Source of the DNA: Prorocentrum cordatum
Lineage: Eukaryota; Sar; Dinophyceae; Prorocentrales; Prorocentraceae
Direction: 5' to 3'
Assembly (NCBI GenBank): GCA_963575745.1
Contig: CAUYUJ010001314.1
Location: 2,501-66,500 of the forward strand
DNA: 64,000 nucleotides
Within the stretch, counting starts at the first letter, position 1. Every line of letters begins with the position of its first letter. Below are positions 1 through 64,000 of the stretch, piece by piece. The notes under the pieces are model-generated. The model saw nothing but the letters and a program-made list of their open reading frames with translations, did no database searches and had not been told where the DNA came from. The translations under genes and the position numbers were made by a program.

Positions 1-1447
1 TTACATAACGTGACTCTCGCCTTCGCGGTTAAAAAATTTGCAAAAGGCTTTGAGGTGGGCTTTTCAAGATGTGGTTCTCGCCTGAGAGTCGCGCACATTC
101 GTCTTGAAAGTGTCGAAAGTTTCATGGGCTCGTCTGGTTGGCGACGTCCAAGGAATGATCATGCGGCACGGCTCAGGATTGTCAGGACGCAACAGTCACC
201 TTGATCCGCGGCGCTGCAGTCCCAGGAATTATGCTTTCGCAAGGTTGAATATCTTCAGACGGTTGTCTTCCAGTGAGGCACCTCCCGCATTGAGCATGCA
301 TCCTTGTAGTGACCTGCGAAGAAAAAAACTTGGAGGGAGAGTTGATTACAACATCGTTGATGCGTCTTGGGTTCACACTCGTCCTTCTCCTCCATCCCCT
401 TTCCTTCTACATGACTCTTCCACGTCGCAGCCCCATTCGTTTCGGTGGGGCATGCCGGGCTTTCCGCCTGAGATTTCCTCACACTGTACGGCCCTGACAC
501 TTGAAGTTTGCGACAGGCTCAAGGATGGAGAACAAGTGGTGTCCCGAATGAGGCTATCGCCTCCTCCTCCTCTTCCTGACACGTAGCCGAGCGCTCGAGT
601 CCCTCATCCGCCGACTTCGCGGGCGCGCCGCAGCGTGGCCCGTGCCTGAGGCACGAACTCCTGAATTTGAGCGGCGCCGAGAGTGCCGTGCAGCGAGAAG
701 GCAGCTCTAGCCAGACTGTGGATGATGAAAGCAGCAGACGGGCGATCGAGGACACGGGGACGGGCATCCTCCTCCTCTTCCTCCTCCTCCTCCTCCGCCC
801 TCTCGGCCTCTGCTTCCAGGAGCCCTGTAGGCCCCTGTCGCCGGCCAGGTTGCGCCAGCGGAGGAAGTTCGGGACGCTCTCGCCGGTGTCGGCCACCTCG
901 CCGTTGCCGCCACCCCCACCGTCGACTTGGCGGCTCGCACACGGGAGCGGCGACAGGGGCGGCCTTCTTGCAAGGGGGCCTCTTCGAAGCGCTCGGAGGC
1001 TTCTCAGAAGGCAGGAGGGCTTCTGACAAGCCCCTCCCCTGCCTCCTCCTCCTCAGAAGGCCGCCGCCTTCACCCCGCCCCCTTCTGCGCGCCGCCGGTC
1101 GCTGCCGTCGTCGAGGACTCGGGATCGAGACTTGCAGATGTTGCCCCGTGAGGGGTCGTCGAGACGCAGATTCTGGACGTCCCAGGCCCTTTTTTTTGTC
1201 CCCCCTGGCACAGCTCCTCCGAGCCCGTGGGGCGCGGGCCAACAACGCGCCCTCCGACCGTCGGCTCGAGGAGGAGCGGGAGGCAGACGGAGCACCGCGC
1301 AAGCGATCACCGGAAAAACAGGGGAAGCTCGCGGGACGTCCCTGGCCCTCTTTGGGGGGTGCGCGGCCCCTGGAGGCCGATTCGGGGACACCGGGCGCCT
1401 CTGGGAGCCTGCCGAGAAAACTCCAGAGGCCGTCCAGCGTCGTCGGG
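1..1447. other. GC-rich stretch without a recognisable gene
   Basis: Several frames stay open here on both strands, but the translations are Arg/Ser/Pro-rich, overlap each other on opposite strands and contain no domain I recognise, as expected of GC-rich DNA with few stop codons. A short CCT-rich tract lies at about 765-800. I see no RNA gene, promoter or transposon end. A weakly conserved host exon cannot be excluded from sequence alone. Confidence 0.5.
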
Positions 1448-1700
1448 CGTTTTCGGTCGTCGTCGGCGTCGGCACCGTCGTCGTCGTCGTCATTCGTCGT
1501 TCGATCGTCGTCGTCGTCGTCGTCGGTCGATCGTCGTCATCGTTCGATCGTCGTCGTCGGTCGATCGTCGTCGTCGTCATCATCGTTCGATCGTCGTCGT
1601 CCTCATTCGTCGGTCAATCATCGTCGTCGGTCCATCGTCGTCGTTGTTGTCGTCGTCGATCGTCTTCGTCGGCGTCCTTCGTCGGTCGTTCGTCGTCGAT
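1448..1700. repeat. CGT-triplet tract with GATCGT interruptions
   Basis: About 250 bp of imperfect (CGT/TCG)n with recurrent TTCGATCGTCG interruptions. All three plus frames stay open and give Ser/Val/Arg homopolymer-like translations, so the open frames are a by-product of the repeat and not a gene. A similar GTC/GCC tract is at 18110-18560. Confidence 0.85.
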
Positions 1701-2074
1701 CGCCCTGCGGGGGGCGGGAGCGGCGGGCGGGGCGGGCCAGGTGGTGCCGATCCACGGCCGCCCACGGCGACGGCACAGCTCTGAAGTTCTCGAGCGGCCG
1801 CTGGGACGCAGAGGGGCAGACGAGCACTAGGTCGGGAATGTCCCCCTACAGGCGGATTTTGGACGAAGAATGAAAAATCGCAGAAAAAGTGCAGAAGCAT
1901 CAAACATAAGCGACACATCGTCTCCAGACGTTACGTTGTTGACTATGTTTGAATTCTCCTCCTGTTGAAGGACGTGCCCGCCTTAATACTAGCACTATGC
2001 GCCGACACGGACATGCAGTACACAAATCTTAGGGCGAGTTTCTTTACTTTTGGCGATAATGGGCATTCAAGAGA

Positions 2075-2100
2075 GGGGGGGGGGGGGGGGGGGGGGGGGG
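2075..2100 (+). repeat. Run of 26 guanines
   Basis: An uninterrupted G run of 26 as given, followed by more G-rich sequence at about 2155-2205. Such a run can form G-quadruplex DNA. Its exact length is unreliable because homopolymers of this size are commonly mis-sized in sequencing and assembly. Confidence 0.85.
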
Positions 2101-2689
2101 ATCATGTAACGCCTCCCTCCCGCCGAGCGCACGGCGGCAGTGCCCAGAGCGCAATGGGGGGGAGGGGCGTTACGTTAGGGGGGGGGAGGGGGGGGGGCCG
2201 GGGGCTACAGTGCCCATGATGCCCCCAGGCAGTAATAAGACACGCTCTTACCACGGATCGGCTCCCGAGCAGCACGGCCAGGGAGCGCCCACCACGGAGC
2301 TCACGGGGCAAGGTGTCGGAGCGGTACGCGCCGCCCTTGCGGGGCCGACGCACACGTCGTCTTAGGTCGTGCGGGGATTGTGCACGAAAACTTAGAAACA
2401 TTCCAACAATACCAAGAACATGCCCACAAGTGATCAAAGAGATCGTCCCCGGACTATTTTTTGACTATTTGGGGATATCCCTGCTTGCAGAGGGACAGGC
2501 CCGACTTCAACGTAGTCGGAGGTTCGGGGGTTGGAACGGAAGCGACCCCATCCGGGAAGTCGGTTTCGGCTTCCGTTCGTTCCGGGCGTGCGGGCGAGGC
2601 GAAGCTGCGCGAATTCCATCCCTAGCAGAGGCCATATGTTGCCAAAAGGGCCGCTCCCCGAGAGCCCGGCGTGCCCCCTGGCTGTCCCC

Positions 2690-2882
2690 GCGGTTGTCAC
2701 GGCGGTTGTCCCGATGGTTGTGGTTGTCCCGGTGGTTGTCCCGATGGTTGCCCCGATGGTTGTCCCGTCCCGATGGTTGTCCCGATGGTGTCCTGATGGT
2801 TGTCCCGATGGTTGCCCCGATGGTTGTCCCGGTGATTGTCGCGATGGTTGTCCCGATGGTTGATATATAGATATATAGATAT

Positions 2883-2915
<33 letters not shown>

Positions 2916-2965
2916 GGTTGTTAGATGTTGTCCCGATGGTTACCCCGATGGTTGTCCCGGTAGCT
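2690..2965. repeat. 12-bp minisatellite with internal TAGA microsatellite
   Basis: The unit is close to CCCGATGGTTGT and is repeated from about 2690 to 2858. It is interrupted by ATATAG and TAGA tetranucleotide repeats (about 2860-2914) and then resumes to about 2960. Because the period is a multiple of three, long frames stay open on both strands, but the translations are only the repeat. Confidence 0.85.
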
Positions 2966-2975
2966 GAAAGAAAGA

Positions 2976-2982
2976 TAGCTTG

Positions 2983-3013
<31 letters not shown>

Positions 3014-3057
3014 TATATATATACATACATACATACATACATATATACATACACACA
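2976..3057. repeat. AT and TACA microsatellites beside a GC palindrome
   Basis: (AT)n followed by (ACAT)n, ending directly at the GC-rich palindrome at 3058. The same pairing of a TA-rich microsatellite with this palindrome recurs at 4155-4216 and 29180-29236. This suggests either that the palindrome inserts into TA repeats or that microsatellite and palindrome move together. Confidence 0.7.
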
Positions 3058-3590
3058 GATACTGGAACCATCGCGCGCTTCGCGCGCGCTTAGGTTCTAG
3101 CTGGTCGAGTGCTGACCGCATTGAGACAACACGGCGGTCATGAATGATGAAAACAACATTCTCTGTTTCCTCCCGCCTCTTCCTCGTTCCTCCTCCTCCG
3201 CTCTCATCGGCTGGTCGACTGGTAATATGTCGCCAAGCTTCTTGGGGACCTCTTGACCCCTCCTGGGGGTCTCCTAGGGCGAAGATCTCGGGTTCTCGGT
3301 TCACGTTCCCGATAGCGGCCGTCGGCCCATCCCGCCACCGTGCCTGGGTTGTGGGTTAGAGGCCCCTTGGAACTTCGTTTGGGATTCGCGGGGGGCTTCC
3401 CCGGGGGCCTCTTGAAGGCAATTTTGAAAGCCTCTTGGGGGCCATTTGGGGTGTTCGTTGGGCGTCTTTTTGGGCCCCTTTGGGGCCTCATGGGCCCTGG
3501 GGCCTCTAAGGACCTGTTTGGGGCCTCTGGGGCCTTCTGGAAACCTCTTGGTTGGGGCGGAAGGCTCGAATTGTCGGTTCGTGCTCCCCC
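3058..3590 (+). repeat. Dispersed repeat, copy 1 (palindrome-headed)
   Basis: Begins with a palindrome (CGCGCGC arms between GGAACC-like and GGTTCTAG sequences, 3062-3102) and continues for about 490 bp of GC-rich sequence. A second copy in the same orientation lies at 29193-29730, similar along its length including the ends of the block. I see no coding capacity or terminal inverted repeats beyond the head palindrome. It may be a non-autonomous element or a segmental duplication; family unknown. Confidence 0.7.
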
Positions 3591-4060
3591 TCGTGGGCCC
3601 CTCGTGGGGCCGTGTTGGGGCCTTCTTGGGCGATCTTGGGCGCCTCGTGGGCCGTCTTGGAACGTGCGTGGGCCGTCTTGGGGCTCTCTTGCGCCGTCGT
3701 GGCGCCCTCTTTGGGTGCATTTGGGCAATGATGAGCTGATGTTTGGGGCCTCGTGGGCTGTCTTGGACCGTCGGAAGCACGAAACAGCGAGAACACGAAA
3801 AAACTTTCAAGCACCATAGAAAAACCTACTTGTTTCGCCGCCTCCTGAGTGCCTCGTGGGAGTCCTTTTGACATCAGATCGGCCGTCTTGAAGCCCTCTT
3901 TGGCTGTCTTCAAGCCATGATGGGCCAATTTTGAAACGTTGTTGTGCGGTCTTGGGCTCTCTTGGAGCGTTCGTGGGCCATTTTGGCGCTCTCTTGGACG
4001 TCTCTCGGCCCACTTGACGTTGTTTGGCGCCCCCCGCCGGGCCCGAAACGGCCAGAAGAT
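3591..4060. repeat. Degenerate TTGGGG/CGTGGGC-rich repeat
   Basis: Low-complexity sequence of irregular units such as CGTGGGCCGTCTTGG, repeated with drift. Open frames on both strands translate into Pro/Arg/Gly-rich repetitive peptides and are not credible genes. Confidence 0.65.
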
Positions 4061-4098
4061 AAATCAGTGCGCTTTGGAGGGCCTGGGACCCCCTTTAC

Positions 4099-4158
4099 CC
4101 ATTATTATTATTAGTAGTATTATTATTATTAGTATTATTATTCTTATTATTATTACTA
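4099..4158. repeat. ATT trinucleotide microsatellite
   Basis: Imperfect (ATT)n with occasional G and C substitutions, leading into a short TATATA tract that abuts the palindrome at 4168. Confidence 0.85.
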
Positions 4159-4167
4159 TATATATAC

Positions 4168-4216
4168 ACACATATACTAGAACCACGCGCGCGCTACGCG
4201 CGCGCTTAGGTTCTAG
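4168..4216. repeat. GC palindrome, isolated copy
   Basis: CTAGAACC and GGTTCTAG arms enclose two (CG)n blocks, forming a strong hairpin. It is the same palindrome that heads the dispersed repeats at 3058 and 29193, but here it stands without the following 490-bp body. The solo copy suggests that the palindrome itself is the mobile or recombinogenic part. Confidence 0.7.
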
Positions 4217-4980
4217 TCGAAGATGAGCCACGGGTGCCGTTGTAAGCCCCGCTGTGGCCACGACGACGATTTCCAGCGCTCTCGGGTCCATGCCAAAGAC
4301 GCAAAGAAACGTTGTCAGAACGCGGGGCGCCACGTTCCCGCGCACCTCACAATCTCGCTGCCGCTTTTGTTTGGTTCATCGAACTGCGTTTGTTTCTCCA
4401 CTTTCACTTCCGCTCTGCCCCGTCGCAACACTCAATGATTCTGCGCATCTGCTCAGTCTCCCCATGCCCGATCACGCACACATCCTGATGTTGGGGTTGG
4501 CTCGGGGCCTCGTTGCGCGCGCGTGGGAGCGCGTTGTTTTTTGTCCCTCTTCCTTGTGATCCAGGCTTCTCGTTCACAGCGGTCGTTCAGCTGTGGGATA
4601 TTTGCAAAGGGCGAGCGCAGATGCCCTGGTCATCAGCGCCCTTCTCTGCATTCAGTTGTTGCCGAGTCCACGGGAGTGGGGGAACTTCTTTGTGCTGGAC
4701 GCCAAACCTCATGCCAGCGATAATCGCACCCGTGGGAGCAGAAGGCTCGGGGTCACGGGGGATGCTCAATGATTTGCCTGGCAAGTCCCGTGTATGGGGT
4801 TGCGTGTAGCTCTGACGGGGACTCTGGTGGTACCTTCTTCGCGCTCTGGCGAAGCTTTTTCAGGAGGTGAGGGAGGGGCACGAAACCTAAAATATTGCAT
4901 GGTACAGCCACACCCCGCTCGCTCGGGCGCGTCCGCCCTGCAAGAGTGGGAGGAGCAAGAATCGCGCGACAGAAGATGGT
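4217..4980. other. No recognisable feature
   Basis: Mixed-composition sequence. Short open frames exist on both strands, but none resembles a known family and none is long enough to stand out against this base composition. No RNA gene signature was seen. Confidence 0.4.
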
Positions 4981-5009
4981 GTAAAGATGCCCTGCTCTCT
5001 CTGGCGGCC

Positions 5010-5190
5010 CTTCCGGAAAACCGGGGGGGGCCACTACCGGTTCGAACCCACCACCCCCCTCCGGAAAACTGGAAGGGGTCACTGCCGGTTCGAGCCCCCC
5101 CACAACCCCAAAAAACCAGAAGGGGGTCACTACCCGTTCGAAGCCCTCCCCCCCCTCCAGAAAACAGAGAAAACCAGGGGGGGTCACTAA
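5010..5190. repeat. About 46-50-bp repeats with GGTTCGAACCC core, 4 copies
   Basis: Four degenerate units of GAAAACCGG, GGGGTCACTACC, GGTTCGAACC and a C-run. Related units occur at 15190-15290, next to the second block of the 32-bp minisatellite. GGTTCGAACC matches the RNA polymerase III B-box consensus, but there is no A box and no stem pairing, so this is not a tRNA gene. Confidence 0.7.
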
Positions 5191-5324
5191 CCCCATGCTC
5201 ACGATAATAAACACTAGGGGATAATAAAGTTCGGGGTTCAGGGGGAGATAATCAAAGTAGCCCACCAGACCTCAGCAGAATCTCGAAGTAAGAGATGATC
5301 AAGAGGAGACCAAACCGAACACGT

Positions 5325-5672
5325 TTTGAGACATCCTTGGCGTTTAGTCTTCATTAAAATATCCTCAACAATGGCTTATCTCGCTGGAGACATCCTCGAC
5401 AAATGTCTTGTTTCGCTTGAGACATCCACCAACTATTGCTTATTTCGCTTGAGACACCGTCAAATTATTGCTTATTTCGCTTGAGACATCCTCGAAATAA
5501 TTGTGTTTTTCGCTTGAAACATCATCAAACTATTGCTGATTTCGCCTGAACATCCTGAACCTATTGCGTATTTCGCTTGAGACATCCTGAAACTATTGCT
5601 TATTTCGCTTGAGACACCGTCAAACTATTGCTTATTTCGCTTGAGACATCCTCGAAATAATTGTGTATTCTC
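5325..5672. repeat. 32-bp minisatellite (TTCGCTTGAGACATCC core), block 1
   Basis: A conserved core TTCGCTTGAGACATCC alternates with about 16 variable bases. Core CGCTTGA positions 5414, 5446, 5478 and 5511 give a period of 32-33 bp. The same family recurs at 14.5-15.0 kb, and with doubled period at 17.56-18.1 kb and 25.2-26.2 kb. Confidence 0.85.
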
Positions 5673-5749
5673 GAAGGTCTCATTGTCTGGTTCTGCTCTC
5701 TGAGCAGCCATCTGCTTGAGCAGCTCTGCTTCAGCAACTCACCTTGAGC

Positions 5750-5835
5750 AGAGAGAGATAGTGAGAGAAAGAGGAGAGAGGGAGGGAGAGAGAGAGAGAG
5801 AGAGGTGAGACTCTCTCTCTCTCTCTCTCTCTCCC
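5750..5835. repeat. GA tract followed by CT tract (inverted dinucleotide repeat)
   Basis: (GA)n is followed within about 10 bp by (CT)n, giving a simple-sequence hairpin immediately left of the foldback element at 5850. It may have formed by slippage at the insertion edge of that element. Confidence 0.75.
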
Positions 5836-5849
5836 GCCGTGCGCTCCTC

Positions 5850-6535
5850 TGAGGTTTATTATCGTCGGCCGTTGTTTTTCTTCTTCTTTTTTTTTCAAAG
5901 AAAAAAAAAATCGGCTGAGGTTTATCATCGGCAGCGGTCGATCGCAACTCCTGAGCTCTCCCGGAAGACGGCGGCACGCAAATGATACGCATTTTTTGAA
6001 AAACTTCATTTTGACAAAAAAAAAATGCGAATTCCATTGCAATCCTTTCAAAATTGCGAAATCGAGCCGTCAGGCGCTTGAATGCCACATTGCGTTCGAG
6101 ATTTATGCACGCGACGCATTTATGAGAAATTTGCGTCGCACGCGCTTTTGCCCGAATATCGAACGCAGTGTGGCATTCAGGCGCGTGCGGGTTCGAATTC
6201 GCAATTTCGAAAGGATTCCAATGGAATTCGCAACCAAATATAATATTTTTTGTCAGAATAAGGTTTTTCAAAAAATGCGCGTCATGAGAAAATTGCGTCG
6301 CACACGCTTTCGCCTAAATCTCGAACGCAGTGCGGCATTCAAGCGCCTGACGGCTCGATTTCGCAAATTCGAAAAGATTTCAATGGAATTCGCAATTAAA
6401 TAACATATACTTTTTTCAAAATGAAGCTTTTCAAAAACATGCGTATCATTTGCGTGCCGCCGTGTTCCCGGAGAGCTCAGGAGTTGCTATCGACCACTGC
6501 CGATGATAAAAAACGGCCGACGATAATAAACCTCA
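5850..6535. mobile_element. Foldback element with long inverted repeats
   Basis: The left end TGAGGTTTATTATCGTCGGC is the reverse complement of the right end at 6516-6535. The arms continue inward for roughly 130-150 bp (left 5850-5998, right about 6405-6535), with one A/T-rich insertion in the left arm. The centre contains further inverted copies of a block with GCGAATTCCATTG and GCCGTCAGGCGC, so the element folds into several nested hairpins. There is no coding frame and no clear target-site duplication. It is a foldback or MITE-like non-autonomous element of unknown superfamily. Confidence 0.75.
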
Positions 6536-6680
6536 AGAGGTTGTGCTGAGGGGTTGTGCTGCAGGGTTGTGCTGGAGGGTTGTGCTGGAGGGTTGTGCTT
6601 GAGGGTTGCGCTGGAGGGTTGTGCTGGAGGGTTGTGCTGGAGGGTTGTGCTGGAGGGTTGTGTTGGAGGGGTTGTGCTGA
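6536..6680. repeat. 14-bp minisatellite (GGTTGTGCTGGAGG)
   Basis: About ten near-perfect tandem copies directly abutting the right end of the foldback element, followed by a short GA tract and an (AT)n microsatellite at about 6706-6775. Confidence 0.85.
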
Positions 6681-6705
6681 GAGAGAGAGAGAAGGACAAA
6701 AAAAG

Positions 6706-6890
6706 AATATACATATATATATATATATAGATATATATATACATATATATATATATATTCAATAAGAAAGATATAACACATTTCGCAGATATATATATAT
6801 GTATATATAATCTTATAATAAAGAAGAAGAATAATAATAATAAGAGAAGATATATAGAAAGAAAGACAGATAGAGGAGGAGGAGGAAAGG
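6706..6890. repeat. AT microsatellite and A/G-rich sequence
   Basis: (AT)n interrupted by single G or C bases (to about 6775), a second TATATG tract near 6790-6810, then purine-rich sequence. No gene is visible. Confidence 0.7.
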
Positions 6891-7527
6891 CAAACATTCC
6901 AAGTTTCAAATCCATCCGATTTGATTTAGAAACGCTTTATGAAAATTGAGAAAGAGAGAGAGAGAGAGAGAGAAGAAGAGTAGGAAACGAGAAGGAGAGG
7001 AGGAGAGGAAAGGAGAAGACAGGAGAGGAGCAAGAGGAGAGAGATAGAGAAACAGAGAGAGAAAAAAGACAGAGAGGAAATACTGTTTTTCCATTTAAAA
7101 AATAAAAAAAATCTAAAAAACAAAAAAAAACTTTCAGATTTTCCAGGGGTAATCAACCCCAGGGATAAACAAGTTCAGGGGGGCATGGGGGGGAGAGAGA
7201 CAGAGAGATAGAAAGAGAGAGGGAGAAGAAAGAATGAAAATGAAGAGGAGAACAACAATTCAAGAGGAGAAGTAGAAGAGGAGAGGAAGAGGAACAGCAA
7301 AAATTTCAAGCTCCAAATCTATTACATTTTATTTACAAACGCTTTTCTGATTTTTTAAAAACAGCTCGTGTAGGAGCTCATGTGCCTCACATTCCGTGGA
7401 TAATCAACCCCAGGGGTAAACAAGTTCAGGGGCGCATGGGGAGAGAGAAAGATATAAAGAGAGAAATAAAGAAAACAAAGAGAGAGTTGAGGGAATACAC
7501 CAAAGAAATATTAAAAGGGAAAAGGAC
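6891..7527. repeat. Tandem array of about 250-bp units, left part
   Basis: Each unit combines a purine-rich section with the block TAATCAACCCC, GGGATAAACAAGTTCAGG and GGCATGGGG. The block occurs at 7146-7190 and 7397-7441 here and at 14107-14151 and 14356-14400 on the other side of LINE-1. Spacings of 251 and 249 bp show a tandem array that LINE-1 has split. Confidence 0.8.
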
Positions 7528-7543
7528 AAGAAGAAATGAGGAG
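7528..7543. repeat. Target-site duplication of LINE-1, left copy
   Basis: AAGAAGAAATGAGGAG, identical over 16 bp to 13950-13965. It sits exactly at the switch from purine-rich flanking sequence to the GC-rich LINE and marks the 3' end of the minus-strand element. Purine richness makes a chance match more likely than usual, but the position at both borders argues for a true duplication. Confidence 0.8.
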
Positions 7544-7573
7544 CCCAGCGTACCAGGCGGGGTTCGTCAGCAA

Positions 7574-10500
7574 CTACGCGAGCGAGCTGCCCACGCTAGA
7601 AGATTGGGGGGCGGGGAGAGGCGAGGGGCCTCCATCCGACCTGGACGAACTGAACAGAGATGAGGCGGCGGCGTCGGGACACATGAGCGACGGCGAGGCG
7701 AGCGCGGGGGAGAGAAGGAGAGGCGAGACAGCAGAGGGCAGCAGCAGGGAGGCCTCGAGGGACGGAGCGGAGGGGGAAACGCTGGGCGGAGACACGATGC
7801 TACAGTCGGGCACAAGTGGGTGGGACAGGCGGTGCTGCGACGCAGTGGGAGGAGGAGCGGGCGGGGGGCAAGCAACGGCAGGAGCAGAGCTCAGGAGCGA
7901 AGGACAGGAGGGGGGAGGGCAGAGGAAAACGGCGCCAGGGGAGGTGACGGGCAAAGCTGGAGCCTGGGTGCAGGGCACGGGGCTGCAAGAGAGCGAAGGG
8001 AGAGGCGTGGCCAGGGTGGCCGTCGGAGGGGCGACGGATGAGCACGGGGGAAAAGAAACAGCATGCCGCTCATTTTCCGAATCACACTCAGAGGGCAGCG
8101 GTGGGAGCGTCATCGGAGCCGTCGGCGACACTGACGGGGAGCGCGCCATCGGAGAGCGCGTGGAAATCGGAGAGGGGGATCGCACCGATCGTCGAGCCGC
8201 CACCAGGTTCACAGGATTTCGTCCGACACGTGGCGACTGCGAGCCCGAACACGACAACGGGACTTGCGATCTAACGCCGACGGACCAGCGTCCCGAATCA
8301 CGGCGACGTTCTTGTGGCGACGGCGAGCCCGAACACGACAACGGGACTTGCATTCTAACGCCACTGGAGAGATGCTCCTCTTCGAGGCAGTGATCACGTG
8401 GCGACGTGTAGCCCGAACACGACAACGGGTCTTGCGATCTAACGCCTGAGCCCATCTGGGGCGTCTCGAGGCATCCAGCATCTGGCGACAGTGAGCCCGA
8501 ACACGACAACGGGACTTGCGATCTAACGCCGAAGGGAGGCGACGAGGCAGGCGAGCCCGTAGACGAGAGCGTCACTGGCGGGGACGGCGACACAGAAGCA
8601 CAGGGCGAAATTGGGGCCGGCGGCGACAATGATGAGCAGGCGGCCGCCATCCGTGGAGTTCTCAACGCCGTTGGAGGAGATGGGGTCGCTCTCAGTGTTG
8701 AAGTGGAGCGCGTCAACGACGGGGGCGCGGAGGAAGGTGGGGAGGAAGTCGCCGAAGCCGAGGGAGAGCGCGTAGCTGGCGGCGTCGCTGGAAGCTGAAG
8801 TGCATCATCAGCGTCGGAGTCCGACGGGATCGTGGCGATGGCCGTGGAGACGGTGGCCGCGTCGCTGTCTGACGACGAAACGGCAGGGGTGAGCCGTGGA
8901 GACGACCCCGAGGATGAAGAAGACGAAGAGCTGCGGATGAGGTAGTCCCGTCGGCCGAGCTGGTCACGGTCGATCTCCGAGCACTTCAGCGGTGACGCAA
9001 GCTGCATCGAACGTGCACCAGCGAGAGCGCAGCTGCGGAGGAGGGGCGGGGACAGGGGCCACACGGGCGCCAGCCTCGCTTCGTTGTACATGTTGTAGGC
9101 GGCCGCCATTGCCGAGAAGGTGGCCAGCGAGGGCTCAGATAAGCCCCATCTGGACATCCACGGGAGCGGGAACGGTCTCGCGAGAGCCTGTCGAAGGGCA
9201 CGGTGCATGACGGGGCATCTCGCATAGTGCCGCAACGAGTCGAGCTTGCCGAGACAACCAAAAACGCAATGCTTCTGCCCGTCAGGAGAGATGATACGGG
9301 CCGAAGTCATCCAGCCATCGGACCAAGTGCGCAGGACTGCCATGGCCCACGAACACGGGCAGCGGGCGAGGACGCTCTTGCACACGCCCCAGTCGATGTG
9401 CGATAAGAGGCCCGCCGACCTGCCAGCGAACTTCCTCAGGCGCAGCACGAAGAGGTCAGTGATAGGCTTGTTCAACATCGCAAAGGCCCGCAGCGCTTCG
9501 TGAGCAGCCCTCTGAGGACGAGGACGGGGCCGGCCGCTCTCACGAAGTTCAGCCAGCGCAGCGACGGCAGCACGATCACCAAAGACGGCCAGAGGGCCAG
9601 GAGGAGGGGTGCCCGCGGCGGCCAGCTCCAGGTTCTCCACAAAGGCGGGGGCCAACCAGAAGGACGGGCACGGCTTGCCGGTCGCCAGCATGGACAGGGT
9701 GGCATCGTACGGGGCAGAACTCGCGTGGTTCCTCAGCTGCTGGAGAAGCCTCTCCCAGCCAGGGAACGTGCGCAGCGCAGCTCGCGTGATGGTGGCGACG
9801 GCCAGGTGCCCCCACCGCGTGCAGCGCGGGCCGCCCCACTGAGCGATCTGCGTCCAGAAGTCGAGGGCGAAAGTGCCGAGCGGGATGCGGAACACCTGCG
9901 CGAGCGTCGACAACTCAGGCTGCAGCACGGACGCTGGTGGCCAGCAGAATTGGGCAACGTAAGATATGGTCGTGACGGCCCGAGTATTGTACAGTGTAGC
10001 GGAAAGGCTGGCGGGAGCGGTTCCCCGCCCGATGGCTCGGGCCCTGAGACGCAATTTGGCGACGGGGTCAATCCACGAAGTGGACGGAACAACAGCAGGC
10101 CCCAGCCAGAGGCCCAGGTAGAGCAGCTTGGGAGCCACCTCGAACGAGCTCCACTCGGGGACCAGATGGGAGACCCAGTAGGAGACTGTGGCGGAGAGGT
10201 TGGGCGAGAACCTGTCAGACAACGGGACAATCTTGCATTTCGAGACCTTCAAGGCGAGGTTGGCCAAGTCCGAGGCCATCTTCATAACCCGATAAACATG
10301 AGCTAGGTGGCGAATGGCCAATAACGTGCCCCCAATGTCATCAGCACAGGCCCGAACCAGGCCAAGGCCAGCGGCCTCCACCCGAGACGCCAGGTCGACC
10401 AAGAAGACAGCCGTACTCAACGCATAGAGAGTGCCAGATAAGGCACAACCTTGGATGATGCCGCTCTGGATCCAGAAGATGTGCACAAGCGAGCCTAGGT

Positions 10501-12700
10501 GCGAGACAACCCCTTCCACCGATGCATATAGGAACGCGACGAAGGACACGAAAGCCTCGGGCAGCTTGAGGGCCCTAAGGGAGAGAATGAAGAAGTCCTG
10601 ATTCAGGGACGGGAAGGCCTGGCCGAAGTCCAAGGAATACAGCACAGGGATATCGGTAGACCCGTGAGGCACGACCGACATCTGACGAGACGACACGTCG
10701 AGCTCGAGGATGTTGTTGCCGAAATTCCTCCCCGGGATGAATCCACGCTGGCACGGCGGGGCGAGAGAAACCAGGGCGGGTCGTATCGCCCGATTGACCG
10801 TGGACGAGATGAGCTTCAAGTCACAGTTCCTGAGGCCCAAGACCCGAACCTTGTCTGGGGAGCGGGAGCAGCTGGCATCGCGGAGCTCCAAGTCCGTGAC
10901 GTTTTTGGGCAGAAAAATCTGGATCGTGTCACTAGTATTCGCAAACAACTCCTGGCCCCTGAGAACCCATCCAAGAGCGTCCCAAAGTATGTCAGCCCCC
11001 CACGAGGACGCCGCCCACGCCGCATATGGGAGAGCATCAGGCCCAGGGGCAGAGTGTTGGGCAGATCGAATCGCACGCCGTAGCATATTTTTCGACGGCG
11101 GGGGGAGGCGAAGGTCGGCGGGAAGGTCAGGGGCAAGGCGGCGTAGGTAAGGAGCAGCAGCAGCGGAGTCCCACGGCTTTTTCTGGAAGACAGGGGCCCA
11201 GTGCTCCGATAGTACCCGCAGTCGATCAGATGGGACGCTGACCGCCGAGCCATCAGGCGCGATAACCGCTGAGAGTGATATCCTTCGGTTGAGAGGGGGC
11301 CAGAGACGAGCGCGCCGTTCAAGAGCGCGGACCTGGGCACGAATCTGGGCGCGGTCACCTTCACGCCGCCTGCGATCTTCAAGTTCAGCCTTCGCGGACT
11401 CAGCAGCCTCAGTCTGGACCTGGTCGACCCAAGCCTGGAAGGACGGCGGGTGGCGGATCTCGACCTTCCCGTTGGTAATCGATATCATGTCTATGGCCAG
11501 GGGGTGGGAGTCCTGGAGCCTGGAAGCCATGCGTAGGTCTTGTCTCCAAACCACACGGGCGAGGGCACGAGCGAGCAAGAGGCAGGTGTGCGGGTGATGT
11601 GGTCTGTCTCGAAAGAGGGCGCCCCTGGTCTCCGCGGCCGAAATCGCCAAAAGCTCCTTGTACTTTTCAACCTTGAACGGGGGCGACATGGAGTCCCACG
11701 GGATGCAGGAGCACAGTCCCTCCAGGCGACGCTTGAAACCAGGCTCAGAGAACAGGTGCTTGGGGATGGGGCGGGACTCCGCTGGACGAGGCGGGCGGCA
11801 GGCAAGCGAGAGAACAACGGCAGCATGGTCAGAGATCTTTTTGTCAAAGACGGCCGCCGGCGAGCCAAGCGCGCCAATCTGGACAAACAGCTGGCAGAGC
11901 TGCCAGCCCGTGATCGAGCAGAAGACGCGGTCGATCGTCGCGCACGAGTCGTTGAACTTCTCGTAGCGCGTGGGGTCCTCGCACGCAATCTCAGTCAGGA
12001 GGGCGAGGGCCTGGCGCCACTTGGGCGCCTGCACGTGGCGGCACTTCGACAGCTTGCGCACGGCCGCCGCGGGGGCAGCGAGCGCGAGAGCCTCATGCGT
12101 GGCAAAATTGAAGTCCCCGAGAACAAAGGTGGTGTACATGTCGGGGTCGAGGGCGGCAGCACGTTGCGATACTCGCATCGCAGCAGCCACTTCGCGAACT
12201 TGCTGGGCGGACAGACCATGATTGTGAATGTTGAAAATGTCGAGCGTGCGGCAGTCATCCCAAACTCGGACTAGCATCGCTCGGCCAGGAACCAGAACAG
12301 TGGATGATGAGGACGGAGCGGAGAGGCCCTGACAAGCCAGCGGCGGAAGCACCACAACAACCCCACCTCGCCGATGCCCGTCATCCGCGTCAGAGATGAA
12401 GCTGGAGTGGATCGCGAGGCCCGACGCAATCGATCGGAAGAACGAGTCGAGCTGGAAGTGGTCCTGGTGCACCTCCTGCAGCGCGATGACCGTGGAGAGG
12501 GGACGAAGACTGAGAACATACTGTCTCTTCAGGATGGCCTTATCCCCGCCAGCCTGAAGAAGAGCCCGAGAATTCCACGTAGCGATCCGAAACGTCGGCG
12601 CCGCCGACCCAGGCGGCGGGGGAGGAAGGCGAAATAGTCCAGCTGCGCTAAAGACACCACTGGCTGGGATCAGACGGATGCGTGAGCTCCTTGACAGCAT
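7574..12700 (-). CDS. LINE-1 ORF2: APE endonuclease - reverse transcriptase
   Basis: Predicted 1708 residues from the ATG at 12700, which lies 53 nt before the ORF1 stop in the +1 frame. An endonuclease/exonuclease/phosphatase (APE) domain starts near residue 38 with TWN, then LQEVH, LGDFNF, TIDRVF and a final SDH near 288. The reverse transcriptase follows: motif A DFGQAFPSL (about 690), motif B IIQGCALSGTLY, and motif C ACADDIGG (about 784), a CADD variant of the usual YADD/FADD. A CCHC-like finger (CVFGC ... HYARC) is near 1143-1165. Residues about 1250-1708 are Ser/Pro-rich with four 28-residue repeats. It would nick target DNA and prime reverse transcription of its own RNA. The start codon is a choice: the frame is also open upstream across ORF1, but that part looks like out-of-frame GC-rich translation. 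Confidence 0.88.
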   Translation of the reverse strand: MLSRSSRIRLIPASGVFSAAGLFRLPPPPPGSAAPTFRIATWNSRALLQAGGDKAILKRQYVLSLRPLSTVIALQEVHQDHFQLDSFFRSIASGLAIHSSFISDADDGHRRGGVVVVLPPLACQGLSAPSSSSTVLVPGRAMLVRVWDDCRTLDIFNIHNHGLSAQQVREVAAAMRVSQRAAALDPDMYTTFVLGDFNFATHEALALAAPAAAVRKLSKCRHVQAPKWRQALALLTEIACEDPTRYEKFNDSCATIDRVFCSITGWQLCQLFVQIGALGSPAAVFDKKISDHAAVVLSLACRPPRPAESRPIPKHLFSEPGFKRRLEGLCSCIPWDSMSPPFKVEKYKELLAISAAETRGALFRDRPHHPHTCLLLARALARVVWRQDLRMASRLQDSHPLAIDMISITNGKVEIRHPPSFQAWVDQVQTEAAESAKAELEDRRRREGDRAQIRAQVRALERRARLWPPLNRRISLSAVIAPDGSAVSVPSDRLRVLSEHWAPVFQKKPWDSAAAAPYLRRLAPDLPADLRLPPPSKNMLRRAIRSAQHSAPGPDALPYAAWAASSWGADILWDALGWVLRGQELFANTSDTIQIFLPKNVTDLELRDASCSRSPDKVRVLGLRNCDLKLISSTVNRAIRPALVSLAPPCQRGFIPGRNFGNNILELDVSSRQMSVVPHGSTDIPVLYSLDFGQAFPSLNQDFFILSLRALKLPEAFVSFVAFLYASVEGVVSHLGSLVHIFWIQSGIIQGCALSGTLYALSTAVFLVDLASRVEAAGLGLVRACADDIGGTLLAIRHLAHVYRVMKMASDLANLALKVSKCKIVPLSDRFSPNLSATVSYWVSHLVPEWSSFEVAPKLLYLGLWLGPAVVPSTSWIDPVAKLRLRARAIGRGTAPASLSATLYNTRAVTTISYVAQFCWPPASVLQPELSTLAQVFRIPLGTFALDFWTQIAQWGGPRCTRWGHLAVATITRAALRTFPGWERLLQQLRNHASSAPYDATLSMLATGKPCPSFWLAPAFVENLELAAAGTPPPGPLAVFGDRAAVAALAELRESGRPRPRPQRAAHEALRAFAMLNKPITDLFVLRLRKFAGRSAGLLSHIDWGVCKSVLARCPCSWAMAVLRTWSDGWMTSARIISPDGQKHCVFGCLGKLDSLRHYARCPVMHRALRQALARPFPLPWMSRWGLSEPSLATFSAMAAAYNMYNEARLAPVWPLSPPLLRSCALAGARSMQLASPLKCSEIDRDQLGRRDYLIRSSSSSSSSGSSPRLTPAVSSSDSDAATVSTAIATIPSDSDADDALQLPATPPATRSPSASATSSPPSSAPPSLTRSTSTLRATPSPPTALRTPRMAAACSSLSPPAPISPCASVSPSPPVTLSSTGSPASSPPFGVRSQVPLSCSGSLSPDAGCLETPQMGSGVRSQDPLSCSGYTSPRDHCLEEEHLSSGVRMQVPLSCSGSPSPQERRRDSGRWSVGVRSQVPLSCSGSQSPRVGRNPVNLVAARRSVRSPSPISTRSPMARSPSVSPTAPMTLPPLPSECDSENERHAVSFPPCSSVAPPTATLATPLPSLSCSPVPCTQAPALPVTSPGAVFLCPPPSCPSLLSSAPAVACPPPAPPPTASQHRLSHPLVPDCSIVSPPSVSPSAPSLEASLLLPSAVSPLLLSPALASPSLMCPDAAASSLFSSSRSDGGPSPLPAPQSSSVGSSLA
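8230..8532 (-). repeat. 84-bp (28-residue) repeats inside LINE-1 ORF2 tail
   Basis: The core AGCCCGAACACGACAACGGG starts at 8242, 8326, 8410 (one mismatch just after the core) and 8494, an exact 84-bp period. Each unit has about 38 conserved and 46 diverged bases. On the minus strand it reads GVRSQVPLSCSGS-SP followed by about 12 variable residues. Conserved length and frame with diverged spacers suggest selection or recent unit exchange at protein level. Regular spacing recalls CRISPR, but location and frame rule that out. Confidence 0.85.
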
Positions 12701-13832
12701 TGCGGAGCGTGTCGATAGCCATGGCGTGCTTGGCAAGCTGCGCAGAGTCCCAGTAGAGCTTGGGCGGGGTGTCGCCATGGAAGACGTTGACCTGCATGAT
12801 CTTGTCCCACCCAATGGAGAGGACGCCATGCTCGCGGTCGGAGTAGAATCGCTTGCCTGGGTACTGCAGCTCGATGATCGCCCTGGCCTTGCGGAGGGTG
12901 ACCTCGGTCTTGATGCGCTTGGGTGACTTGTCGGGGCCGAGGTGCAAACGGCAACGCTCGGCGCCTGGAGGGTCGACCCAGAACTCTTTCCAGCCGTCGG
13001 GACCCTTGAGGAGCGAGGTGGCCTTGCTGGCACGGCGCGAGGCGATGGTGGCCGAGCCCGAGAAGCAGATCTCGAACCTCCTGGCCGGGGACTCACCCTT
13101 CTGCTTGATTTCATACTGTTCGTCATCAAAGCCAATCTCGCCGAGCCACGGGCGTAGCGATGAGACCACTGACGCCAAGGTAGTCGGTCGCTGTGAGACG
13201 GCAACAACGATCGTGGTGTCCTCCTCGCGGTCGAAGGAGGTGGGAGCAACCAGCTGCTTCCTGGGAGTCTGTTCAGCGATGGCCATCTGGCGACGAAGCT
13301 CCGCCAGCTGGTCCTGAAGATCCTGGATGGACTTGTCATGCTCGTCGGCTCTGCCCTCCAGCGCGTCGATGCTGCGCTTCTGCTCGTCAAGCTGGGCTTG
13401 GAGGCGTCTGTTGAGCGAGTCGAGTCTGGGTGCAATCGCCGATTGAACCTGGCTCTCGATGGCACTGGATTGTTTTGCCACTTCGCCCTGCATGGGCGAC
13501 AGCATCTTGAGCAACGTGTTGTGATTGGAGGTGATGGTCTTGGCAACCGACTCTGACACCTCGGTGGTGATGGTGTCCCGCATCGAAGCAAACTCCTCTC
13601 TGCAGAGCTGCCGGAGAAAGTCACCATCGTCATCTTCATCATCATGAGGAGAAGGTACAGGAGCACCGACCGAAGACGAAGCGAGGGCCTGGCGCTTGCG
13701 CTGGGTGAAGCGGCCCGTGCCCTGGCCTTTGCCCGAGCGCTCACCGTCGGGGAAGGTGGGCATCTCGTCAAGCTCTGCAAGCATCTGGCGCTCCTGGGTG
13801 CTCGCATGCGCCGCAGGGACTGCATCAGCCAT
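12648..13832 (-). CDS. LINE-1 ORF1: coiled-coil RNA-binding-like protein
   Basis: 394 residues from the ATG at 13832. An in-frame TGA at 13905-13907 closes the frame upstream, so this is the first usable ATG in frame after the SL. An acidic stretch (HDDEDDDGD, about 63-71) precedes a long heptad-like coiled coil (about 71-188, including LNRRLQAQLDEQKRSIDAL). Then come an RRM-like section (TTIVVAVSQ..., about 206-300) and a basic C-terminal part ending KELTHPSDPSQWCL. The order coiled coil, RRM-like, C-terminal domain matches L1-type ORF1 proteins, which trimerise and coat the element RNA. Domain calls rest on pattern only; ORF1 role inferred from position upstream of ORF2. Confidence 0.8.
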   Translation of the reverse strand: MADAVPAAHASTQERQMLAELDEMPTFPDGERSGKGQGTGRFTQRKRQALASSSVGAPVPSPHDDEDDDGDFLRQLCREEFASMRDTITTEVSESVAKTITSNHNTLLKMLSPMQGEVAKQSSAIESQVQSAIAPRLDSLNRRLQAQLDEQKRSIDALEGRADEHDKSIQDLQDQLAELRRQMAIAEQTPRKQLVAPTSFDREEDTTIVVAVSQRPTTLASVVSSLRPWLGEIGFDDEQYEIKQKGESPARRFEICFSGSATIASRRASKATSLLKGPDGWKEFWVDPPGAERCRLHLGPDKSPKRIKTEVTLRKARAIIELQYPGKRFYSDREHGVLSIGWDKIMQVNVFHGDTPPKLYWDSAQLAKHAMAIDTLRNAVKELTHPSDPSQWCL

Positions 13833-13925
13833 GAGACGCACTGGTGGTGGGGGTGTCCGCCAGCCTTTGACAGCTGGGTGGCCCTGGAAGAAGGGCTGCC
13901 GCACTCAAAACGGGCCTGTCCCGAT

Positions 13926-13947
13926 CTTGAGCCAAAATGGCAACGGA
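13926..13947 (-). other. Relict dinoflagellate spliced leader at LINE-1 5' end
   Basis: On the minus strand: TCCGTTGCC followed by ATTTTGGCTCAAG. This matches the 22-nt dinoflagellate SL (DCCGTAGCC...GGCTCAAG) at all but one position (A to T at position 6). It begins two bases inside the target-site duplication, exactly where the cDNA of a trans-spliced mRNA would start. This is not an SL RNA gene: there is no downstream GT donor and Sm-site region. Confidence 0.92.
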
Positions 13948-13949
13948 AG

Positions 13950-13965
13950 AAGAAGAAATGAGGAG
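13950..13965. repeat. Target-site duplication of LINE-1, right copy
   Basis: Identical to 7528-7543 and adjacent to the SL relict, marking the 5' end of the minus-strand LINE. The following sequence (GAGACGTAGAAGAGG...) continues the purine-rich unit seen at 7270-7290. Confidence 0.8.
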
Positions 13966-14494
13966 GAGACGTAGAAGAGGAGAGGAAAGGAGGATAAAAC
14001 AAAAAATCTGAAGATTCAAATGTATCAAATTTCTATTTACAAGCGCTTTATGAACATTAAAATGTTTAAGTGCTCGTGTAGGGTAGCTCATGTGCCTCAC
14101 TTTCCGTGGATAATCAACCCCAGGGATAAACAAGTTCAGGGGGGCATGGGGAGAGAGAGGAAACAAAAGAAAGCAATAAAGACATACATAAAGAAATAAA
14201 CATATAAATTAAGAAAACAAAAAAAGGATAATAGAAGAGGAAGAAAAAGAGCAAAAACATCAAGTTCCAAATCTATTAGATTTAATTTACAAGCGCTTTC
14301 TGAAACTTGTTTTTTTTGAGATCTCGTGTAGGTAGCTCATGCGCCTCACTTGCCATGGATAATCGACACCAGGGATAAACAAGTTCAGGGGGGCATGGGG
14401 AGAGAGAGGAAAAAAAGAAAGAAATAAAGAAACATATAAAGAAATACAAATATAAATTGAGAAAAAAGAAGGAGAAGAGAAGAGGAAGAAAAAG
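13966..14494. repeat. Tandem array of about 250-bp units, right part
   Basis: Two further units with the conserved blocks at 14107-14151 and 14356-14400, preceded by CTCGTGTAGG and CTCATGTGCCTCAC-like sequence as in the left part. No coding content. The array ends in purine-rich sequence that runs directly into the 32-bp minisatellite. Confidence 0.8.
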
Positions 14495-14995
14495 AGCAAT
14501 CCTCGAGTATATGCTTGTTTCGCTTGAGACATCCTCGACAAGCTTGTCGAATCGCTTGAGACATCCTCGCAGAATTGCTGGTTTCGCTTGAGACATCCTT
14601 GAAACATTGCTCGTTTCGTTTGAGCCTGCCTCCCAAAATTCTTGGTTTCGCTTGAGACATCCTCACAGAATTGTTGTTTTCGCTTGAGACATCCTTAAGA
14701 AACGTATCGTTTCGCTTGAGACATCCTTCAGTATATGCTTGTTTCGCTTGAGACATCCTCGAGTATATGCTTGTTTCGCTTGAGACATCCTCGACAAGCT
14801 TCTCGAATCGCTCGAGACATCCTCGAGTATATGCTTGTTTCGCTTGAAACATCCTCGACAAGCTTCTCGAATCGCTTGAGACATCCTCACAGAATTACTG
14901 GTTTCGCTTGAGACATCCTTGAAACATTGCTCGTTTCGTTTGAGCCTGCCTCCCAAAATTCTCTGTTTCGCTTGAGACATCCTGAAAAAAGTGTG
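14495..14995. repeat. 32-bp minisatellite, block 2
   Basis: Core CGCTTGAGAC (or a one-base variant) at 14521, 14553, 14585, 14617, 14649, 14681 and 14713: an exact 32-bp period. Variable 15-base parts recur in sets (for example TCGAGTATATGCTTG and CGACAAGCTT types), indicating higher-order duplication. Minus-strand open frames through it are translations of the repeat. Confidence 0.9.
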
Positions 14996-15059
14996 ATCGC
15001 TTCGCTTGATGTTGCTATTTCAACATAACTTGATCTTGCTATCTCAACATAACGTTCCG

Positions 15060-15300
15060 AGGTGATAATGAAGTTTGGCCTCCGCGCCCCGCGCCCCCGA
15101 CCAAACTCTTATTGGTCGACGATAAAAAACTCTAACGACTTAAGGGGGGGGTACATTATTATCGTGGGCATGGGGTTACCTGTTCGACCCCCCCGACCCC
15201 CCCCCCTCGAAAACCGGGAGGGGTCACTACCGGTTCGAACCTCCCCACCCTCGAAACGGGGGGTGTCACTACCGGTTCGGACCCTCCCCCCCCCGCGCTC
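15060..15300. repeat. Second locus of GGTTCGAAC repeats
   Basis: Two units like those at 5010-5190 (GGGTCACTACCGGTTCGAAC), preceded at about 15155-15180 by an inverted match to TAACCCCATG..CACGATAATAA from 5188-5213. The 5.0-5.7 kb and 14.5-15.3 kb segments therefore share several repeat modules in different arrangement. Confidence 0.65.
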
Positions 15301-15359
15301 ACCGCCATCAAACGACTCCCAGGTCCCTACCACCGTCCGCGCACCATCCCCCACTGCTG

Positions 15360-16270
15360 TCCCCAGCACCAATGTCCTCACCACCACTGATCACCACCAG
15401 TGTCCCCACTGTCCCCACCACCATCCCCAGTCCCCACCAGTGCCCCCGCCACTATCGCACTGTCCCCATTGTCCCCACCACTGTTCCCACCACGGTTCCA
15501 CTCCCCATTTTTTCCACGGCCCCAACCACTGTCCCACTGTCCCCACTGTCCCACTGTCCCCGCCGCTGTCCCACTGAGCCGTCTCACTGTTCCCACCACT
15601 GTCCCCACTGTCCCCACCACTGTCCCCACCACTGTCCCCACTGTACCTCTGTCCCATTATCTCACCGCCGTCCTCACCACCGCCCTCACCACTGCCCCCA
15701 CAAATACTGTACCCTCCACTGTCCTACTGTTTCCACCACATTCCCACTGCCCCCACACCACTGTCCCCACCACCACCGTCCCCACCACCGTCCCACGGTC
15801 CCCACTGTTCCCACCATTGTCCCCGCTGTCCCCACCAGAACCCCCACGAGTGTCTCACTGTCCCCACCCTCCCCACCATTGTCCCACCACGGTCCCACTC
15901 TCCCCACTTTCCCCACGGTCCCCACCTCTGTCCCACTGTCCCCACTGCACCCACCACTGTCCCACTGTCCCCGCCGCCGTCCCACTGTGCTGTCCCACCG
16001 TCCCCACTGTCCCCATCACTGTCTCACTGTCCCCAGTGTCCCTACTGTCCCCACTGTACTACTGTCCCACCACTGTCCTCACCACCGCCTTCACCACTGT
16101 CCCAACCACTACCGTCCCCACCACTGTGCCACTGTCCCCACCACTGTCCCGCTGTCCCCTCACCACTGTCCCCACCACCACCGTCCCCACCACTGTCCGC
16201 ACCACTGTCCCACTGTCCCCGCACCAGTCCCCACCACCACCGTTCCCACCACTGTCCCCGCATTCCCCAG
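15360..16270. repeat. About 900-bp CCCCACTGTCC minisatellite
   Basis: Variable 9-18 bp units of CCCCAC(C/T)(A/G)CTGTCC. Long open frames on both strands (Val-Pro-Thr-rich on plus, Gly-Trp-rich on minus) are products of the repeat; no gene is called. Confidence 0.88.
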
Positions 16271-16326
16271 TGACCCCCCCCGGTTTTCCGCTAGCAGCGG
16301 TAGAACACGCTCTTTGCTGGCGACGC

Positions 16327-16571
16327 ACCTCTGCTTAGCGCGGCTGTTTGCGACAGTGCGTCCTACGGGGGAGACACGCGCAATCGCGAGGCTCGGATTC
16401 CGTCCAACATCCGCGACGCCCACAGAAAGCGAAGCGGCCCCTGCTCCAAGCGGCAAATGAGCGCCCCCCGAACAAGCGCTCCGACACCGGGCGGAAAGGG
16501 GGGGGCGGTTGTTTGGCTTCGGACCTCTGCTTAGCGCGGCTGTTTGCGACAGTGCGTCCTACGGGGGAGAC
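16327..16571 (+). repeat. Pair of perfect 49-bp direct repeats
   Basis: 16327-16375 and 16523-16571 are identical over 49 bp (starting ACCTCTGCTTAGCGCGG, ending GGGGGAGAC), 196 bp apart. The intervening sequence differs from the flanks. Perfect identity points to a recent duplication or gene conversion. No transposon signature was seen. Confidence 0.85.
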
Positions 16572-16779
16572 CCCACCTGCTCGGAACAGGCGCAAAAAAC
16601 AGCCAAGATCTACTCCACGGGGGGGGGTGCGAGGGCCCGCGCCGATCGACAAAATACTGAATCCGCCGACCCCAGAGGCGTGTGCGACCGACCTCAGCAA
16701 CAAACACGCATATGTCCCAGCCACAACTCTTGGCCCGCTGCGCCCCAAACATGCCCCTGCATCCTCACCCCACCACGCC

Positions 16780-17520
16780 CCGGCATCCGCACCCATGGAC
16801 AGCTCAGTTTGTGGGCCCCCCCGCACGACAATTTCTGGCCCAACTCCCACCGATGCCCCCCACCGCGCCCCCACCACGCCCTGGCATCCTCACCATGGAC
16901 AGCTCAATTTTTGGCCCCCCCCACACGACAATTTCTGGCCCGACCCCCACTGATACCCCTCACCGAGCCCCCACCACGCCCCGCTCTGTTTTTGGGACCC
17001 CCCAACCCACAAACTCTCACCCGGAACCTACCAACGCCCCCGTCCCTGCCTCCACCACGTCCCGACACACCCCCTCCCACGACATCTCTGTGTTTGGGAC
17101 CCCCCGACCCACAAATTCTCGCACGGAACCTACCCACGCCCCCCCCCCGCCTCCATCACGTCCCGGCACCCCCCCCCACGGCATCTCTGTTTTTGGGACC
17201 CCCACACCCACAAACTCTCACCCGGAACCTACCAACGCCCCCGTCCCCGCCTCCACCACGTCCCGGCACTCCCCCTCCCCACGGCAGCTCTATTCTTGAG
17301 ACCCCCGAACCCACAAATTCTCGCCCGGAACGTACCAACGCCCCACCCCCCGCCTCCACCACGTCCCGGCACTCACCCCCCCACGGCAGCTCTGTTCTTG
17401 GGAACCCCCAACCCACAAATTCTCGCCCGGAACCTACAAACGCCCCCCCCTCGCCTCCACCACGTTCCGGCACTCCCACTCCACGGCAGCTCTGTTCTGG
17501 GGACCTTCCAACCTACACAT
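16780..17520. repeat. About 100-bp C-rich satellite
   Basis: Units marked by CCCACAAATTCTCGC at about 17007, 17108, 17207, 17310 and 17410, a period near 101 bp. More diverged CGACAATTTCTGGCCC-type units lie upstream. Long Pro/Thr-rich open frames follow from the composition. Confidence 0.8.
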
Positions 17521-17559
17521 TCTCGCCCAGAACTTACCAACGCAAGAGACATTCTGGCC

Positions 17560-18110
17560 CGTTTCGCTGGAGATATCTTCGCAATTCTGCGCTCAAAGAT
17601 GCCCTGATCCGAGATGGCTCATCCCGTCTCGCTTAAAACAATCTTACAACTCTGGGCTGAGAGATACCGTGACGTGAGGTGGTCTGGCCCTTTTCGCCTG
17701 GGACATCTTCGATGGGGTTCCGAAGTGTCCGGACTGACAAGGTGGTCCAGCCAATTTTGCCTGCGCCATCCCCGCCATTCGGAGCTCACGGATGCCGCGC
17801 AAGAGGTTGCCCAGCCAATTGCGCCTGAGACGTCCTCGCAACACCAGGGCTCGAAGATGCTGCACGCGAGGTGGTCTGACCAAGTTCGCCTGTAACATCC
17901 TCGCACCTCCTGGGACATCCTTGCGACTCTGGGCTTGAAGAGCTGAAATGGTCCAGCCTGTTCTGCCTGCGGCCTTCCTCGCAACGCTGATATCCGAGGT
18001 GCCGCGTGCGAGGTGGTCTGGCCGACTGCGCCAGGGGGATCCTCCCGACTCTGGGCTCCGAAATGCCGTTTCGCCTGACACATCCTCGCAACTCTGGGCT
18101 CCCAGTTGTC
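17560..18110. repeat. 64-bp dimer form of the TGAGACATCCTCG minisatellite, block 3
   Basis: Units contain TTCGCCTG(A/G)GACATCTTCG plus ACTCTGGGCTC and GATGCCG..CGAGGTGGTC, period about 64-66 bp, twice the 32-bp unit of blocks 1 and 2. The same dimer family occupies 25.2-26.2 kb. Confidence 0.8.
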
Positions 18111-18560
18111 GCGCTGGAGGTGCTTCCTCGTCGCCATCGTCGTCGTCGTCGGCGTCGTCGTCGTCGCCGTCGTCATTGACATCATAGCCGTCGTCGTCGT
18201 CTCCGTCGTCGTCGTTTTCGTCGTCGTCATCACCACCGCTGTGCTGTCCTCGTCGTCGCCGCCGCCGCCGAAACAGACGTCGTCGCGGCCGCCGGTGCCG
18301 CCGCTGCCGAAGCCACTGCAGTCCTCGTCGTCGCCGTCACCACCGACGCCGCTCTCGCCGCCGTCATCGCCATTATCTTCGGCATGGTCGTCGTCGTTGT
18401 CGTCGTTGCCAGCGCCGCCAACGCCGCCGGCGCTACTGTCGTCGTCGTTGTCGTCGTTGCCAGCGCCGCCGCACGCGCCGCTGTCACCTTGGTGGTCGTG
18501 GCAGCCATCGCCGCCACCGCTTCCGATGATGGCGTCGTCGTCGTTGCGTGGTCCTTCTCC
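18110..18560. repeat. GTC/GCC triplet tract
   Basis: About 450 bp of imperfect (GTC)n and (GCC)n. All frames stay open and translate to Val/Ser/Arg or Ala/Thr-rich repeats. No gene is called. Confidence 0.85.
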
Positions 18561-19039
18561 TCGTCTTCTGCCTCGCCCCCGCCCTCCTCGCTACCTTCTC
18601 ATTATTACCCCTGCCTTTCCCTCCCGTCGCCGGACCCCACATAAGATCCGCAAAAAGTTTTACATCTGAAATCGACGTCGTCCCCGTCGCCGCCGCAGCG
18701 GCGGCGATCGTCGCCGCAGCGCGCGCGCTGGCTGCCCCCCGGCGGGAACATCATGTCGAATCCACTTGCCAACCACTCACCAGAACTGCGCGTCACAACC
18801 GTTCGTCTGGTCACAGGGGGGATGCGCAGATGCCTTCGACGCCTGTCAACAAAAAAAGCAAGACGAAAACAACGACGAGCTCGGAGTTGCAAGGATGTCT
18901 CGGGCGAATCGAAGATCACCACAGGTCAGGACATACATGGGCCCAGACTTGCGACGATGACGAGACGAGCGCGCAGCCGTCGGATCCAGGCATCCGGCCC
19001 TGGGCAGGGCGGCGCGGCAGGGCCTCGGCCCTAGAGCCT
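18561..19039. other. No recognisable gene
   Basis: GC-rich sequence with short overlapping open frames. An inverted single unit of the minisatellite core (GTTGCAAGGATGTCTCGGGC) is at about 18889-18908, matching one at 25129-25148 on the other side of LINE-2. Confidence 0.45.
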
Positions 19040-19068
19040 CAGATCACATAGTTCTCGACGTAATCCTG

Positions 19069-22000
19069 TCATCTCTTCTTTTGACCGCCGTGGCGTCGTT
19101 GGTGATGCGGTTCAGATGGAGACCATTGCAATGCCCAATGAGCCCACGAGCTCCCCGGACGCTGTAATCGTTGTAACCAATTGCATGCTGAAGATCGATG
19201 CGTGGTAACCCAATCGGATATGTGAAGACGTTGTAAGTGCTGCTCTGCGTTGCGAGTCGACCGTCGCACCCAATCAACCCAGGGCTCCAAAGAAATTGGA
19301 GTACTGCAATGGCTGCCGTCGCTCGAGGAACTGCTTGTTGTGCTTGTATCGCTGGGGGCCTTTAGACTCTGGTCTGCGTTGACCCTCCTCCTTGGCGTGT
19401 GGACCATCATTCGGAGCATGCGTCGTTGAGTTCGTCGTATCTTGTCCTCGAGAGGCTTGGTCAAGCACCATGTCTCGCATCCATACAACATCGTCGCAGA
19501 TACTGTGCTTTCGAAGAGGTGGAGACGGGAATTGATGGAATATTGTTTGCCCGTGAGTTCTGCCCTGTGAACATGAAATTTCTTCCGTGCTGTCGAAATT
19601 CGGTGGTCGATCTCTGTCTCGCGCACGTCGTGGGGAGGATTCTGTCGCCCTAAGTACTTCCATGCCCCTGAAAGCGGAATAATCTCGATGTTCATGTCGT
19701 CGATACTCGTAGAGGTTGCCTTTGGTACCCCTGTTCGCAAGGTCGCGCTGCTCAGAATCTTCGTCTTGTCCGGATGGAGCTCCAGGCCCCTCTCTCGAGC
19801 AGCGGCGCGGACATCTTGCAGCATGTTCCGTACTTGGTGTAAGGACGTGCCAATTAACAAAACGTCATCGGCAAATCGTAAATTCGTGATCCAACGTGTC
19901 GCTCCAAGCTTGAGCCCCCAACGTTTGCGCCTCCATGTGGCTTTGACCGCGCGCATGGCGTCCTCCAAGAGCGCGTTGAACAGCAGAGAACTAAGGGGGT
20001 CTCCTTGTTTTGTTGCACGCTGGATTACAAATTGTTTGCTCATTCTGTCGGTGCGCACTCGCGCAGTCTGCCCAGAATGCAAATTTTGTAAAGGTCGTAA
20101 ATATCAATCCGGAACGCCTTACCGCTGCAGTGCCAACCACAAAGTGCCCAACTCGATCGAATCAAATGCCTTGTGAAAATCGAGCGCTGCAATCCACACC
20201 GGCTGTTGAAACTCGTAACACTTCTCTTGTATCATGGTGACTGTGAACAAATGGTGCGTCGTGCTGAAGTTGGCCCGGAATCCAGCTTGACCTTCGCAAT
20301 GAGCAGCGTCGAGCATTGGGTACAGTCGCGAATACAGCAGCTTAGCGAACAGCTTGCATAAGAGAGGGATGATTGTTATGGGGCGGTAGTTCCTCGCATC
20401 GGCAACGTCACCTGATTTGTGAATTACAATTATAACAGATTCTTTCCACGATTGTGGTGGCACCGCGTCCGGTGCGATGATCTGGTTGTACAAGTCAAGC
20501 AATACCTGCTCAAAGTACGGCCCCCCAGACTTGACCATCTCGGCAAAAATCCCGGCAGAGTCTTTGGCCCGACCACTTTTGAGCTTCTTGATTTGCGTTC
20601 GCAGCTCGCTCATTGTGAAAGGTGGTATCGGCGATGCTATTGGTGAGGCTGCTGCACTTGACGTCCCGCGCATCCGAGATGGCGAATAAAGTTGGTAATA
20701 GAAATCTGAAAAGATGTCGACGATGCTTTGCCGCGGCGTGCTCTCAACCCCGTTCTGGTCCTTCATGCTGGGAATAAGCGTTTTCTTGCGGATGCTTTTG
20801 ACGCGTGGGATGTTTTGTTAGCCACGGAACCTCTCAAGGATGACACTTATCTTCGCGTCGGCCTTGGAACGCCGGTGAGTGCGAAGTTGTTTGCGGATCT
20901 TCTTGCTCAGCTCGGTCCGCCTGCTCGCCTCTGCTGGTCGCAACTTCCTCCTTTCCTCAATAAGAGCTTGAAAGGGGTTCTCATCCAACGTCTTCGCTTC
21001 AATGGCACTTTCGCGCCGGGCCTCCGCAGCAGCATCGCGGAAAACATGTTCTACGCACCCCAACTGTTCGTTCATGTCGTCCGGAATGGCGCCGTCAACC
21101 AGTGTCGTCGAAACATTGGCTTGGAAGGATTGGCGGTCCACTTGAGTCCAGTCCAAACTTGCACTAGCTTTGCCTTTCCGTCTACGTACTTTTACCTTCC
21201 GTATCCTGATTTTGCAGTGGAGCGCCGAATGGTCAGAGCCCATATCAATGCTGCGCGTGGCGCAGCAATCGAGAACATCAGGTCGCATGCTCACGTCGCA
21301 CAAAACGTAATCTAATTGTCGCACCCGTTCGCCCGCCCAATAGAAGGTGTATCTGTGCTCAGGGCGCTTATCGAAAAATGTGTTCGTAATCGCCAATCGG
21401 TTCTGCCCACACCACGCTGTCATCCAGTGCCCCCTACTGTTCTGAGTGCCGTAGCCGTGCAATCCTAAAATCTTTCCGTCGCCCCCCTCCGTGTAGCTGC
21501 CGACCTCGGCATTGGAGTCCGCCGCAACAATGAAATACATACGCCGTTTTTTGGTCTCCTCCCGAAGAGCACCCAAGACATAATACAATTCCTGGACATA
21601 AGAATCTCCGTAACCGCTGTGCGGAAAGCCGTCACCAATCGAAAACGAATTCCACGACGTGCGACGTCCACGAATGCTGCCCTCTCAGAGATCCTCGTGA
21701 AGCCTTTCGCGTACTTTGTCCAACGCTTGTGCATGATAATTGCCACCCCTCTTGAAACATGTTCCCACCCGCTCACAGCAAAAATACAGCCGCCCGGTAA
21801 TTCGAAAAACTCATGTTCCTCTGTGCGCCAAGCTTCGTTCAGGCAAATAAAATCCCACTGAATCCCTCCAGCGTCACGCAGAAGTTCGTCGACGCGGTCG
21901 TCATTGGTGAGGCTCCTGACGTTCTTATGCCATATGTGCAAAGCATCTGTGTTGTGCTCAAAATTGTGAGCGATCGTGTCGCGCTCGGACACGCCCGGCG

Positions 22001-23799
22001 GTGCGGGACGCTGTACATCAATAGTCTCTGCATCATCCGATACTCGGCGACTTGGCCCTCGAAGCTCAAGGGGTGAAGGTGTTGGTGAAACAATATCGGG
22101 ATCTGCGTGCTCTGGAGTCGGAGTGGGCCTGGGCAGGGTTGGTGAGTGCAGCGGCTCGGAGTCGGTCTCACGAGCTGGAGCTTGATCTCGCCGTCGGAGC
22201 CGGTCATCTGCATGCCGAAGAGCATGGCACGTAGACGTTGGTGAAACCGGAGTCGGTGGGGTAGAGTGGGACTGGGAAGCGGGAGCCGTCGTGACAAGGT
22301 TTGGCCTTTTCGTCGTAGTCGAGGTGCTTGCCATACACAGTGACCCCGGAGTCGGTGCAGCGCCACGCGTTGTTGTTACAGCCCGTGGTCGTGTCGAGCC
22401 GTGTCGAAAGCTGGAGGTGGATGGTGGTGGATGCTGGGAGTTGGAATCTGACGCTTGGGGGTCTTTTGGCTGTAGTTGCAAGTCGGTGGGCGAGGATCGA
22501 AGGTACGACGTGGAAGGTGGTGAATGCTGGATGTCGGCATCTGTTGGTGGAGGTCGGCTGGTTGATGTTGCAACTGGGTGGGTGGAGATCGAGGGCCGCA
22601 GGTGAGTGGTGGTGCACGCTGTGAGTCGGACGCTTGTGGTTGGGGGTCGGTTGGTTGATGCTGTCTTGCTGTGGGGGGAGGTCGAAGGTTGGAGGTGGGA
22701 GATTGGCAGTCGTGGGTGGGACCGCTCGCTGGAGGTCGAACTCGATCGCTTTGAGGTGGATGCGGAGTGGAGAGCGTTGGAGTCTGCGCTGAAGCATGCT
22801 GTGCGCCGGAACCGGCCAGCCTGCAGTCGAATGTCGCGCGCCGCTGTCGTAAGATGCACATCGGAACGTCGCTGTGGACGATGTTGTAAGCTCGTCGTCC
22901 TCCTCCTCTTCCTCCTCCTTCCCATTGCCTGAAAGCGTGAGGCTGAACATTACGATGGTCGTCGCTGCTGGGCCATTCCCGCCGCAGCTAGAGTCATTGA
23001 GGTCGGCACCAAGCATTCCGAAGTGGGAGCCTGAGTCGGAGGATGGAAGCTGGCGTCGGACAGCATCGCTGATATTACCATCGGATCTGCAATGGTCCTT
23101 TGCCGTAACTGGTGAAACATGGTCATCTCGAAAAACAAGCTGGGATTGATGAGAGTGTCCTGGAAGCAATGAAAAGGAAGAGGCTGGAGTCTGAATCCGG
23201 AAAGGGGTCGGAGAGGGCGTGGGTGGGGTCGGATGTAGAGCCGGAGTCGGAGATGCTGGAGTCGTAGAAATACGCAGGGGATGATGAAGGCGTGGATCCG
23301 CACGTCCTTGTAAAGGATCTGTGTCATGCGCGACTAGTCGTAGTTGGGCCGATTTCCCGGCGCCGGGGTCGGAGCTGCGGGGCGCACGTAGGGAAGCCAT
23401 ACTGCCATCCAGTGCGACTTCGGAAGATGAGCGTGGCGCTGTAGGATACAGAGCCTGAGACGGTGAAACAGGAACGGCGCGGCGGTCATGAAGGTCTGCA
23501 TGTTGGTAATTGTCCCGCGTCGGTGATATGTGGTTCGCATGCAAACCAAAATTATTAATATCGAATGGATCGCCGAGTGCACAGTGATCTGCTGAAGTCG
23601 AAGCTCCTGCACGGCTGAGGGGTACGAGAGATCCTGTAGGCAGATCGTCCTCATCACATAGATGTATAACCCGCGCACCCTCCCTCGATTTTGTCCGTAA
23701 GTCCGGAGCCGAAGACGCGGGGGGAACAATAGGGAAACCATCTTTCACACACCCACGTTTTAAAACATCCCGTGCTTCATCAACAAATCGTTGGCTCAA
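19069..23799 (-). pseudogene. LINE-2 ORF2: broken APE endonuclease - reverse transcriptase
   Basis: Most of the frame is minus frame 23799-22204 and 21588-19069. The first half of the endonuclease (HIWHKNVRSL, LNEAWR) is in another frame (about 22000-21600), so at least two frameshifts are needed. The endonuclease continues with AADSNAEVG, LDYVL and GSDHSAL. The RT has VIIVIHKSGD, motif A ALDFHKAFDS, motif B TKQGDPLSSLLFN, motif C RFADDVLLIG, and a post-RT YGCETW. In-frame stops occur at 20818 and 20119 and between 20119 and 20082. No ATG is seen at the open-frame start. The features recall RTE/L1-like clades, but I do not assign a clade. Confidence 0.85.
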
Positions 23800-23934
23800 G
23801 GGTGAAACGTCATGACTTAGTCCTTTGGTTGCTATTCGTACGCCGTCCTTCGACTACAATATGAAATACTGTTTTGTTGATGAAGGTGTAGGTGCCGAAC
23901 TTGATGTGATACTTCCTCGAACGCCGTCGTGGCG

Positions 23935-24955
23935 TCACTCGCTCTCGGTGTCCGGTTCTGGGAAGATCTTGCTGTGCCACTTCTGCATGGCTTCATCTAC
24001 CTTTCTCTCCACTGCCTTCCCTGTAGCTGTGACGTGCCACTCCCCCTCATTATCAAACCATGCAATCTTCTTCTCCTTGCCTCCATCGTCCTTCATCACA
24101 ACCATGCCTTTTGTCCATATTATTTGCACCTCCCGTTTTGAATGTTCTGGGTGATCACGGAGGAAATGCTTAGTGCATCCCAATCGTTTTTCTTTACTCT
24201 GTTCTTCCATCGTGAGGTTATTCTTGAAAAATATGTTGCCAAACGCATGCTCGTTCGTAGCCAAAAGTATCTTGTACCTTCTTCCAGAACTTGACTTTGG
24301 ACTGTATGGAGGGGAACTCAATGACGCCGTTCTTCTTGGAGCCAATCGTCGTCAGCACATTTGCCTCGGAGCCGTTGCCTAGAAGTTGTTGAAGTATAGT
24401 TTTTAAATCTTCTACAATATTTTCTGCGGTACCTTCACCATCGAAGCCTAGAGCAACCACCTGCTTTGCACGTCTCTCCTTCTCCTTGTCTGCAATCCCC
24501 TCCTCCTGTCCCTTCCGTTGCCATGTCCCGCTCATGGGCGGTCTGTTCATGTGCTTGGTGGAGTCCTTCGTTTCCTGGAGTTTGGTGTCAATGATCTCCT
24601 CAATCTCGTTTTTGGTTAAATACATCTCATCAAGGTCGTTCCGAATACCCTCCACGTTCAACTCCATCTCGTCCATCCTCTCCTGAAGCTCTTCTGCTGC
24701 CCTCCTTGCGTCCTGGGCTTCGATCCTGGCCTGGTCGATCATGTCTTTGACGCCGGCCATGTCAGATTTCAAGTTCTCGTACTGCTGCGTTTGGACAAGT
24801 GCGTACTCTTTGAACCATGGTGGAGCCGTGCTCAGATATTCGTCCTCCATCTTTTTGTCTTCGATTTCATTTGCATTTGTTTTTGCCTTCTGCTTCTGCG
24901 GGGTGGATCCCGACGCCTTTTCGCTTGCCCGCTTGCCAGACCCATTTCCAGCCAT
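23935..24955 (-). pseudogene. LINE-2 ORF1: coiled-coil protein with one frameshift
   Basis: Starts at the ATG at 24955 (MAGNGSGKRASEK). The N-terminus is basic. A coiled coil (QTQQYENLKSDMAGVKDMID through MELNVEGIRNDLDEMY) is followed by an RRM-like stretch (KQVVALGFDG ... VLTTIGSKKNGVIEF). A +1 change near 24280 moves the coding sequence into a second frame (KILLATNEHAFGN ... MQKWHSKIFPEP), which stops at 23935. The architecture is the same as LINE-1 ORF1 despite little visible sequence identity, supporting both ORF1 calls. Confidence 0.75.
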
Positions 24956-25047
24956 CCCTGCCCAGCCCGGCGCCACGAGAGTGCAGGAGAGTAGGATTGG
25001 ATATATATGGGGATGGGTAAGTGTACACCTGCCTTGAGATTAACAGC

Positions 25048-25087
25048 CTTGAGCCAAAATGGAAACTTGAGCCAAAATGGCTACGGT
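25048..25087 (-). other. Two tandem relict spliced leaders at LINE-2 5' end
   Basis: Minus strand: a perfect 22-nt SL (25087-25066: ACCGTAGCC then ATTTTGGCTCAAG), three Ts, then CCATTTTGGCTCAAG (25062-25048), the last 15 nt of an older SL. The older remnant begins just after the internal AG of the SL (CCGTAG/CCATTTT), the known signature of a retroposed transcript trans-spliced again and retroposed a second time. Confidence 0.93.
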
Positions 25088-25094
25088 CTAAGGC

Positions 25095-26250
25095 GATGTC
25101 TAAAGCGAAAAATGCCCCAAGCCAACAGTTGCGAGGATGTCTCGGGCGAAACTGACAGGACCACCAGTTGCGTGGCATCTCGGGGCTCACAGATGCCGCA
25201 CGAAAGATTGTCCGACGTCTTTCGCATGAGACGTCCTCGCAATTCTGAGCTCCCAGATGCCGTGACCTGAGGTCCAGCCCGTTTCGCCTAAAACACCCTC
25301 GTAACTCTGAGATCCTATGTCGTGACCTGAAATGGTCCAACCCCTTTCGCCTGAGACATCCTCGCAACTCTGAGCTCCCAGATGCCGCGCGAGCGTTGGT
25401 CCGGCCCTTTCGCCTGACACGTCCTTGCAACTCGAAGCTCCCAAATGCCGTGACCTTATTTGGTCCGGCCCGTTTCGCCGGAGACATCCTTGCAATTCTG
25501 GGTTCAGAGATGCCCTGACCTGAGCAGGTTTGGCCCATTTCGCATGAGACATCCTTGCAACTCTGGCCACAAAGATGCCGCGACCTGAGGTGGTCCTGCC
25601 CATCTCGACTGAGACATCCTCGCAAGGCTCGGAGATGCCCTGTCCAGAGTTGGTCGTGCTAATTTTGCCATATCATGGTAACTCCGGGCTCCGAGATGCC
25701 GCGCAATAGGCGGTCCGGCCGGATTCGCATGAGACGCCTTCATCAATTTGGGCTCAGAGATAGTGCGCAAGAGGTGGTCCGACCAATTTCGCCTGAGACA
25801 TTATCCCAACTCTGGTCTCGAAGATGCTGCGCGCGAGGTGGTCTGGACAATTTCGCCTGAGACATCCTCCCGACACTGGGCTCAGAGATGCCGCGCGCGA
25901 GGTGATCCAGCCAGTTTCGCTATAGACATCTTCACGCCTCTGGACTCAGAGATGCCCTGACCTGAGGTGGTCCGGCTCGTCTCGCCTGAGACATCCTTGA
26001 AACTCTTGGCTCGTCGCCTCACACATCCTCGCCAATCTACGCTCCGAGACGCCCTGACCTGAGGTGGTTCAGCCAATTTCGATTTACGTAGACGTCCTCG
26101 CCAGGGCTCAAAGATGCCACGCGAGAGGAGGTCCGGCCAGTTGCGCCTGAGACAAGCTCGCAACTGCAGGCTCGACGATGCTGCTCGCGAGGCGGTCCCT
26201 TGAGATATCCTCCAAACTCCTGGGGCATCCTCGCAACTCTGGGTTCGGAG
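25095..26250. repeat. 64-bp dimer minisatellite, block 4
   Basis: Starting with one inverted unit (25129-25150), about 15-17 units follow of TTTCGCCTGAGACATCCTCG, AACTCTGAGCTC, AGATGCCGCGC and GGTGGTCCGGCC. CGCCTGA starts at 25348 and 25411, then about 25476 (63-65 bp). Same family as blocks 1-3. Open minus frames (for example 24867-25625) run from here into the LINE-2 5' end and are not genes. Confidence 0.85.
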
Positions 26251-26924
26251 GTGCTCGAACGTCGCGAACCTAATAACATGGTAGAGGAACAAGCGTAGTG
26301 CGTGCACAACACGTGGATACTGCGATGGAAACAATCGACACTACCGCGCCGCAACAAAACCATACAAAAGATGTAGCCCAAACCATTGCACACAACAATG
26401 TTTTTGAGAATGCAGCTGGCGCTCGAGCCGGAAGCCAGCGCCGCCAGCGTCGACTTACTACACCCCGTAGTAGCGCACAGTCATCGTCAAGGGCGTGCCG
26501 AATAATCAAGCCAGGTGACGCTCCCAGAGGGGAACGATCCTCGCGAGGGGCGGTAAGTATTGGGCCAGGTGACGCTGTGCGAAAATGGTGGAGCTGACAA
26601 AGATGACGGTGATGCTGCGCATCATGGCCACAATGCTTCTGTACGACGATCGGCTGCGCTGGGTCCGCGCTGGGGCGCGACACGGCGCGACGGCCCCGAC
26701 GGCGTGACCCCATGCGAGCTTCCACAACTGACGGCGCTGGCCTGCACTTGGCCCACACTTGGGCGCGACGCGACGGCGGCGGACGCGGCGCTAACGCGTG
26801 ACGCTATGCGACCTACCATTTGCAATGGAACGAAACAATCTACAAAAAAACGCCGGAACCCAGACAACCCCTCCAACATGGTAACGATAAGCCTCCCAGC
26901 ATGAAATTGCGGCCACCGGTCGGG
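26251..26924. other. No recognisable gene
   Basis: Non-repetitive sequence with short open frames in several registers, none similar to a family I know. A 12-bp direct repeat CCAGGTGACGCT occurs at about 26511 and 26563. This is one of the few stretches that could hide a host exon. Confidence 0.4.
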
Positions 26925-27470
26925 CGGGAGCACCGTTCCCAATCAGGGATGTCGCTGGCGCTCGGGTAGGAGCACCGTTCCCAACCACGGATGTGGCCAG
27001 CACTCGAGCGGCGGCACCATCCAAAACCAAGGATGTGGCCAGTCATCGGACGGGAGCACTGTTCCCAATCAGGGATGTGGCCGGCGCGCACGCGACAGCA
27101 CCAATCCCAGGCGAAAGCACCATTCCCAAACAGGGATGTGGCCCGCGCTCGAATTACAGCACCACACTCAGGCAGGCACGTGACCAGCGCTGAGGCAAGA
27201 CGAGCAGCCCAAGTCAGGGATGTGGCTAGCGCTCGGATAGGAATACCGTTCCCAATCAGGGATGCGGCCAGCGCTCGAGCGGCAGCACCATCCCCAATCA
27301 GGGGTGTGGCTGGCGCTCTGGCCAACCCAGAAATGGATGTGGCCGGCGCGCAGGCGACAGCACCATTCCTTCGACAGAACTGTTGCCAGCGCTCAGGCGA
27401 CAGCGCGCCACTCCCGATCAGGGATGCGGCCAGCGCTCAAGCGAGAGCAACATTCCGACACAGGAGCATG
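26925..27470. repeat. About 42-46-bp minisatellite
   Basis: Units of GCACCATTCCCAATCAGGG, ATGTGGCC and AGCGCTCG, with length variation. More than ten units, diverged. No coding meaning. Confidence 0.8.
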
Positions 27471-27507
27471 GCTGAACTGAACTTCCAAGTGTAGGCCGCG
27501 CCGGCTG

Positions 27508-28630
27508 TCTTCCTCCTCCTCCTCCTCCTCCTCCTGCTGCTCCTCCTTCTAGTCCTTCTCCCCCTAGTTCCCTCCAAACCTCCCCAGTCTTCCCCGTAAT
27601 CCTCCTCCTCCTCCTCCTCCTCCTCCTCCTCCTCCCTCCTCTCCCCCTAGTTCCCTCCAAACCTCCCCAGTCTTCCCCGTCCTCCTCCTCCTCCTCCTCC
27701 TCCTCCTCCTCCTCCTCCTCCTCCTCCTCCCTCCTCCTCGTCCTCCTCCTCCTCCTCCTCCTCCTCCTACCTCCTCCTCCTCCGCCCCTCCTCCTCCTCC
27801 CCTTCCTCCTCCGCCTCCTCCTCCTCCACCGCCTCCTCCTCCTCCTCCTCCTCTCCTCCGCCTCCCCCTCCTGCCTCCTCCCTCCTCCTCCTCCTCCTCC
27901 TCCTCCTCCTCCTCCTCCTCCTCGTGCCTCCTCCGCCTCCTCCCCTCCTCCTCCTCCTCCTCCGTCCTCCTGCCTCTCGCCTCCTCCCTCCTCCTCCGTC
28001 CTCCTCCTCCCCCCCCCCTCCCCCTCGCCCTCCTCCTCCCCTCCTCCTCCTCCTCCTCTCCTCCTTCTCAACTTCCTTTCCCTCCTTGTCTCCTCTGCCC
28101 TTCTCCTGCGGCCTCCTCCCCCTCCCCCTCCTCCCCGCTTCCTCCTCCTCCTCCTCCGCCGCCTCCTCCTCCTCCTCCTGCTCCCTTCCTTGGTCTCCTT
28201 GGCTCCTCTGCCTGCTTCACCTGGCGCCCGCTCCTCCCCCCTCCCCCCTCCCCCTCCTCATTCTCCCCCCTCCTCCTCCTCCTACGTCCTCCTCCTCCTC
28301 CTCCTCCTCCTCCTCCCTTTCCCCTTTGCCCCCCTGCCTCCTCTGCCGGCTTCTCCTTCACCCTCCTCCCCCTCCCCCTCCCCCTCCCCCCCCCCTTCCC
28401 CTCCTCCTCCTCCTCCCCTCCCTCCTCCTCCTCCCCTCCTCCATCCTCCTCCTCCTTTTCTTCCTCCTCCTCCTCCTCCTCCTCCTCCTCCTCCTCCCTT
28501 TCCTTCCTCCCATTCCCTCCTCCTCCTCCTTCTCCCCTTCCTTTGTCTCCTTGTCTCCTCTGCCTGCTTTTCCTGCGCCCTCCTGCCCCTTCCCCTCCTC
28601 ATCCTCCTCGTCTTCCTCCTCCATCTCCTC
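27508..28630. repeat. 1.1 kb CCT polypyrimidine tract
   Basis: Almost pure pyrimidine on the plus strand, mainly (CCT)n with CTT, CCC and short GCC/CTG interruptions. Mirror-symmetric homopyrimidine runs of this length can form intramolecular triplex DNA. The long Pro/Leu/Ser open frames, and Glu/Gly/Arg frames on the other strand, are repeat translations. Confidence 0.9.
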
Positions 28631-29164
28631 GAAAGAGCGTCGACTCGGTTTGGGAACTCCACGTGGCAGTCAAACTCTGAAAGCATGGGGGAGGGAGTGG
28701 GAGGGAGCGACGGGACGGAAGGGGAGAGACGGAAGGAGGAGAGGACACGGAGGTGAGCACGGAGTTTTTTCATTCCAGTCGCGCGGACGCGGGTCAAATT
28801 ACTCGCGTCCGAAGCCGCCCGTCGACGCGACAAACGCCAGCCAATTGGGCCGGGATGCGCAGAGAGCGGTTTAGAACATTACTGAAGTCCAACAGGCGAC
28901 AGGCCAAACGCATGCCAGCCAGTCAGGTTGCGCAGGCTGCTTGCGCAGAGCAAGTACGGAGGTAGAGGTATGGATGCATGGGGGAATGATGGTATGGGCA
29001 AGAAGAGAGGTACGGAGGCATGGAATTATAAAACTCTGAGCGCATGCAGGTGCATGCAGCTGTGGGCGCGCGTGGACATGGATGAAAGGCCGCATGGATG
29101 CGTGGAATCTGAGAGCGTGGGACTATGGCTATATTGATGTATGGTGTTACATGGTCAAGGACAT
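28631..29164. other. No recognisable gene
   Basis: Mixed sequence between the CCT tract and the dispersed repeat. Degenerate GGAGGCATGGA/GCATGG motifs at about 28960-29180 suggest an old repeat. No RNA or protein gene recognised. Confidence 0.4.
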
Positions 29165-29729
29165 TTGGAGGCATGGAAGTGTATATATATATACTACAAC
29201 CATCGCGCGCGCTTCGCGCGCGCTTAGATTCTAGCTGGTCGAGTGCTGGCCGCATTGAGACAACAAGGCAGTCATGAATAATGAAGCCGACATTATCTGT
29301 TTCTTCCCGCCTCTTCCTCATGCCTCCTCCTCCGCTCTCATCGACCTATCGACTGGTGATCTGTCGCCAAGCTTCTTGGGGACCTCTTGACCCCTCCTGG
29401 GGGTCTTCTGGGGCGGAGATCTCGGGTTCTCGGTTCACGTTCTCGATAATGGCCTTCGGCCCATCCCGCCACCGTGCCTGGGTTGTGGGTTAGAGGTCCC
29501 TTGGAAGTTCGTTTGGGATTCGTGGGAGGCTCCCCGGGGGTCACTTGAAGGCAATTTTGGAGGCCTCTTGGGGGCCGTTTGGGGTGCTCGTGGGGCGTCG
29601 TTGTGGGCCCCTTTGTGGACTCATGGGCCCTGGGGCCTCTAGGGCTATGTTGGGGGCCTCTTGGGGCCTCCTGGAAGCTTCTTGGGGCGGAAGGCTCGAT
29701 GGTCGGCTCGTGTTCCCCATCTCTGCCGG
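29165..29729 (+). repeat. Dispersed repeat, copy 2 (palindrome-headed)
   Basis: TA microsatellite, GC palindrome (29193-29236), then a body co-linear with 3103-3590 in the same orientation. The resemblance ends at about 29729, where HEL-C sequence starts. It marks the left edge of the Helentron-like domain. Confidence 0.75.
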
Positions 29730-29972
29730 TCCAGAATCCCTCGCAGCAGGTCGTTTGAGCCGGCAGCGTGTCCGGGAGAGCTTCCGGCAAGCGTCCACGC
29801 GTCCCCGCACGCGTGCAGGCACGCGTGGAAGCGTTTCTGGCAGCGTTTCGGAAGCGCTGCCGGGGGGCCCCGCAGAGCCCCAGAAGAGCTTCACGCGAGC
29901 TTCCGTGGGCTTCCCAGGACGGTTTTCCGGTGTGTGTTTTCTTTGCTCTCCGGGTTTTGGACGCTACCAAGT
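29730..29972 (+). mobile_element. HEL-C fragment (3' part)
   Basis: Begins inside the family (CTGCCGGTCCAGAATC) and includes the central GCACGCGTGCAGGCACGCG palindrome region. It ends with the family 3' end CTCTCCGGGTTTTGGACGC.ACCAAGT. A HEL-A copy starts directly after the terminal T. Confidence 0.8.
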
Positions 29973-30983
29973 AACTCGTAGAGCTTCCCTGAGCAAGTTA
30001 TGGCTAGAAGCTAAGAGTAATTCCGGCGCGCCGGAGAGCTAGTTGGCAAGAAGAATCTCGACGGAACTTTTGATGACTTTTGCGCGGTGGAAAATTTTGT
30101 TCTCAAAATTTGACAATTCGTTAGAGCTCTAGTATTTTTTTCTGTGATATTCGATCTTATTCCCGCTCGCCATCTTGATCTCAGTTCGATCGGGTGAATA
30201 TTACTATCGAAAAGCACTCTGGCGGGATCGGCCGTTTTGAGTCATCTTGATATGCGCTGACGGTTTTCTGAACATAACTCGAGCTCTAGGGCAGCTATCG
30301 AGCTGGTAAGCACAGCTAATGCATGCAGAATGATCAGGCGCGTTCGCTTGTTGAACCTAGAGGTCTGAATTCGGTCTGCTAGCCGAGCTAGGTCCGCAAA
30401 CCTGTTCGTATTATTCGAGTCATCTTGACAGAAACTCTCGATTTTCTGCACTTAACTCGAGCTGAAGGACAGCTACAGAGCTGATAGTTACAGGCACCAA
30501 TTCAGAATCATCAGTTGCGTTTGTCTGTCGATCCAGAGCTCTGAACTCGGTCTGCTGCCCGATCTAGAATCGCGAAACTATTCGTATCGTTCGAGTCGCT
30601 TGCGAGATGCTGTCGGTTATCTGGACTTAACTCGGGCAGCAGGGGGGCTGAATGGCTAGTAATCACAGGAATCGATTTGAAGATATCAGGCGCGTCCGCC
30701 TATCGAATACAGAGCTCTGAACTCTGTCTGCTGCCCGAACTAGGTCTGGTTCGAGTCATTCTGAGAGGTGCTGTCGGTTTTCTGCAGTTAACTCGGGCTG
30801 CAGGGGGGCTGCAGGGCTGGTAATGACAGGAGTCGATTTGCAGACAGCAGACGAGCCGTCTGTCGCATTCAGAGGTCAAAAACTATGCACTATGAGTCAG
30901 ATTGTTGGTAAGTGATGTCTGTTTTCTCAACTAAGTCGAGTTAGGAAGCTCTACGAGTCTCCCGGCGGTAACCAAGGTTGACG
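29973..30983 (+). mobile_element. HEL-A copy with truncated 3' hairpin
   Basis: 5' end AACTCGTAGAGCTTCC, 5' hairpin module, conserved region (CCCGCTCGCCATCTTGATC about 30157-30175), 178-bp monomers, then GGAAGCTCTACGAGT and only the left half of the terminal hairpin. At 30983 the hairpin loop is fused to an inverted HEL-A 5' module. Confidence 0.8.
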
Positions 30984-31185
30984 ATTTTTCGAGCCAACTA
31001 GCCTGCCAGCGTTTTCGAATTACTCTTGAGCTTTGCCGCTGCGCTCTCAGGGAAGCTCTACGAGTCAATCCGCTAGCTCATCGATGCCGAAGAGCCCTAG
31101 GAGGTACGAGGTATTACTCTTACGCTTCCAGCAACTCGCTTAGGGAAGCTCTACGAGTTACCTCGGTGACGAGACTTTTTGTTTT
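30984..31185 (-). mobile_element. Inverted block of HEL-A and HEL-B 5' modules
   Basis: Reverse complements of HEL-A 5' ends (ending GGGAAGCTCTACGAGT at about 31067 and 31158) and of a HEL-B 5' module (CTCATCGATGCCGAAGAG at about 31078-31095). The block lies head-to-head with the truncated HEL-A tail at 30983, so an inversion or template switch is needed to explain it. Confidence 0.7.
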
Positions 31186-32066
31186 ACCTTGCAGAGCTCT
31201 TCGGCAAGAGGAGCTAAGAGGACTTCGGGCGCAGGGTGGAGCTAGTTGGCCGACCCGATCGTAAGAGACGATGTGTTAACTTTCGGTCGGTAATCTTTGT
31301 GCGAAATTTGAAAATTTGTTTTGGGAACTAGTATTTTTCTCACCTGTAGTGGGTTATGCCGCGTCTGCCATTAAATTCTGAGATATGTAGCTGCAATATT
31401 ACTATTAAAAGACTTGCTGGAACCGACGGTCGTTTCGGGTTATCTTCACACGTGTTAACGGTTTTCTGTACTTATCTCGAGATTTAGGACAGCTACAGCG
31501 CTGATGCTTACAGAAACCGATTCAGAATCTTGAGGCGTGTTCGTCTCTTCCATCGAAAGCTCTGAACTCGGTCTGCTGCTCGAGCTAGATCCGCAAATCT
31601 ATTCGTAATCTTCGAGTCATTTTGAGAAGTACTGTTCGTTTTCTGCACTTAACTGACGATCTAGAATAGCTACAGAGCTAGTACGCACATGATACGATTC
31701 TGTATCATTAGGTGCGTTCTTCTGTTGCACCGCGCGGTCTGAACTCGGTCTGCTACCCGAGCTAGATGCAAACCTATTCGTATTCTTTAAGTTCTCTTTG
31801 CAGGCGCTCTCGGTCTTCTGTACTTAACTGAAGCTGTAGCAGAGTTGCAGAGCTACAACGCACAGAAACCGATCCAGAATGATCAGGGGCGTTCGGCTGG
31901 AGCATCTAGAGCTCTGAACACAGTCTGCTCCCCGAGCTAGATCCGCAACACTATTCGTATACGATCGATTTTCGTTGGAACTCAAGGTGTTTTTTTCTAT
32001 TGAATTCGAGCGAGAAAAGAGCTCTACGAGGCTCCGGTGGTAACCTGGTTGACGGTTTACCGCAGT
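31186..32066 (+). mobile_element. HEL-B long form carrying 178-bp monomers
   Basis: HEL-B 5' module (GAGCTCTTCGGCAAGAGG), HEL-B body to about 31430, then 178-bp-type monomers normally found in HEL-A, and a HEL-B-like 3' end (AAGAGCTCTACGAGG, GGCGGTAACCTGG, shortened tail CCGCAGT). A similar chimera is at 56135-56642, so this is a subfamily, not a chance join. Confidence 0.7.
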
Positions 32067-32318
32067 TTGGAGAGCCTTGGGGGGCTCCCTGAAGCGCCGC
32101 GGAAGCAGTTCCAGAAACGCTTCCGTGCGTGCCTGCACGCGTGCAGGCACGCGTGGAGGCTTGCCGGCATCTCTTCCGGACCAGCTGCCGGGTGAAAAAA
32201 GCTGCTGCGAGGATCGTGGAGCAAAGAACAGGAGCTCCTGGCGGGCACGACCACCGTCCGGTTACGAATCTTAAACCCTGTAGCTCTCAGCGAGTTCTCC
32301 GGGAATTCCTCGCTCCTT
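32067..32318 (-). mobile_element. HEL-C copy, inverted, partial
   Basis: Reverse complement of HEL-C with the central palindrome (GTGCCTGCACGCGTGCAGGC, about 32130-32149), up to CTCTCAGCGAGTTCTCCGGG near its 5' end. The family 3' end is missing on the left side. Confidence 0.75.
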
Positions 32319-33533
32319 GACTCGTAGAGCTTCCCTGAGAGCGCAGCGGCGAAGCTTAAGAGTAATTCGAAAGCGCTGGCAGGCTAGTTGGCTCGAAAAA
32401 TCTTGTCTGAACTTTTCACAACTTTGGCTCGGTTGAAAATTTTGTTCTCGAAATTCAACAATTCGTTTGAGCTCTAGTATTTTTTCCCGTGATATTCGAT
32501 CTTATTCCCGCTCGCCATCTTGATCTCAGCTCGATCGGGTGGGTATTACTATTGAAAAGCGTCGTGGCGGGATAGGCCGTTTCGAGTCATCTTGTTACGC
32601 GATGTCGGTTTTCTCAAGATAACTCGAGCTTTAGGACAGCTACAGAGCCGGTAAGCACAGCTAATCGATTCAGAATGATCAGGCGCGTTCGCCTGTTGAA
32701 CCCAGGGGTCTGAATTCGGTCTGCTAGCCGAGCTAGGTGCGTTAACTTATTCGTATTATTCGAGTCATCTTGATAGGCGCTCTGGATTTTCTGTACTTAA
32801 CTCGAGCTACGGCACAGCTACAGAGCTGATACGTACAGAATATGATTCAGAACCATCAGTGGCCGTTCTCTGTTGAAACCAGAGCTCTGAACTCGGTTTG
32901 TTGCTCGATCTAATATCGTGATACTATTCGTATTGTTCGAGTCGCTTGCGAGATGCTGTCGGTTCTCAGCTCTTAACTCGGGCTGTAAGGGGGCTGGATG
33001 GCTGGTAATCACTGGAATCGATTCGGAGACATCAGGCGCGTTCGCCTGCGGAATCCAGAGCTCCGAACTCGGTCGGTTGTCCGAACTAGGTTCGTAATCT
33101 TATTCGTATTGTTCGAGTTATTCTGAGAGGTGCTGCCGGTTTCCTGCACTTAACTCGGCTGTAGGGGCTGCAGGGCTGGTAATTACAGGGATCGATTCAG
33201 AAATATCAGACGCGTCCGCCTTTCGCATGCAGATGTCTGAACTCGGTCTGATACTCGAACTAGGTTTGCCAAACTATTCGTATTCTTCGAGTCATCTTGA
33301 GAGGTGCTGTCGATTTACGCACGTAAACTCGGGCTGTAGGAGAGCTACAGAGCTCGTACAGAAGACAATCTAGGAGCATCGGGGGCGCTCGGCTGTTGCA
33401 TCCGAGAGGTCTCAAATTGTCTGGGCTGAAAAATTATTTTTTCTGTGTATTTTCTTTCGACATTATATGGTCAGGAAGCTCTACGAGTCCCCCGGCGGTA
33501 AGAAAGGTTGACGGTTTACCGCCGGCGCCCAGT
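32319..33533 (+). mobile_element. HEL-A copy, full length
   Basis: 1215 bp from GACTCGTAGAGCTTCC to CGCCCAGT, with conserved 5' region, about five 178-bp-type monomers, GGAAGCTCTACGAGT and the terminal hairpin. No protein-coding frame. Confidence 0.85.
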
Positions 33534-33551
33534 GCCGAAGAGCTCTACAAG

Positions 33552-33893
33552 GTTAATTAACCCGGAGAGCAAAGAGGGCACACACCGAAAAGCCTTCCTG
33601 GCAAGACCACAGAAGCTCTCGGGAAGCTCTTCCGGGGCTCTGGGGGCCTCCTTGCAGCGCTTCTGAGGCGCTGCGGGGAACGTTTCCACGCGTGCCTGCA
33701 CGCGTGCCTGCACGCGTGCCTGCACGCGTCCAGGCACGCGTAGACGCCTGCCGGACGCCCTCCCGGACCCGTTGCCGGGACGAACGAACTGCTGCAAGGA
33801 TCGTGGACCGGCGAAGATGGGCTGCAGGCGGGCACCACCACCGTCCAGCTTCTACTCTAAAGCCCTCTAGCTCTTAGAGAGCCCCCCCGGGAT
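33552..33893 (-). mobile_element. HEL-C copy, inverted, nearly full length
   Basis: From AACCCGGAGAGCAAAGAG (3' terminal inverted repeat) to CTCTTAGAGAGCCC..CGGG (5' end). The central palindrome has expanded here: CACGCGTGCCTG recurs in tandem at 33694-33730. Confidence 0.8.
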
Positions 33894-34121
33894 TATTTGT
33901 TTTCTCTGGCGGCCCCCCGTGCGGCGTCCGTGAAGCTCTGCAAGGAACGCTTCCACGCGTTCCTGCACGCATGCTCGCATGAGTTCACGCTTGCCGGAAG
34001 CTCCCCCGGACGGGCTGCGAGGTTTGAAGGATCACTGCGGGGATCGTGGACCGGCGGAGATGGGCAGCTGGCGGGCACCACCACGGCGCGGCTCTCTAGC
34101 TCTCAGAGAGCTCTCTGGGAA
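33894..34121 (-). mobile_element. HEL-C copy, inverted, partial
   Basis: Second inverted HEL-C immediately after the previous one, ending at TCAGAGAGCTCTCTGGGAAC. The palindrome is degraded. Head-to-tail inverted HEL-C copies mirror the plus-strand HEL-C pile-up at 37.4-39.1 kb. Confidence 0.7.
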
Positions 34122-35091
34122 CTTTGTTTGCCCGGGCCGGGTGGGTCAACTAGCTGCACCCCGCGCCGGAATTCCTCTAGCTCATCGATGCCGAAGAGCT
34201 CTACGAGGTATCACGTAATAGTGTTCAGATGTCGACCAGCAAGCTCAAGTGATATTGGTTTTGAAATAATTTTACATAATATTTCAATATAGTACGAATG
34301 TTTCTCATCGAGCTTTGAAATTGAATGCTGCTCGAGATCTTAGAATTCAAAAAGGCCGACGAGCCATAACTTACCTCGTGTGCACAGCAATACTGGGTTA
34401 ATGAAGCTCAGCTCTGGCGAAATGCACGAGACCATTATCATTTCGAAAAATATCGCCTGACGGCTGACGGTTCCTCCACGTTTGTTAATCGTAATAGTGC
34501 AGCTACAGACCTGAGGATTTGACAGGCGAATGCGCCACAATCGACTCCACGTTACACAAATATTTCGGAAAGCTTCCATCAGCGAGTTATTGCTGGAAAC
34601 GTGAGAGTAATTCCGGGGCGCTGGAGAGCGAGTTGGCAAGAAAAATGTCGACGGACCTTTTGATAACTTCTGGTCGGTTTAAAATACCTCGTAGAGCTAT
34701 TTGGCATCGATGGGCTAGAGGAATTTGGGCGCGGGGTGCACCTAGTTGGCCGACCCGGCCCCGACTGACAATGTGCGAACTTTCGGTGGGTTGGACGAAC
34801 TTCGTGAAAAATTTGAACATTCGTTTGGAGATCGGATATTTTTCGCACCTGTATTGGGTCATGCCGCGTTCGCCAGTCGAATTCTCAGGTTTGTAGCTGC
34901 AGTATTACTATCAAAACACTTGGCGAAACCGTTTGTGGATGACAACTTAAAAATGTACATTTTTTAAGTTTTCACCTCGCGCATGACAGAGCCTCTCCCA
35001 CGTGTTTCGAGCAGCGCCGTGCGAAAAAAAAAAAAAAAGGTACGAGGCTCCTGGCGGTAACCTGGTTGACGGTTTACCGCCGGCTCCCAGT
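34122..35091. mobile_element. Mosaic of HEL-B/HEL-A remnants
   Basis: Includes an inverted HEL-B 5' module (34163-34208), a HEL-A 5' module (about 34570-34670), a plus-strand HEL-B body (about 34686-34960) and a terminal hairpin with CTCCCAGT end (35045-35091). Intervening sequence (34210-34560) is unlike the families. No gene recognised. Confidence 0.6.
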
Positions 35092-36088
35092 TTTGTTCTC
35101 GAAATTCCTCAATTCGTTTGAGCTCTAGTATTTTTTCCCGTGATGTTCGATCTTGTTCCCGCTCGCCATCTTGATCTCAGCTCGATCGGGTACATATTTC
35201 TGCCAAAAAGCACACGGGCGGGATCGACCGCTTCGAGTCATCTTGATTCGCGCTCTCGGTATATGTGACTTAACTCGAGATTGAGGACAGCTACAGAGCT
35301 GGTAAACCACCTCATCGATTCAGAATGATCAGGCGCGTTCGTCTGTTGCATCCAGAGGTCTGAACTCGGTTTGCTATTCGAGCTAGGTCCGCAAACCTAC
35401 TCGTATAATTCGAGTCACCTTGACAGTCGCTCTCGGTTTTCTGTATTTAACTCGAGCTTTATGACAGCAACAGAGCCGATACTCACAGAAACCGATTCAG
35501 AATCATCAGTCTCGTTCGTCTGTTGAACCCAGAGCTGTGAACTCGGTTTGCTGCCCGATCTAGAATCGCGAAAATTCGTATTGTTCGAGTCATCTTGAGT
35601 GGTGCTGTCGGTTTTCTGTACTTAACTCGGGCAGCAGGGGAGATACAGTGCAGGTAGTCACATGCATCGATTCGGAGACATCAAGCGCTCGGAATTCGGT
35701 CTGCTGCCCGAACTAGGCTCGGGAAACTATTCGTATTGTTCGAGTCATCCTGCGACGTGCTGTCGGTTTTCTGCATTTATCTCGGGCAGTAGGGGGGCTG
35801 CAGGGCTGGTAATCACAGGAATCGATTCGGAGACATCAGACGCGTCCGCCTGCCGCATTCAGACGTCTGAACTCGGCTGATACTCGAGCTAGGTTTGCCA
35901 AACTATTCGTATTGTTCGAGTCATCTTGGGAGATGCGGTCGATTTACGCGCGTAACTCGGGCTGTAGGAGAGCCACAGAGCTCGTACAGAAGACAGTCCA
36001 GAAGCATCGGGGGCGTTCGGCTGTTGCATCGAGAAAATCGCTTGGGCTGAAAAACTATTCGTTCTCTGCAATTTTCTTTTCGACATTA
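35092..36088 (+). mobile_element. HEL-A 3' part, without terminal hairpin
   Basis: Resumes at TTTGTTCTCGAAATT, the interior of HEL-A, right after a CAGT end. It therefore looks like the downstream remainder of a HEL-A split by insertion at GAAAAT/TTTGTTC. It carries monomers and the A/T-rich 3' section (TTCGACATTATA), then is cut by inverted HEL-C. Confidence 0.75.
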
Positions 36089-36303
36089 TACTTGGTAGCG
36101 TCCAAAGCCCGGAGAGCAAAGAGAACGCGCGCCGGAAAGCTTTCCTGGCGAGCCATCCGACGCTCTCGTGAAGCGCTTCTGGGGCTCTGGGGCCCCCCCG
36201 TGCAGCGTCTCTGAAGCCCTGCCAGGAACGCGCCCACGCGTGCCTGCACGCGTGCTGGCATGCGTTCACGCTTGCCGGAAGCTCTCCCGGACGGGCTGCG
36301 AGG
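36089..36303 (-). mobile_element. HEL-C copy, inverted, partial
   Basis: Starts with the reverse complement of the family 3' end (CTTGGTAGCGTCCAAA, CCCGGAGAGCAAAGAG) and runs to about GGACGGGCTGCGAGG. A HEL-B start follows. Confidence 0.75.
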
Positions 36304-36850
36304 TTCACCTCGTAGTCCTCTACGGCATCGATGAGCGAGAGGAATTCCGGCGCGGGGTGGAGCTAGTTGGTCGATCCGACCAGAAAGGACAAAGTGACAA
36401 TTTCTTCCCGGAGAGACCGCTGAGAGCTAGAGGGTTTAAGATCAGAAGCCGGGCGGTGGTGGTGCCCGCCAGGAGCTCTTCCGCGGCGCTCCAGAATCCC
36501 CGCAGGGGTTCGTTCGGCCCGGCAGCTGGTCCAGGGGAGCTTCCGGAAAGCTTCCACGCGTGCCTGCACGCGCGCAGGCACGCATGGAAATGTTTGTGGC
36601 AGCGCACCAGCAGCGCCGCAGAGGAGCTTCCCAGAGCTCTCCAGGAATATCCCCGAAGGGTCTCTTCGCTCTCCGGGTTCTGGACGCTACCAAGTGGGTG
36701 GTTTTGCGAATATGTCAAAGATATTTGACCATTTATTTTGAGAAAGCAGATTTTTCGCACCCGCAGAGGGCTATCAGAGCCCATGCGTCTTAACATGAGC
36801 TCGGTAGGCGCACTTTTACTACCAAAGCATTCAGAGAAACCAACTTTATA
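36304..36850 (+). mobile_element. HEL-B interrupted by a HEL-C
   Basis: The HEL-B left part (36304-36402, ending GTGACAATTT) and right part (36696 on, starting GGGTGGTTTTGCGAAT) rejoin at the same body position as intact HEL-B copies. HEL-C (about 36403-36695) sits between them, from CTTCCCGGAGAG to GGACGCTACCAAGT. The 3' end of the HEL-B is eroded near 36850. Confidence 0.8.
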
Positions 36851-37306
36851 CTTTGTAGAGCTCTTCAGCAAGATGAGCTGAAAGGAATTCGGGCGCAGAG
36901 TGGGGCTAATTCGCCGACCCGACCCTAAGAGACAATGTTCCCGGAGAGCTCTCTGAGAGCTAGAGGGTTTCAGATTAGAAGCCGGACGGCGGTGGTGCCC
37001 GCCAGCAGCCCATCTTCGCCGCTCCAGAATCCCCGCAGCGACTTGTAAAACGTCGCAGCGGGTCCGGGGGCGCTTCGGGCACGCGTCCACGCGTGCCTGC
37101 ACGCGTGCAGGCACGCGTGGGGGCGTTCCCGGCAGCGCCTCAGAAGCGCGGCAGGGGGGCCCCCAGAGCCCCGGAAGCGCTTCGCGAGAGCGTCCGAGGG
37201 CCCGCCAGGAAAGCTTTCCGGCGTGTATTCTCTTTGCTCTCTGCTCTCCGGGTTTTGGACGCTACCAGTGGTAACTTTGGGTCGGTTTTGCAATCTTTCT
37301 GCAACA
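36851..37306 (+). mobile_element. HEL-B interrupted by an intact HEL-C (36939-37269)
   Basis: Left HEL-B ends GACAATGT at 36938 and the right part resumes GGTAACTTTGGG at 37270, giving the family sequence when joined. The HEL-C between them is 331 bp, TCCCGGAGAGCTCTCTGAG to GACGCTACCAGT, with a perfect 34-bp central palindrome at 37087-37120. This junction shows insertion after T where the next base is G, so T-before is required but T-after is not. Confidence 0.85.
37087..37120. repeat. 34-bp perfect palindrome in HEL-C
   Basis: CCACGCGTGCCTGCACG followed by its exact reverse complement, no spacer. Shorter versions occur in almost every HEL-C (for example the 20-bp TGCCTGCACGCGTGCAGGCA at 52143-52162). 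Conservation of the palindrome while flanks drift suggests a structural role or repeated repair by cruciform-mediated conversion. Confidence 0.9.
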
Positions 37307-39057
37307 TAACTTGTAGAGCTTCCCTTAGCAAATTATTGTTGGAAGCTTAAGAGTAATTCCGGGGCGCTGGAGAGCTAGTTGGCAAGAAAAATCTCGACGG
37401 ACCTTTTGGTGACATTTTCCCCGGGAGCTCTCTGAGAGCTAAAGGGTTTTAGATCAGAAGCCGGACGGTGGTGGCGCCCGCCAGCAGCCCATCCCCGCCG
37501 CTTCACGATCCCCGCAGCGAGCTGTAAAACGCCGCAGCGGGTCCGGGAGAGCTTCCGGCATGTGTTTACGTGTGCCTGCACGCGTGCAGGCACGCGTGGA
37601 AGCGTTCCTGGCAGCGCTTCGGAAGCGCTGCCGGGAAGCGCCCAAGAGCCCCAGAAGAGCTTCACGAGAGCTTCCGTGGGTTTGCCAGGAGAGCTTTCTT
37701 TCCGGTGCGCGCTGTCTTTGCTCTCCGGGTACCTCGTGGAGCTCTTCAGCAAAGAGCTAAGAAGAATTCGGGCGCAGGGTGAGCTAGTTGGCCGGCCTGA
37801 CCAAAAGAGAGGATGTTCCCGGAGAACTCTCTGAGAGCTAGAGGGTTTAAGATTTGAAGCCGGGCGGTGGTGGTGCCCGCCAGCAGCCCACCTCCGCCGC
37901 TCCAGAATCCTCGCAGCAGTTCGTTTGAGCCGGCAGCTGGTCCGGGAGAGCTGCCGGCAAGCTTCCACGCGTGCCTGCACGCGTGCAAAGACGCGTGGAA
38001 GCGTTCCTGGCAGTGTTTCAGAAGGGCGGCTGCAGGAAAGCTCCCAAGAACCCCCAGCAAGGGTTTCTGGTTCCGAAGGCTCTCTTCGCCCTCTGGGTTT
38101 TTCCCGGAGAGCTCTCTGAGAGCTAGAGGGTTTAAGATTTGAAGCCGGGCGGTGGTGGTGCCCGCCAGAAGCCCAGCTCCGCCGCTCCAGAATCCTCGCA
38201 GCAGTTCGTTTGAGCCGGCAGCTGGTCCGAAAGAGCTTCCGGCAAGCTTCCACGCGTGCCTGCGCGCGTGCAGAGACGCGTGGAAGCTTTCCTGGCAGTA
38301 ACTCGTAGAGCTTCCCTTGGCAAGTTGTTGCTGGAAGCATGAGAGTAATGCCTCGTGGAGCTCTTCGGCATCGATGAGCTAAAGGAATTCCGGCGCGGGG
38401 TGGGGCTAGTAACTCGTAGAGCTTCCCTTAGCAAGTTGTTGCTGGAAGCTCAAAAGTAATTTCCCGGAGAGCTCGCTGAGAGCTAAAGGGCTCGAGATTC
38501 GAAGCCGGACGGTGGTGGTGCCCGCCAGAAGCTCCTCCACGGCGCTCCACGTTCCCCGCAGAAGCTCCGGCGACCCAGCGATGTGTCCGGGAGAGCTTCC
38601 GGCAAGCTTCCACGCGTGCCTGCAAGCCTGCAGGCACGCATGGAAGCGTTTCTGGCAGCGCTTGCGCAGCGCTCCAGAGGGGGCCTCCAATGCCCTCTAG
38701 GAAAGTTTTCTCGCCCCCAAGATTCTCTTTGCTCTCTGGGTTTTTCCTGGAGAGCTCTCTGAGAGCTAAAAGGTTTTAGATTAGAAGCCGGACAGTGGTG
38801 GCTCCCGCCAGCAGCCCATCTCCGCCGCTCCACGATCCCCGCAGCGGCTCGCCTGACCCGGCAGCGGGTCCGGGAGACATTCCGCCAAGCGTCAACGCGT
38901 GCCTGCACGCGTGCAGGCACGCGTGGAAGCGATCCCGGCAGCGCGTTAGAGGCGCTGCAGGGCAGCTCCCCAGAGCTCTGGAAACGTTTTTCACGAGAGC
39001 TTCCGAGGGCTCGCCAGGAAAGCTATCGTGTGTGTGTTCCCTTGCTCTTCGGGTTGT
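37307..39057 (+). mobile_element. Pile-up of HEL-C copies with HEL-A/B 5' modules
   Basis: In order: HEL-A 5' part (37307-37416), HEL-C (37417-37730), HEL-B 5' part (37731-37816), HEL-C (37817-38100), HEL-C (38101-38299), HEL-A 5' module (38300-38347), HEL-B 5' module (38348-38410), HEL-A 5' module (38411-38460), HEL-C (38461-38743), HEL-C (38744-39057). Successive HEL-C copies begin inside the CTCCGGGTT/TTGG end of the one before. Long minus-strand open frames with recurring His- and Arg-rich peptides are translations of the repeated HEL-C. Confidence 0.75.
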
Positions 39058-39132
39058 TCCCGGGGAGCTCGCTGAGAGCTAAAGGGTTTGAGATTAGAAG
39101 CCAGACGGTGGTGGTGCCCGCCAGCAGCACAT

Positions 39133-40247
39133 GACTCGTAGAGCTTCCCGAAGCTAGTTGCTGGAAGCTTAAGAGTAATTCCGGCGCGCTGGAGAGCTAG
39201 TTGGCAAGAAAAATCTCGACGGAACTTTTGCTGACTTTTGGTCGGTTGAAAATTTCGTTCTCGAAATTTCACCATTCGTTGGAGCTCTAGTATTTTTTCC
39301 CGTGATATTCGATCTCATTCCCGCTCGCCATCTTGATCTGAGCTCGATCGGGCAACTTTGAAGGCCAAAAAGCACTCTGGCGGGATCGTTCGTTTCGAGT
39401 CATCTTGAGAGTAGACGCGTTCGCCTGTTGAATCCAGAGGTCTGAACTCGGTATAGCCGAGCTAGGTCCGCAAACCTATTCGAATTATTCGAGTCATCTT
39501 GACAGAAACTCTCGGTATTTTCTACTTAACTCGAGCTGTAGGGGAGCTATAGAGCTGGTAAGCACGCCTATCGCATCCAGAATGATTAGGCGCGTTCGCC
39601 TGTTCAATCCAGAGGTCCGAACTCGGTCTGTCAGTCGAGCTCGGTTCGCAAACCGATTCGTATTATTCGAGTGATCCTGACAGAAACTCTTGGTTTTCTG
39701 TGCTTTACTCGAGCTGACAGCTACAGAGCTGATATTTACAGGACCAGATTGAGCATCGGCAGTTGCGCTTGTCTGCCGAATCCAGAGCTCTGAACTCGGT
39801 CTGCTGCCCGATCATTGGTCGAGTCATCTTGAGAATTGCTTTCGGTTTTCTTCACTTAACTTGCGCTGAGAGGGGGCTATAGTGCTGGTAATCACTGAAT
39901 CGAATCGGCGACATCAGACGCGCTCCCCTGCGGAATCCAGAGCTCCGAACTCGGTCTACTGCCCGAACTAGGTTCGCAAAACTATTGTATTGTTCGAGTC
40001 ATCCTGAGAGATGCTGTTGGTTTTCTGCACTGACCTCGGGCTGTAGGGGGGCTGCGGGGCTGGTAATGACAGGAGTCGATTCGCAGACATCAGACGCGTC
40101 CGCTTGTCGCATTCAGAGGTCAACAAATATTCACTATGAGTCAGAATGTTGGTAGGTGCTGTCGGTTTTCTCAACTTAAGTCGAGCTTGGAAGCTCTACG
40201 AGTTCCCCGCGGTAACCAAGGTTGACGGTTTACCGCCGGCGCCCAGT
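39133..40247 (+). mobile_element. HEL-A copy, full length, inside HEL-C
   Basis: 1115 bp, GACTCGTAGAGCTTCCC to GCGCCCAGT. Five to six monomers of several types. 3' section with GGAAGCTCTACGAGT and hairpin (one C/G slip in the left stem, CCCCGCGGTAA). Confidence 0.85.
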
Positions 40248-40463
40248 CTCCGCCGGTCCAGAATTCTCGCAGCAGCTCGTTCGACCCGGCGACGTGTCAG
40301 GAAGAGCTTCCGGCAAGCTTCCACGCGTGCCCGCACGCATGCAGGCACGCGTGGACGCGTTTTTGGCAGTGCTTCGGAAGCGCTGCCGGGGAGCCCCCCA
40401 AAGCCCCAGAAGAGCTTCACGCGCGCTTCCGTGGGCTAGCGAGGAAGGTCTTCCGGTGTGTGT

Positions 40464-41238
40464 ACCTCGTAGAGCTCTTCGGCAAAGAGCTAAGAGGAAT
40501 TCGGGCGCAGGGTGAAGCTAGTTGGCCGGCCCGACGATGTGGTAACCTGGAGTCGGTGTTTACCTCGTAGAGCTCTTCGTCATCGATGAGCTAGAGGAAT
40601 TCGTGCGCGGGGTGGAGCTAGTTGGTCGACCCGGCCATAACGGACAATGTGACAACTTTTGCGTGGTTTTGCGAATATTTGAAAGATGTTCGACCATTTA
40701 TTTTGAGAAAGCAGATTTTTCGCACCTGAAGACGACTATGAGGGCCTCTGCGTCTTGATATGAACTCTCTAGATGCAATTTTACTATCAAAACACTTGGC
40801 GAAACCAACTTCATGTCGACATTAAAAAAAATCATGTTTTCTCTTTTTCGAGAAATGCTTCCAGAAGCCTTCTCTTTTGATGCTCAGCAATCTTACGCGT
40901 GCAAGGAGCTCTACGAGGTTCCCGGCGGTGACCAGGTTGACGGTTCACCGCCGGCGCCAGTTTCACTTTATGCAAAATTTTGAAGTTCGTTTTTAGAAGT
41001 GAGATTTTTATTCCCTGTAGTAAGCTATGGCGCACCTGCTGGTAAATTCTCGATGTCTCTAGGTCCAGCATTGCTATCAAAACACTTGGAGGAACTCACT
41101 GTATGAAAACCGAAAAATCTTCATTTTTGCTCTCGCTTCAGAAGCTTCCTTCACGTGTTCGGAGGAGCGCTGTGTAAGAAGAGAGCTCTACGAGGTGCCC
41201 GGCGGCGACTAGGTTGACGGTTCACCGCCGGCGCCAGT
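40464..41238 (+). mobile_element. HEL-B inside HEL-C, itself split by HEL-B
   Basis: Left part 40464-40561, right part 40972-41238 (about 365 bp joined). It starts after GTGTGTGT in HEL-C and ends GCGCCAGT; the HEL-C then resumes TCTCTTTGC, so the empty site is T/T, as at 52280 in an uninterrupted HEL-C. Confidence 0.85.
40562..40971 (+). mobile_element. HEL-B copy, intact (410 bp)
   Basis: 5' end ACCTCGTAGAGCTCTT; 3' section AGGAGCTCTACGAGGT, hairpin CCGGCGGTGA/TCACCGCCGG and end GCGCCAGT. Inserted in the preceding HEL-B. No coding frame. Confidence 0.88.
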
Positions 41239-41257
41239 TCTCTTTGCTCTCCGGGTT

Positions 41258-41576
41258 TTCCCAGATAGCTCCTTGGAGAGCTCAGGGTTTCAGATTAGAA
41301 GCGAGCGTGGCTTCCTAGCGTTTCACAATACGCGTGGCTCCAGGGTGCGCGAAACGCTTCGCCAGAGCTTCGAAAGAGCTTCGGCAGTTCTTCCAGGCTC
41401 CTAGGCAGATCTTCCTTGCGCGCTTTGCAGGTCCCCACGCATCGTAAACGGCGCCCCTGCAAGCGTCTCCTGCGAGGTTTCCAGCGTCCCGCGCATTGTT
41501 TCAGGCGGCCTGGCAGAGATCCCCGTGCAACGTTCCGCGCTTGGCTTCGCTATCCGGGTTTTGGACGCCTACAAGT
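41258..41576 (+). mobile_element. HEL-C-prime copy, uninterrupted
   Basis: 319-bp HEL-C relative starting TCCCAGATAGCTCC and ending GCTATCCGGGTTTTGGACGC.TACAAGT; terminal inverted repeat partner is CCCGGATAGC in its sibling. The middle differs from HEL-C (no large palindrome). It provides the unoccupied version (GCGAGGT/TTCCAGCG at 41478/41479) of the site occupied in the sibling copy at 43374/46144. Confidence 0.88.
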
Positions 41577-42777
41577 TTTCCGGAGAGCTGGCGGGATCGG
41601 CCGTTTCGAGTCATCTTGATACGCGTTGTCGGTATTTTCTACTTAACTCGAGCTGCAGGACAGCTACAGAGCTGGTAAGCACAGCCATTGCACTCAGAAT
41701 CATCATGCGCGTTCGCCTGTTGAATCCATAGGTCTGAACTCGGTCTGCTAGCCGAGCTAGGTCCGCAAACCTATTCGTATTTTTCTCAACTTAATACGCG
41801 TTATCGGTATTTTCCACTTAACTCGAGCTGTAGGGCAGCTACAGTGCTGGTAAGCACACCTATCGCACTCAGAATCATCAGGCGCGTTCGCCTGTTGAAT
41901 CCATAGGTCTGAACTCGGTCTGCTAGCCGAGCTAGGTTCGCAAACCTATTCGTATTATTCGAGTTAACTTGATACGCGTTGTCAGTATTTCCTGCTTAAC
42001 TCGAGCTGTGGGGCAGCTACAGTGCTGGTAAGCACACCTATCGCACCCAGAATGATCAGGCGCGTTCGCCTGTTGAATCCATAGGTCTGAACTCGGTCTG
42101 CTAGCCGAGCTAGGTCTGCAAACCTATTCGTATTATTCGAGTCAACTTGATACACGTGGTTAATTCGAGCTGCAGGGCAGCTACAGTGCTGGTCAGCACA
42201 CCTATCGCAAACAGAATCATCATGCGCGTTCGGCTCTTGGCTCCATAGGTCTGAACTCGGTTTGCTAGCCGAGCTAGGTCCGCAAATCTATGCGTATTAT
42301 TCGAGTCATCTTGACGCACGCTCTCGGTATTTTCTGTACTTATCTCGAGCTGTAGGCAGCGATGAGCCTACAGTCACAGAAATCGATTTGCACACATCAG
42401 GCGCGTTCGTTGGTTGATTCGAGAGCTCAGAACTTGGTCTGCCACTCGAAACAGGTCTGCGAAACTATTATATTATTCGAGTCATCCTGAGAGATGCTGT
42501 CGGTTTTCTGCACTTAACTCGGGCTGTAGGAGGGCTGCAGGGCTGAAAATCACATGAGTCGATTCGCAGACATCAGACGCGCCCGCCTGTCGCATTGAGA
42601 GGTCTGAACTCGGTCTGATCAGACGCGTCCGCTTGTCGCATTCAGAGGTCAAAAAATATTCACTATGAGTCAGAATGTTGGTAGCTGCTCTCGGTTTTCT
42701 CAACTTAAGTCGAGCTTGGAAGCTCTACGAGTTCCCCGGCGGTAACCAAGGTTGACGGTTTACCGCCGGCGCCCAGT
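41577..42777 (+). mobile_element. HEL-A copy, 5' truncated
   Basis: Enters the family at GCTGGCGGGATCGGCCG and carries about six monomers with 175-178-bp spacing (CGTATT at 41776, 41951, 42129), then GGAAGCTCTACGAGT and the full hairpin to CGCCCAGT. A HEL-C fragment (42778-42887) follows. Confidence 0.85.
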
Positions 42778-42887
42778 GACCGGGGAACTTCCGGCAAGCT
42801 TCCACGCGAGCCTGCACACTTGCAGGCACGCATGGAAGCGTTTCTGCCAGCGCTTCGGCAGCGCTGCAGAAAGCTCCCCGGCGCTCT

Positions 42888-43070
42888 ACCTCGTAGAGCT
42901 CTTCGGCATCGATGAGCTAGAGGGATTCCGGCGCGGGTTGCAGCTAGTGCCTCGTAGAGCTCTTCGCCACCGATGAGCTTGAGGAATTCTGGCGCGGGGT
43001 GGAGCTAGTACCTCGTAGAGCTTTTCGGCATCGATGAGCTAGAGGAATTCCGGCGCGGGGTGCAGCTAGT
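42888..43070 (+). mobile_element. Three tandem 61-bp HEL-B 5' modules
   Basis: 42888-42948, 42949-43009 and 43010-43070, each 61 bp, from (A/G)CCTCGTAGAGCT to AGCTAGT. They are explained as the 5' pieces of three HEL-B copies, each interrupted at AGCTAGT/TGG. The 3' remainders of two lie at 49564-49899 and 49900-50228: 61+336 and 61+329 bp give full family length. Confidence 0.85.
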
Positions 43071-43433
43071 TCCCGGATAGCTCCTTGAGAGCTGAGGGTT
43101 TCAGATCAGAAGCCGGCGGTGGGTGGTGAGGAGCACACGCCCATCTCCGCCGGTCCACGATTCTCGCAGCAGGTTGCCGGAACCAGCAGCGGGTCCGTGA
43201 GCGTGGCTTCCTAGCGTTTCCCAATACGCGTGGCTCCAGGGTGCGCGAAGCGCTTCGGCAGAGCTTCGGAAGAGCTTCGGCAGTTCTTCCAGGCTCCAAG
43301 GCAGATCTTCCTTGCGCGCTTTGCAGGGCCCCACGCATCGTAAACGGCGCCCCTGCAAGCGTCTCCTGCGAGGTGACTCGTAAAGTTTCCCTAAGCTAGT
43401 TGCTGGAAGATTCCGGCGCGCTGGAGAGCTAGT

Positions 43434-44839
43434 AACTCGTAGAGCTTCCCTTAGCTAGTTATAGCTGGAAGCTAAGAGTAATTCCGGCGCGCCCCACAGC
43501 TAGTTGGCTCGAAAAAAAAGAACTGAACTTTTCACAACGTTTGGTCAGTTGAAAATTTCGTTCTCGAAATTTGACCATTCGTTAGAGCTCTAGTATTTTT
43601 TCCCGTGATATTCGATCTTATTCCCGCTCGCCATCTTGATCTCAGCTCGATCGGGTAACTTTGAAGGCCCAAAAGCACACTGGCGGGAACGGCCGTTTCG
43701 AGTCATCTTGATACGCGTTGTCGGTATTTTGTACTTAACTCTAGCTGTAGGACAGCTACAGAGCTGGTAAGCACAGCTATCGCACCCAGAATCTTCAGGC
43801 GCGTTCGTCTGTTAAATCCAGAGGTCTGAACTCGGTCTGCTAGCCGAGCTAGGTCCGCAAACCTATTCGTATTATTCGAGTCAACTTGATACGCGTTGTC
43901 GGTATTTTCTACTTAACTCGAGCTTCAGGGCAGTTACAGTGCTGGTAAGCACACCTATCGCACTCAGAATCATCAGGCGCGTTCGCCTGTTGAATCCAGA
44001 GGTCTGAACTCGGTCTGCTAGCCGAGCTAGGTCCGCAAATCTGTTCGTATTATTCGAGTGAACTTGATACGCGTTGTCGGTATTTTCTACTTAACTCGAG
44101 CTTTAGGGCAGTTACAGTGCTGGTAAGCACACCTATCGCACTGAGAATCATCAGGCGCGTTCGCCTGTTGAATCCATAGGTCTGAACTCGGTCTGCTAGC
44201 CGAGCTAGGTCCGCAAACCTATTCGTATTATTCGAGTCAACTCGATACGCGTTGTCGGTATTTTCTACTCAACTCGAGCTGTAGGGCAGCTGCAGTGCTG
44301 GTAAGCACACCTATCGCACTCAGAATGATCAGGCGCGTTCGCCTCTTCAATCTATAAGTCTGAACTCGGTCTGCTAGCCGAGCTAGGTCCGCAAACCTAT
44401 CGTATTGTTCGAGTCAACTTGATACGCGTGGTCGGTATTTTTGTACTTAATTCGAGATGAAGGGCAGCTGCAGTGCTGGTAAGCACACCCATCGCACTCA
44501 GAATCATCAGGCGCGTTCGTCTGCCTGCTGGATCCAGAGCTTCGAACTCGGTCTGCTGCCCAAATTAGATCGACACAACTTCTATATTGTTCGAGTCATT
44601 CTCAAAAGTGCTGTCGCTTTTCTGCACCTACCTCGGCCTGAAGGGGGGCGGCAGGACTGGTAATGACAGAAGTCGATTCGCAGGCATCAGACGCGTCCGC
44701 CTGTCGCATTCAGAGGTCAACAAATATTCACTATAAGTCGGAATGTTGAATGCGCGGTTTTCTCAACTAACGTCAAGGTAGGAAGCTCTACGAGTCCCCG
44801 GCGGTAACCAAGGTTGACGGTTTACCGCCGGCGCCCAGT
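43434..44839 (+). mobile_element. Inner HEL-A, full length (1406 bp)
   Basis: AACTCGTAGAGCTTCCC to CGCCCAGT, inserted in the outer HEL-A at GCTAGT/TGGC. It holds the most regular satellite stretch (CGTATT at 43868, 44046, 44224, 44401). Confidence 0.9.
43690..44780 (+). repeat. 178-bp satellite monomers (best array)
   Basis: Spacing of 178, 178 and 177 bp. Each monomer has GAGTCA.CTTGA, ACTTAACTCGAGCTGTAGG, CAGGCGCGTTCGCCTGTTGA, CTCGGTCTGCTAGCCGAG and CTATTCGTATTATTC. Three short inverted repeats lie in every unit: CTGTAG/CTACAG, CAGGCG/CGCCTG and CTCGG/CCGAG. Monomer types differ in order (5'-proximal, middle, and a 3'-proximal type with GATTTACGCACGTAACTCGG), so the array has polarity inside the element. 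Confidence 0.9.
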
Positions 44840-47321
44840 TGGCACAAAAAATCTCGACGGAACTTTTGCTGACTTTTGGTCGGTTGAAAATTTTGTTCTC
44901 GAAATTTGACCATTCGTTAGAGCTCTAGTATTTTTTCCCATGATATTCGATCTTATTCCCGCTCGCCATCTTGATCTCAGCTCGATCGGGTAACTTTGAA
45001 GGCCAAAAAGCAGGCAGGCGGGAACGGCCGTTTCGAGTCATTTTGATACGCGCTGTCGGTATTTTGTACTTAACTCGAGCTGTAGGGCAGCTATAGAGCT
45101 GGTAAGCAGCTGTGGCACTCAGAATTAACACGCGCGTTCACCTGTTGAATCCAGAGGCCTGCACTCGGTCTGTGAGCCGAGCTAGGTCCGCTAACCTATT
45201 CGTATTATTCGAGTCATCTTGACAGAAACTGTCAGTATTTTGTACTTAACTCGAGCTGTAGGGTAGCTACAGAGCTGGTAAGCACACCCATCGCACTCCG
45301 AATCATTAGGCGCGTTCGCCTGTTGAATCCAGAGATCTGAACTCGTTCTGTGAGCCGAGCTAGATCCACAAACCTATTCGTATTATTCGAGTCATCTTGA
45401 CAGAAACTGTTGGTATTTTGCACTGAACTCGAGCTGTAGGACAGCTACAGAGCTGGTGAGCACACCTATCGCATCCTGAATGATTATGCGCGTTCGCTTG
45501 TTGAATCCAAAGGTGTGAACTCGGTCTGTGAGCCGAGCTAGATCCGCAAACCTATTCGTATTATTCGAGTCATCTTGACAGAAACTCTCGATTTTCTGTA
45601 CTTAACTCAAGCTGTAAGACAGCTACAGAGCTGATATTTACAGAAACTGATTCAGAATCGTCAGTTGCGTTTGTCTGTCGAATACAGAGCTCTGAACTCG
45701 GTCTTCTGCCCAATCTAGAATCGCGAAATTATTCGTATTGGTCGAGTCATCTTGAGAAGTGCTCTCGGTTTTCTTCACTCAACTTGCGCTGAGAGGGGGC
45801 TACAGTGCTGGTTGTCGTATGAATCGATTTAAAGAGATCATGCGCGTCCGCCCGTCGAATCCAGAGCTCGGAACTCGGTCTGCTGCCCGAACTAGTTTCG
45901 CGAAGCTATTAAATTGTTCGAGTCATCCTGAGAGATGCTGTCGGTTTTCTGCACTGACCTCGGGCTGTAGGGGGGCTGCGGGGCTGGTAAGGACAGGAGT
46001 CGATTCGCAGACATCAGACGCGCCCGCTTGTCGCATTCAGAGGTCAAAAAATTTTCACTATGAGTCAGAATGTTGGTAGGTGCTGTCGGTCTACGAGTTC
46101 CCCGGCGGTAACCCAGGTTGACGGTTTACCGCCGGCGCCCAGTTTCCAGCGTCCCGCGCATCGTTCGTTTCAGGCGGCCTGGCAGAGGTCCCCGTGCGGC
46201 GTTCCGCGCTTGGCTTTGCTATCCGGGTTTTGGACGCAAGTACCTGACTCGTAGAGTTTCCCTGAGAGCGTAGCGGCGAAGCTTAAGAGTAATTCGAAAA
46301 CGCTGGCAGGCTAGTTGGCTCGAAAAAAAAGAACTGAACTTTTCACAACTTTTGCTCGGTTGAAAATTATGTTCTCGAAATTCAACAATTCGTTTGAGCT
46401 CTAGTATTTTTTCCCGTGATATTCGATCTTATTCCCGCTCGCCATCTTGATCTCAGCTCGATCGGGTGGGTATTACTATCGAAAAGCACTGTGGCGGGAT
46501 CGGCCGTTTCGAGTCATCTTAATACGCGTTGTCGGTACTTTGTACTTAACTCGAGCTGTAGGGCAGCTACAGAGCTGGTAAGCACACCTGTCGCATTCAG
46601 AATCATCAGGCGCGTTCGCCTGTTGAATCTAGAGGTCTCAGTTCGGTCTGCTAGCCGAGCTAGGTCCGCAAACCTATTCGTATTATTCGAGTCATCTTGA
46701 CAGACGCTCTCGATTTTCTGTACCTAACGCGAGCTGTAGGGAAGCTACAGAGCTCATAGTCACAGAACTCGATCGGAAATCATCAGGCGCGTTCGTTTGT
46801 CGATTCGAGAGCTCTAAAATCGGCCTGCTACTCGAGCTAAATTCGCAAAACTATTCGTATTGTGCGAATCATCTTGAGAAGTGCTTAAATTTTCTGCACT
46901 CAACTCGTGCTGGGGGAGGGCTACAGTGCTGCGGGTCACACAAATCGATTTGCACAGATCAGGCGCGTCCGTCGGTCGATTCTAGAGCTCGAAACTCGGT
47001 CTGCTGCTCGATTTAGATCCGCGAAACTATTGTATTATTCGAGTCATCCTGAGCGATGTTGTCAGTTTTCTGCACTTAACTCGGTCTCTAGCGGGGCTGC
47101 AGGGCTGTTAATCACATGGGCCGATTTGCAGACATCAGACGCGTCCGCCTAGTGCATTCAGAGGTCTCTATTCGATTTGATACTCGAACTGGATTGCGAA
47201 ACTATTGTTTCTTCTTAGAGTCATCTTGAGAGTCTGAAATCGCTTGGGCTGAAAAACTAGTCGTTCTCTGGAGTTTTTTTCCACTCTATATGCTGTCAGG
47301 AAGCTCTACGAGTCCCCCGGC

Positions 47322-49146
47322 TCAAGTTCGGGTGTTAGGAACCATATGTGTGGAAGTTCAAATGGGGCTCTGGATGTGTCGCCATCTGAAGCTGTCAACC
47401 AGACCACTGTGGAACTTAAGCAGGTTGACGAGATCATCGTCTTGGGCACAAAGCTGAATAGAACACTGGATGATTATCATGATATTCGATACAGACTGCA
47501 AAAAGGTATCTCAGCTTTTTGGCGGGATCGACGATATTATCAGAGTATGGTCATTCCTTGGCGACGTAAATTCAAAAGATATGATGCAAGAGTGAGAGTT
47601 CAGATTCTTTATGGAGTTGAGGGTTCATCTTCTGATATTGGCGTATTGAGACTTCTACACAAGGAGGAGGGTAAGATGCTCTCTCGCATGTGCTGGCGCC
47701 AGAAGCGCAATGGAGAGAACTTCGCGACCTTCATGACACGTATGTTTCGACGTGGGCGCTCGATGCTACACAAGGAAGGGAAACCGTCCTTGGTCCAGCT
47801 GTACCTGCACAAGCAGTTCATGTGGGCCAAGGATATTGCCACGGAGTGCTTTGAAAATATGTCAGGCTCGCTGCAGGACTTGAGTATCCCTGCAACGGGA
47901 GGGTCTCAGTTGATTGGGAAGAGCGTGGAGGAGGAGATGATGGAGGTGGAGGTGGAGGAGCCTAACAGGAGGAAGAGGAAGAGTGCTCTCATCAGGGAGG
48001 CAAAACGAGCTTGTGAAGGATTGTCTCAGAACACGTCCAGGTTGCAGGCCGGGGTCCAGGAGAAGCAGGTTCGTTTCCCAGGGAGAAAGCTTCGTTTTCG
48101 TGAAGGGGAGCATGTTGACCGAGGTGCTCAAAGTAGGCTTCTCATGCTGCATGCAGGTTTTGAATGGACTGATAGGCGGGATGACTTTATTGCGACCCTG
48201 GACACACAGAGTGCACGGGAGGTGACGAGAGCCAGGGGACAGTCAACCAATCTTCTGGGTATGTGTCCGTGGGCCAGAGTGTTCGAAGAGGTGGCGGGGA
48301 AGTACTGGATCGACGGTATTGCTTGGGATGAGGCTAGCTGGATATTCTTTGTGAGGACTGTCTTGAAGGACGCTCCTGAGATGTTGAACCTGTGTGTATT
48401 GAAAGACCCCATGCCCTGGAAGGAGTCGGAGGAGGAGGAGATGACTAAGAAGCAGGAGGACCCAGATAAGTTGGCCAAACGTCTCATTGCTATATTCCAG
48501 GATCATACTGAATTTGAGTTCGTGCCAGGGAAGATTTCTGTGGAACTGATGGGGGATTCGCAATGTGTTATCAGGTGGTTGGAGGGCTTGAGTAGTATCA
48601 CTAATAGAAAGTATGCTAACCGTGTGATGTGGGCGCAGGATACTACAAACGATCTAGCCGACAGATGCGGACTACGAGCTGCCAATTTAGGACGGAATGT
48701 GTGGAAGTGGGTGTATAGGGAGGGCAATACTCGTGCCGATGAATTAACGTGGGCCGCGCGGAGAGGTGAATGTTTCGAACATTATGACACTTGTTTTCTT
48801 CAGGATGTGAAAGATTGTAAGGTTGTGATCTCGGGGATCAAAGGAGGCTTTGATGGTGGGGGATCGTTTCTTGGCGTAGGCTGTGGCTGGTATCTGGATT
48901 GTCATGTGTGTAGTGCTCTCCCCTCCTCTTCTTACTATAATCAGACTGGCTGGCGCCAGAATGTAGGTCTCAAAAGCTTCCTTCTCCCAGCGCAATGCAC
49001 TATCACAGAGGCTGAGCTTGAAGCTGCCCGAGAGCTCCTTTTAGGAGTGGTGCATATCCTGAGTTTGTCAGGATATCCCCTGTAGGACTGGGTCTGGGGC
49101 TCCTAAGGAGCTTAACCCTGCCAGGACCCGCCTAGAACGCCTAGAA
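47322..49146 (+). mobile_element. LINE-3: 5'-truncated LINE 3' fragment
   Basis: 1.8 kb of coding-like sequence with balanced codon use, unlike its non-coding surroundings. It begins inside the RT C-terminal part and ends after a 62-nt 3' UTR with a duplicated CGCCTAGAA (about 49128-49145), a short 3' tandem repeat as found at the ends of several LINE clades. 5' truncation is typical of LINE insertion. No target-site duplication is seen, and a few bases of the HEL-A hairpin are missing. Confidence 0.8.
47346..49085 (+). pseudogene. LINE-3 ORF2 C-terminal part: RT thumb and RNase H-like domain
   Basis: 579 residues from the first ATG; the frame continues upstream to the truncation point, so the ATG is not a true start. 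Residues about 25-125 (VLGTKLNRTLDDYHDIRYRL, ILYGVEG, LLHKEEGKMLSRM) resemble the post-RT region of LINEs. RNase H-like motifs follow: LMGDSQCVIRWL (Asp404), WVYREGNTRADELTWAA (Asp465), FDGGGSFLGVGCGWYL (Asp503), TEAELEAARELL (Glu557/559). In ordinary RNase H the DGG and ELEA motifs precede the DSQ and ADEL motifs, so the order here is permuted. RT catalytic motifs are absent, so this copy cannot act alone. Confidence 0.8.
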
Positions 49147-49563
49147 CAAAGGTTGACGGTTTACCGCCGGCGCCCAGTCGTAGAGCTCTTCGGCGTCGAG
49201 GAGCTAGAGGAATTCGGGCGCGGGGTGGAGCTAGTTGGCCGACCCGGCTCCGACGGACAATGTGGTAACCTGGGGTCGGTTTTTCGAAGATGGCGAGAGA
49301 TTTTGAAATTTGTTTTGCAAATTTGAATTTTTATTCTATGCAGTGAATCATGACGCTTTCGATGGTGCAAATCTGAGGGCTCTAGCTGCAGTATTTTGAT
49401 CAAAACACTACGGGGAACCAACATTGTGCACGACCGAAAAAAATATTCCTGAAGTTTTCAAGCTGTCATTCAGCAGCGTTTTTTGCTCTTTGAATTCGCC
49501 TATCGGGAGCTCTACGAGGGTCCCGGCGGTAACCTGGTTGACGGTTTACCGCCGGCTCCCAGT

Positions 49564-49899
49564 TGGCCAAGCCGGCCCGGGCGGACAATGTGGTAACTTG
49601 GGATCGGTTTTTGGAAGATAGCGAGAGGTTTTGAAATTCGTTTTATGAATTAAAATTTTTATTCTATGCAGTGAATCATGGCGCTTTCGATGGTGCAATC
49701 CTTAGGGCCCTAGCTACATTATATCGATCAAAAGACTGCGGGGAACCAGTATTGTGTACGACCGAAAACAAGATTCCTTTATTTTTCAAGCTGGTTCAGA
49801 AGCGTATTTCTGCTTCTATCTCGGATCTGACTTGTCTATTCAGAGCTCTACGAGGTTCCCGGCGGTAACCTGGTTGACGGTTTACCGCCGGATCCCAGT
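49564..49899 (+). mobile_element. HEL-B 3' remainder (partner of module 43010-43070)
   Basis: Starts TGGCCAAGCCGGCC, the base after the AGCTAGT junction in intact copies, and ends GGATCCCAGT. It lacks the 61-bp 5' module, present at 43010-43070. Confidence 0.8.
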
Positions 49900-50228
49900 T
49901 GGTCGACCCGGCCAGAAAGGACAAAGTGGAAACTTTTGGGTGGTTTTGCAAGTTTTTGAAAGATATTTGACAATTCATTTCGAGGAAGCAGATTTTGACT
50001 CCGAGCATTCACATATAAACTTCGTTCCCTGAGCAGCTCAGCCCTCTAGAGGTATTTTCAGTACCAGTTCACTTGGAGCAACCGACTTCATGTTGACTTG
50101 AAACAATCTGAACTTCAAGTTTTTGTAGAAAAGCTCCCCGAAGCTCTCGCTTTGATCCTCAGCGTTATCACGAACGGAAGGAGCTCTACGAGCGGTGACC
50201 AGGTTGACGGTTTACCGCCGGCGCCAGT
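49900..50228 (+). mobile_element. HEL-B 3' remainder (partner of module 42949-43009)
   Basis: Starts TGGTCGACCCGGCC and ends GCGCCAGT; no 5' module. Its position outside the previous remainder is what nesting predicts. Confidence 0.78.
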
Positions 50229-50527
50229 ACATCGTAGAGCTCTCATGGTATGAGGAATTCGGCGACAGGGGTGGAGCTAGTTGGCGAAATTTCGACTAAT
50301 TGCGCAGAACAGAAGTTGCCTCTCAAATTCTCAGCTCATTCCGTCGACAAATTCTTCTCAGCGAAGCCAGAAACCATACTTCACATTGCCATAAAAAATT
50401 GAAAAATTAAAGATTCAAGCATATCTACTGCGAAGTTCTCTGCTTCGATTATGGCCGCTCTTAAGGGAAAGGAGCTCTACGAGGTTCCCGGCGGTGACCA
50501 GGTTCACGGTTCACCGCCGGCGCCAGT
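50229..50527 (+). mobile_element. HEL-B copy, short
   Basis: ACATCGTAGAGCTCTC to GCGCCAGT, about 299 bp, with an internal deletion in the body. Inserted directly after a CAGT end. Confidence 0.75.
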
Positions 50528-51952
50528 ACCTCGTAGAGCTCTTCGGCATCGATGAGCTAGAGGAATTCCGGCGCGGGGTGGAGCTAGTTGGCCCAACCGG
50601 CCGAGGCGGACAATGTGACAACTTAACTCGTAGAGCTTCCCGTAGCAAGTTATTGCTGGAAGCTAAGAGTAATTCCGGCGCGCCCCAGAGCTAGTTGGCT
50701 TGAAAAATCTCGACTGAACTTTTGACAATTTTTGGTCGGTTGAAAATTTTGTTCTCGAAATTTGACAACTCGTTAGAGCTCTAGTATTTTTTCCCGTGAT
50801 ATTCGATCTTATTCCCGCTCGCCATCTTGATCTCAGCTCGATCGGGTGAATATTTCTATCGAAAAGCACTGTGGCGGGATCGGCCGTTTCGAGTCATCTT
50901 GATACACGGTAACGGTTTTCTCAAGATAACTCGACTTTCAGGGCAGCTACAGAGCTGGTCAGCGCAGCTTATGGACCCAGAATGATCAGACGCGTTCGCC
51001 TGTTGAATCCAGAGGTCTGATCTCGGTCTGCTAGCCGAGCTAGGTGCGCAAACCTATTCGTATTATTCGAGTCATCTTGACAGGCGCTCTCGGTTTTCTG
51101 TACTCAACTCGAGCTGTAGGACAGCTACAGAGCTGATATTTGCAGGAACTGATTCAGAATCATCAGTTGCGTTTGTTTGTCGAATCCAGAGCGCTGAACT
51201 CGGTTTCCTGCCCGATCTAGAATCACAAAATTATTCGTATTGGTCGAGTCATCTTGAGAAGTGCTATCGGTTTTCTTCACTCAACTCGCGCTGAGGGGGG
51301 GGGCAGTGCTTGTTGTCACAGAAATCGATTTAAAGAGGTCAGGCGTGTCCGCCTGCCGAATCCAGATCTCGGAACTCGGTCTGCTGCCCGAACTAGGTCC
51401 GCATAATTATTGTATTGTTCGAGTCATCCTGAGAGGTGCTGTCGGGTTTCCGCACTTAACTCGGGCTGTAGGGGTGGTAATGAGGGGTCGATTCGCAGAC
51501 ATCAGACGCGTCCGCCTGTTGCATTCAGAGGTCAAAAAATATTCACTATGAGTCGGAATGTTGGTAGGTGCTGTCGGTTGTCTCAACTGAAGTCGAGCTA
51601 GGAAGCTCTACGAGTCCCCGGCGGTAACCAAGGTTGACGGTTTACCGCCAGCAGCCCAGTTTGGGTGGTTTTGCAAAACTTTGAAAGATATTTGACAATT
51701 CATTTTGAGAAAGCAGATTTTTACTCCGAGCATTGACATATAAGCTCTGTTCCCTGAGCAGCTCAGCCCTCTAGAGCCATTTTGAGTACCAGTTCACTTG
51801 AAGGAACCAACTTCACGTTGACTCCGAAACATCTCAACTTGAAGTTTTTGTAGAAAAGCTCTCAGAAGCTCTCGCTTTGTTCTCACGGATGCAAGGAGCT
51901 CTACGAGGTTCCCGGCGGGTGACCAGGTTGACGGTTCACCGCCGGCGCCAGT
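50528..51952 (+). mobile_element. HEL-B interrupted by a HEL-A (50625-51660)
   Basis: Left 50528-50624 (ends GTGACAACTT), right 51661-51952 (starts TTGGGTGGTTTTGC), 389 bp joined, equal to intact copies. The inserted HEL-A is 1036 bp, AACTCGTAGAGCTTCCC to CAGCAGCCCAGT. The empty site CAACTT/TTGGG is T/T, and the two HEL-B pieces join with no base lost or gained. Confidence 0.92.
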
Positions 51953-51987
51953 CGGTCGACCCGGCCTACCAATGGACGCTGCCAAGT

Positions 51988-52312
51988 TCCCGGAGAGCTC
52001 GCTGAGAGCTAAAGGGTCTAAGATTAGAAGCCGGACGGTGGTGGTGCCCGCCAGCAGCCCATCTTCGCCGGTCCACGATCCTCGCAGCGACTCGCCTGAG
52101 CCGGCAGCGTGTCCGGGAGAGCTTCCGGCGAGCGTCTAGGAATGCCTGCACGCGTGCAGGCACGCGTGGAAGCGTTCCTGGCGCCGCTTCGGAAGCGCTG
52201 CCGGGGAGCCCCCAGAGCCCCAGAGGAGCATCACGCGCGCTTCCGTGGGCTTGCCAGAAAGGTTTTCCGGTGTGTGTTCTCTTTGCTCTCCGGGTTTTGG
52301 ACGCTACCAAGT
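51988..52312 (+). mobile_element. HEL-C copy, intact (325 bp)
   Basis: TCCCGGAGAGCTCGCTGAG to CTTTGCTCTCCGGGTTTTGG.ACGCTACCAAGT. CCCGGAGAGC and GCTCTCCGGG are a 10-bp inverted pair; the 3' one is followed by an 18-bp tail with a weak TTGG/CCAA hairpin. The 20-bp palindrome is at 52143-52162. A leftover tail of another HEL-C (51967-51987) precedes it. Confidence 0.87.
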
Positions 52313-53598
52313 GACTCGTAGAGCTTCCCCAGGCTAGTTGCTGGAAGCTTAAGAGTAATTCCGGCGCGCTGGAGAGCTAGTCGGCTCGAAAAAAAAGAAC
52401 TGAAATTTTCACAACTTTTGGTTGGTTGAAAATTTGGTTCTCGAAATTCAACAATTCGTTTGTGCTCTAGTATTTTTTCCCGTGATATTCGATCTCATTC
52501 CCGCTCGCCATCTTGATCTCAGCTCGATCGGGTAATTTTTACTGCCAAAAAGGACACTGGCGGGATCGGCCGTTTCGAGTCATCTTGATACGCGTTGTCG
52601 GTATTTTGTTCTTAACCCGAGCTGTAGAGCAGCTACAGAGCTGGTAAGCACACCTATCGCATTCAGAATTTCCCAGGCGCGTTCGCTCGTTGAATCCAGA
52701 GGTCTGAACTCGGTCTGCTAGCAGAGCTAGGTCCGCAATCTTAGTCGTATTATTCGAGTCGTCTTGACAGACGCTCTTGGTTTTCTCTACTTAACTCGAG
52801 CTGTAGGGCAGCTACAGAGCTGGTAAGCACATCTATGGCATCCAGAATTATCAGGCGCGTTCGCCTGTTGAATCCAGAGGTCTGAACTCGGTCTGCTAGC
52901 CGAGCTAGGTCCGCAAACCTATTCGTATTCTTCGAGTCGTCTTGACAGACGCTCTCGGTTTTCTGTACTTAACTCGAGCTGTAGGGCAGCTTTAGGGCTC
53001 ACTGTCACAGACATTGATGGGGAATCATCAGTCGCGTTCGTCTATTGAACCGAGAGCTCTGAACTCGGCCTGCTGCCCGAGCTAGGTTCGCGAAACTATT
53101 CGTATTGTCCGAATCATCTTGAGAAGTGCTCTCAACTTTCTGCACTCAACTCGTGCTGGGGGAGGGCCACAGTGCTGCGGGTCACAGATATCGATTTGCA
53201 CACATCAGGCGCGTCTGTTGGTCGATTCCAGAGCTCAGAACTCGGTCTGCTGCTCGAACTAGGTCCGCGAAACTATTCTTTTATTAGAGTCGATACTGTC
53301 GGTTTTCTGCACTTAACTCGGGCTGTAGGGGAGCTGCAGGGCTGGGAATCACAGGAGTCCATTCGCAGACATCAGACGCGTCCGCCTGTCGCATTCAGAG
53401 GTCTGAACTCGGTTCGATACTCGAACTGGGTTGCGAAACTGTTCGTTTTTTTCGTCAGAGTTATCTTGAGAGCTCTGAATTCGCTTGGGCTGAAAAACTA
53501 GTCGTTCTCTGGAATTTTTTACACATTATATTCTGTCAGGAAGCTCTACGAGTCCCCCGGTGGTAACAAAGGTTGACGGTTTACCGCCGGCGCCCAGT
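52313..53598 (+). mobile_element. HEL-A copy, full length (1286 bp)
   Basis: GACTCGTAGAGCTTCCCC to CGCCCAGT, with six monomer-type units ending in the 3'-proximal type. It starts directly after the T of the HEL-C end. Confidence 0.88.
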
Positions 53599-53787
53599 AC
53601 CTCGTAGAGCTCTTCGGCATCGATAAGCTAGAGGAATTCCGGCGCGGGGTGCAGCTAGTACCTCGTAGAGCTCGTCGCACCTTACAGAGCTCTTCGGCAT
53701 CGATGAGCTAGAAGAATTCCGGCGTGGTGGAGCTAGTAACTCGTAGAGCTTCCCTTAGCAAATTATTGCTGGAAGCTTAAGGGTAAT
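53599..53787 (+). mobile_element. Stacked HEL-B and HEL-A 5' modules
   Basis: HEL-B module 53599-53659 (61 bp), a HEL-B module with an internal duplication 53660-53737, and a HEL-A module 53738-53787 (50 bp, ending AGGGTAAT). These are again 5' pieces split at AGCTAGT and GTAAT. A 15-bp TGGCCGACC remainder is at 54907-54921. Confidence 0.8.
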
Positions 53788-54906
53788 AACTCGTAGAGCT
53801 TCCCTTAGCAAGTTATTGCTGCAAGCTTAAGAGTAATTCCGGGGAGCTGGAGAGCTAGTTGGCAAGAAAAATCTCGACGGACCTTTTGCTGACTTTTGGT
53901 CGGTTGAAAATTTTGTTCTCAAAATTTGACCATTCGTTAGAGCTCTAGTATTTTTTCCCATGATATTCGATCTTATTCCCGCTCGCCATCTTGATCTCAG
54001 CTCGATCGGGTAACTTTGAAGGCCAAAAAGCAGGCAGGCGGGAACGGCCGTTTCGAGTCATCTTGATACGCGCTGTCGGTTTTCTCAAGATAACTCGAGC
54101 TTCAGGACAACTACAGAGCTGGTCAGCACAGCTAATGCATTCAGAATGATCAGGCGCGTTCGCCTGTTGAATCGAGAGGTCTGAACTCGGTCTGCTAGCC
54201 GAGCTAGGGTCGCAAACCTATTCGTATTATTCGAGTCATTGTAGCAGACGCTCTCGGTTTTTCGTACTTAACTCGATCTGTAGGGCAGCCACAGAGCTGA
54301 TAATCACAGAAATCGATTGAGAATTATCAGGCGCATTCGTCTGTTGAATCAAGAGCTCTGAACTCGGCCTGCTCCCCGAGCTAGGTTCGCGAACCTATTG
54401 GTATTGTTCGAGCCATCTTGAGAAGTGCTCTCGGTTTTCTGTACTTAAATCGTGCTGGGGCAGGCTACAGTGCTGCTGGTCACAGGAATCGATTTCGAGA
54501 TATCAGGCGCGTCCGTTCGTCGAACCGAGAGCTCGGAACTCGGTCTGCTGCTCGAACGAGATCCGCGAAACTGTTGTATTATTCGAGTCATCCTGAGAGG
54601 TACTCTCGGTTTTCTGCACTTAACTCAGGCTGTATGGGGGGCTGCAGAGCTGGTAATCACAGGAATCGATCCGCAGACATCAGACGCGTCCGCCTGTCGC
54701 ATTCAGAGGTCTGAACTCGGTTTCATACTCGAGCTCGATTGGAAAACTGTTCGTTTGTTTTGTTAGAGTCATCTTGAGAGGTCTATAATCGCTTGGGCTG
54801 AAAAACTAGTCGTTCTCTGAAATTCTTTTCCACATTATATATTGTCAGGAAGCTCTACGAGTCCCCCGGCGGTAAGAAAGGTTGACGGTTTACCGCCGGC
54901 GCCCAG
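53788..54906 (+). mobile_element. HEL-A copy, full length (1119 bp), reference copy
   Basis: 5' inverted repeat ACTCGTAGAGCTTCC at 53789-53803, partner GGAAGCTCTACGAGT at 54848-54862 (15/15), hairpin stem CCGGCGGTAA 54866-54875 / TTACCGCCGG 54890-54899 with a 14-nt loop, then CGCCCAGT. The inverted repeat is terminal on the left but 44 bp from the end on the right, the asymmetric arrangement of Helitron2/Helentron elements. Confidence 0.9.
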
Positions 54907-54922
54907 TTGGCCGACCGCGCAT

Positions 54923-56134
54923 GACTCGTAGAGCTTCCCTAAGCTAGTTGCTGGAAGCTTAAGAGTAATTCCGGCGCGCTGGAGAGCTAGTTGGCAAGAA
55001 AAATCTCGACTGACCTTTTGCTGACTTTTGGTCGGTTGAAAATTTTGTTCTCGAAATTTGATTATTCGTTAGAGCTCTAGTATTTTTTCCCGTGATATTC
55101 GATCTTATTCCCGCTCGCCATCTTGATCTCAGCTCGATCGGGTGAATATTACTATCGAAAAGCACTCTGGCGGGATCGGCCGTTTTGAGTCATCTTGATA
55201 CGCGCTGACGGTTTTCTGAACATAACTCGAGCTTTAGGATAGCTACAGAGCTGATAAGCACAGCTAATCGATGTAGAATGATTAGGCGCGTTCGCCTGAT
55301 GAAACCAGAGGTCTGATTTCGGTCTGTTAGCCGAGCTAGATTCGCAAACCTATTCGTATTATTCGAGGCATCAGAAACTCTCGGTATTTTGTGCTTAACT
55401 CGAGCTGTAGGACAGCTACAGAGCTGATATTTACAGAACCCGATCCAGAATCATCAGATGCGTTTGTCTGTCGAATCCAGAGCTCTGAACTCAGTCTGCT
55501 GCCCGATCTGGAATCGCACAACTAGTCGTATTGGTCGAGTTATCTTGAGAAGTGCTCACGGTTTTCTTCACTCAACTCGCGCTGAGCGAGGCTACAGTTC
55601 TGGTAGTCAGAGGCATCGATTTCAAGACATCAGGCGCATCCGTCTGTCGAATCTAGAGCTCTGAACTCGGTCCGCTGCCCGATCTGGAATCGCAGAACTA
55701 TTCGTATTGTTCGAGTCATCTTCAGAAGTGCTCTCGGTTTCCTTCACTCGCGCTGAGAGGGGCTAGAGTGCTGGTCGTCACAGGAATCGATTTCAAGACA
55801 TCAGGTGCGTTCGCCTATCGAATCGAGAGCTCGGAACTCGGTCTGCTGCCCGAATTAGGTCTGCGAAACTATTGTATTGTCTGAGTCATCCTGAGAGGTG
55901 CTGTTGGTTTTCTGCAATTAACTCGCGCTGTAGGGGGGCTGCAGGGCTGGTAATGACAGAAGTCGATTCGCAGACACCAGACGCGTTCGTCTGTCGCATT
56001 GAGAAGTCAAAACATATTCACTATAAGTCGGAATGTTGGTAGGTGCTTTCCGTTTTCTCAACTTAAGTCGAGCTAGGAAGCTCTACGAGTTCCCGGCGGT
56101 AACTAAGGTTGGCGGTTTACCGCCGGCGCCCAGT
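54923..56134 (+). mobile_element. HEL-A copy, full length (1212 bp)
   Basis: GACTCGTAGAGCTTCCC to CGCCCAGT; six monomer-type units; loop variant GGTTGGCGG. Followed by a HEL-B remainder that starts TAAGAGACAATGTGG. Confidence 0.87.
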
Positions 56135-56642
56135 TAAGAGACAATGTGGTAACTTTGGGTCGAGTTTCTAATGTTTGTGCAAAATTTGAAAATTCCTTTT
56201 GAGAACGGGTATTTTTCTCACGTACGGTAGGTTATGCCGCGACTGCCAGTTAAATTCTCAGGTCCGTATCTGGAATATTACTATCAAAACACTTGCTGGA
56301 ACCGACGGCCGTTTCGAGTCATCTTGATGCGCATTAACGGTTTCTGTACTTATCTGGGGATATAGGACAGCTGCAGAGCTGATGCTTACAGAAACCAATT
56401 GGGAATCATGAGGCGCGTTCATCTGTTCGATCTACAGCTCTGAACTCGGTCTGCTGCTCGAGCTGTGTCCGCAAACTTATTTGTATTCTTCGAGTCATTT
56501 TGACGAGTCTTGTCCGTTTGCTGTACTGAACTCGCGATATCTTCAAACAAAAATATCAATGTGTAGTGGGCAGCGCCGTGCAAGAAAGCTCTACGAGACT
56601 CCTGGTGGTAACCTGGTTGACGGTTTACCGCCGGCTCCTAGT
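56135..56642 (+). mobile_element. HEL-B long-form remainder with monomers
   Basis: HEL-B body (GACAATGTGGTAACTTTGGG) passes at about 56305 into satellite monomers, then AAGCTCTACGAGACTCC and hairpin GGTGGTAACCTGG/TTTACCGCC, end CTCCTAGT. Parallel to 31186-32066. Confidence 0.72.
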
Positions 56643-57702
56643 TCCGCAGCGCTGGAGAGCTAGTTGGTAAGAAAAATCTCGACGGACCTTTTGCTGACTT
56701 TTGGTCGGTTGAAAATTTTGTTCTCGAAATTCAACAATTCGTTTGAGCTCTAGTATTTTTTCCCGTGGTATTCGATCTTATTCCCGCTCGCCATCTTGAT
56801 CTCAGCTCGATCGGGTAATTTTTACTGCCAAAAAGCGTCCCGGCGGGAACGGGCGTTTCGAGTTATCTTGATACGCGTTGTCGGTATTCTGTAATTAACT
56901 CGAGCTATAGGACAGCTACAGAGCTGGTAAGCACACCTATCGCATTCAGAATTATCACGCGCGTTCGCCTGTTGAATCCAGAGGTCTGAACTCGGTCTGC
57001 TAGCCGAGCTGTGTCCGCAAACCTATTCGTATTATTCGAGTCATCTTGACAGACGCTGTCGGTTTTCTGTTCTGAACTCGAGCTGTAGGGCAGCCACAGG
57101 GCTCATTGTCACAGACATCGATGGGGAATCATCAGTCGCGTTCGTCTATTGAACCGAGAGCTCTGAACTCGGCCTGCTGCCCGAGCTAGGTTCGCGAAAC
57201 TATTCGTATTGTCCGAATGATCTTGAGAAGTGCTCTGAATTTTCTGCACTCAACTCGTGCTGGGGGAGGGCTACAGTGCTGCGGGTCACATATATCGATT
57301 TGCACACATCAGGCGCGTCTGTCGGTCGATTCCAGAGCTCGGAACTCGGTCTGTTGCTCGAACTAGGTCCGCAAAACTATTCTATTATTCGAGTCGATAC
57401 TGTCGGTTTTCTGCACTTAACTTGGGCTGTAGGGGGGCTGCAGGGCTGGAAATCACATGAGTGGATTCGCAGACATCAGACGCGCCCGCCTGTCGCATTC
57501 AGAGGTCTGAACTCGGTTTGATACTCGAACTGGGTTGCGAAACTGTTCGTTTTTTTGTTAGCGTTATCTTGAGAGGTCTGAAATCGCTTGGGCTGAAAAA
57601 CTAGTCGTTCTTTGGGGTTTTTTGCCACACTATATATTGTCAGGAAGCTCTACGAGTCCCCCGGCGGTAAGAAAGGTTGACGGTTTACCGCCGGCGCCCA
57701 GT
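56643..57702 (+). mobile_element. HEL-A copy lacking its 5' end
   Basis: Starts at TCCGCAGCGCTGGAGAGC, the base after GAGTAAT in intact copies, so it reads as the downstream remainder of a HEL-A split at GTAAT/TCCGG. Complete 3' end. Confidence 0.82.
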
Positions 57703-58881
57703 TCGGGGTCGCTGGAGAGCTAGTTGGCAAGAAAAATCTCGACGCACCTTTTGGTGACTTTTGCTCGATTGAAAATAACTCGTACAGCTTCCCTTAGCAA
57801 GGTGTTGCTGGAAGCTCAAGAGTAATTCCGGGGCGCTGGAGAGCTAGTTGGCAAGAAAAATCTCAACGGACCTTTTGCTCACTTTTGGTCGGTTGAAAAT
57901 TTTGTTCTCAAAAGTTGAACATTCGTTAGAGCTCTAGTATTTTTCCCATGATATTCGATCATATTTCTGCTCGCCATCTTAATATCAGCTCGATCGGGTA
58001 CATTTTACTGCCAAAAAGCCGGCAGGCGGGATCAGCCGTTTCGAGTCATCTTGATACGCGCTGTCGGTTGTATCCAGATAACTCCAGCTTCAGGACAGCT
58101 ACAGAGCTGATGAGCACAGCTAATCGATACAGAGTGATCAGGCGCGTTCGTCTGTTGAAGCCATAGGTCTGAACTCGGTCTGCTAGCCGAGCTAGGTCCG
58201 CAAACCTATTCGTATTATTCGAGTCATCTTCACAGACGCTCTCGGTTTCTGTACATAACTCGAGCTGCAGGACAGCTACGTAGCTGATACGTACAGAATC
58301 TGATTGCGAATCATCAGTGGCCGTTGTCTGTTGAATCCAGAGCTCTGAACTCGGTCTGCTGCCCGATCTAGAATTGCGAAACTATTCGTATTGTTCGGGT
58401 CGCTTGCGAGATGCTGTCGGTTCTCTGCACTTAACTCGGGCTGTAGGGGGGCTGCATGGCTGGTAATTACTGGAATCGATTCGGAGACATCAGGCGCGTT
58501 CGCCTGCAGAATCCAGAGCTCCGAACTCGGTCTGTTGCCCGAACTAGGTCCGCGAAACTATTCGTATTGTTCGAGTCATCCTGAGAGGTGCTGTCGGTTT
58601 CCTGCACTTAACTCGACAGCAGGGCAGGGGTGGTAATCACAGGGATCGATTCAGAGACATGAGACGCGTTCGCCTGTCGCATGCAGAGATCTGAACTCGG
58701 TCTGATACTCGAACTAGGTTTGCTATTCGTATTGTTCGAGTCATCTTGAGAGGTGCTGTCGATTTACGCACGTAACTCGGGCTGTGGGAGAGCTACAGAG
58801 CTCGTGCAGAAGACAATCTTTACGCACGTATCTCGGGCTATAGGAGAGCTACAGAGCTCGTACAGAAGAGAATCTAGAAGC
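57703..58881 (+). mobile_element. HEL-A remainder with a second HEL-A inserted at 57777
   Basis: 57703-57776 is HEL-A sequence up to TTGAAAAT. At 57777 a new HEL-A starts (AACTCGTACAGCTTCC), again after T where the family continues with T. The new copy runs through monomers and a 54-bp duplicated 3'-proximal section (58760-58870) and breaks off after AGAAGCA at 58881. Confidence 0.8.
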
Positions 58882-59112
58882 AGTTTTGGCGGCGTCGACC
58901 GTGTGGGCAGGGCGTCCCGCTGCAGGAGTCGTTCGGCCGTCCGCGCCAGGGCGCCCAACGCCTGCCCTCATGGGCGTCGGTCTGTCCCCGCGGAAGGATG
59001 CCGTTGTTCCAGGGCGTGCGCGCAGGCATCTGGCCTCCTGCTCTTGCCGCTGGGGGTGCTATTGTGCTCTTATCCCGCCCTCAGACGCCCTGGTGCACTG
59101 CAGTGTGCTGTC
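58882..59112. other. Unique 231-bp GC-rich segment within the element array
   Basis: It replaces the usual 3' section of HEL-A and runs straight into a HEL-B-type hairpin (CCCGGTGGTAACCTGG). It matches none of the three families and is GC-richer than its surroundings. Plus frames are open (one reads SPRKDAVVPGRARRHLASCS), but no family is recognised. It could be captured host sequence, as rolling-circle elements often carry, or filler DNA. Confidence 0.55.
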
Positions 59113-59383
59113 TCCCGGTGGTAACCTGGTTGACGGTTTACCGCCGGCTCCCAGTACCTTGTAGAGCTCTTCGACATCGATGAGCTAGAGCAATTCCGGC
59201 GCGGGCTGGAGCTAGTTGGCCCAGCCGGCCGAGGCGGACAATCACTCGTAGAGCTTCCCTTAGCAAGTTATTGCTGGAAGCTTAAGAGTAATTCCGGGGC
59301 GCTGGAGAGCTATATATGTTGTCAGGAAGCTCTACGAGTCCCCGGCGGTAAGAAAGGTTGACGGTTTACCGCCGGCGCCCAGT
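59113..59383 (+). mobile_element. HEL-B hairpin, HEL-B 5' part and minimal HEL-A
   Basis: Terminal hairpin with CTCCCAGT end (59155); HEL-B 5' part 59156-59241; then a 142-bp deletion derivative of HEL-A (59242-59383) in which the 5' module (to GAGAGCTA) is joined directly to TATGTTGTCAGGAAGCTCTA and the hairpin. It shows that the two ends can exist without the satellite. Confidence 0.78.
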
Positions 59384-60464
59384 TTTGTTCTCAAAATTTG
59401 AACATTCGTTAGAGCTCTAGTATTTTTTCCCGTGATATTCGATCTTATTCCCGCTCGCCATCTTGATCTCAGCTCGATCGGGTAGCTTTTACTGCCAAAA
59501 AGCAGGCAGGCGGGATCGGCCGTTTCAAGTCATCTTGACACGCGATGCCGGTTTTCTGAATATAACTCGAGCTTTAGGACAGCTACAGAGCTGGTAAGCA
59601 CAGCTAATCGATTCAGAATGATGAGGCGCGTTCGCCTGTTGAACCCAGAGGTCTGAACTCGATCTGCTAGCCGTATTCGTATTATTCGAGTCATATTGAC
59701 AGACGCTCTCGGTTTTCTGTACTTAACTCGAGCTACAGGACAGCTACAGAGCTGATACGTACAGAGTCTGATTCAGAATCATCAGTGGCCGTTGTCTGTT
59801 GAATCCAGAGCTCTGAACTCGGTCTGCTGCCCGATCTAGAATAGCGAAACTATTCGTACTGTTCGAGTCAGCTTGAGAGATGCTGTCGGTTCTCTGCACT
59901 AGCTCGGGCTGCAAGGGGGCTGCATGGCTGGTAATCACTGGAATCGATTCGGAGACATCAGGCGCGTCCGCCTTTCGAATCGAGAGCTCCGAACTCTGTC
60001 TGCTGCCCGAACTAGGTCCGCGAAACTATTCGTATTGTTCGAGTCATCCTGAGAGGTGCTGTCGGTTTCCTGCACTTAACTCGGGCTGTAGGGGGAGCTG
60101 CAGGGCTGGTAATCACAGGAATCGATTCAGGGACATCAGACGCGTCCACCTGTCGCATGCAGAGGTCTGAACTCGGTCTGATACTCGAGCTAGGTTTGCC
60201 AAACTATTCGTATTGTTCGAGTCATCTTGAGAGGTGCTGTCGATTTACGCACGTAACTCGGGCTGTAGGAGAGCTACAGAGCTCGTACAGAAGACAATCC
60301 AGAAGCATCGGGGGCGTTCGGCTGTTGCATCCGAGAGGTTTGAAATTGCTTGGGCTGAAAAATTATTTTTTCGGTGTAATTTTTTTCGACATTATATGTT
60401 GTCAGGAAGCTCTACGAGTCCCCCGGCGGTAAGAAAGGTTGACGGTTTACCGCGGGCGGCCAGT
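59384..60464 (+). mobile_element. HEL-A 3' part with complete end
   Basis: Resumes at TTTGTTCTCAAAATTTG, the same internal point as 35092, with monomers and a full 3' end (GGGCGGCCAGT). The 59242 module and this part may be one interrupted copy. Confidence 0.82.
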
Positions 60465-61184
60465 TGGTCGACCCGGCCAGACAGAACAAAGTGATAACTT
60501 TTGGGTGGTTTTGCTGCAGGGCTGGTAATCGCAGACAACGATTCAGAAACATCCGACGCGTCCGCCTGTCGCATGCAGAGGTCTTAACTTGGTCTGATAC
60601 TCGAGCTAAGTTTGCTAAACTATTCGTATTGTTCGAGTCATCTTGAGAGTTGCTGTCGATTTACGCACGTAACTTGGGCTGTAGGAGAGCTACAGAGCTC
60701 GTACAGAAGACAATCCAGAAGCATCGGGGGCGTTCGGCTGTTGCATCCGAGAGATCTGAAATTGCTTGGGCCTTTTTTTTTTGTGTTGTTTTGTGTGTAA
60801 GTTTTTTCGACATTATATTTTGTCAGGAAGCTCTACGAGTCCCCGGCGGTAACAAAGGTCGACGGTTTACCGCCGGCGCCCAGTTTGGGTGGTTTTGCAT
60901 TTTTTGAAAGATATTTGACAATTGATTTAAGAAAGCAGATTTTCCGCACCTGTAAACGAAAATAAGGGCCTCTCTGTCTTAATATGAGCTATGTAGGCGC
61001 ACTTTTACCATCAAAACACTTTGGGGAACCATCTTTATGTCGAGACGAAACAAATCTTTTTTTCCCTTTGCCGAGAAATGCTTCCAGAAGCTCTCTCTTT
61101 CGACTCTGAGCACTCTCACGCGTGAAAGGAGCTCTACGAGGTTCCCGGCGGTGACCAGGTTGACGGTTCACCGCCGGCGCCAGT
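60465..61184 (+). mobile_element. HEL-B remainder with a HEL-A 3' fragment inside
   Basis: HEL-B body starts TGGTCGACCCGGCC (60465) to GGGTGGTTTTGC. HEL-A satellite and 3' end (about 60513-60884) come next. HEL-B then continues TTGGGTGGTTTTGC (60885) to GCGCCAGT (61184). The short GGGTGGTTTTGC overlap on both sides means that this copy is not a clean empty-site pair. Confidence 0.72.
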
Positions 61185-61673
61185 CATCGATAAGCTGGTC
61201 CCCGGCGGTAATCAGGTTGACGGTTTACCGCCGGCGCCCAGTCGATGAGCTAGAGGAATTCCAGCGCGGGGTGGAGCTAGTTGGCCCACCCGTCTGGGGC
61301 TGTAGAGAGGCTGCAGGCTGATAATCACAGGAATGGATTCGGAGACATCAGACGCGTCTGTCTGTCGCATTGAGAGGTTTGGATCGGTTTGATACTCGAG
61401 CTAGCTTCGCCAAACTATTCGTATTGTTCGATTTATCTTGAGAGGTGCTGTCGATTCACGCACGTTACTCGGGCTGTGGGAGAGCTTCAGAGCCGTACAG
61501 AAGACAACGCAGAAGCATCGGGTCGTTCGGCTGTTGCATCGAGAGGTCTCAAATCGCTTGGGCTGAAAAATTATTCGTTCTCAACAATTTTCTTCTGCAC
61601 ATTAGTTATTGTCAGGAAGCTCTACGAGTCCCCGGCGGTAACCCAGGTTGACGGTTTACCGCCGGCGCCCAGT
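61185..61673 (+). mobile_element. HEL-B 5' part split at its hairpin loop; HEL-A 3' part
   Basis: CATCGATAAGCTGG, a bare HEL hairpin ending 61242, then CGATGAGCTAGAGG and the rest of the HEL-B 5' module to about 61290. HEL-A monomers and 3' end follow, to 61673. Confidence 0.65.
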
Positions 61674-62247
61674 TGGCTCACCCGGCTGAGGCGGACAATG
61701 TGACAACTTTTGGTTGGTTTTGCGATTTTTTAAAAGATATTTGACAATTTGTTTTGAGAAAGCAGATTTTTGCTCGAAGCATTGACATATTAACTTTGTT
61801 TCCTGGGCAGCTCAGCCTTCTAGAACCTTTTTTAGTATCAGTTCACTTGGAGGAACCGACTTCAGGTTAACTCTGAAAAATCTTCAAGTTTTTGTAGAAA
61901 AGCTTCCAGAAGCTCTCGCTTTGATCCCGGGGCGAACAATGTGGTGACCTGGGGTCGGTTTTTCGAAGATGGCGAGAGATTTTGAAATTCGTTTTGCAAA
62001 TTTGAATTTTTATTCTATGCAGTGAAATCATGGCGCTTCGATGGTGCAATTCTCAGGGCCCTAGCTGCATTATTCCGATTAAAAGACTTGGGGGACCACC
62101 ATTGTACGACCGAAAAAAAATATGTCTTTATATTTGAAACTAGTATGCAGAAGCTTTTTCTGCTGTTATCTCGGAACCGAGCTGGTCTATGCAGAGCTCT
62201 ACGAGGGTCCCGGCGGTAACCAAGTTGACGGTTCACCGCCGGTTCCC
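61674..62247 (+). mobile_element. HEL-B remainders, two
   Basis: First remainder 61674-61926 (TGGCTCACCCGGC ... GCTTTGATCC, no 3' end); second from about 61927 (CCGGGGCGAACAATGTGG) to a hairpin with shortened end CCGGTTCCC at 62247. No genes. Confidence 0.68.
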
Positions 62248-63167
62248 TTCCGGCGCGCTGGAGAGCTAGTTGGCAAGAAAAATCTCGACGGACCTTTAGG
62301 TGACTTTTGGTCGGTTGAAAATTTCATTCTCGAAATTCAACAATTCGTTTGAGCTCTAGTACTTTTTCCATGATATTCGATTTCATTCCCGTTCGTCATC
62401 TTGATCTCAGCTCGATCGGGTACCTTTCACTGCCAAAAAGCACACGTGCGGAATTGGTTGTTTCGAGTCATCTTGATGCGCGGTGACGGTTTCCTCAAGA
62501 TACCTCGAGTTTCAGGACAGCTACAGAGCTGGTAAACACAGCTAATCGATTCAGAATGATCAGGCGCGTTCGCCTGTTGAACCCAGAGGTCTGAACTCGG
62601 TCTGCTAGTCGAGCTTTGTCCGCAAACCTATTCGTATTATTCGAGTCATCTTGACAGACGGTCATCCTGAGAGGTGCTGTCGGTTTCCTGCACTTAACTC
62701 GGGCTGTAGGGGGCTGCATGGCTGGTAATTGCTGGAATCGATTCGAAGAAATCAGGTGCGTCCGGCTTTCAATTCCAGAGCTCCGAACTCGGTCTGCTGC
62801 TCGAGGTAGGTCCGCGAAATTATTCGTATTGTTCGAGTCATCCTGAGAGGTGCCCTCGGTTTTCTGCTCTTAACTCGGGCTGTAGGGGGGCTGCAGGGCT
62901 TGCAATCACAGGCATCGATCCAGTTGCCAAACTATTCGAATTGTTCGAGGCATCTTGAGAGGTGCTGTCAATTTACGCACGTAGCTCGGGCTGTAGGAGA
63001 GCTACAGAGAAGACAATCCAGAAGCACTTGGGGCGTTCGGCTGTTGCATCCGAGAGGTCTGAAATTGCTTGGGCTGAATTTTTTTTTTTTTTCAGAGTAT
63101 TTTTTTCGACATTATATGTTGTCAGGAAGCTCTACGAGTTGTTAACAGTTTACCGCTGCCGCCCAGT
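62248..63167 (+). mobile_element. HEL-A copy, 5' end missing, 3' hairpin degraded
   Basis: Starts TTCCGGCGCGCTGGAGAGC and has the conserved region, monomers and GGAAGCTCTACGAGT. The hairpin is reduced to GTTAACAG/TTACCGCTGC before GCCCAGT. Confidence 0.78.
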
Positions 63168-63502
63168 TGGTCGACCCGACCAGAAAGGAGGAAGTGGTGA
63201 CTTTGGATCGGTTTTGCGCAGATTTGAAAGATATTTGACCATTCATTTTGAGAAAGCGGATTTTTACGCCGAGCATCGGCATATGAACTCCTGACAGCAG
63301 CTCAGCTCTGCCGACGATGCATTTTCTTGAGAGTTGACTTCCCGGAACTGAGCGAATATCAACATCAAAAAAATCGAAATGAAGATTTCCAAAAAATCTA
63401 TATTTCTTCACTCTACTCCGATTCTCAGCACTCTTACCAGTGTAAGAAGCTCTACGAGGTTCCCGGCGGTGACTAGGTTGACGGTTCACCGCCGGCGCCA
63501 GT
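63168..63502 (+). mobile_element. HEL-B 3' remainder
   Basis: TGGTCGACCCGACC to GCGCCAGT, 335 bp, lacking the 61-bp 5' module; same split point as 49564 and 49900. Confidence 0.8.
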
Positions 63503-63897
63503 ACCTCGTAGAGCTCTTCGGCATCGATGAGCTATTGGAATTCCGGCGCAGGGTGGAGCTAGTTGGCCCACCTGGCCGAGGCGGACAATGTGACAACTTT
63601 TCCGTGGTTTTGCGAATATTTGAAAGATATATGACAATTTATTTTGAGGAACCAGATTTTTCGCACCTGTAGTGGGTTTTGCCGCGTCTGCCAGTAAAAT
63701 TTTCAGGTCTGTAGGTGCAGTATTACTATCAAAAGACTTGGGGGAACCGACGTTGAGTAAAAGCAGAAAAACGTGTTGTTTTGAGTTTTTCCTTTGCTCC
63801 AGAAGCTTTCTCTGCGTGTTCCGACGATCGCCATGCAAGAAAAGAGCTCTACGAGGTTCCCGGCGGTAACCAGGTTGACGGTTTACCGCCGGTTCCA
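63503..63897 (+). mobile_element. HEL-B copy, intact (395 bp), reference copy
   Basis: 5' ACCTCGTAGAGCTCTT (63503-63518) and AAGAGCTCTACGAGGT (63843-63858) are a perfect 16-bp inverted pair. The hairpin CCGGCGGTAA/TTACCGCCGG follows, with a shortened tail (GGTTCC) instead of GCGCCAGT. No coding frame longer than chance. Confidence 0.88.
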
Positions 63898-64000
63898 TTC
63901 AGGGGCGCTGGAGAGCTAGTTGGCAAGAAAATTCTCGACAGACATTTTGAGGACTTTTGGTCGGTTGAAAATTTGTCTTCGAAATTCAACCATTCGTTAA
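63898..64000 (+). mobile_element. HEL-A start, cut by window end
   Basis: GGGGCGCTGGAGAGCTAGTTGG and the conserved region continue past the window edge. Confidence 0.75.

Follow-up and report, generated by a model that had tools for sequence, protein, structure and literature searches.

Helitron-type transposition is hard to study, as little trace remains of how a target is selected and how the last joining is carried out. Helitron2 elements are described in the cited passages of PMC3627910 as carrying an asymmetric inverted repeat that lies 0–2 bp from the 5′ end, with its 3′ partner about 20–30 bp from the other end, and the HINE definition in the cited passages of PMC4067079 comprises 12–15 bp subterminal repeats 38–60 bp from the 3′ end, a palindrome and a TT preference. 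Internal tandem repeats of 138–178 bp occur in oyster Cg_HINE among the table rows listed in PMC7492417, and one copy of FoHeli of Fusarium oxysporum lies 2 bp from another according to the cited passages of PMC5148889.

Here we analysed a window of 64,000 nucleotides of Prorocentrum cordatum DNA (the whole stretch, contig CAUYUJ010001314.1), in which a domain with a left edge near 29720 holds three element families, designated A, B and C. Judged against the cited passages, these elements resemble Chlamydomonas Helitron-1N1_CRe (PMC3627910) in the asymmetric repeat, the 5′ hairpin using it, the 3′ hairpin and duplication-free insertion after T, but differ in that the 3′ repeat lies 42–46 bp from the end, not about 20–30, and in that targets are concentrated on their own copies in one-way nested arrays. 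As far as oyster Cg_HINE (PMC7492417) and mite HINE-Mo (PMC4067079) are described in these passages, they share the subterminal repeats, the 3′ palindrome, T-rich or TT insertion and internal tandem repeats; the elements here differ from HINE and DINE-1 in having no demonstrated tie to an endonuclease-bearing Helentron, and in their fixed self-target points, a feature not met in the cited passages of PMC7492417 and PMC4067079. FoHeli is alike in its Helitron2-type ends and reconstructed pre-insertion sites, whereas its ends ATTTT or CTCCTGT, its other target and its known autonomous copies, as given in the cited passages of PMC5148889, set it apart. Canonical Helitron1 shares the rolling-circle logic, the 3′ hairpin and the lack of duplication, but its 5′ TC, 3′ CTRR and A/T target (slashes mark insertion points), as described in the cited passages of PMC5148889, PMC4067079 and PMC3627910, are lacking here.

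Results

Terminal structures of the A, B and C families

The initial annotation had described A and B as carrying an inverted repeat that is terminal at the 5′ end and set back at the 3′ end, a 3′ hairpin with a 10-bp stem and, in A, tandem 178-bp repeats, all of which were borne out. In A the repeat ACTCGTAGAGCTTCC runs from element base 2 and the inverted copy GGAAGCTCTACGAGT stands upstream of the last 42–46 nt, and the B pair is ACCTCGTAGAGCTC / GAGCTCTACGAGG(T), with the 3′ partner in both families about 42–46 bp inside the end. Across the 3′ stems of A and B, 95.8% of 240 cells were paired, compared with 22–57% when the alignment was slid, and a change from A-U to G-C on both sides was observed in 5 of 24 distinct rows; one A 3′ end folded only moderately better than its shuffles (z −1.37). 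A hairpin built on the inverted repeat was also present at the 5′ end, with 93.7% of 255 cells paired in A (23–48% slid) and 90.3% of 144 cells in B (26–53% slid), and the covariation in the A 5′ hairpin did not exceed that of shuffles (212 of 500 reached it). This 5′ hairpin is an additional Helitron2 hallmark absent from the initial annotation, and because of it the Helitron2/HINE anatomy is more fully supported than had been claimed. A and B thus possess an asymmetric inverted repeat of 8–15 bp with the 5′ copy 0–2 bp from the end, a 5′ hairpin from that repeat and a 3′ terminal hairpin, together with the 12–15 bp subterminal repeats 38–60 bp from the 3′ end, the palindrome and the TT preference of Helentron/HINE elements. 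Family C is a third, GC-rich and more weakly supported family, in which an inverted repeat of 10–11 bp, read by eye, lies about 18 bp from the end; its 5′ hairpin folds with a z of −0.62 only and its 3′ hairpin is unsupported by folding (z 0.29).

Scanning the window for the terminal hairpin returned 33 plus-strand matches, 31 of which fall between about 33.5 and 63.9 kb, in line with the at least 31 reported earlier, while two further plus-strand hairpins at 30962 and 32034 are cut short. Seven minus-strand matches in this relaxed scan (scores 32–39) overlap plus-strand hairpins and represent the palindrome read backwards. The CAGT end, previously taken as fixed, is present in 28 of 31 ends in the window and in 74 of 77 in six arrays, and the remaining 3 of 31 depart from it. 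Tandem repeats of 175–178 bp form 12 arrays in the window after merging of overlapping rows; they lie inside elements, and a plain tandem satellite was rejected on this ground. An Rfam search returned 0 matches.

Insertion sites and nesting in the window

A first, loose empty-site filter passed 291 of 512 end pairs, too many to be informative. In a stricter pass, 136 of 512 candidate end pairs were bridged by another copy, compared with 25–38 of 512 random end pairs, and the C junction was shifted by one base because of a one-base gap seen there. The final run gave support for 108 of 496 pairs, 20 of which were fitted without crossing; by our own judgement 8 of these were clean and 1 weak, and 11 were dropped as ambiguous or gapped. 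All 8 clean empty sites showed a 0-bp duplication and T at position −1, which confirmed the claimed lack of target duplication. The accompanying statements that insertion is always after T and mostly T/T proved too strong as worded, since T precedes 30 of 33 A/B 5′ ends in the window and 54 of 60 in the six arrays, and T follows the 3′ end in 17 of 31 and 48 of 77 cases, respectively.

The domain had been read as consisting of Helentron/HINE-like elements; the A and B families are real, and it contains more than these, namely family C, a coding insert (47321 to about 49147), an inverted block (30984–31159) and decayed pieces. From the left, on the plus strand unless stated, the 3′ end of a 5′-truncated C element (29941–29972, from the hairpin scan) is followed by an A element with its 3′ hairpin broken at about 30986 (29973–30986), the inverted block on the minus strand, which holds A/B 5′-end stubs, and a B-type 5′ end (31186–32063) with 175-bp repeats at 31510–31960 and a 3′ hairpin cut short. 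A complete A of 1215 bp (32319–33533) contains 176-bp repeats at 32639–33340, and a complete B of 406 bp (34686–35091) sits inside an A copy at AAAAT/TTTG, with 14 empty sites and no duplication. Two C elements, of 290 bp (36406–36695, 6 empty sites) and 331 bp (36939–37269, 4 empty sites), likewise lack duplications. Within a C element lies a complete A of 1115 bp (39133–40247; 12 empty sites, T/C), and a B element of 775 bp (40464–41238; 6 empty sites, T/T) encloses a nested B at 40562–40961. Three consecutive 61-bp B 5′ stubs (42888–43070) are each cut at the GCTAGT/ site, and a complete A of 1406 bp (43434–44839; 14 empty sites) with 178-bp repeats at 43697–44557 occupies the GCTAGT/TGG point of another A.

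Further right, the coding insert splits the 3′ hairpin of an A element (46246–49178), and a complete A of 1036 bp (50625–51660; 6 empty sites) lies in a B copy at AACTT/TTGG. The 3′ end of a complete C element of 325 bp (51988–52312) is directly adjoined by a complete A (52313–53598). A complete A of 1120 bp (53788–54907) stands after a 50-bp A 5′ stub, and a 50-bp tandem duplication covers 53737–53837. The next complete A, of 1212 bp (54923–56134), is the weak empty-site case with 4 matches. An A interval with a rearranged interior (57777–59383; 14 empty sites) uses the same AAAAT/TTTG point as the B at 34686, and a complete B of 397 bp with the variant end CATT (63503–63899) directly follows another 3′ end.

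Orientation and target points across the genome

In the 4.13-Gb genome, an exact search for the 28-base A-type 3′ end gives 18,386 copies, and 0 for its reversed control, so that this end is present above chance. No exact match of the 28-mer was found in prokaryote genome contigs, and none of its 20-base core in viral contigs, both being collections from which records of the window's own genome are possibly omitted. Among the first 100 of the 18,386 places listed, 87 of 93 neighbouring 3′ ends lie on the same strand, and on one contig (C23) 6 strand switches occur in 19 neighbour pairs. In the six arrays 77 of 77 3′ ends run one way, a figure biased by the choice of five of the six from same-strand runs.

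Of these 77 ends, 50 have a right flank that corresponds to an inner position in the A or B reference, 9 adjoin another 5′ end, and 18 have flanks that fit no reference point. At the 50 inner targets the preceding reference base is T in every case and the junction T/T in 40; 23 follow AGT, a context shared by 5 of the 122 T that the references contain. Thirty of the 50 fall at three points (P about 6e-25 against random reference TT, these points having been picked post hoc). In the arrays read, insertion strongly favours a few fixed points within the initial ~165 nt of A and B copies, or positions immediately next to the end of another element, the preferred targets being GCTAGT/TGG, AGTAAT/TCC, GAAAAT/TTTG, CAACTT/TTGG and the 3′ end CAGT/. 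This one-way order, together with the preference for fixed points on the elements' own copies, is new relative to the initial annotation. Of the nine 3′ ends in seven short pieces (L002–L008), three fall at an inner point, and the two strands of L007 carry one end each.

Such arrays could also arise mainly through the multiplication of a few nested composites, by unequal crossing-over or segmental duplication, since direct-repeat recombination preserves orientation; the one-way order and the recurring junctions would then be copies of a small number of insertions. The junctions L074:2213 and L075:7671 are 100% and 95% alike on their two sides, the host remainders on the right side are 92.6% identical at the median, so that part of the pattern could be duplication, and the 50-bp tandem duplication in the window points the same way. 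However, among 35 events at two sites (595 pairs), identity reached 90% or more on each side, over 150 bp or longer, in 6 pairs, some of these apparent duplicates joining different sites, and elements of all three families have struck the GCTAGT/ point, in hosts of type A as well as B. We regard duplication as an unlikely main source of the arrays.

Search for an autonomous partner

RepHel is abundant in the genome: 150 scored of 1,615 candidates gave 151 matches to PF14214, with many open frames, and all 7 of the downstream ORFs scanned contained a PIF1 helicase. An element encoding RepHel with the same ends, which the initial annotation had proposed to look for, was found at none of the 30 loci and 32 downstream pieces searched, where no matching pair of end motifs occurred. 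No A, B or C motif occurred within ±1.5 kb of the 30 loci; 12 downstream 5-kb pieces contained stray hits only (a C5-like 12-mer in two, a CAGT-end-like 13-mer in four), and these 12 together with 20 further 2.5-kb downstream pieces gave only isolated hits with one to three mismatches, inverted repeat and hairpin never occurring together. Shared right boundaries of RepHel transposons were seen, without an A, B or C motif, and no blastn match linked the A, B or C bodies of the domain with the RepHel loci. The seven scanned downstream ORFs, which are candidates rather than established partners, gave no match to an endonuclease family with E of 0.001 or below.

The missing partner is what would be expected if another HUH enzyme moved the elements, for instance a Replitron-like Y1 nuclease, which has no helicase. 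The AGT shared by the element's own terminus and the ends of 23 of 50 inner targets also fits such an enzyme, being reminiscent of IS200/IS605-type target logic. Against it stand the abundance of RepHel in the genome and the combination of an asymmetric inverted repeat with both hairpins, which is the Helitron2 set in the cited passages of PMC3627910, and we judge another HUH enzyme to be quite improbable.

Discussion

We consider it likely that A and B are non-autonomous elements of the Helitron2 type whose strand-specific insertion into their own kind builds up one-way nested arrays, and C is probably also a non-autonomous Helitron2-type rolling-circle transposon. The earlier Helentron/HINE label is supported for A and B as regards Helitron2/HINE anatomy and duplication-free insertion; in the strict Helentron sense of a RepHel fused to an AP-type endonuclease it is putative. 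A cut-and-paste TIR transposon or MITE family, to which the paired inverted repeats of 10–15 bp might point, is extremely improbable given a 3′ repeat set back 42–46 bp inside the end, eight empty sites without duplication and two hairpins, and a TIR/DDE transposon was rejected on the same lack of duplication and set-back repeat. Canonical Helitron1 was likewise rejected, as the ends are CAGT in 74 of 77 cases, T precedes 54 of 60 5′ ends, and the 5′ TC, 3′ CTRR and A/T target are absent.

For the self-inserting Helitron2-type elements, the following course may be envisaged. RepHel supplied in trans would recognise the 3′ hairpin and nick after CAGT, and the cut end would be joined to a target in which one strand has been nicked after T. 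As the top strand of the elements themselves carries the preferred targets, each such insertion would take over the orientation of its host, and the colony would become a unidirectional nested array. A further reading, which we put forward tentatively and hold to be possible though somewhat doubtful, is that the elements home on their own family, with the transposase taking the fixed A/B 5′ points and existing 3′ ends (AGT/, matching the end of the donor itself) strand-specifically and colonies extending as one-way nested arrays. That L002–L008 fit the fixed points less well and that five arrays were picked from same-strand runs weakens homing and strengthens the duplication alternative.

Among the titles listed for dinoflagellates and Helitrons, none concerned such arrays, which is no proof of their absence from print. 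Arrays with many insertions at one point, together with uninterrupted copies as empty-site controls, provide a natural assay of the strand and bases read by the enzyme. They suggest a growth route for a very large, repeat-rich genome and a way to spread the 178-bp satellite. If true, homing would be a way for rolling-circle elements to spread in which a dispersed transposon comes to form polarised, satellite-like chromosome domains on many contigs of a dinoflagellate genome.

Structure of the element families

The domain of short, probably non-autonomous Helitron2-type elements extends from near window position 29720 to the window end. End-sequence scanning located 16 A-type 5′ ends on the forward strand, including a degenerate one at 34562, and 18 B-type 5′ ends (22 scan rows minus three A ends and one hairpin artefact); two A and two B rows on the minus strand lie in an inverted block at 30984-31159 and at 34149-34209. 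The same scan found 33 3′ hairpins on the forward strand, 31 of them between about 33.5 and 63.9 kb, which bears out the number reported for that interval in the initial annotation. The A inverted repeat, ACTCGTAGAGCTTCC, starts one base in from the 5′ end, its inverted partner is set back 42-46 bases from the 3′ end, and of the 31 window 3′ ends retained, 28 terminate in CAGT. This A/B anatomy is the Helitron2 set as described in PMC3627910, and the distances resemble those given for HINEs, the non-autonomous Helentron form, in PMC4067079.

Twelve tandem arrays with 175-178 bp units were detected in the window by TRF after merging of overlapping rows; most, as judged by eye, sit upstream of A-type 3′ ends, and one (31510-31960) lies behind a B-type 5′ end. 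PMC7492417 describes oyster HINEs with internal tandem repeats, with monomers of 138-178 bp in some table rows, and states that entire Helitrons may also occur as tandem repeats. The 3′ hairpin of one A element holds an insert (47321 to about 49147) overlapped by a 610-aa open frame that matched no Pfam family (E cutoff 0.001), and this insert is probably a truncated retroelement. Outside the domain, minus-strand open frames of 2152 aa (7577-14032) and 344 aa (19072-20103) carry reverse transcriptase domains, and three distant arrays (5361-5661, 14499-14983 and 25220-26006) have a common 32/64-bp unit with the core TTTCGC(C/T)TGAGACATCCTC, as far as seen unrelated to A, B or C.

The 3′ stem was paired in 95.8% of 240 cells, against 22-57% when the partner was slid, and one position shows a paired change from A-U to G-C in 5 of the 24 distinct rows. 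A 5′ hairpin was also detected in both families, formed by pairing of the terminal repeat with the sequence immediately downstream: ACTC-gtag-AGCTTCC with GGAAGCT-taa-GAGT in A (93.7% of 255 cells paired), and CCTC-gtag-AGCTC with GAGCT-a-GAGG in B (90.3% of 144 cells, a figure lowered by four rows shifted by one column). Covariation in the A 5′ hairpin did not exceed that of shuffles (212 of 500 reached it), and the support for this hairpin is the pairing itself, not covariation. Single-copy folding gave z values of -2.61 (A), -2.04 (B) and -0.62 (C) for the 5′ ends, and of -3.37 (B) and -1.37 (A) for the 3′ ends.

The GC-rich C elements, about 290-330 bp long, begin with TCCCGGAGAGC, terminate with GCTCTCCGGGTTTTGGACGCTACCAAGT, and have a similar layout, with the 3′ copy of the inverted repeat set back from the end. 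They are present on both strands of the window, with 11 5′ ends on the forward and two on the minus strand, and seven 3′-end rows, some of them poor, on the forward and one on the minus strand. Two clean empty sites were found for C. Because folding gave no support to the C 3′ hairpin (z 0.29), C is only probably the same kind of element as A and B.

Empty sites

The flanks of each plausible 5′/3′ pair were joined and an uninterrupted copy was sought elsewhere in the window. Such copies bridged 136 of 512 pairs, many of them cross-pairings among like sites, compared with 33, 27, 38, 25 and 28 of 512 at random positions. Removing matches at other junctions and requiring non-crossing pairs left 20, of which eight were retained: B 34686-35091, C 36406-36695, C 36939-37269, A 39133-40247, B 40464-41238, A 43434-44839, A 50625-51660 and A 57777-59383. 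In each of these, the flanks meet without a gap in at least one of the two top-ranked empty sites, and no duplication accompanies the insertion. Flank base -1 is T in all eight; for A 39133, the two top-ranked empty copies have G or C there. At +1, five cases have T, two G and one C. At AAAAT/TTTG (the slash marks the junction point), a B and an A element occupy an identical position in two separate A hosts.

Target points within the elements

Five further arrays, 10 kb each of L051, L052, L073, L074 and L075 from other contigs of the genome, were picked from same-strand runs among the first 100 listed matches to the 28-base A-type 3′ end. Together with the window they contain 77 3′ ends, on one strand only per array, which is partly due to this choice, and 60 5′ ends, of which four, all in the window, are on the opposite strand. 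The 3′ ends thus exceed the 5′ ends (77 vs 60), possibly through composites that stop at the first 3′ end encountered; the excess recalls the 5′-truncated Chlamydomonas elements described in PMC3627910. T precedes 54 of the 60 5′ ends, and AGT precedes 23.

When right flanks were compared with the initial 226 bases of A or 170 bases of B, allowing at most 5 mismatches in 18, 50 of the 77 matched an inner point of an A or B element (16/30 in the window and 7/10, 7/9, 4/8, 7/11 and 9/9 in the others). GCTAGT/TGG received 11 right flanks in the B and eight in the A reference, AGTAAT/TCC 11 plus two one base on, GAAAAT/TTTG and CAACTT/TTGG four each, AAGAGT/AATT three and AGGAAT/TCC two; five points were matched once, two of them within the first 7 bases and perhaps damaged 5′ ends. 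Nine of the remaining right flanks adjoin the 5′ end of another element, and 18 of the 77 fit none. The reference base before the junction is T at all 50 inner points, 40 being T/T, and AGT, like the element's own end, closes 23 of the 50 targets. Three points take 30 of the 50 matches, with a chance of about 6e-25 given 53 TT in the two references, for sites selected after the fact. The left flanks of 26 of the 60 5′ ends match the A/B references and 34 do not, about 11 of the latter being 3′ ends of another element. The 178-bp arrays contain 19% of the TT in the window, yet none of 45 5′ and 37 3′ junctions; satellite-like sequence adjoins two 3′ ends elsewhere, in L073 and L074 (by eye). 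The elements show a target preference in the arrays read. Seven short pieces retrieved by similarity to a C-rich part of the window (L002-L008) agree less well with the fixed-point pattern: three of their nine 3′ ends match an inner point (two in L002, one in L006) and six do not, one of these exceeding the mismatch limit for GCTAGT/TGG by just one, and in L007 each strand carries one 3′ end.

Genomic abundance, polarity and independence of insertions

Across the assembly (4,128,499,153 bases, 21,875 contigs; the window is C1314, 2501-66500), exact copies of the 28-base A-type 3′ end number 9,499 in forward and 8,887 in reverse orientation, and those of its reversed control 0. Among the first 100 matches listed, with strands assigned by hand, 87 of 93 same-contig neighbours share a strand, and contig C23 accounts for all six switches; one polarity prevails. 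Random strand-specific T/T insertion would give about 0.60 same-strand in this domain.

Duplication was weighed against independent insertion at the two commonest sites, where 149 pairs among 35 events have detectable homology on both sides. Of all 595 event pairs, 6 reach 90% identity or more across 150 bp or more on each side, and some of these six link different sites. Host remainders have a median identity of 92.6%, and inserted elements one of 87.6%. From these values we read the events as probably mostly separate or old, with duplication contributing.

Candidate Rep-helicases

Of 1,615 Rep-helicase (RepHel) candidates in the genome, 150 were scored and gave 151 PF14214 matches, many in long open frames, and a PIF1 helicase was present in all seven scanned ORFs downstream of the Rep domains. 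Copies on different contigs that share more than 99.5% identity across about 3.5 kb (L014-L018, L024-L027, L037, L038) are a sign of recent movement of autonomous Helitrons or of recent duplication. Searches within 1.5 kb either side of 30 RepHel loci yielded no end motif of A, B or C, and 12 downstream 5-kb pieces gave only stray short matches resembling the C 5′ end or CAGT. Under laxer limits, these 12 and 20 further 2.5-kb pieces gave isolated matches, several inside a satellite of L044/L053/L054, and never repeat and hairpin together; boundaries common to related RepHel copies had no likeness to A/B ends. In two RepHel families, represented by pieces L041 (C19677) and L050 (C2161) downstream of Rep domains, a Josephin-type deubiquitinase domain ends the PIF1 ORF (E 4e-8 and 9e-9); PMC9741609 reports Helitrons with OTU and herpes-tegument-like deubiquitinases, and no mention of Josephin was found in the portions of that article consulted. 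L047 and L072 carry one family's blocks in swapped order at 99% identity, as after tandem duplication or circular permutation.

A model for one-way arrays

The enzyme involved, the strand it selects and the cause of the hot points are inferred. At the 3′ hairpin, a RepHel supplied in trans would nick behind CAGT, and the nicked end would join a target nicked after T, the targets being fixed top-strand points in the family's own 5′ region plus existing ends. If the enzyme reads only one strand, each self-insertion must repeat the orientation of its host, so that one-way arrays would result. A limited search of the open literature found no description of one-way arrays arising from fixed-point self-insertion. 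The new point is the target choice, namely fixed points of the elements' own 5′ region and existing ends.
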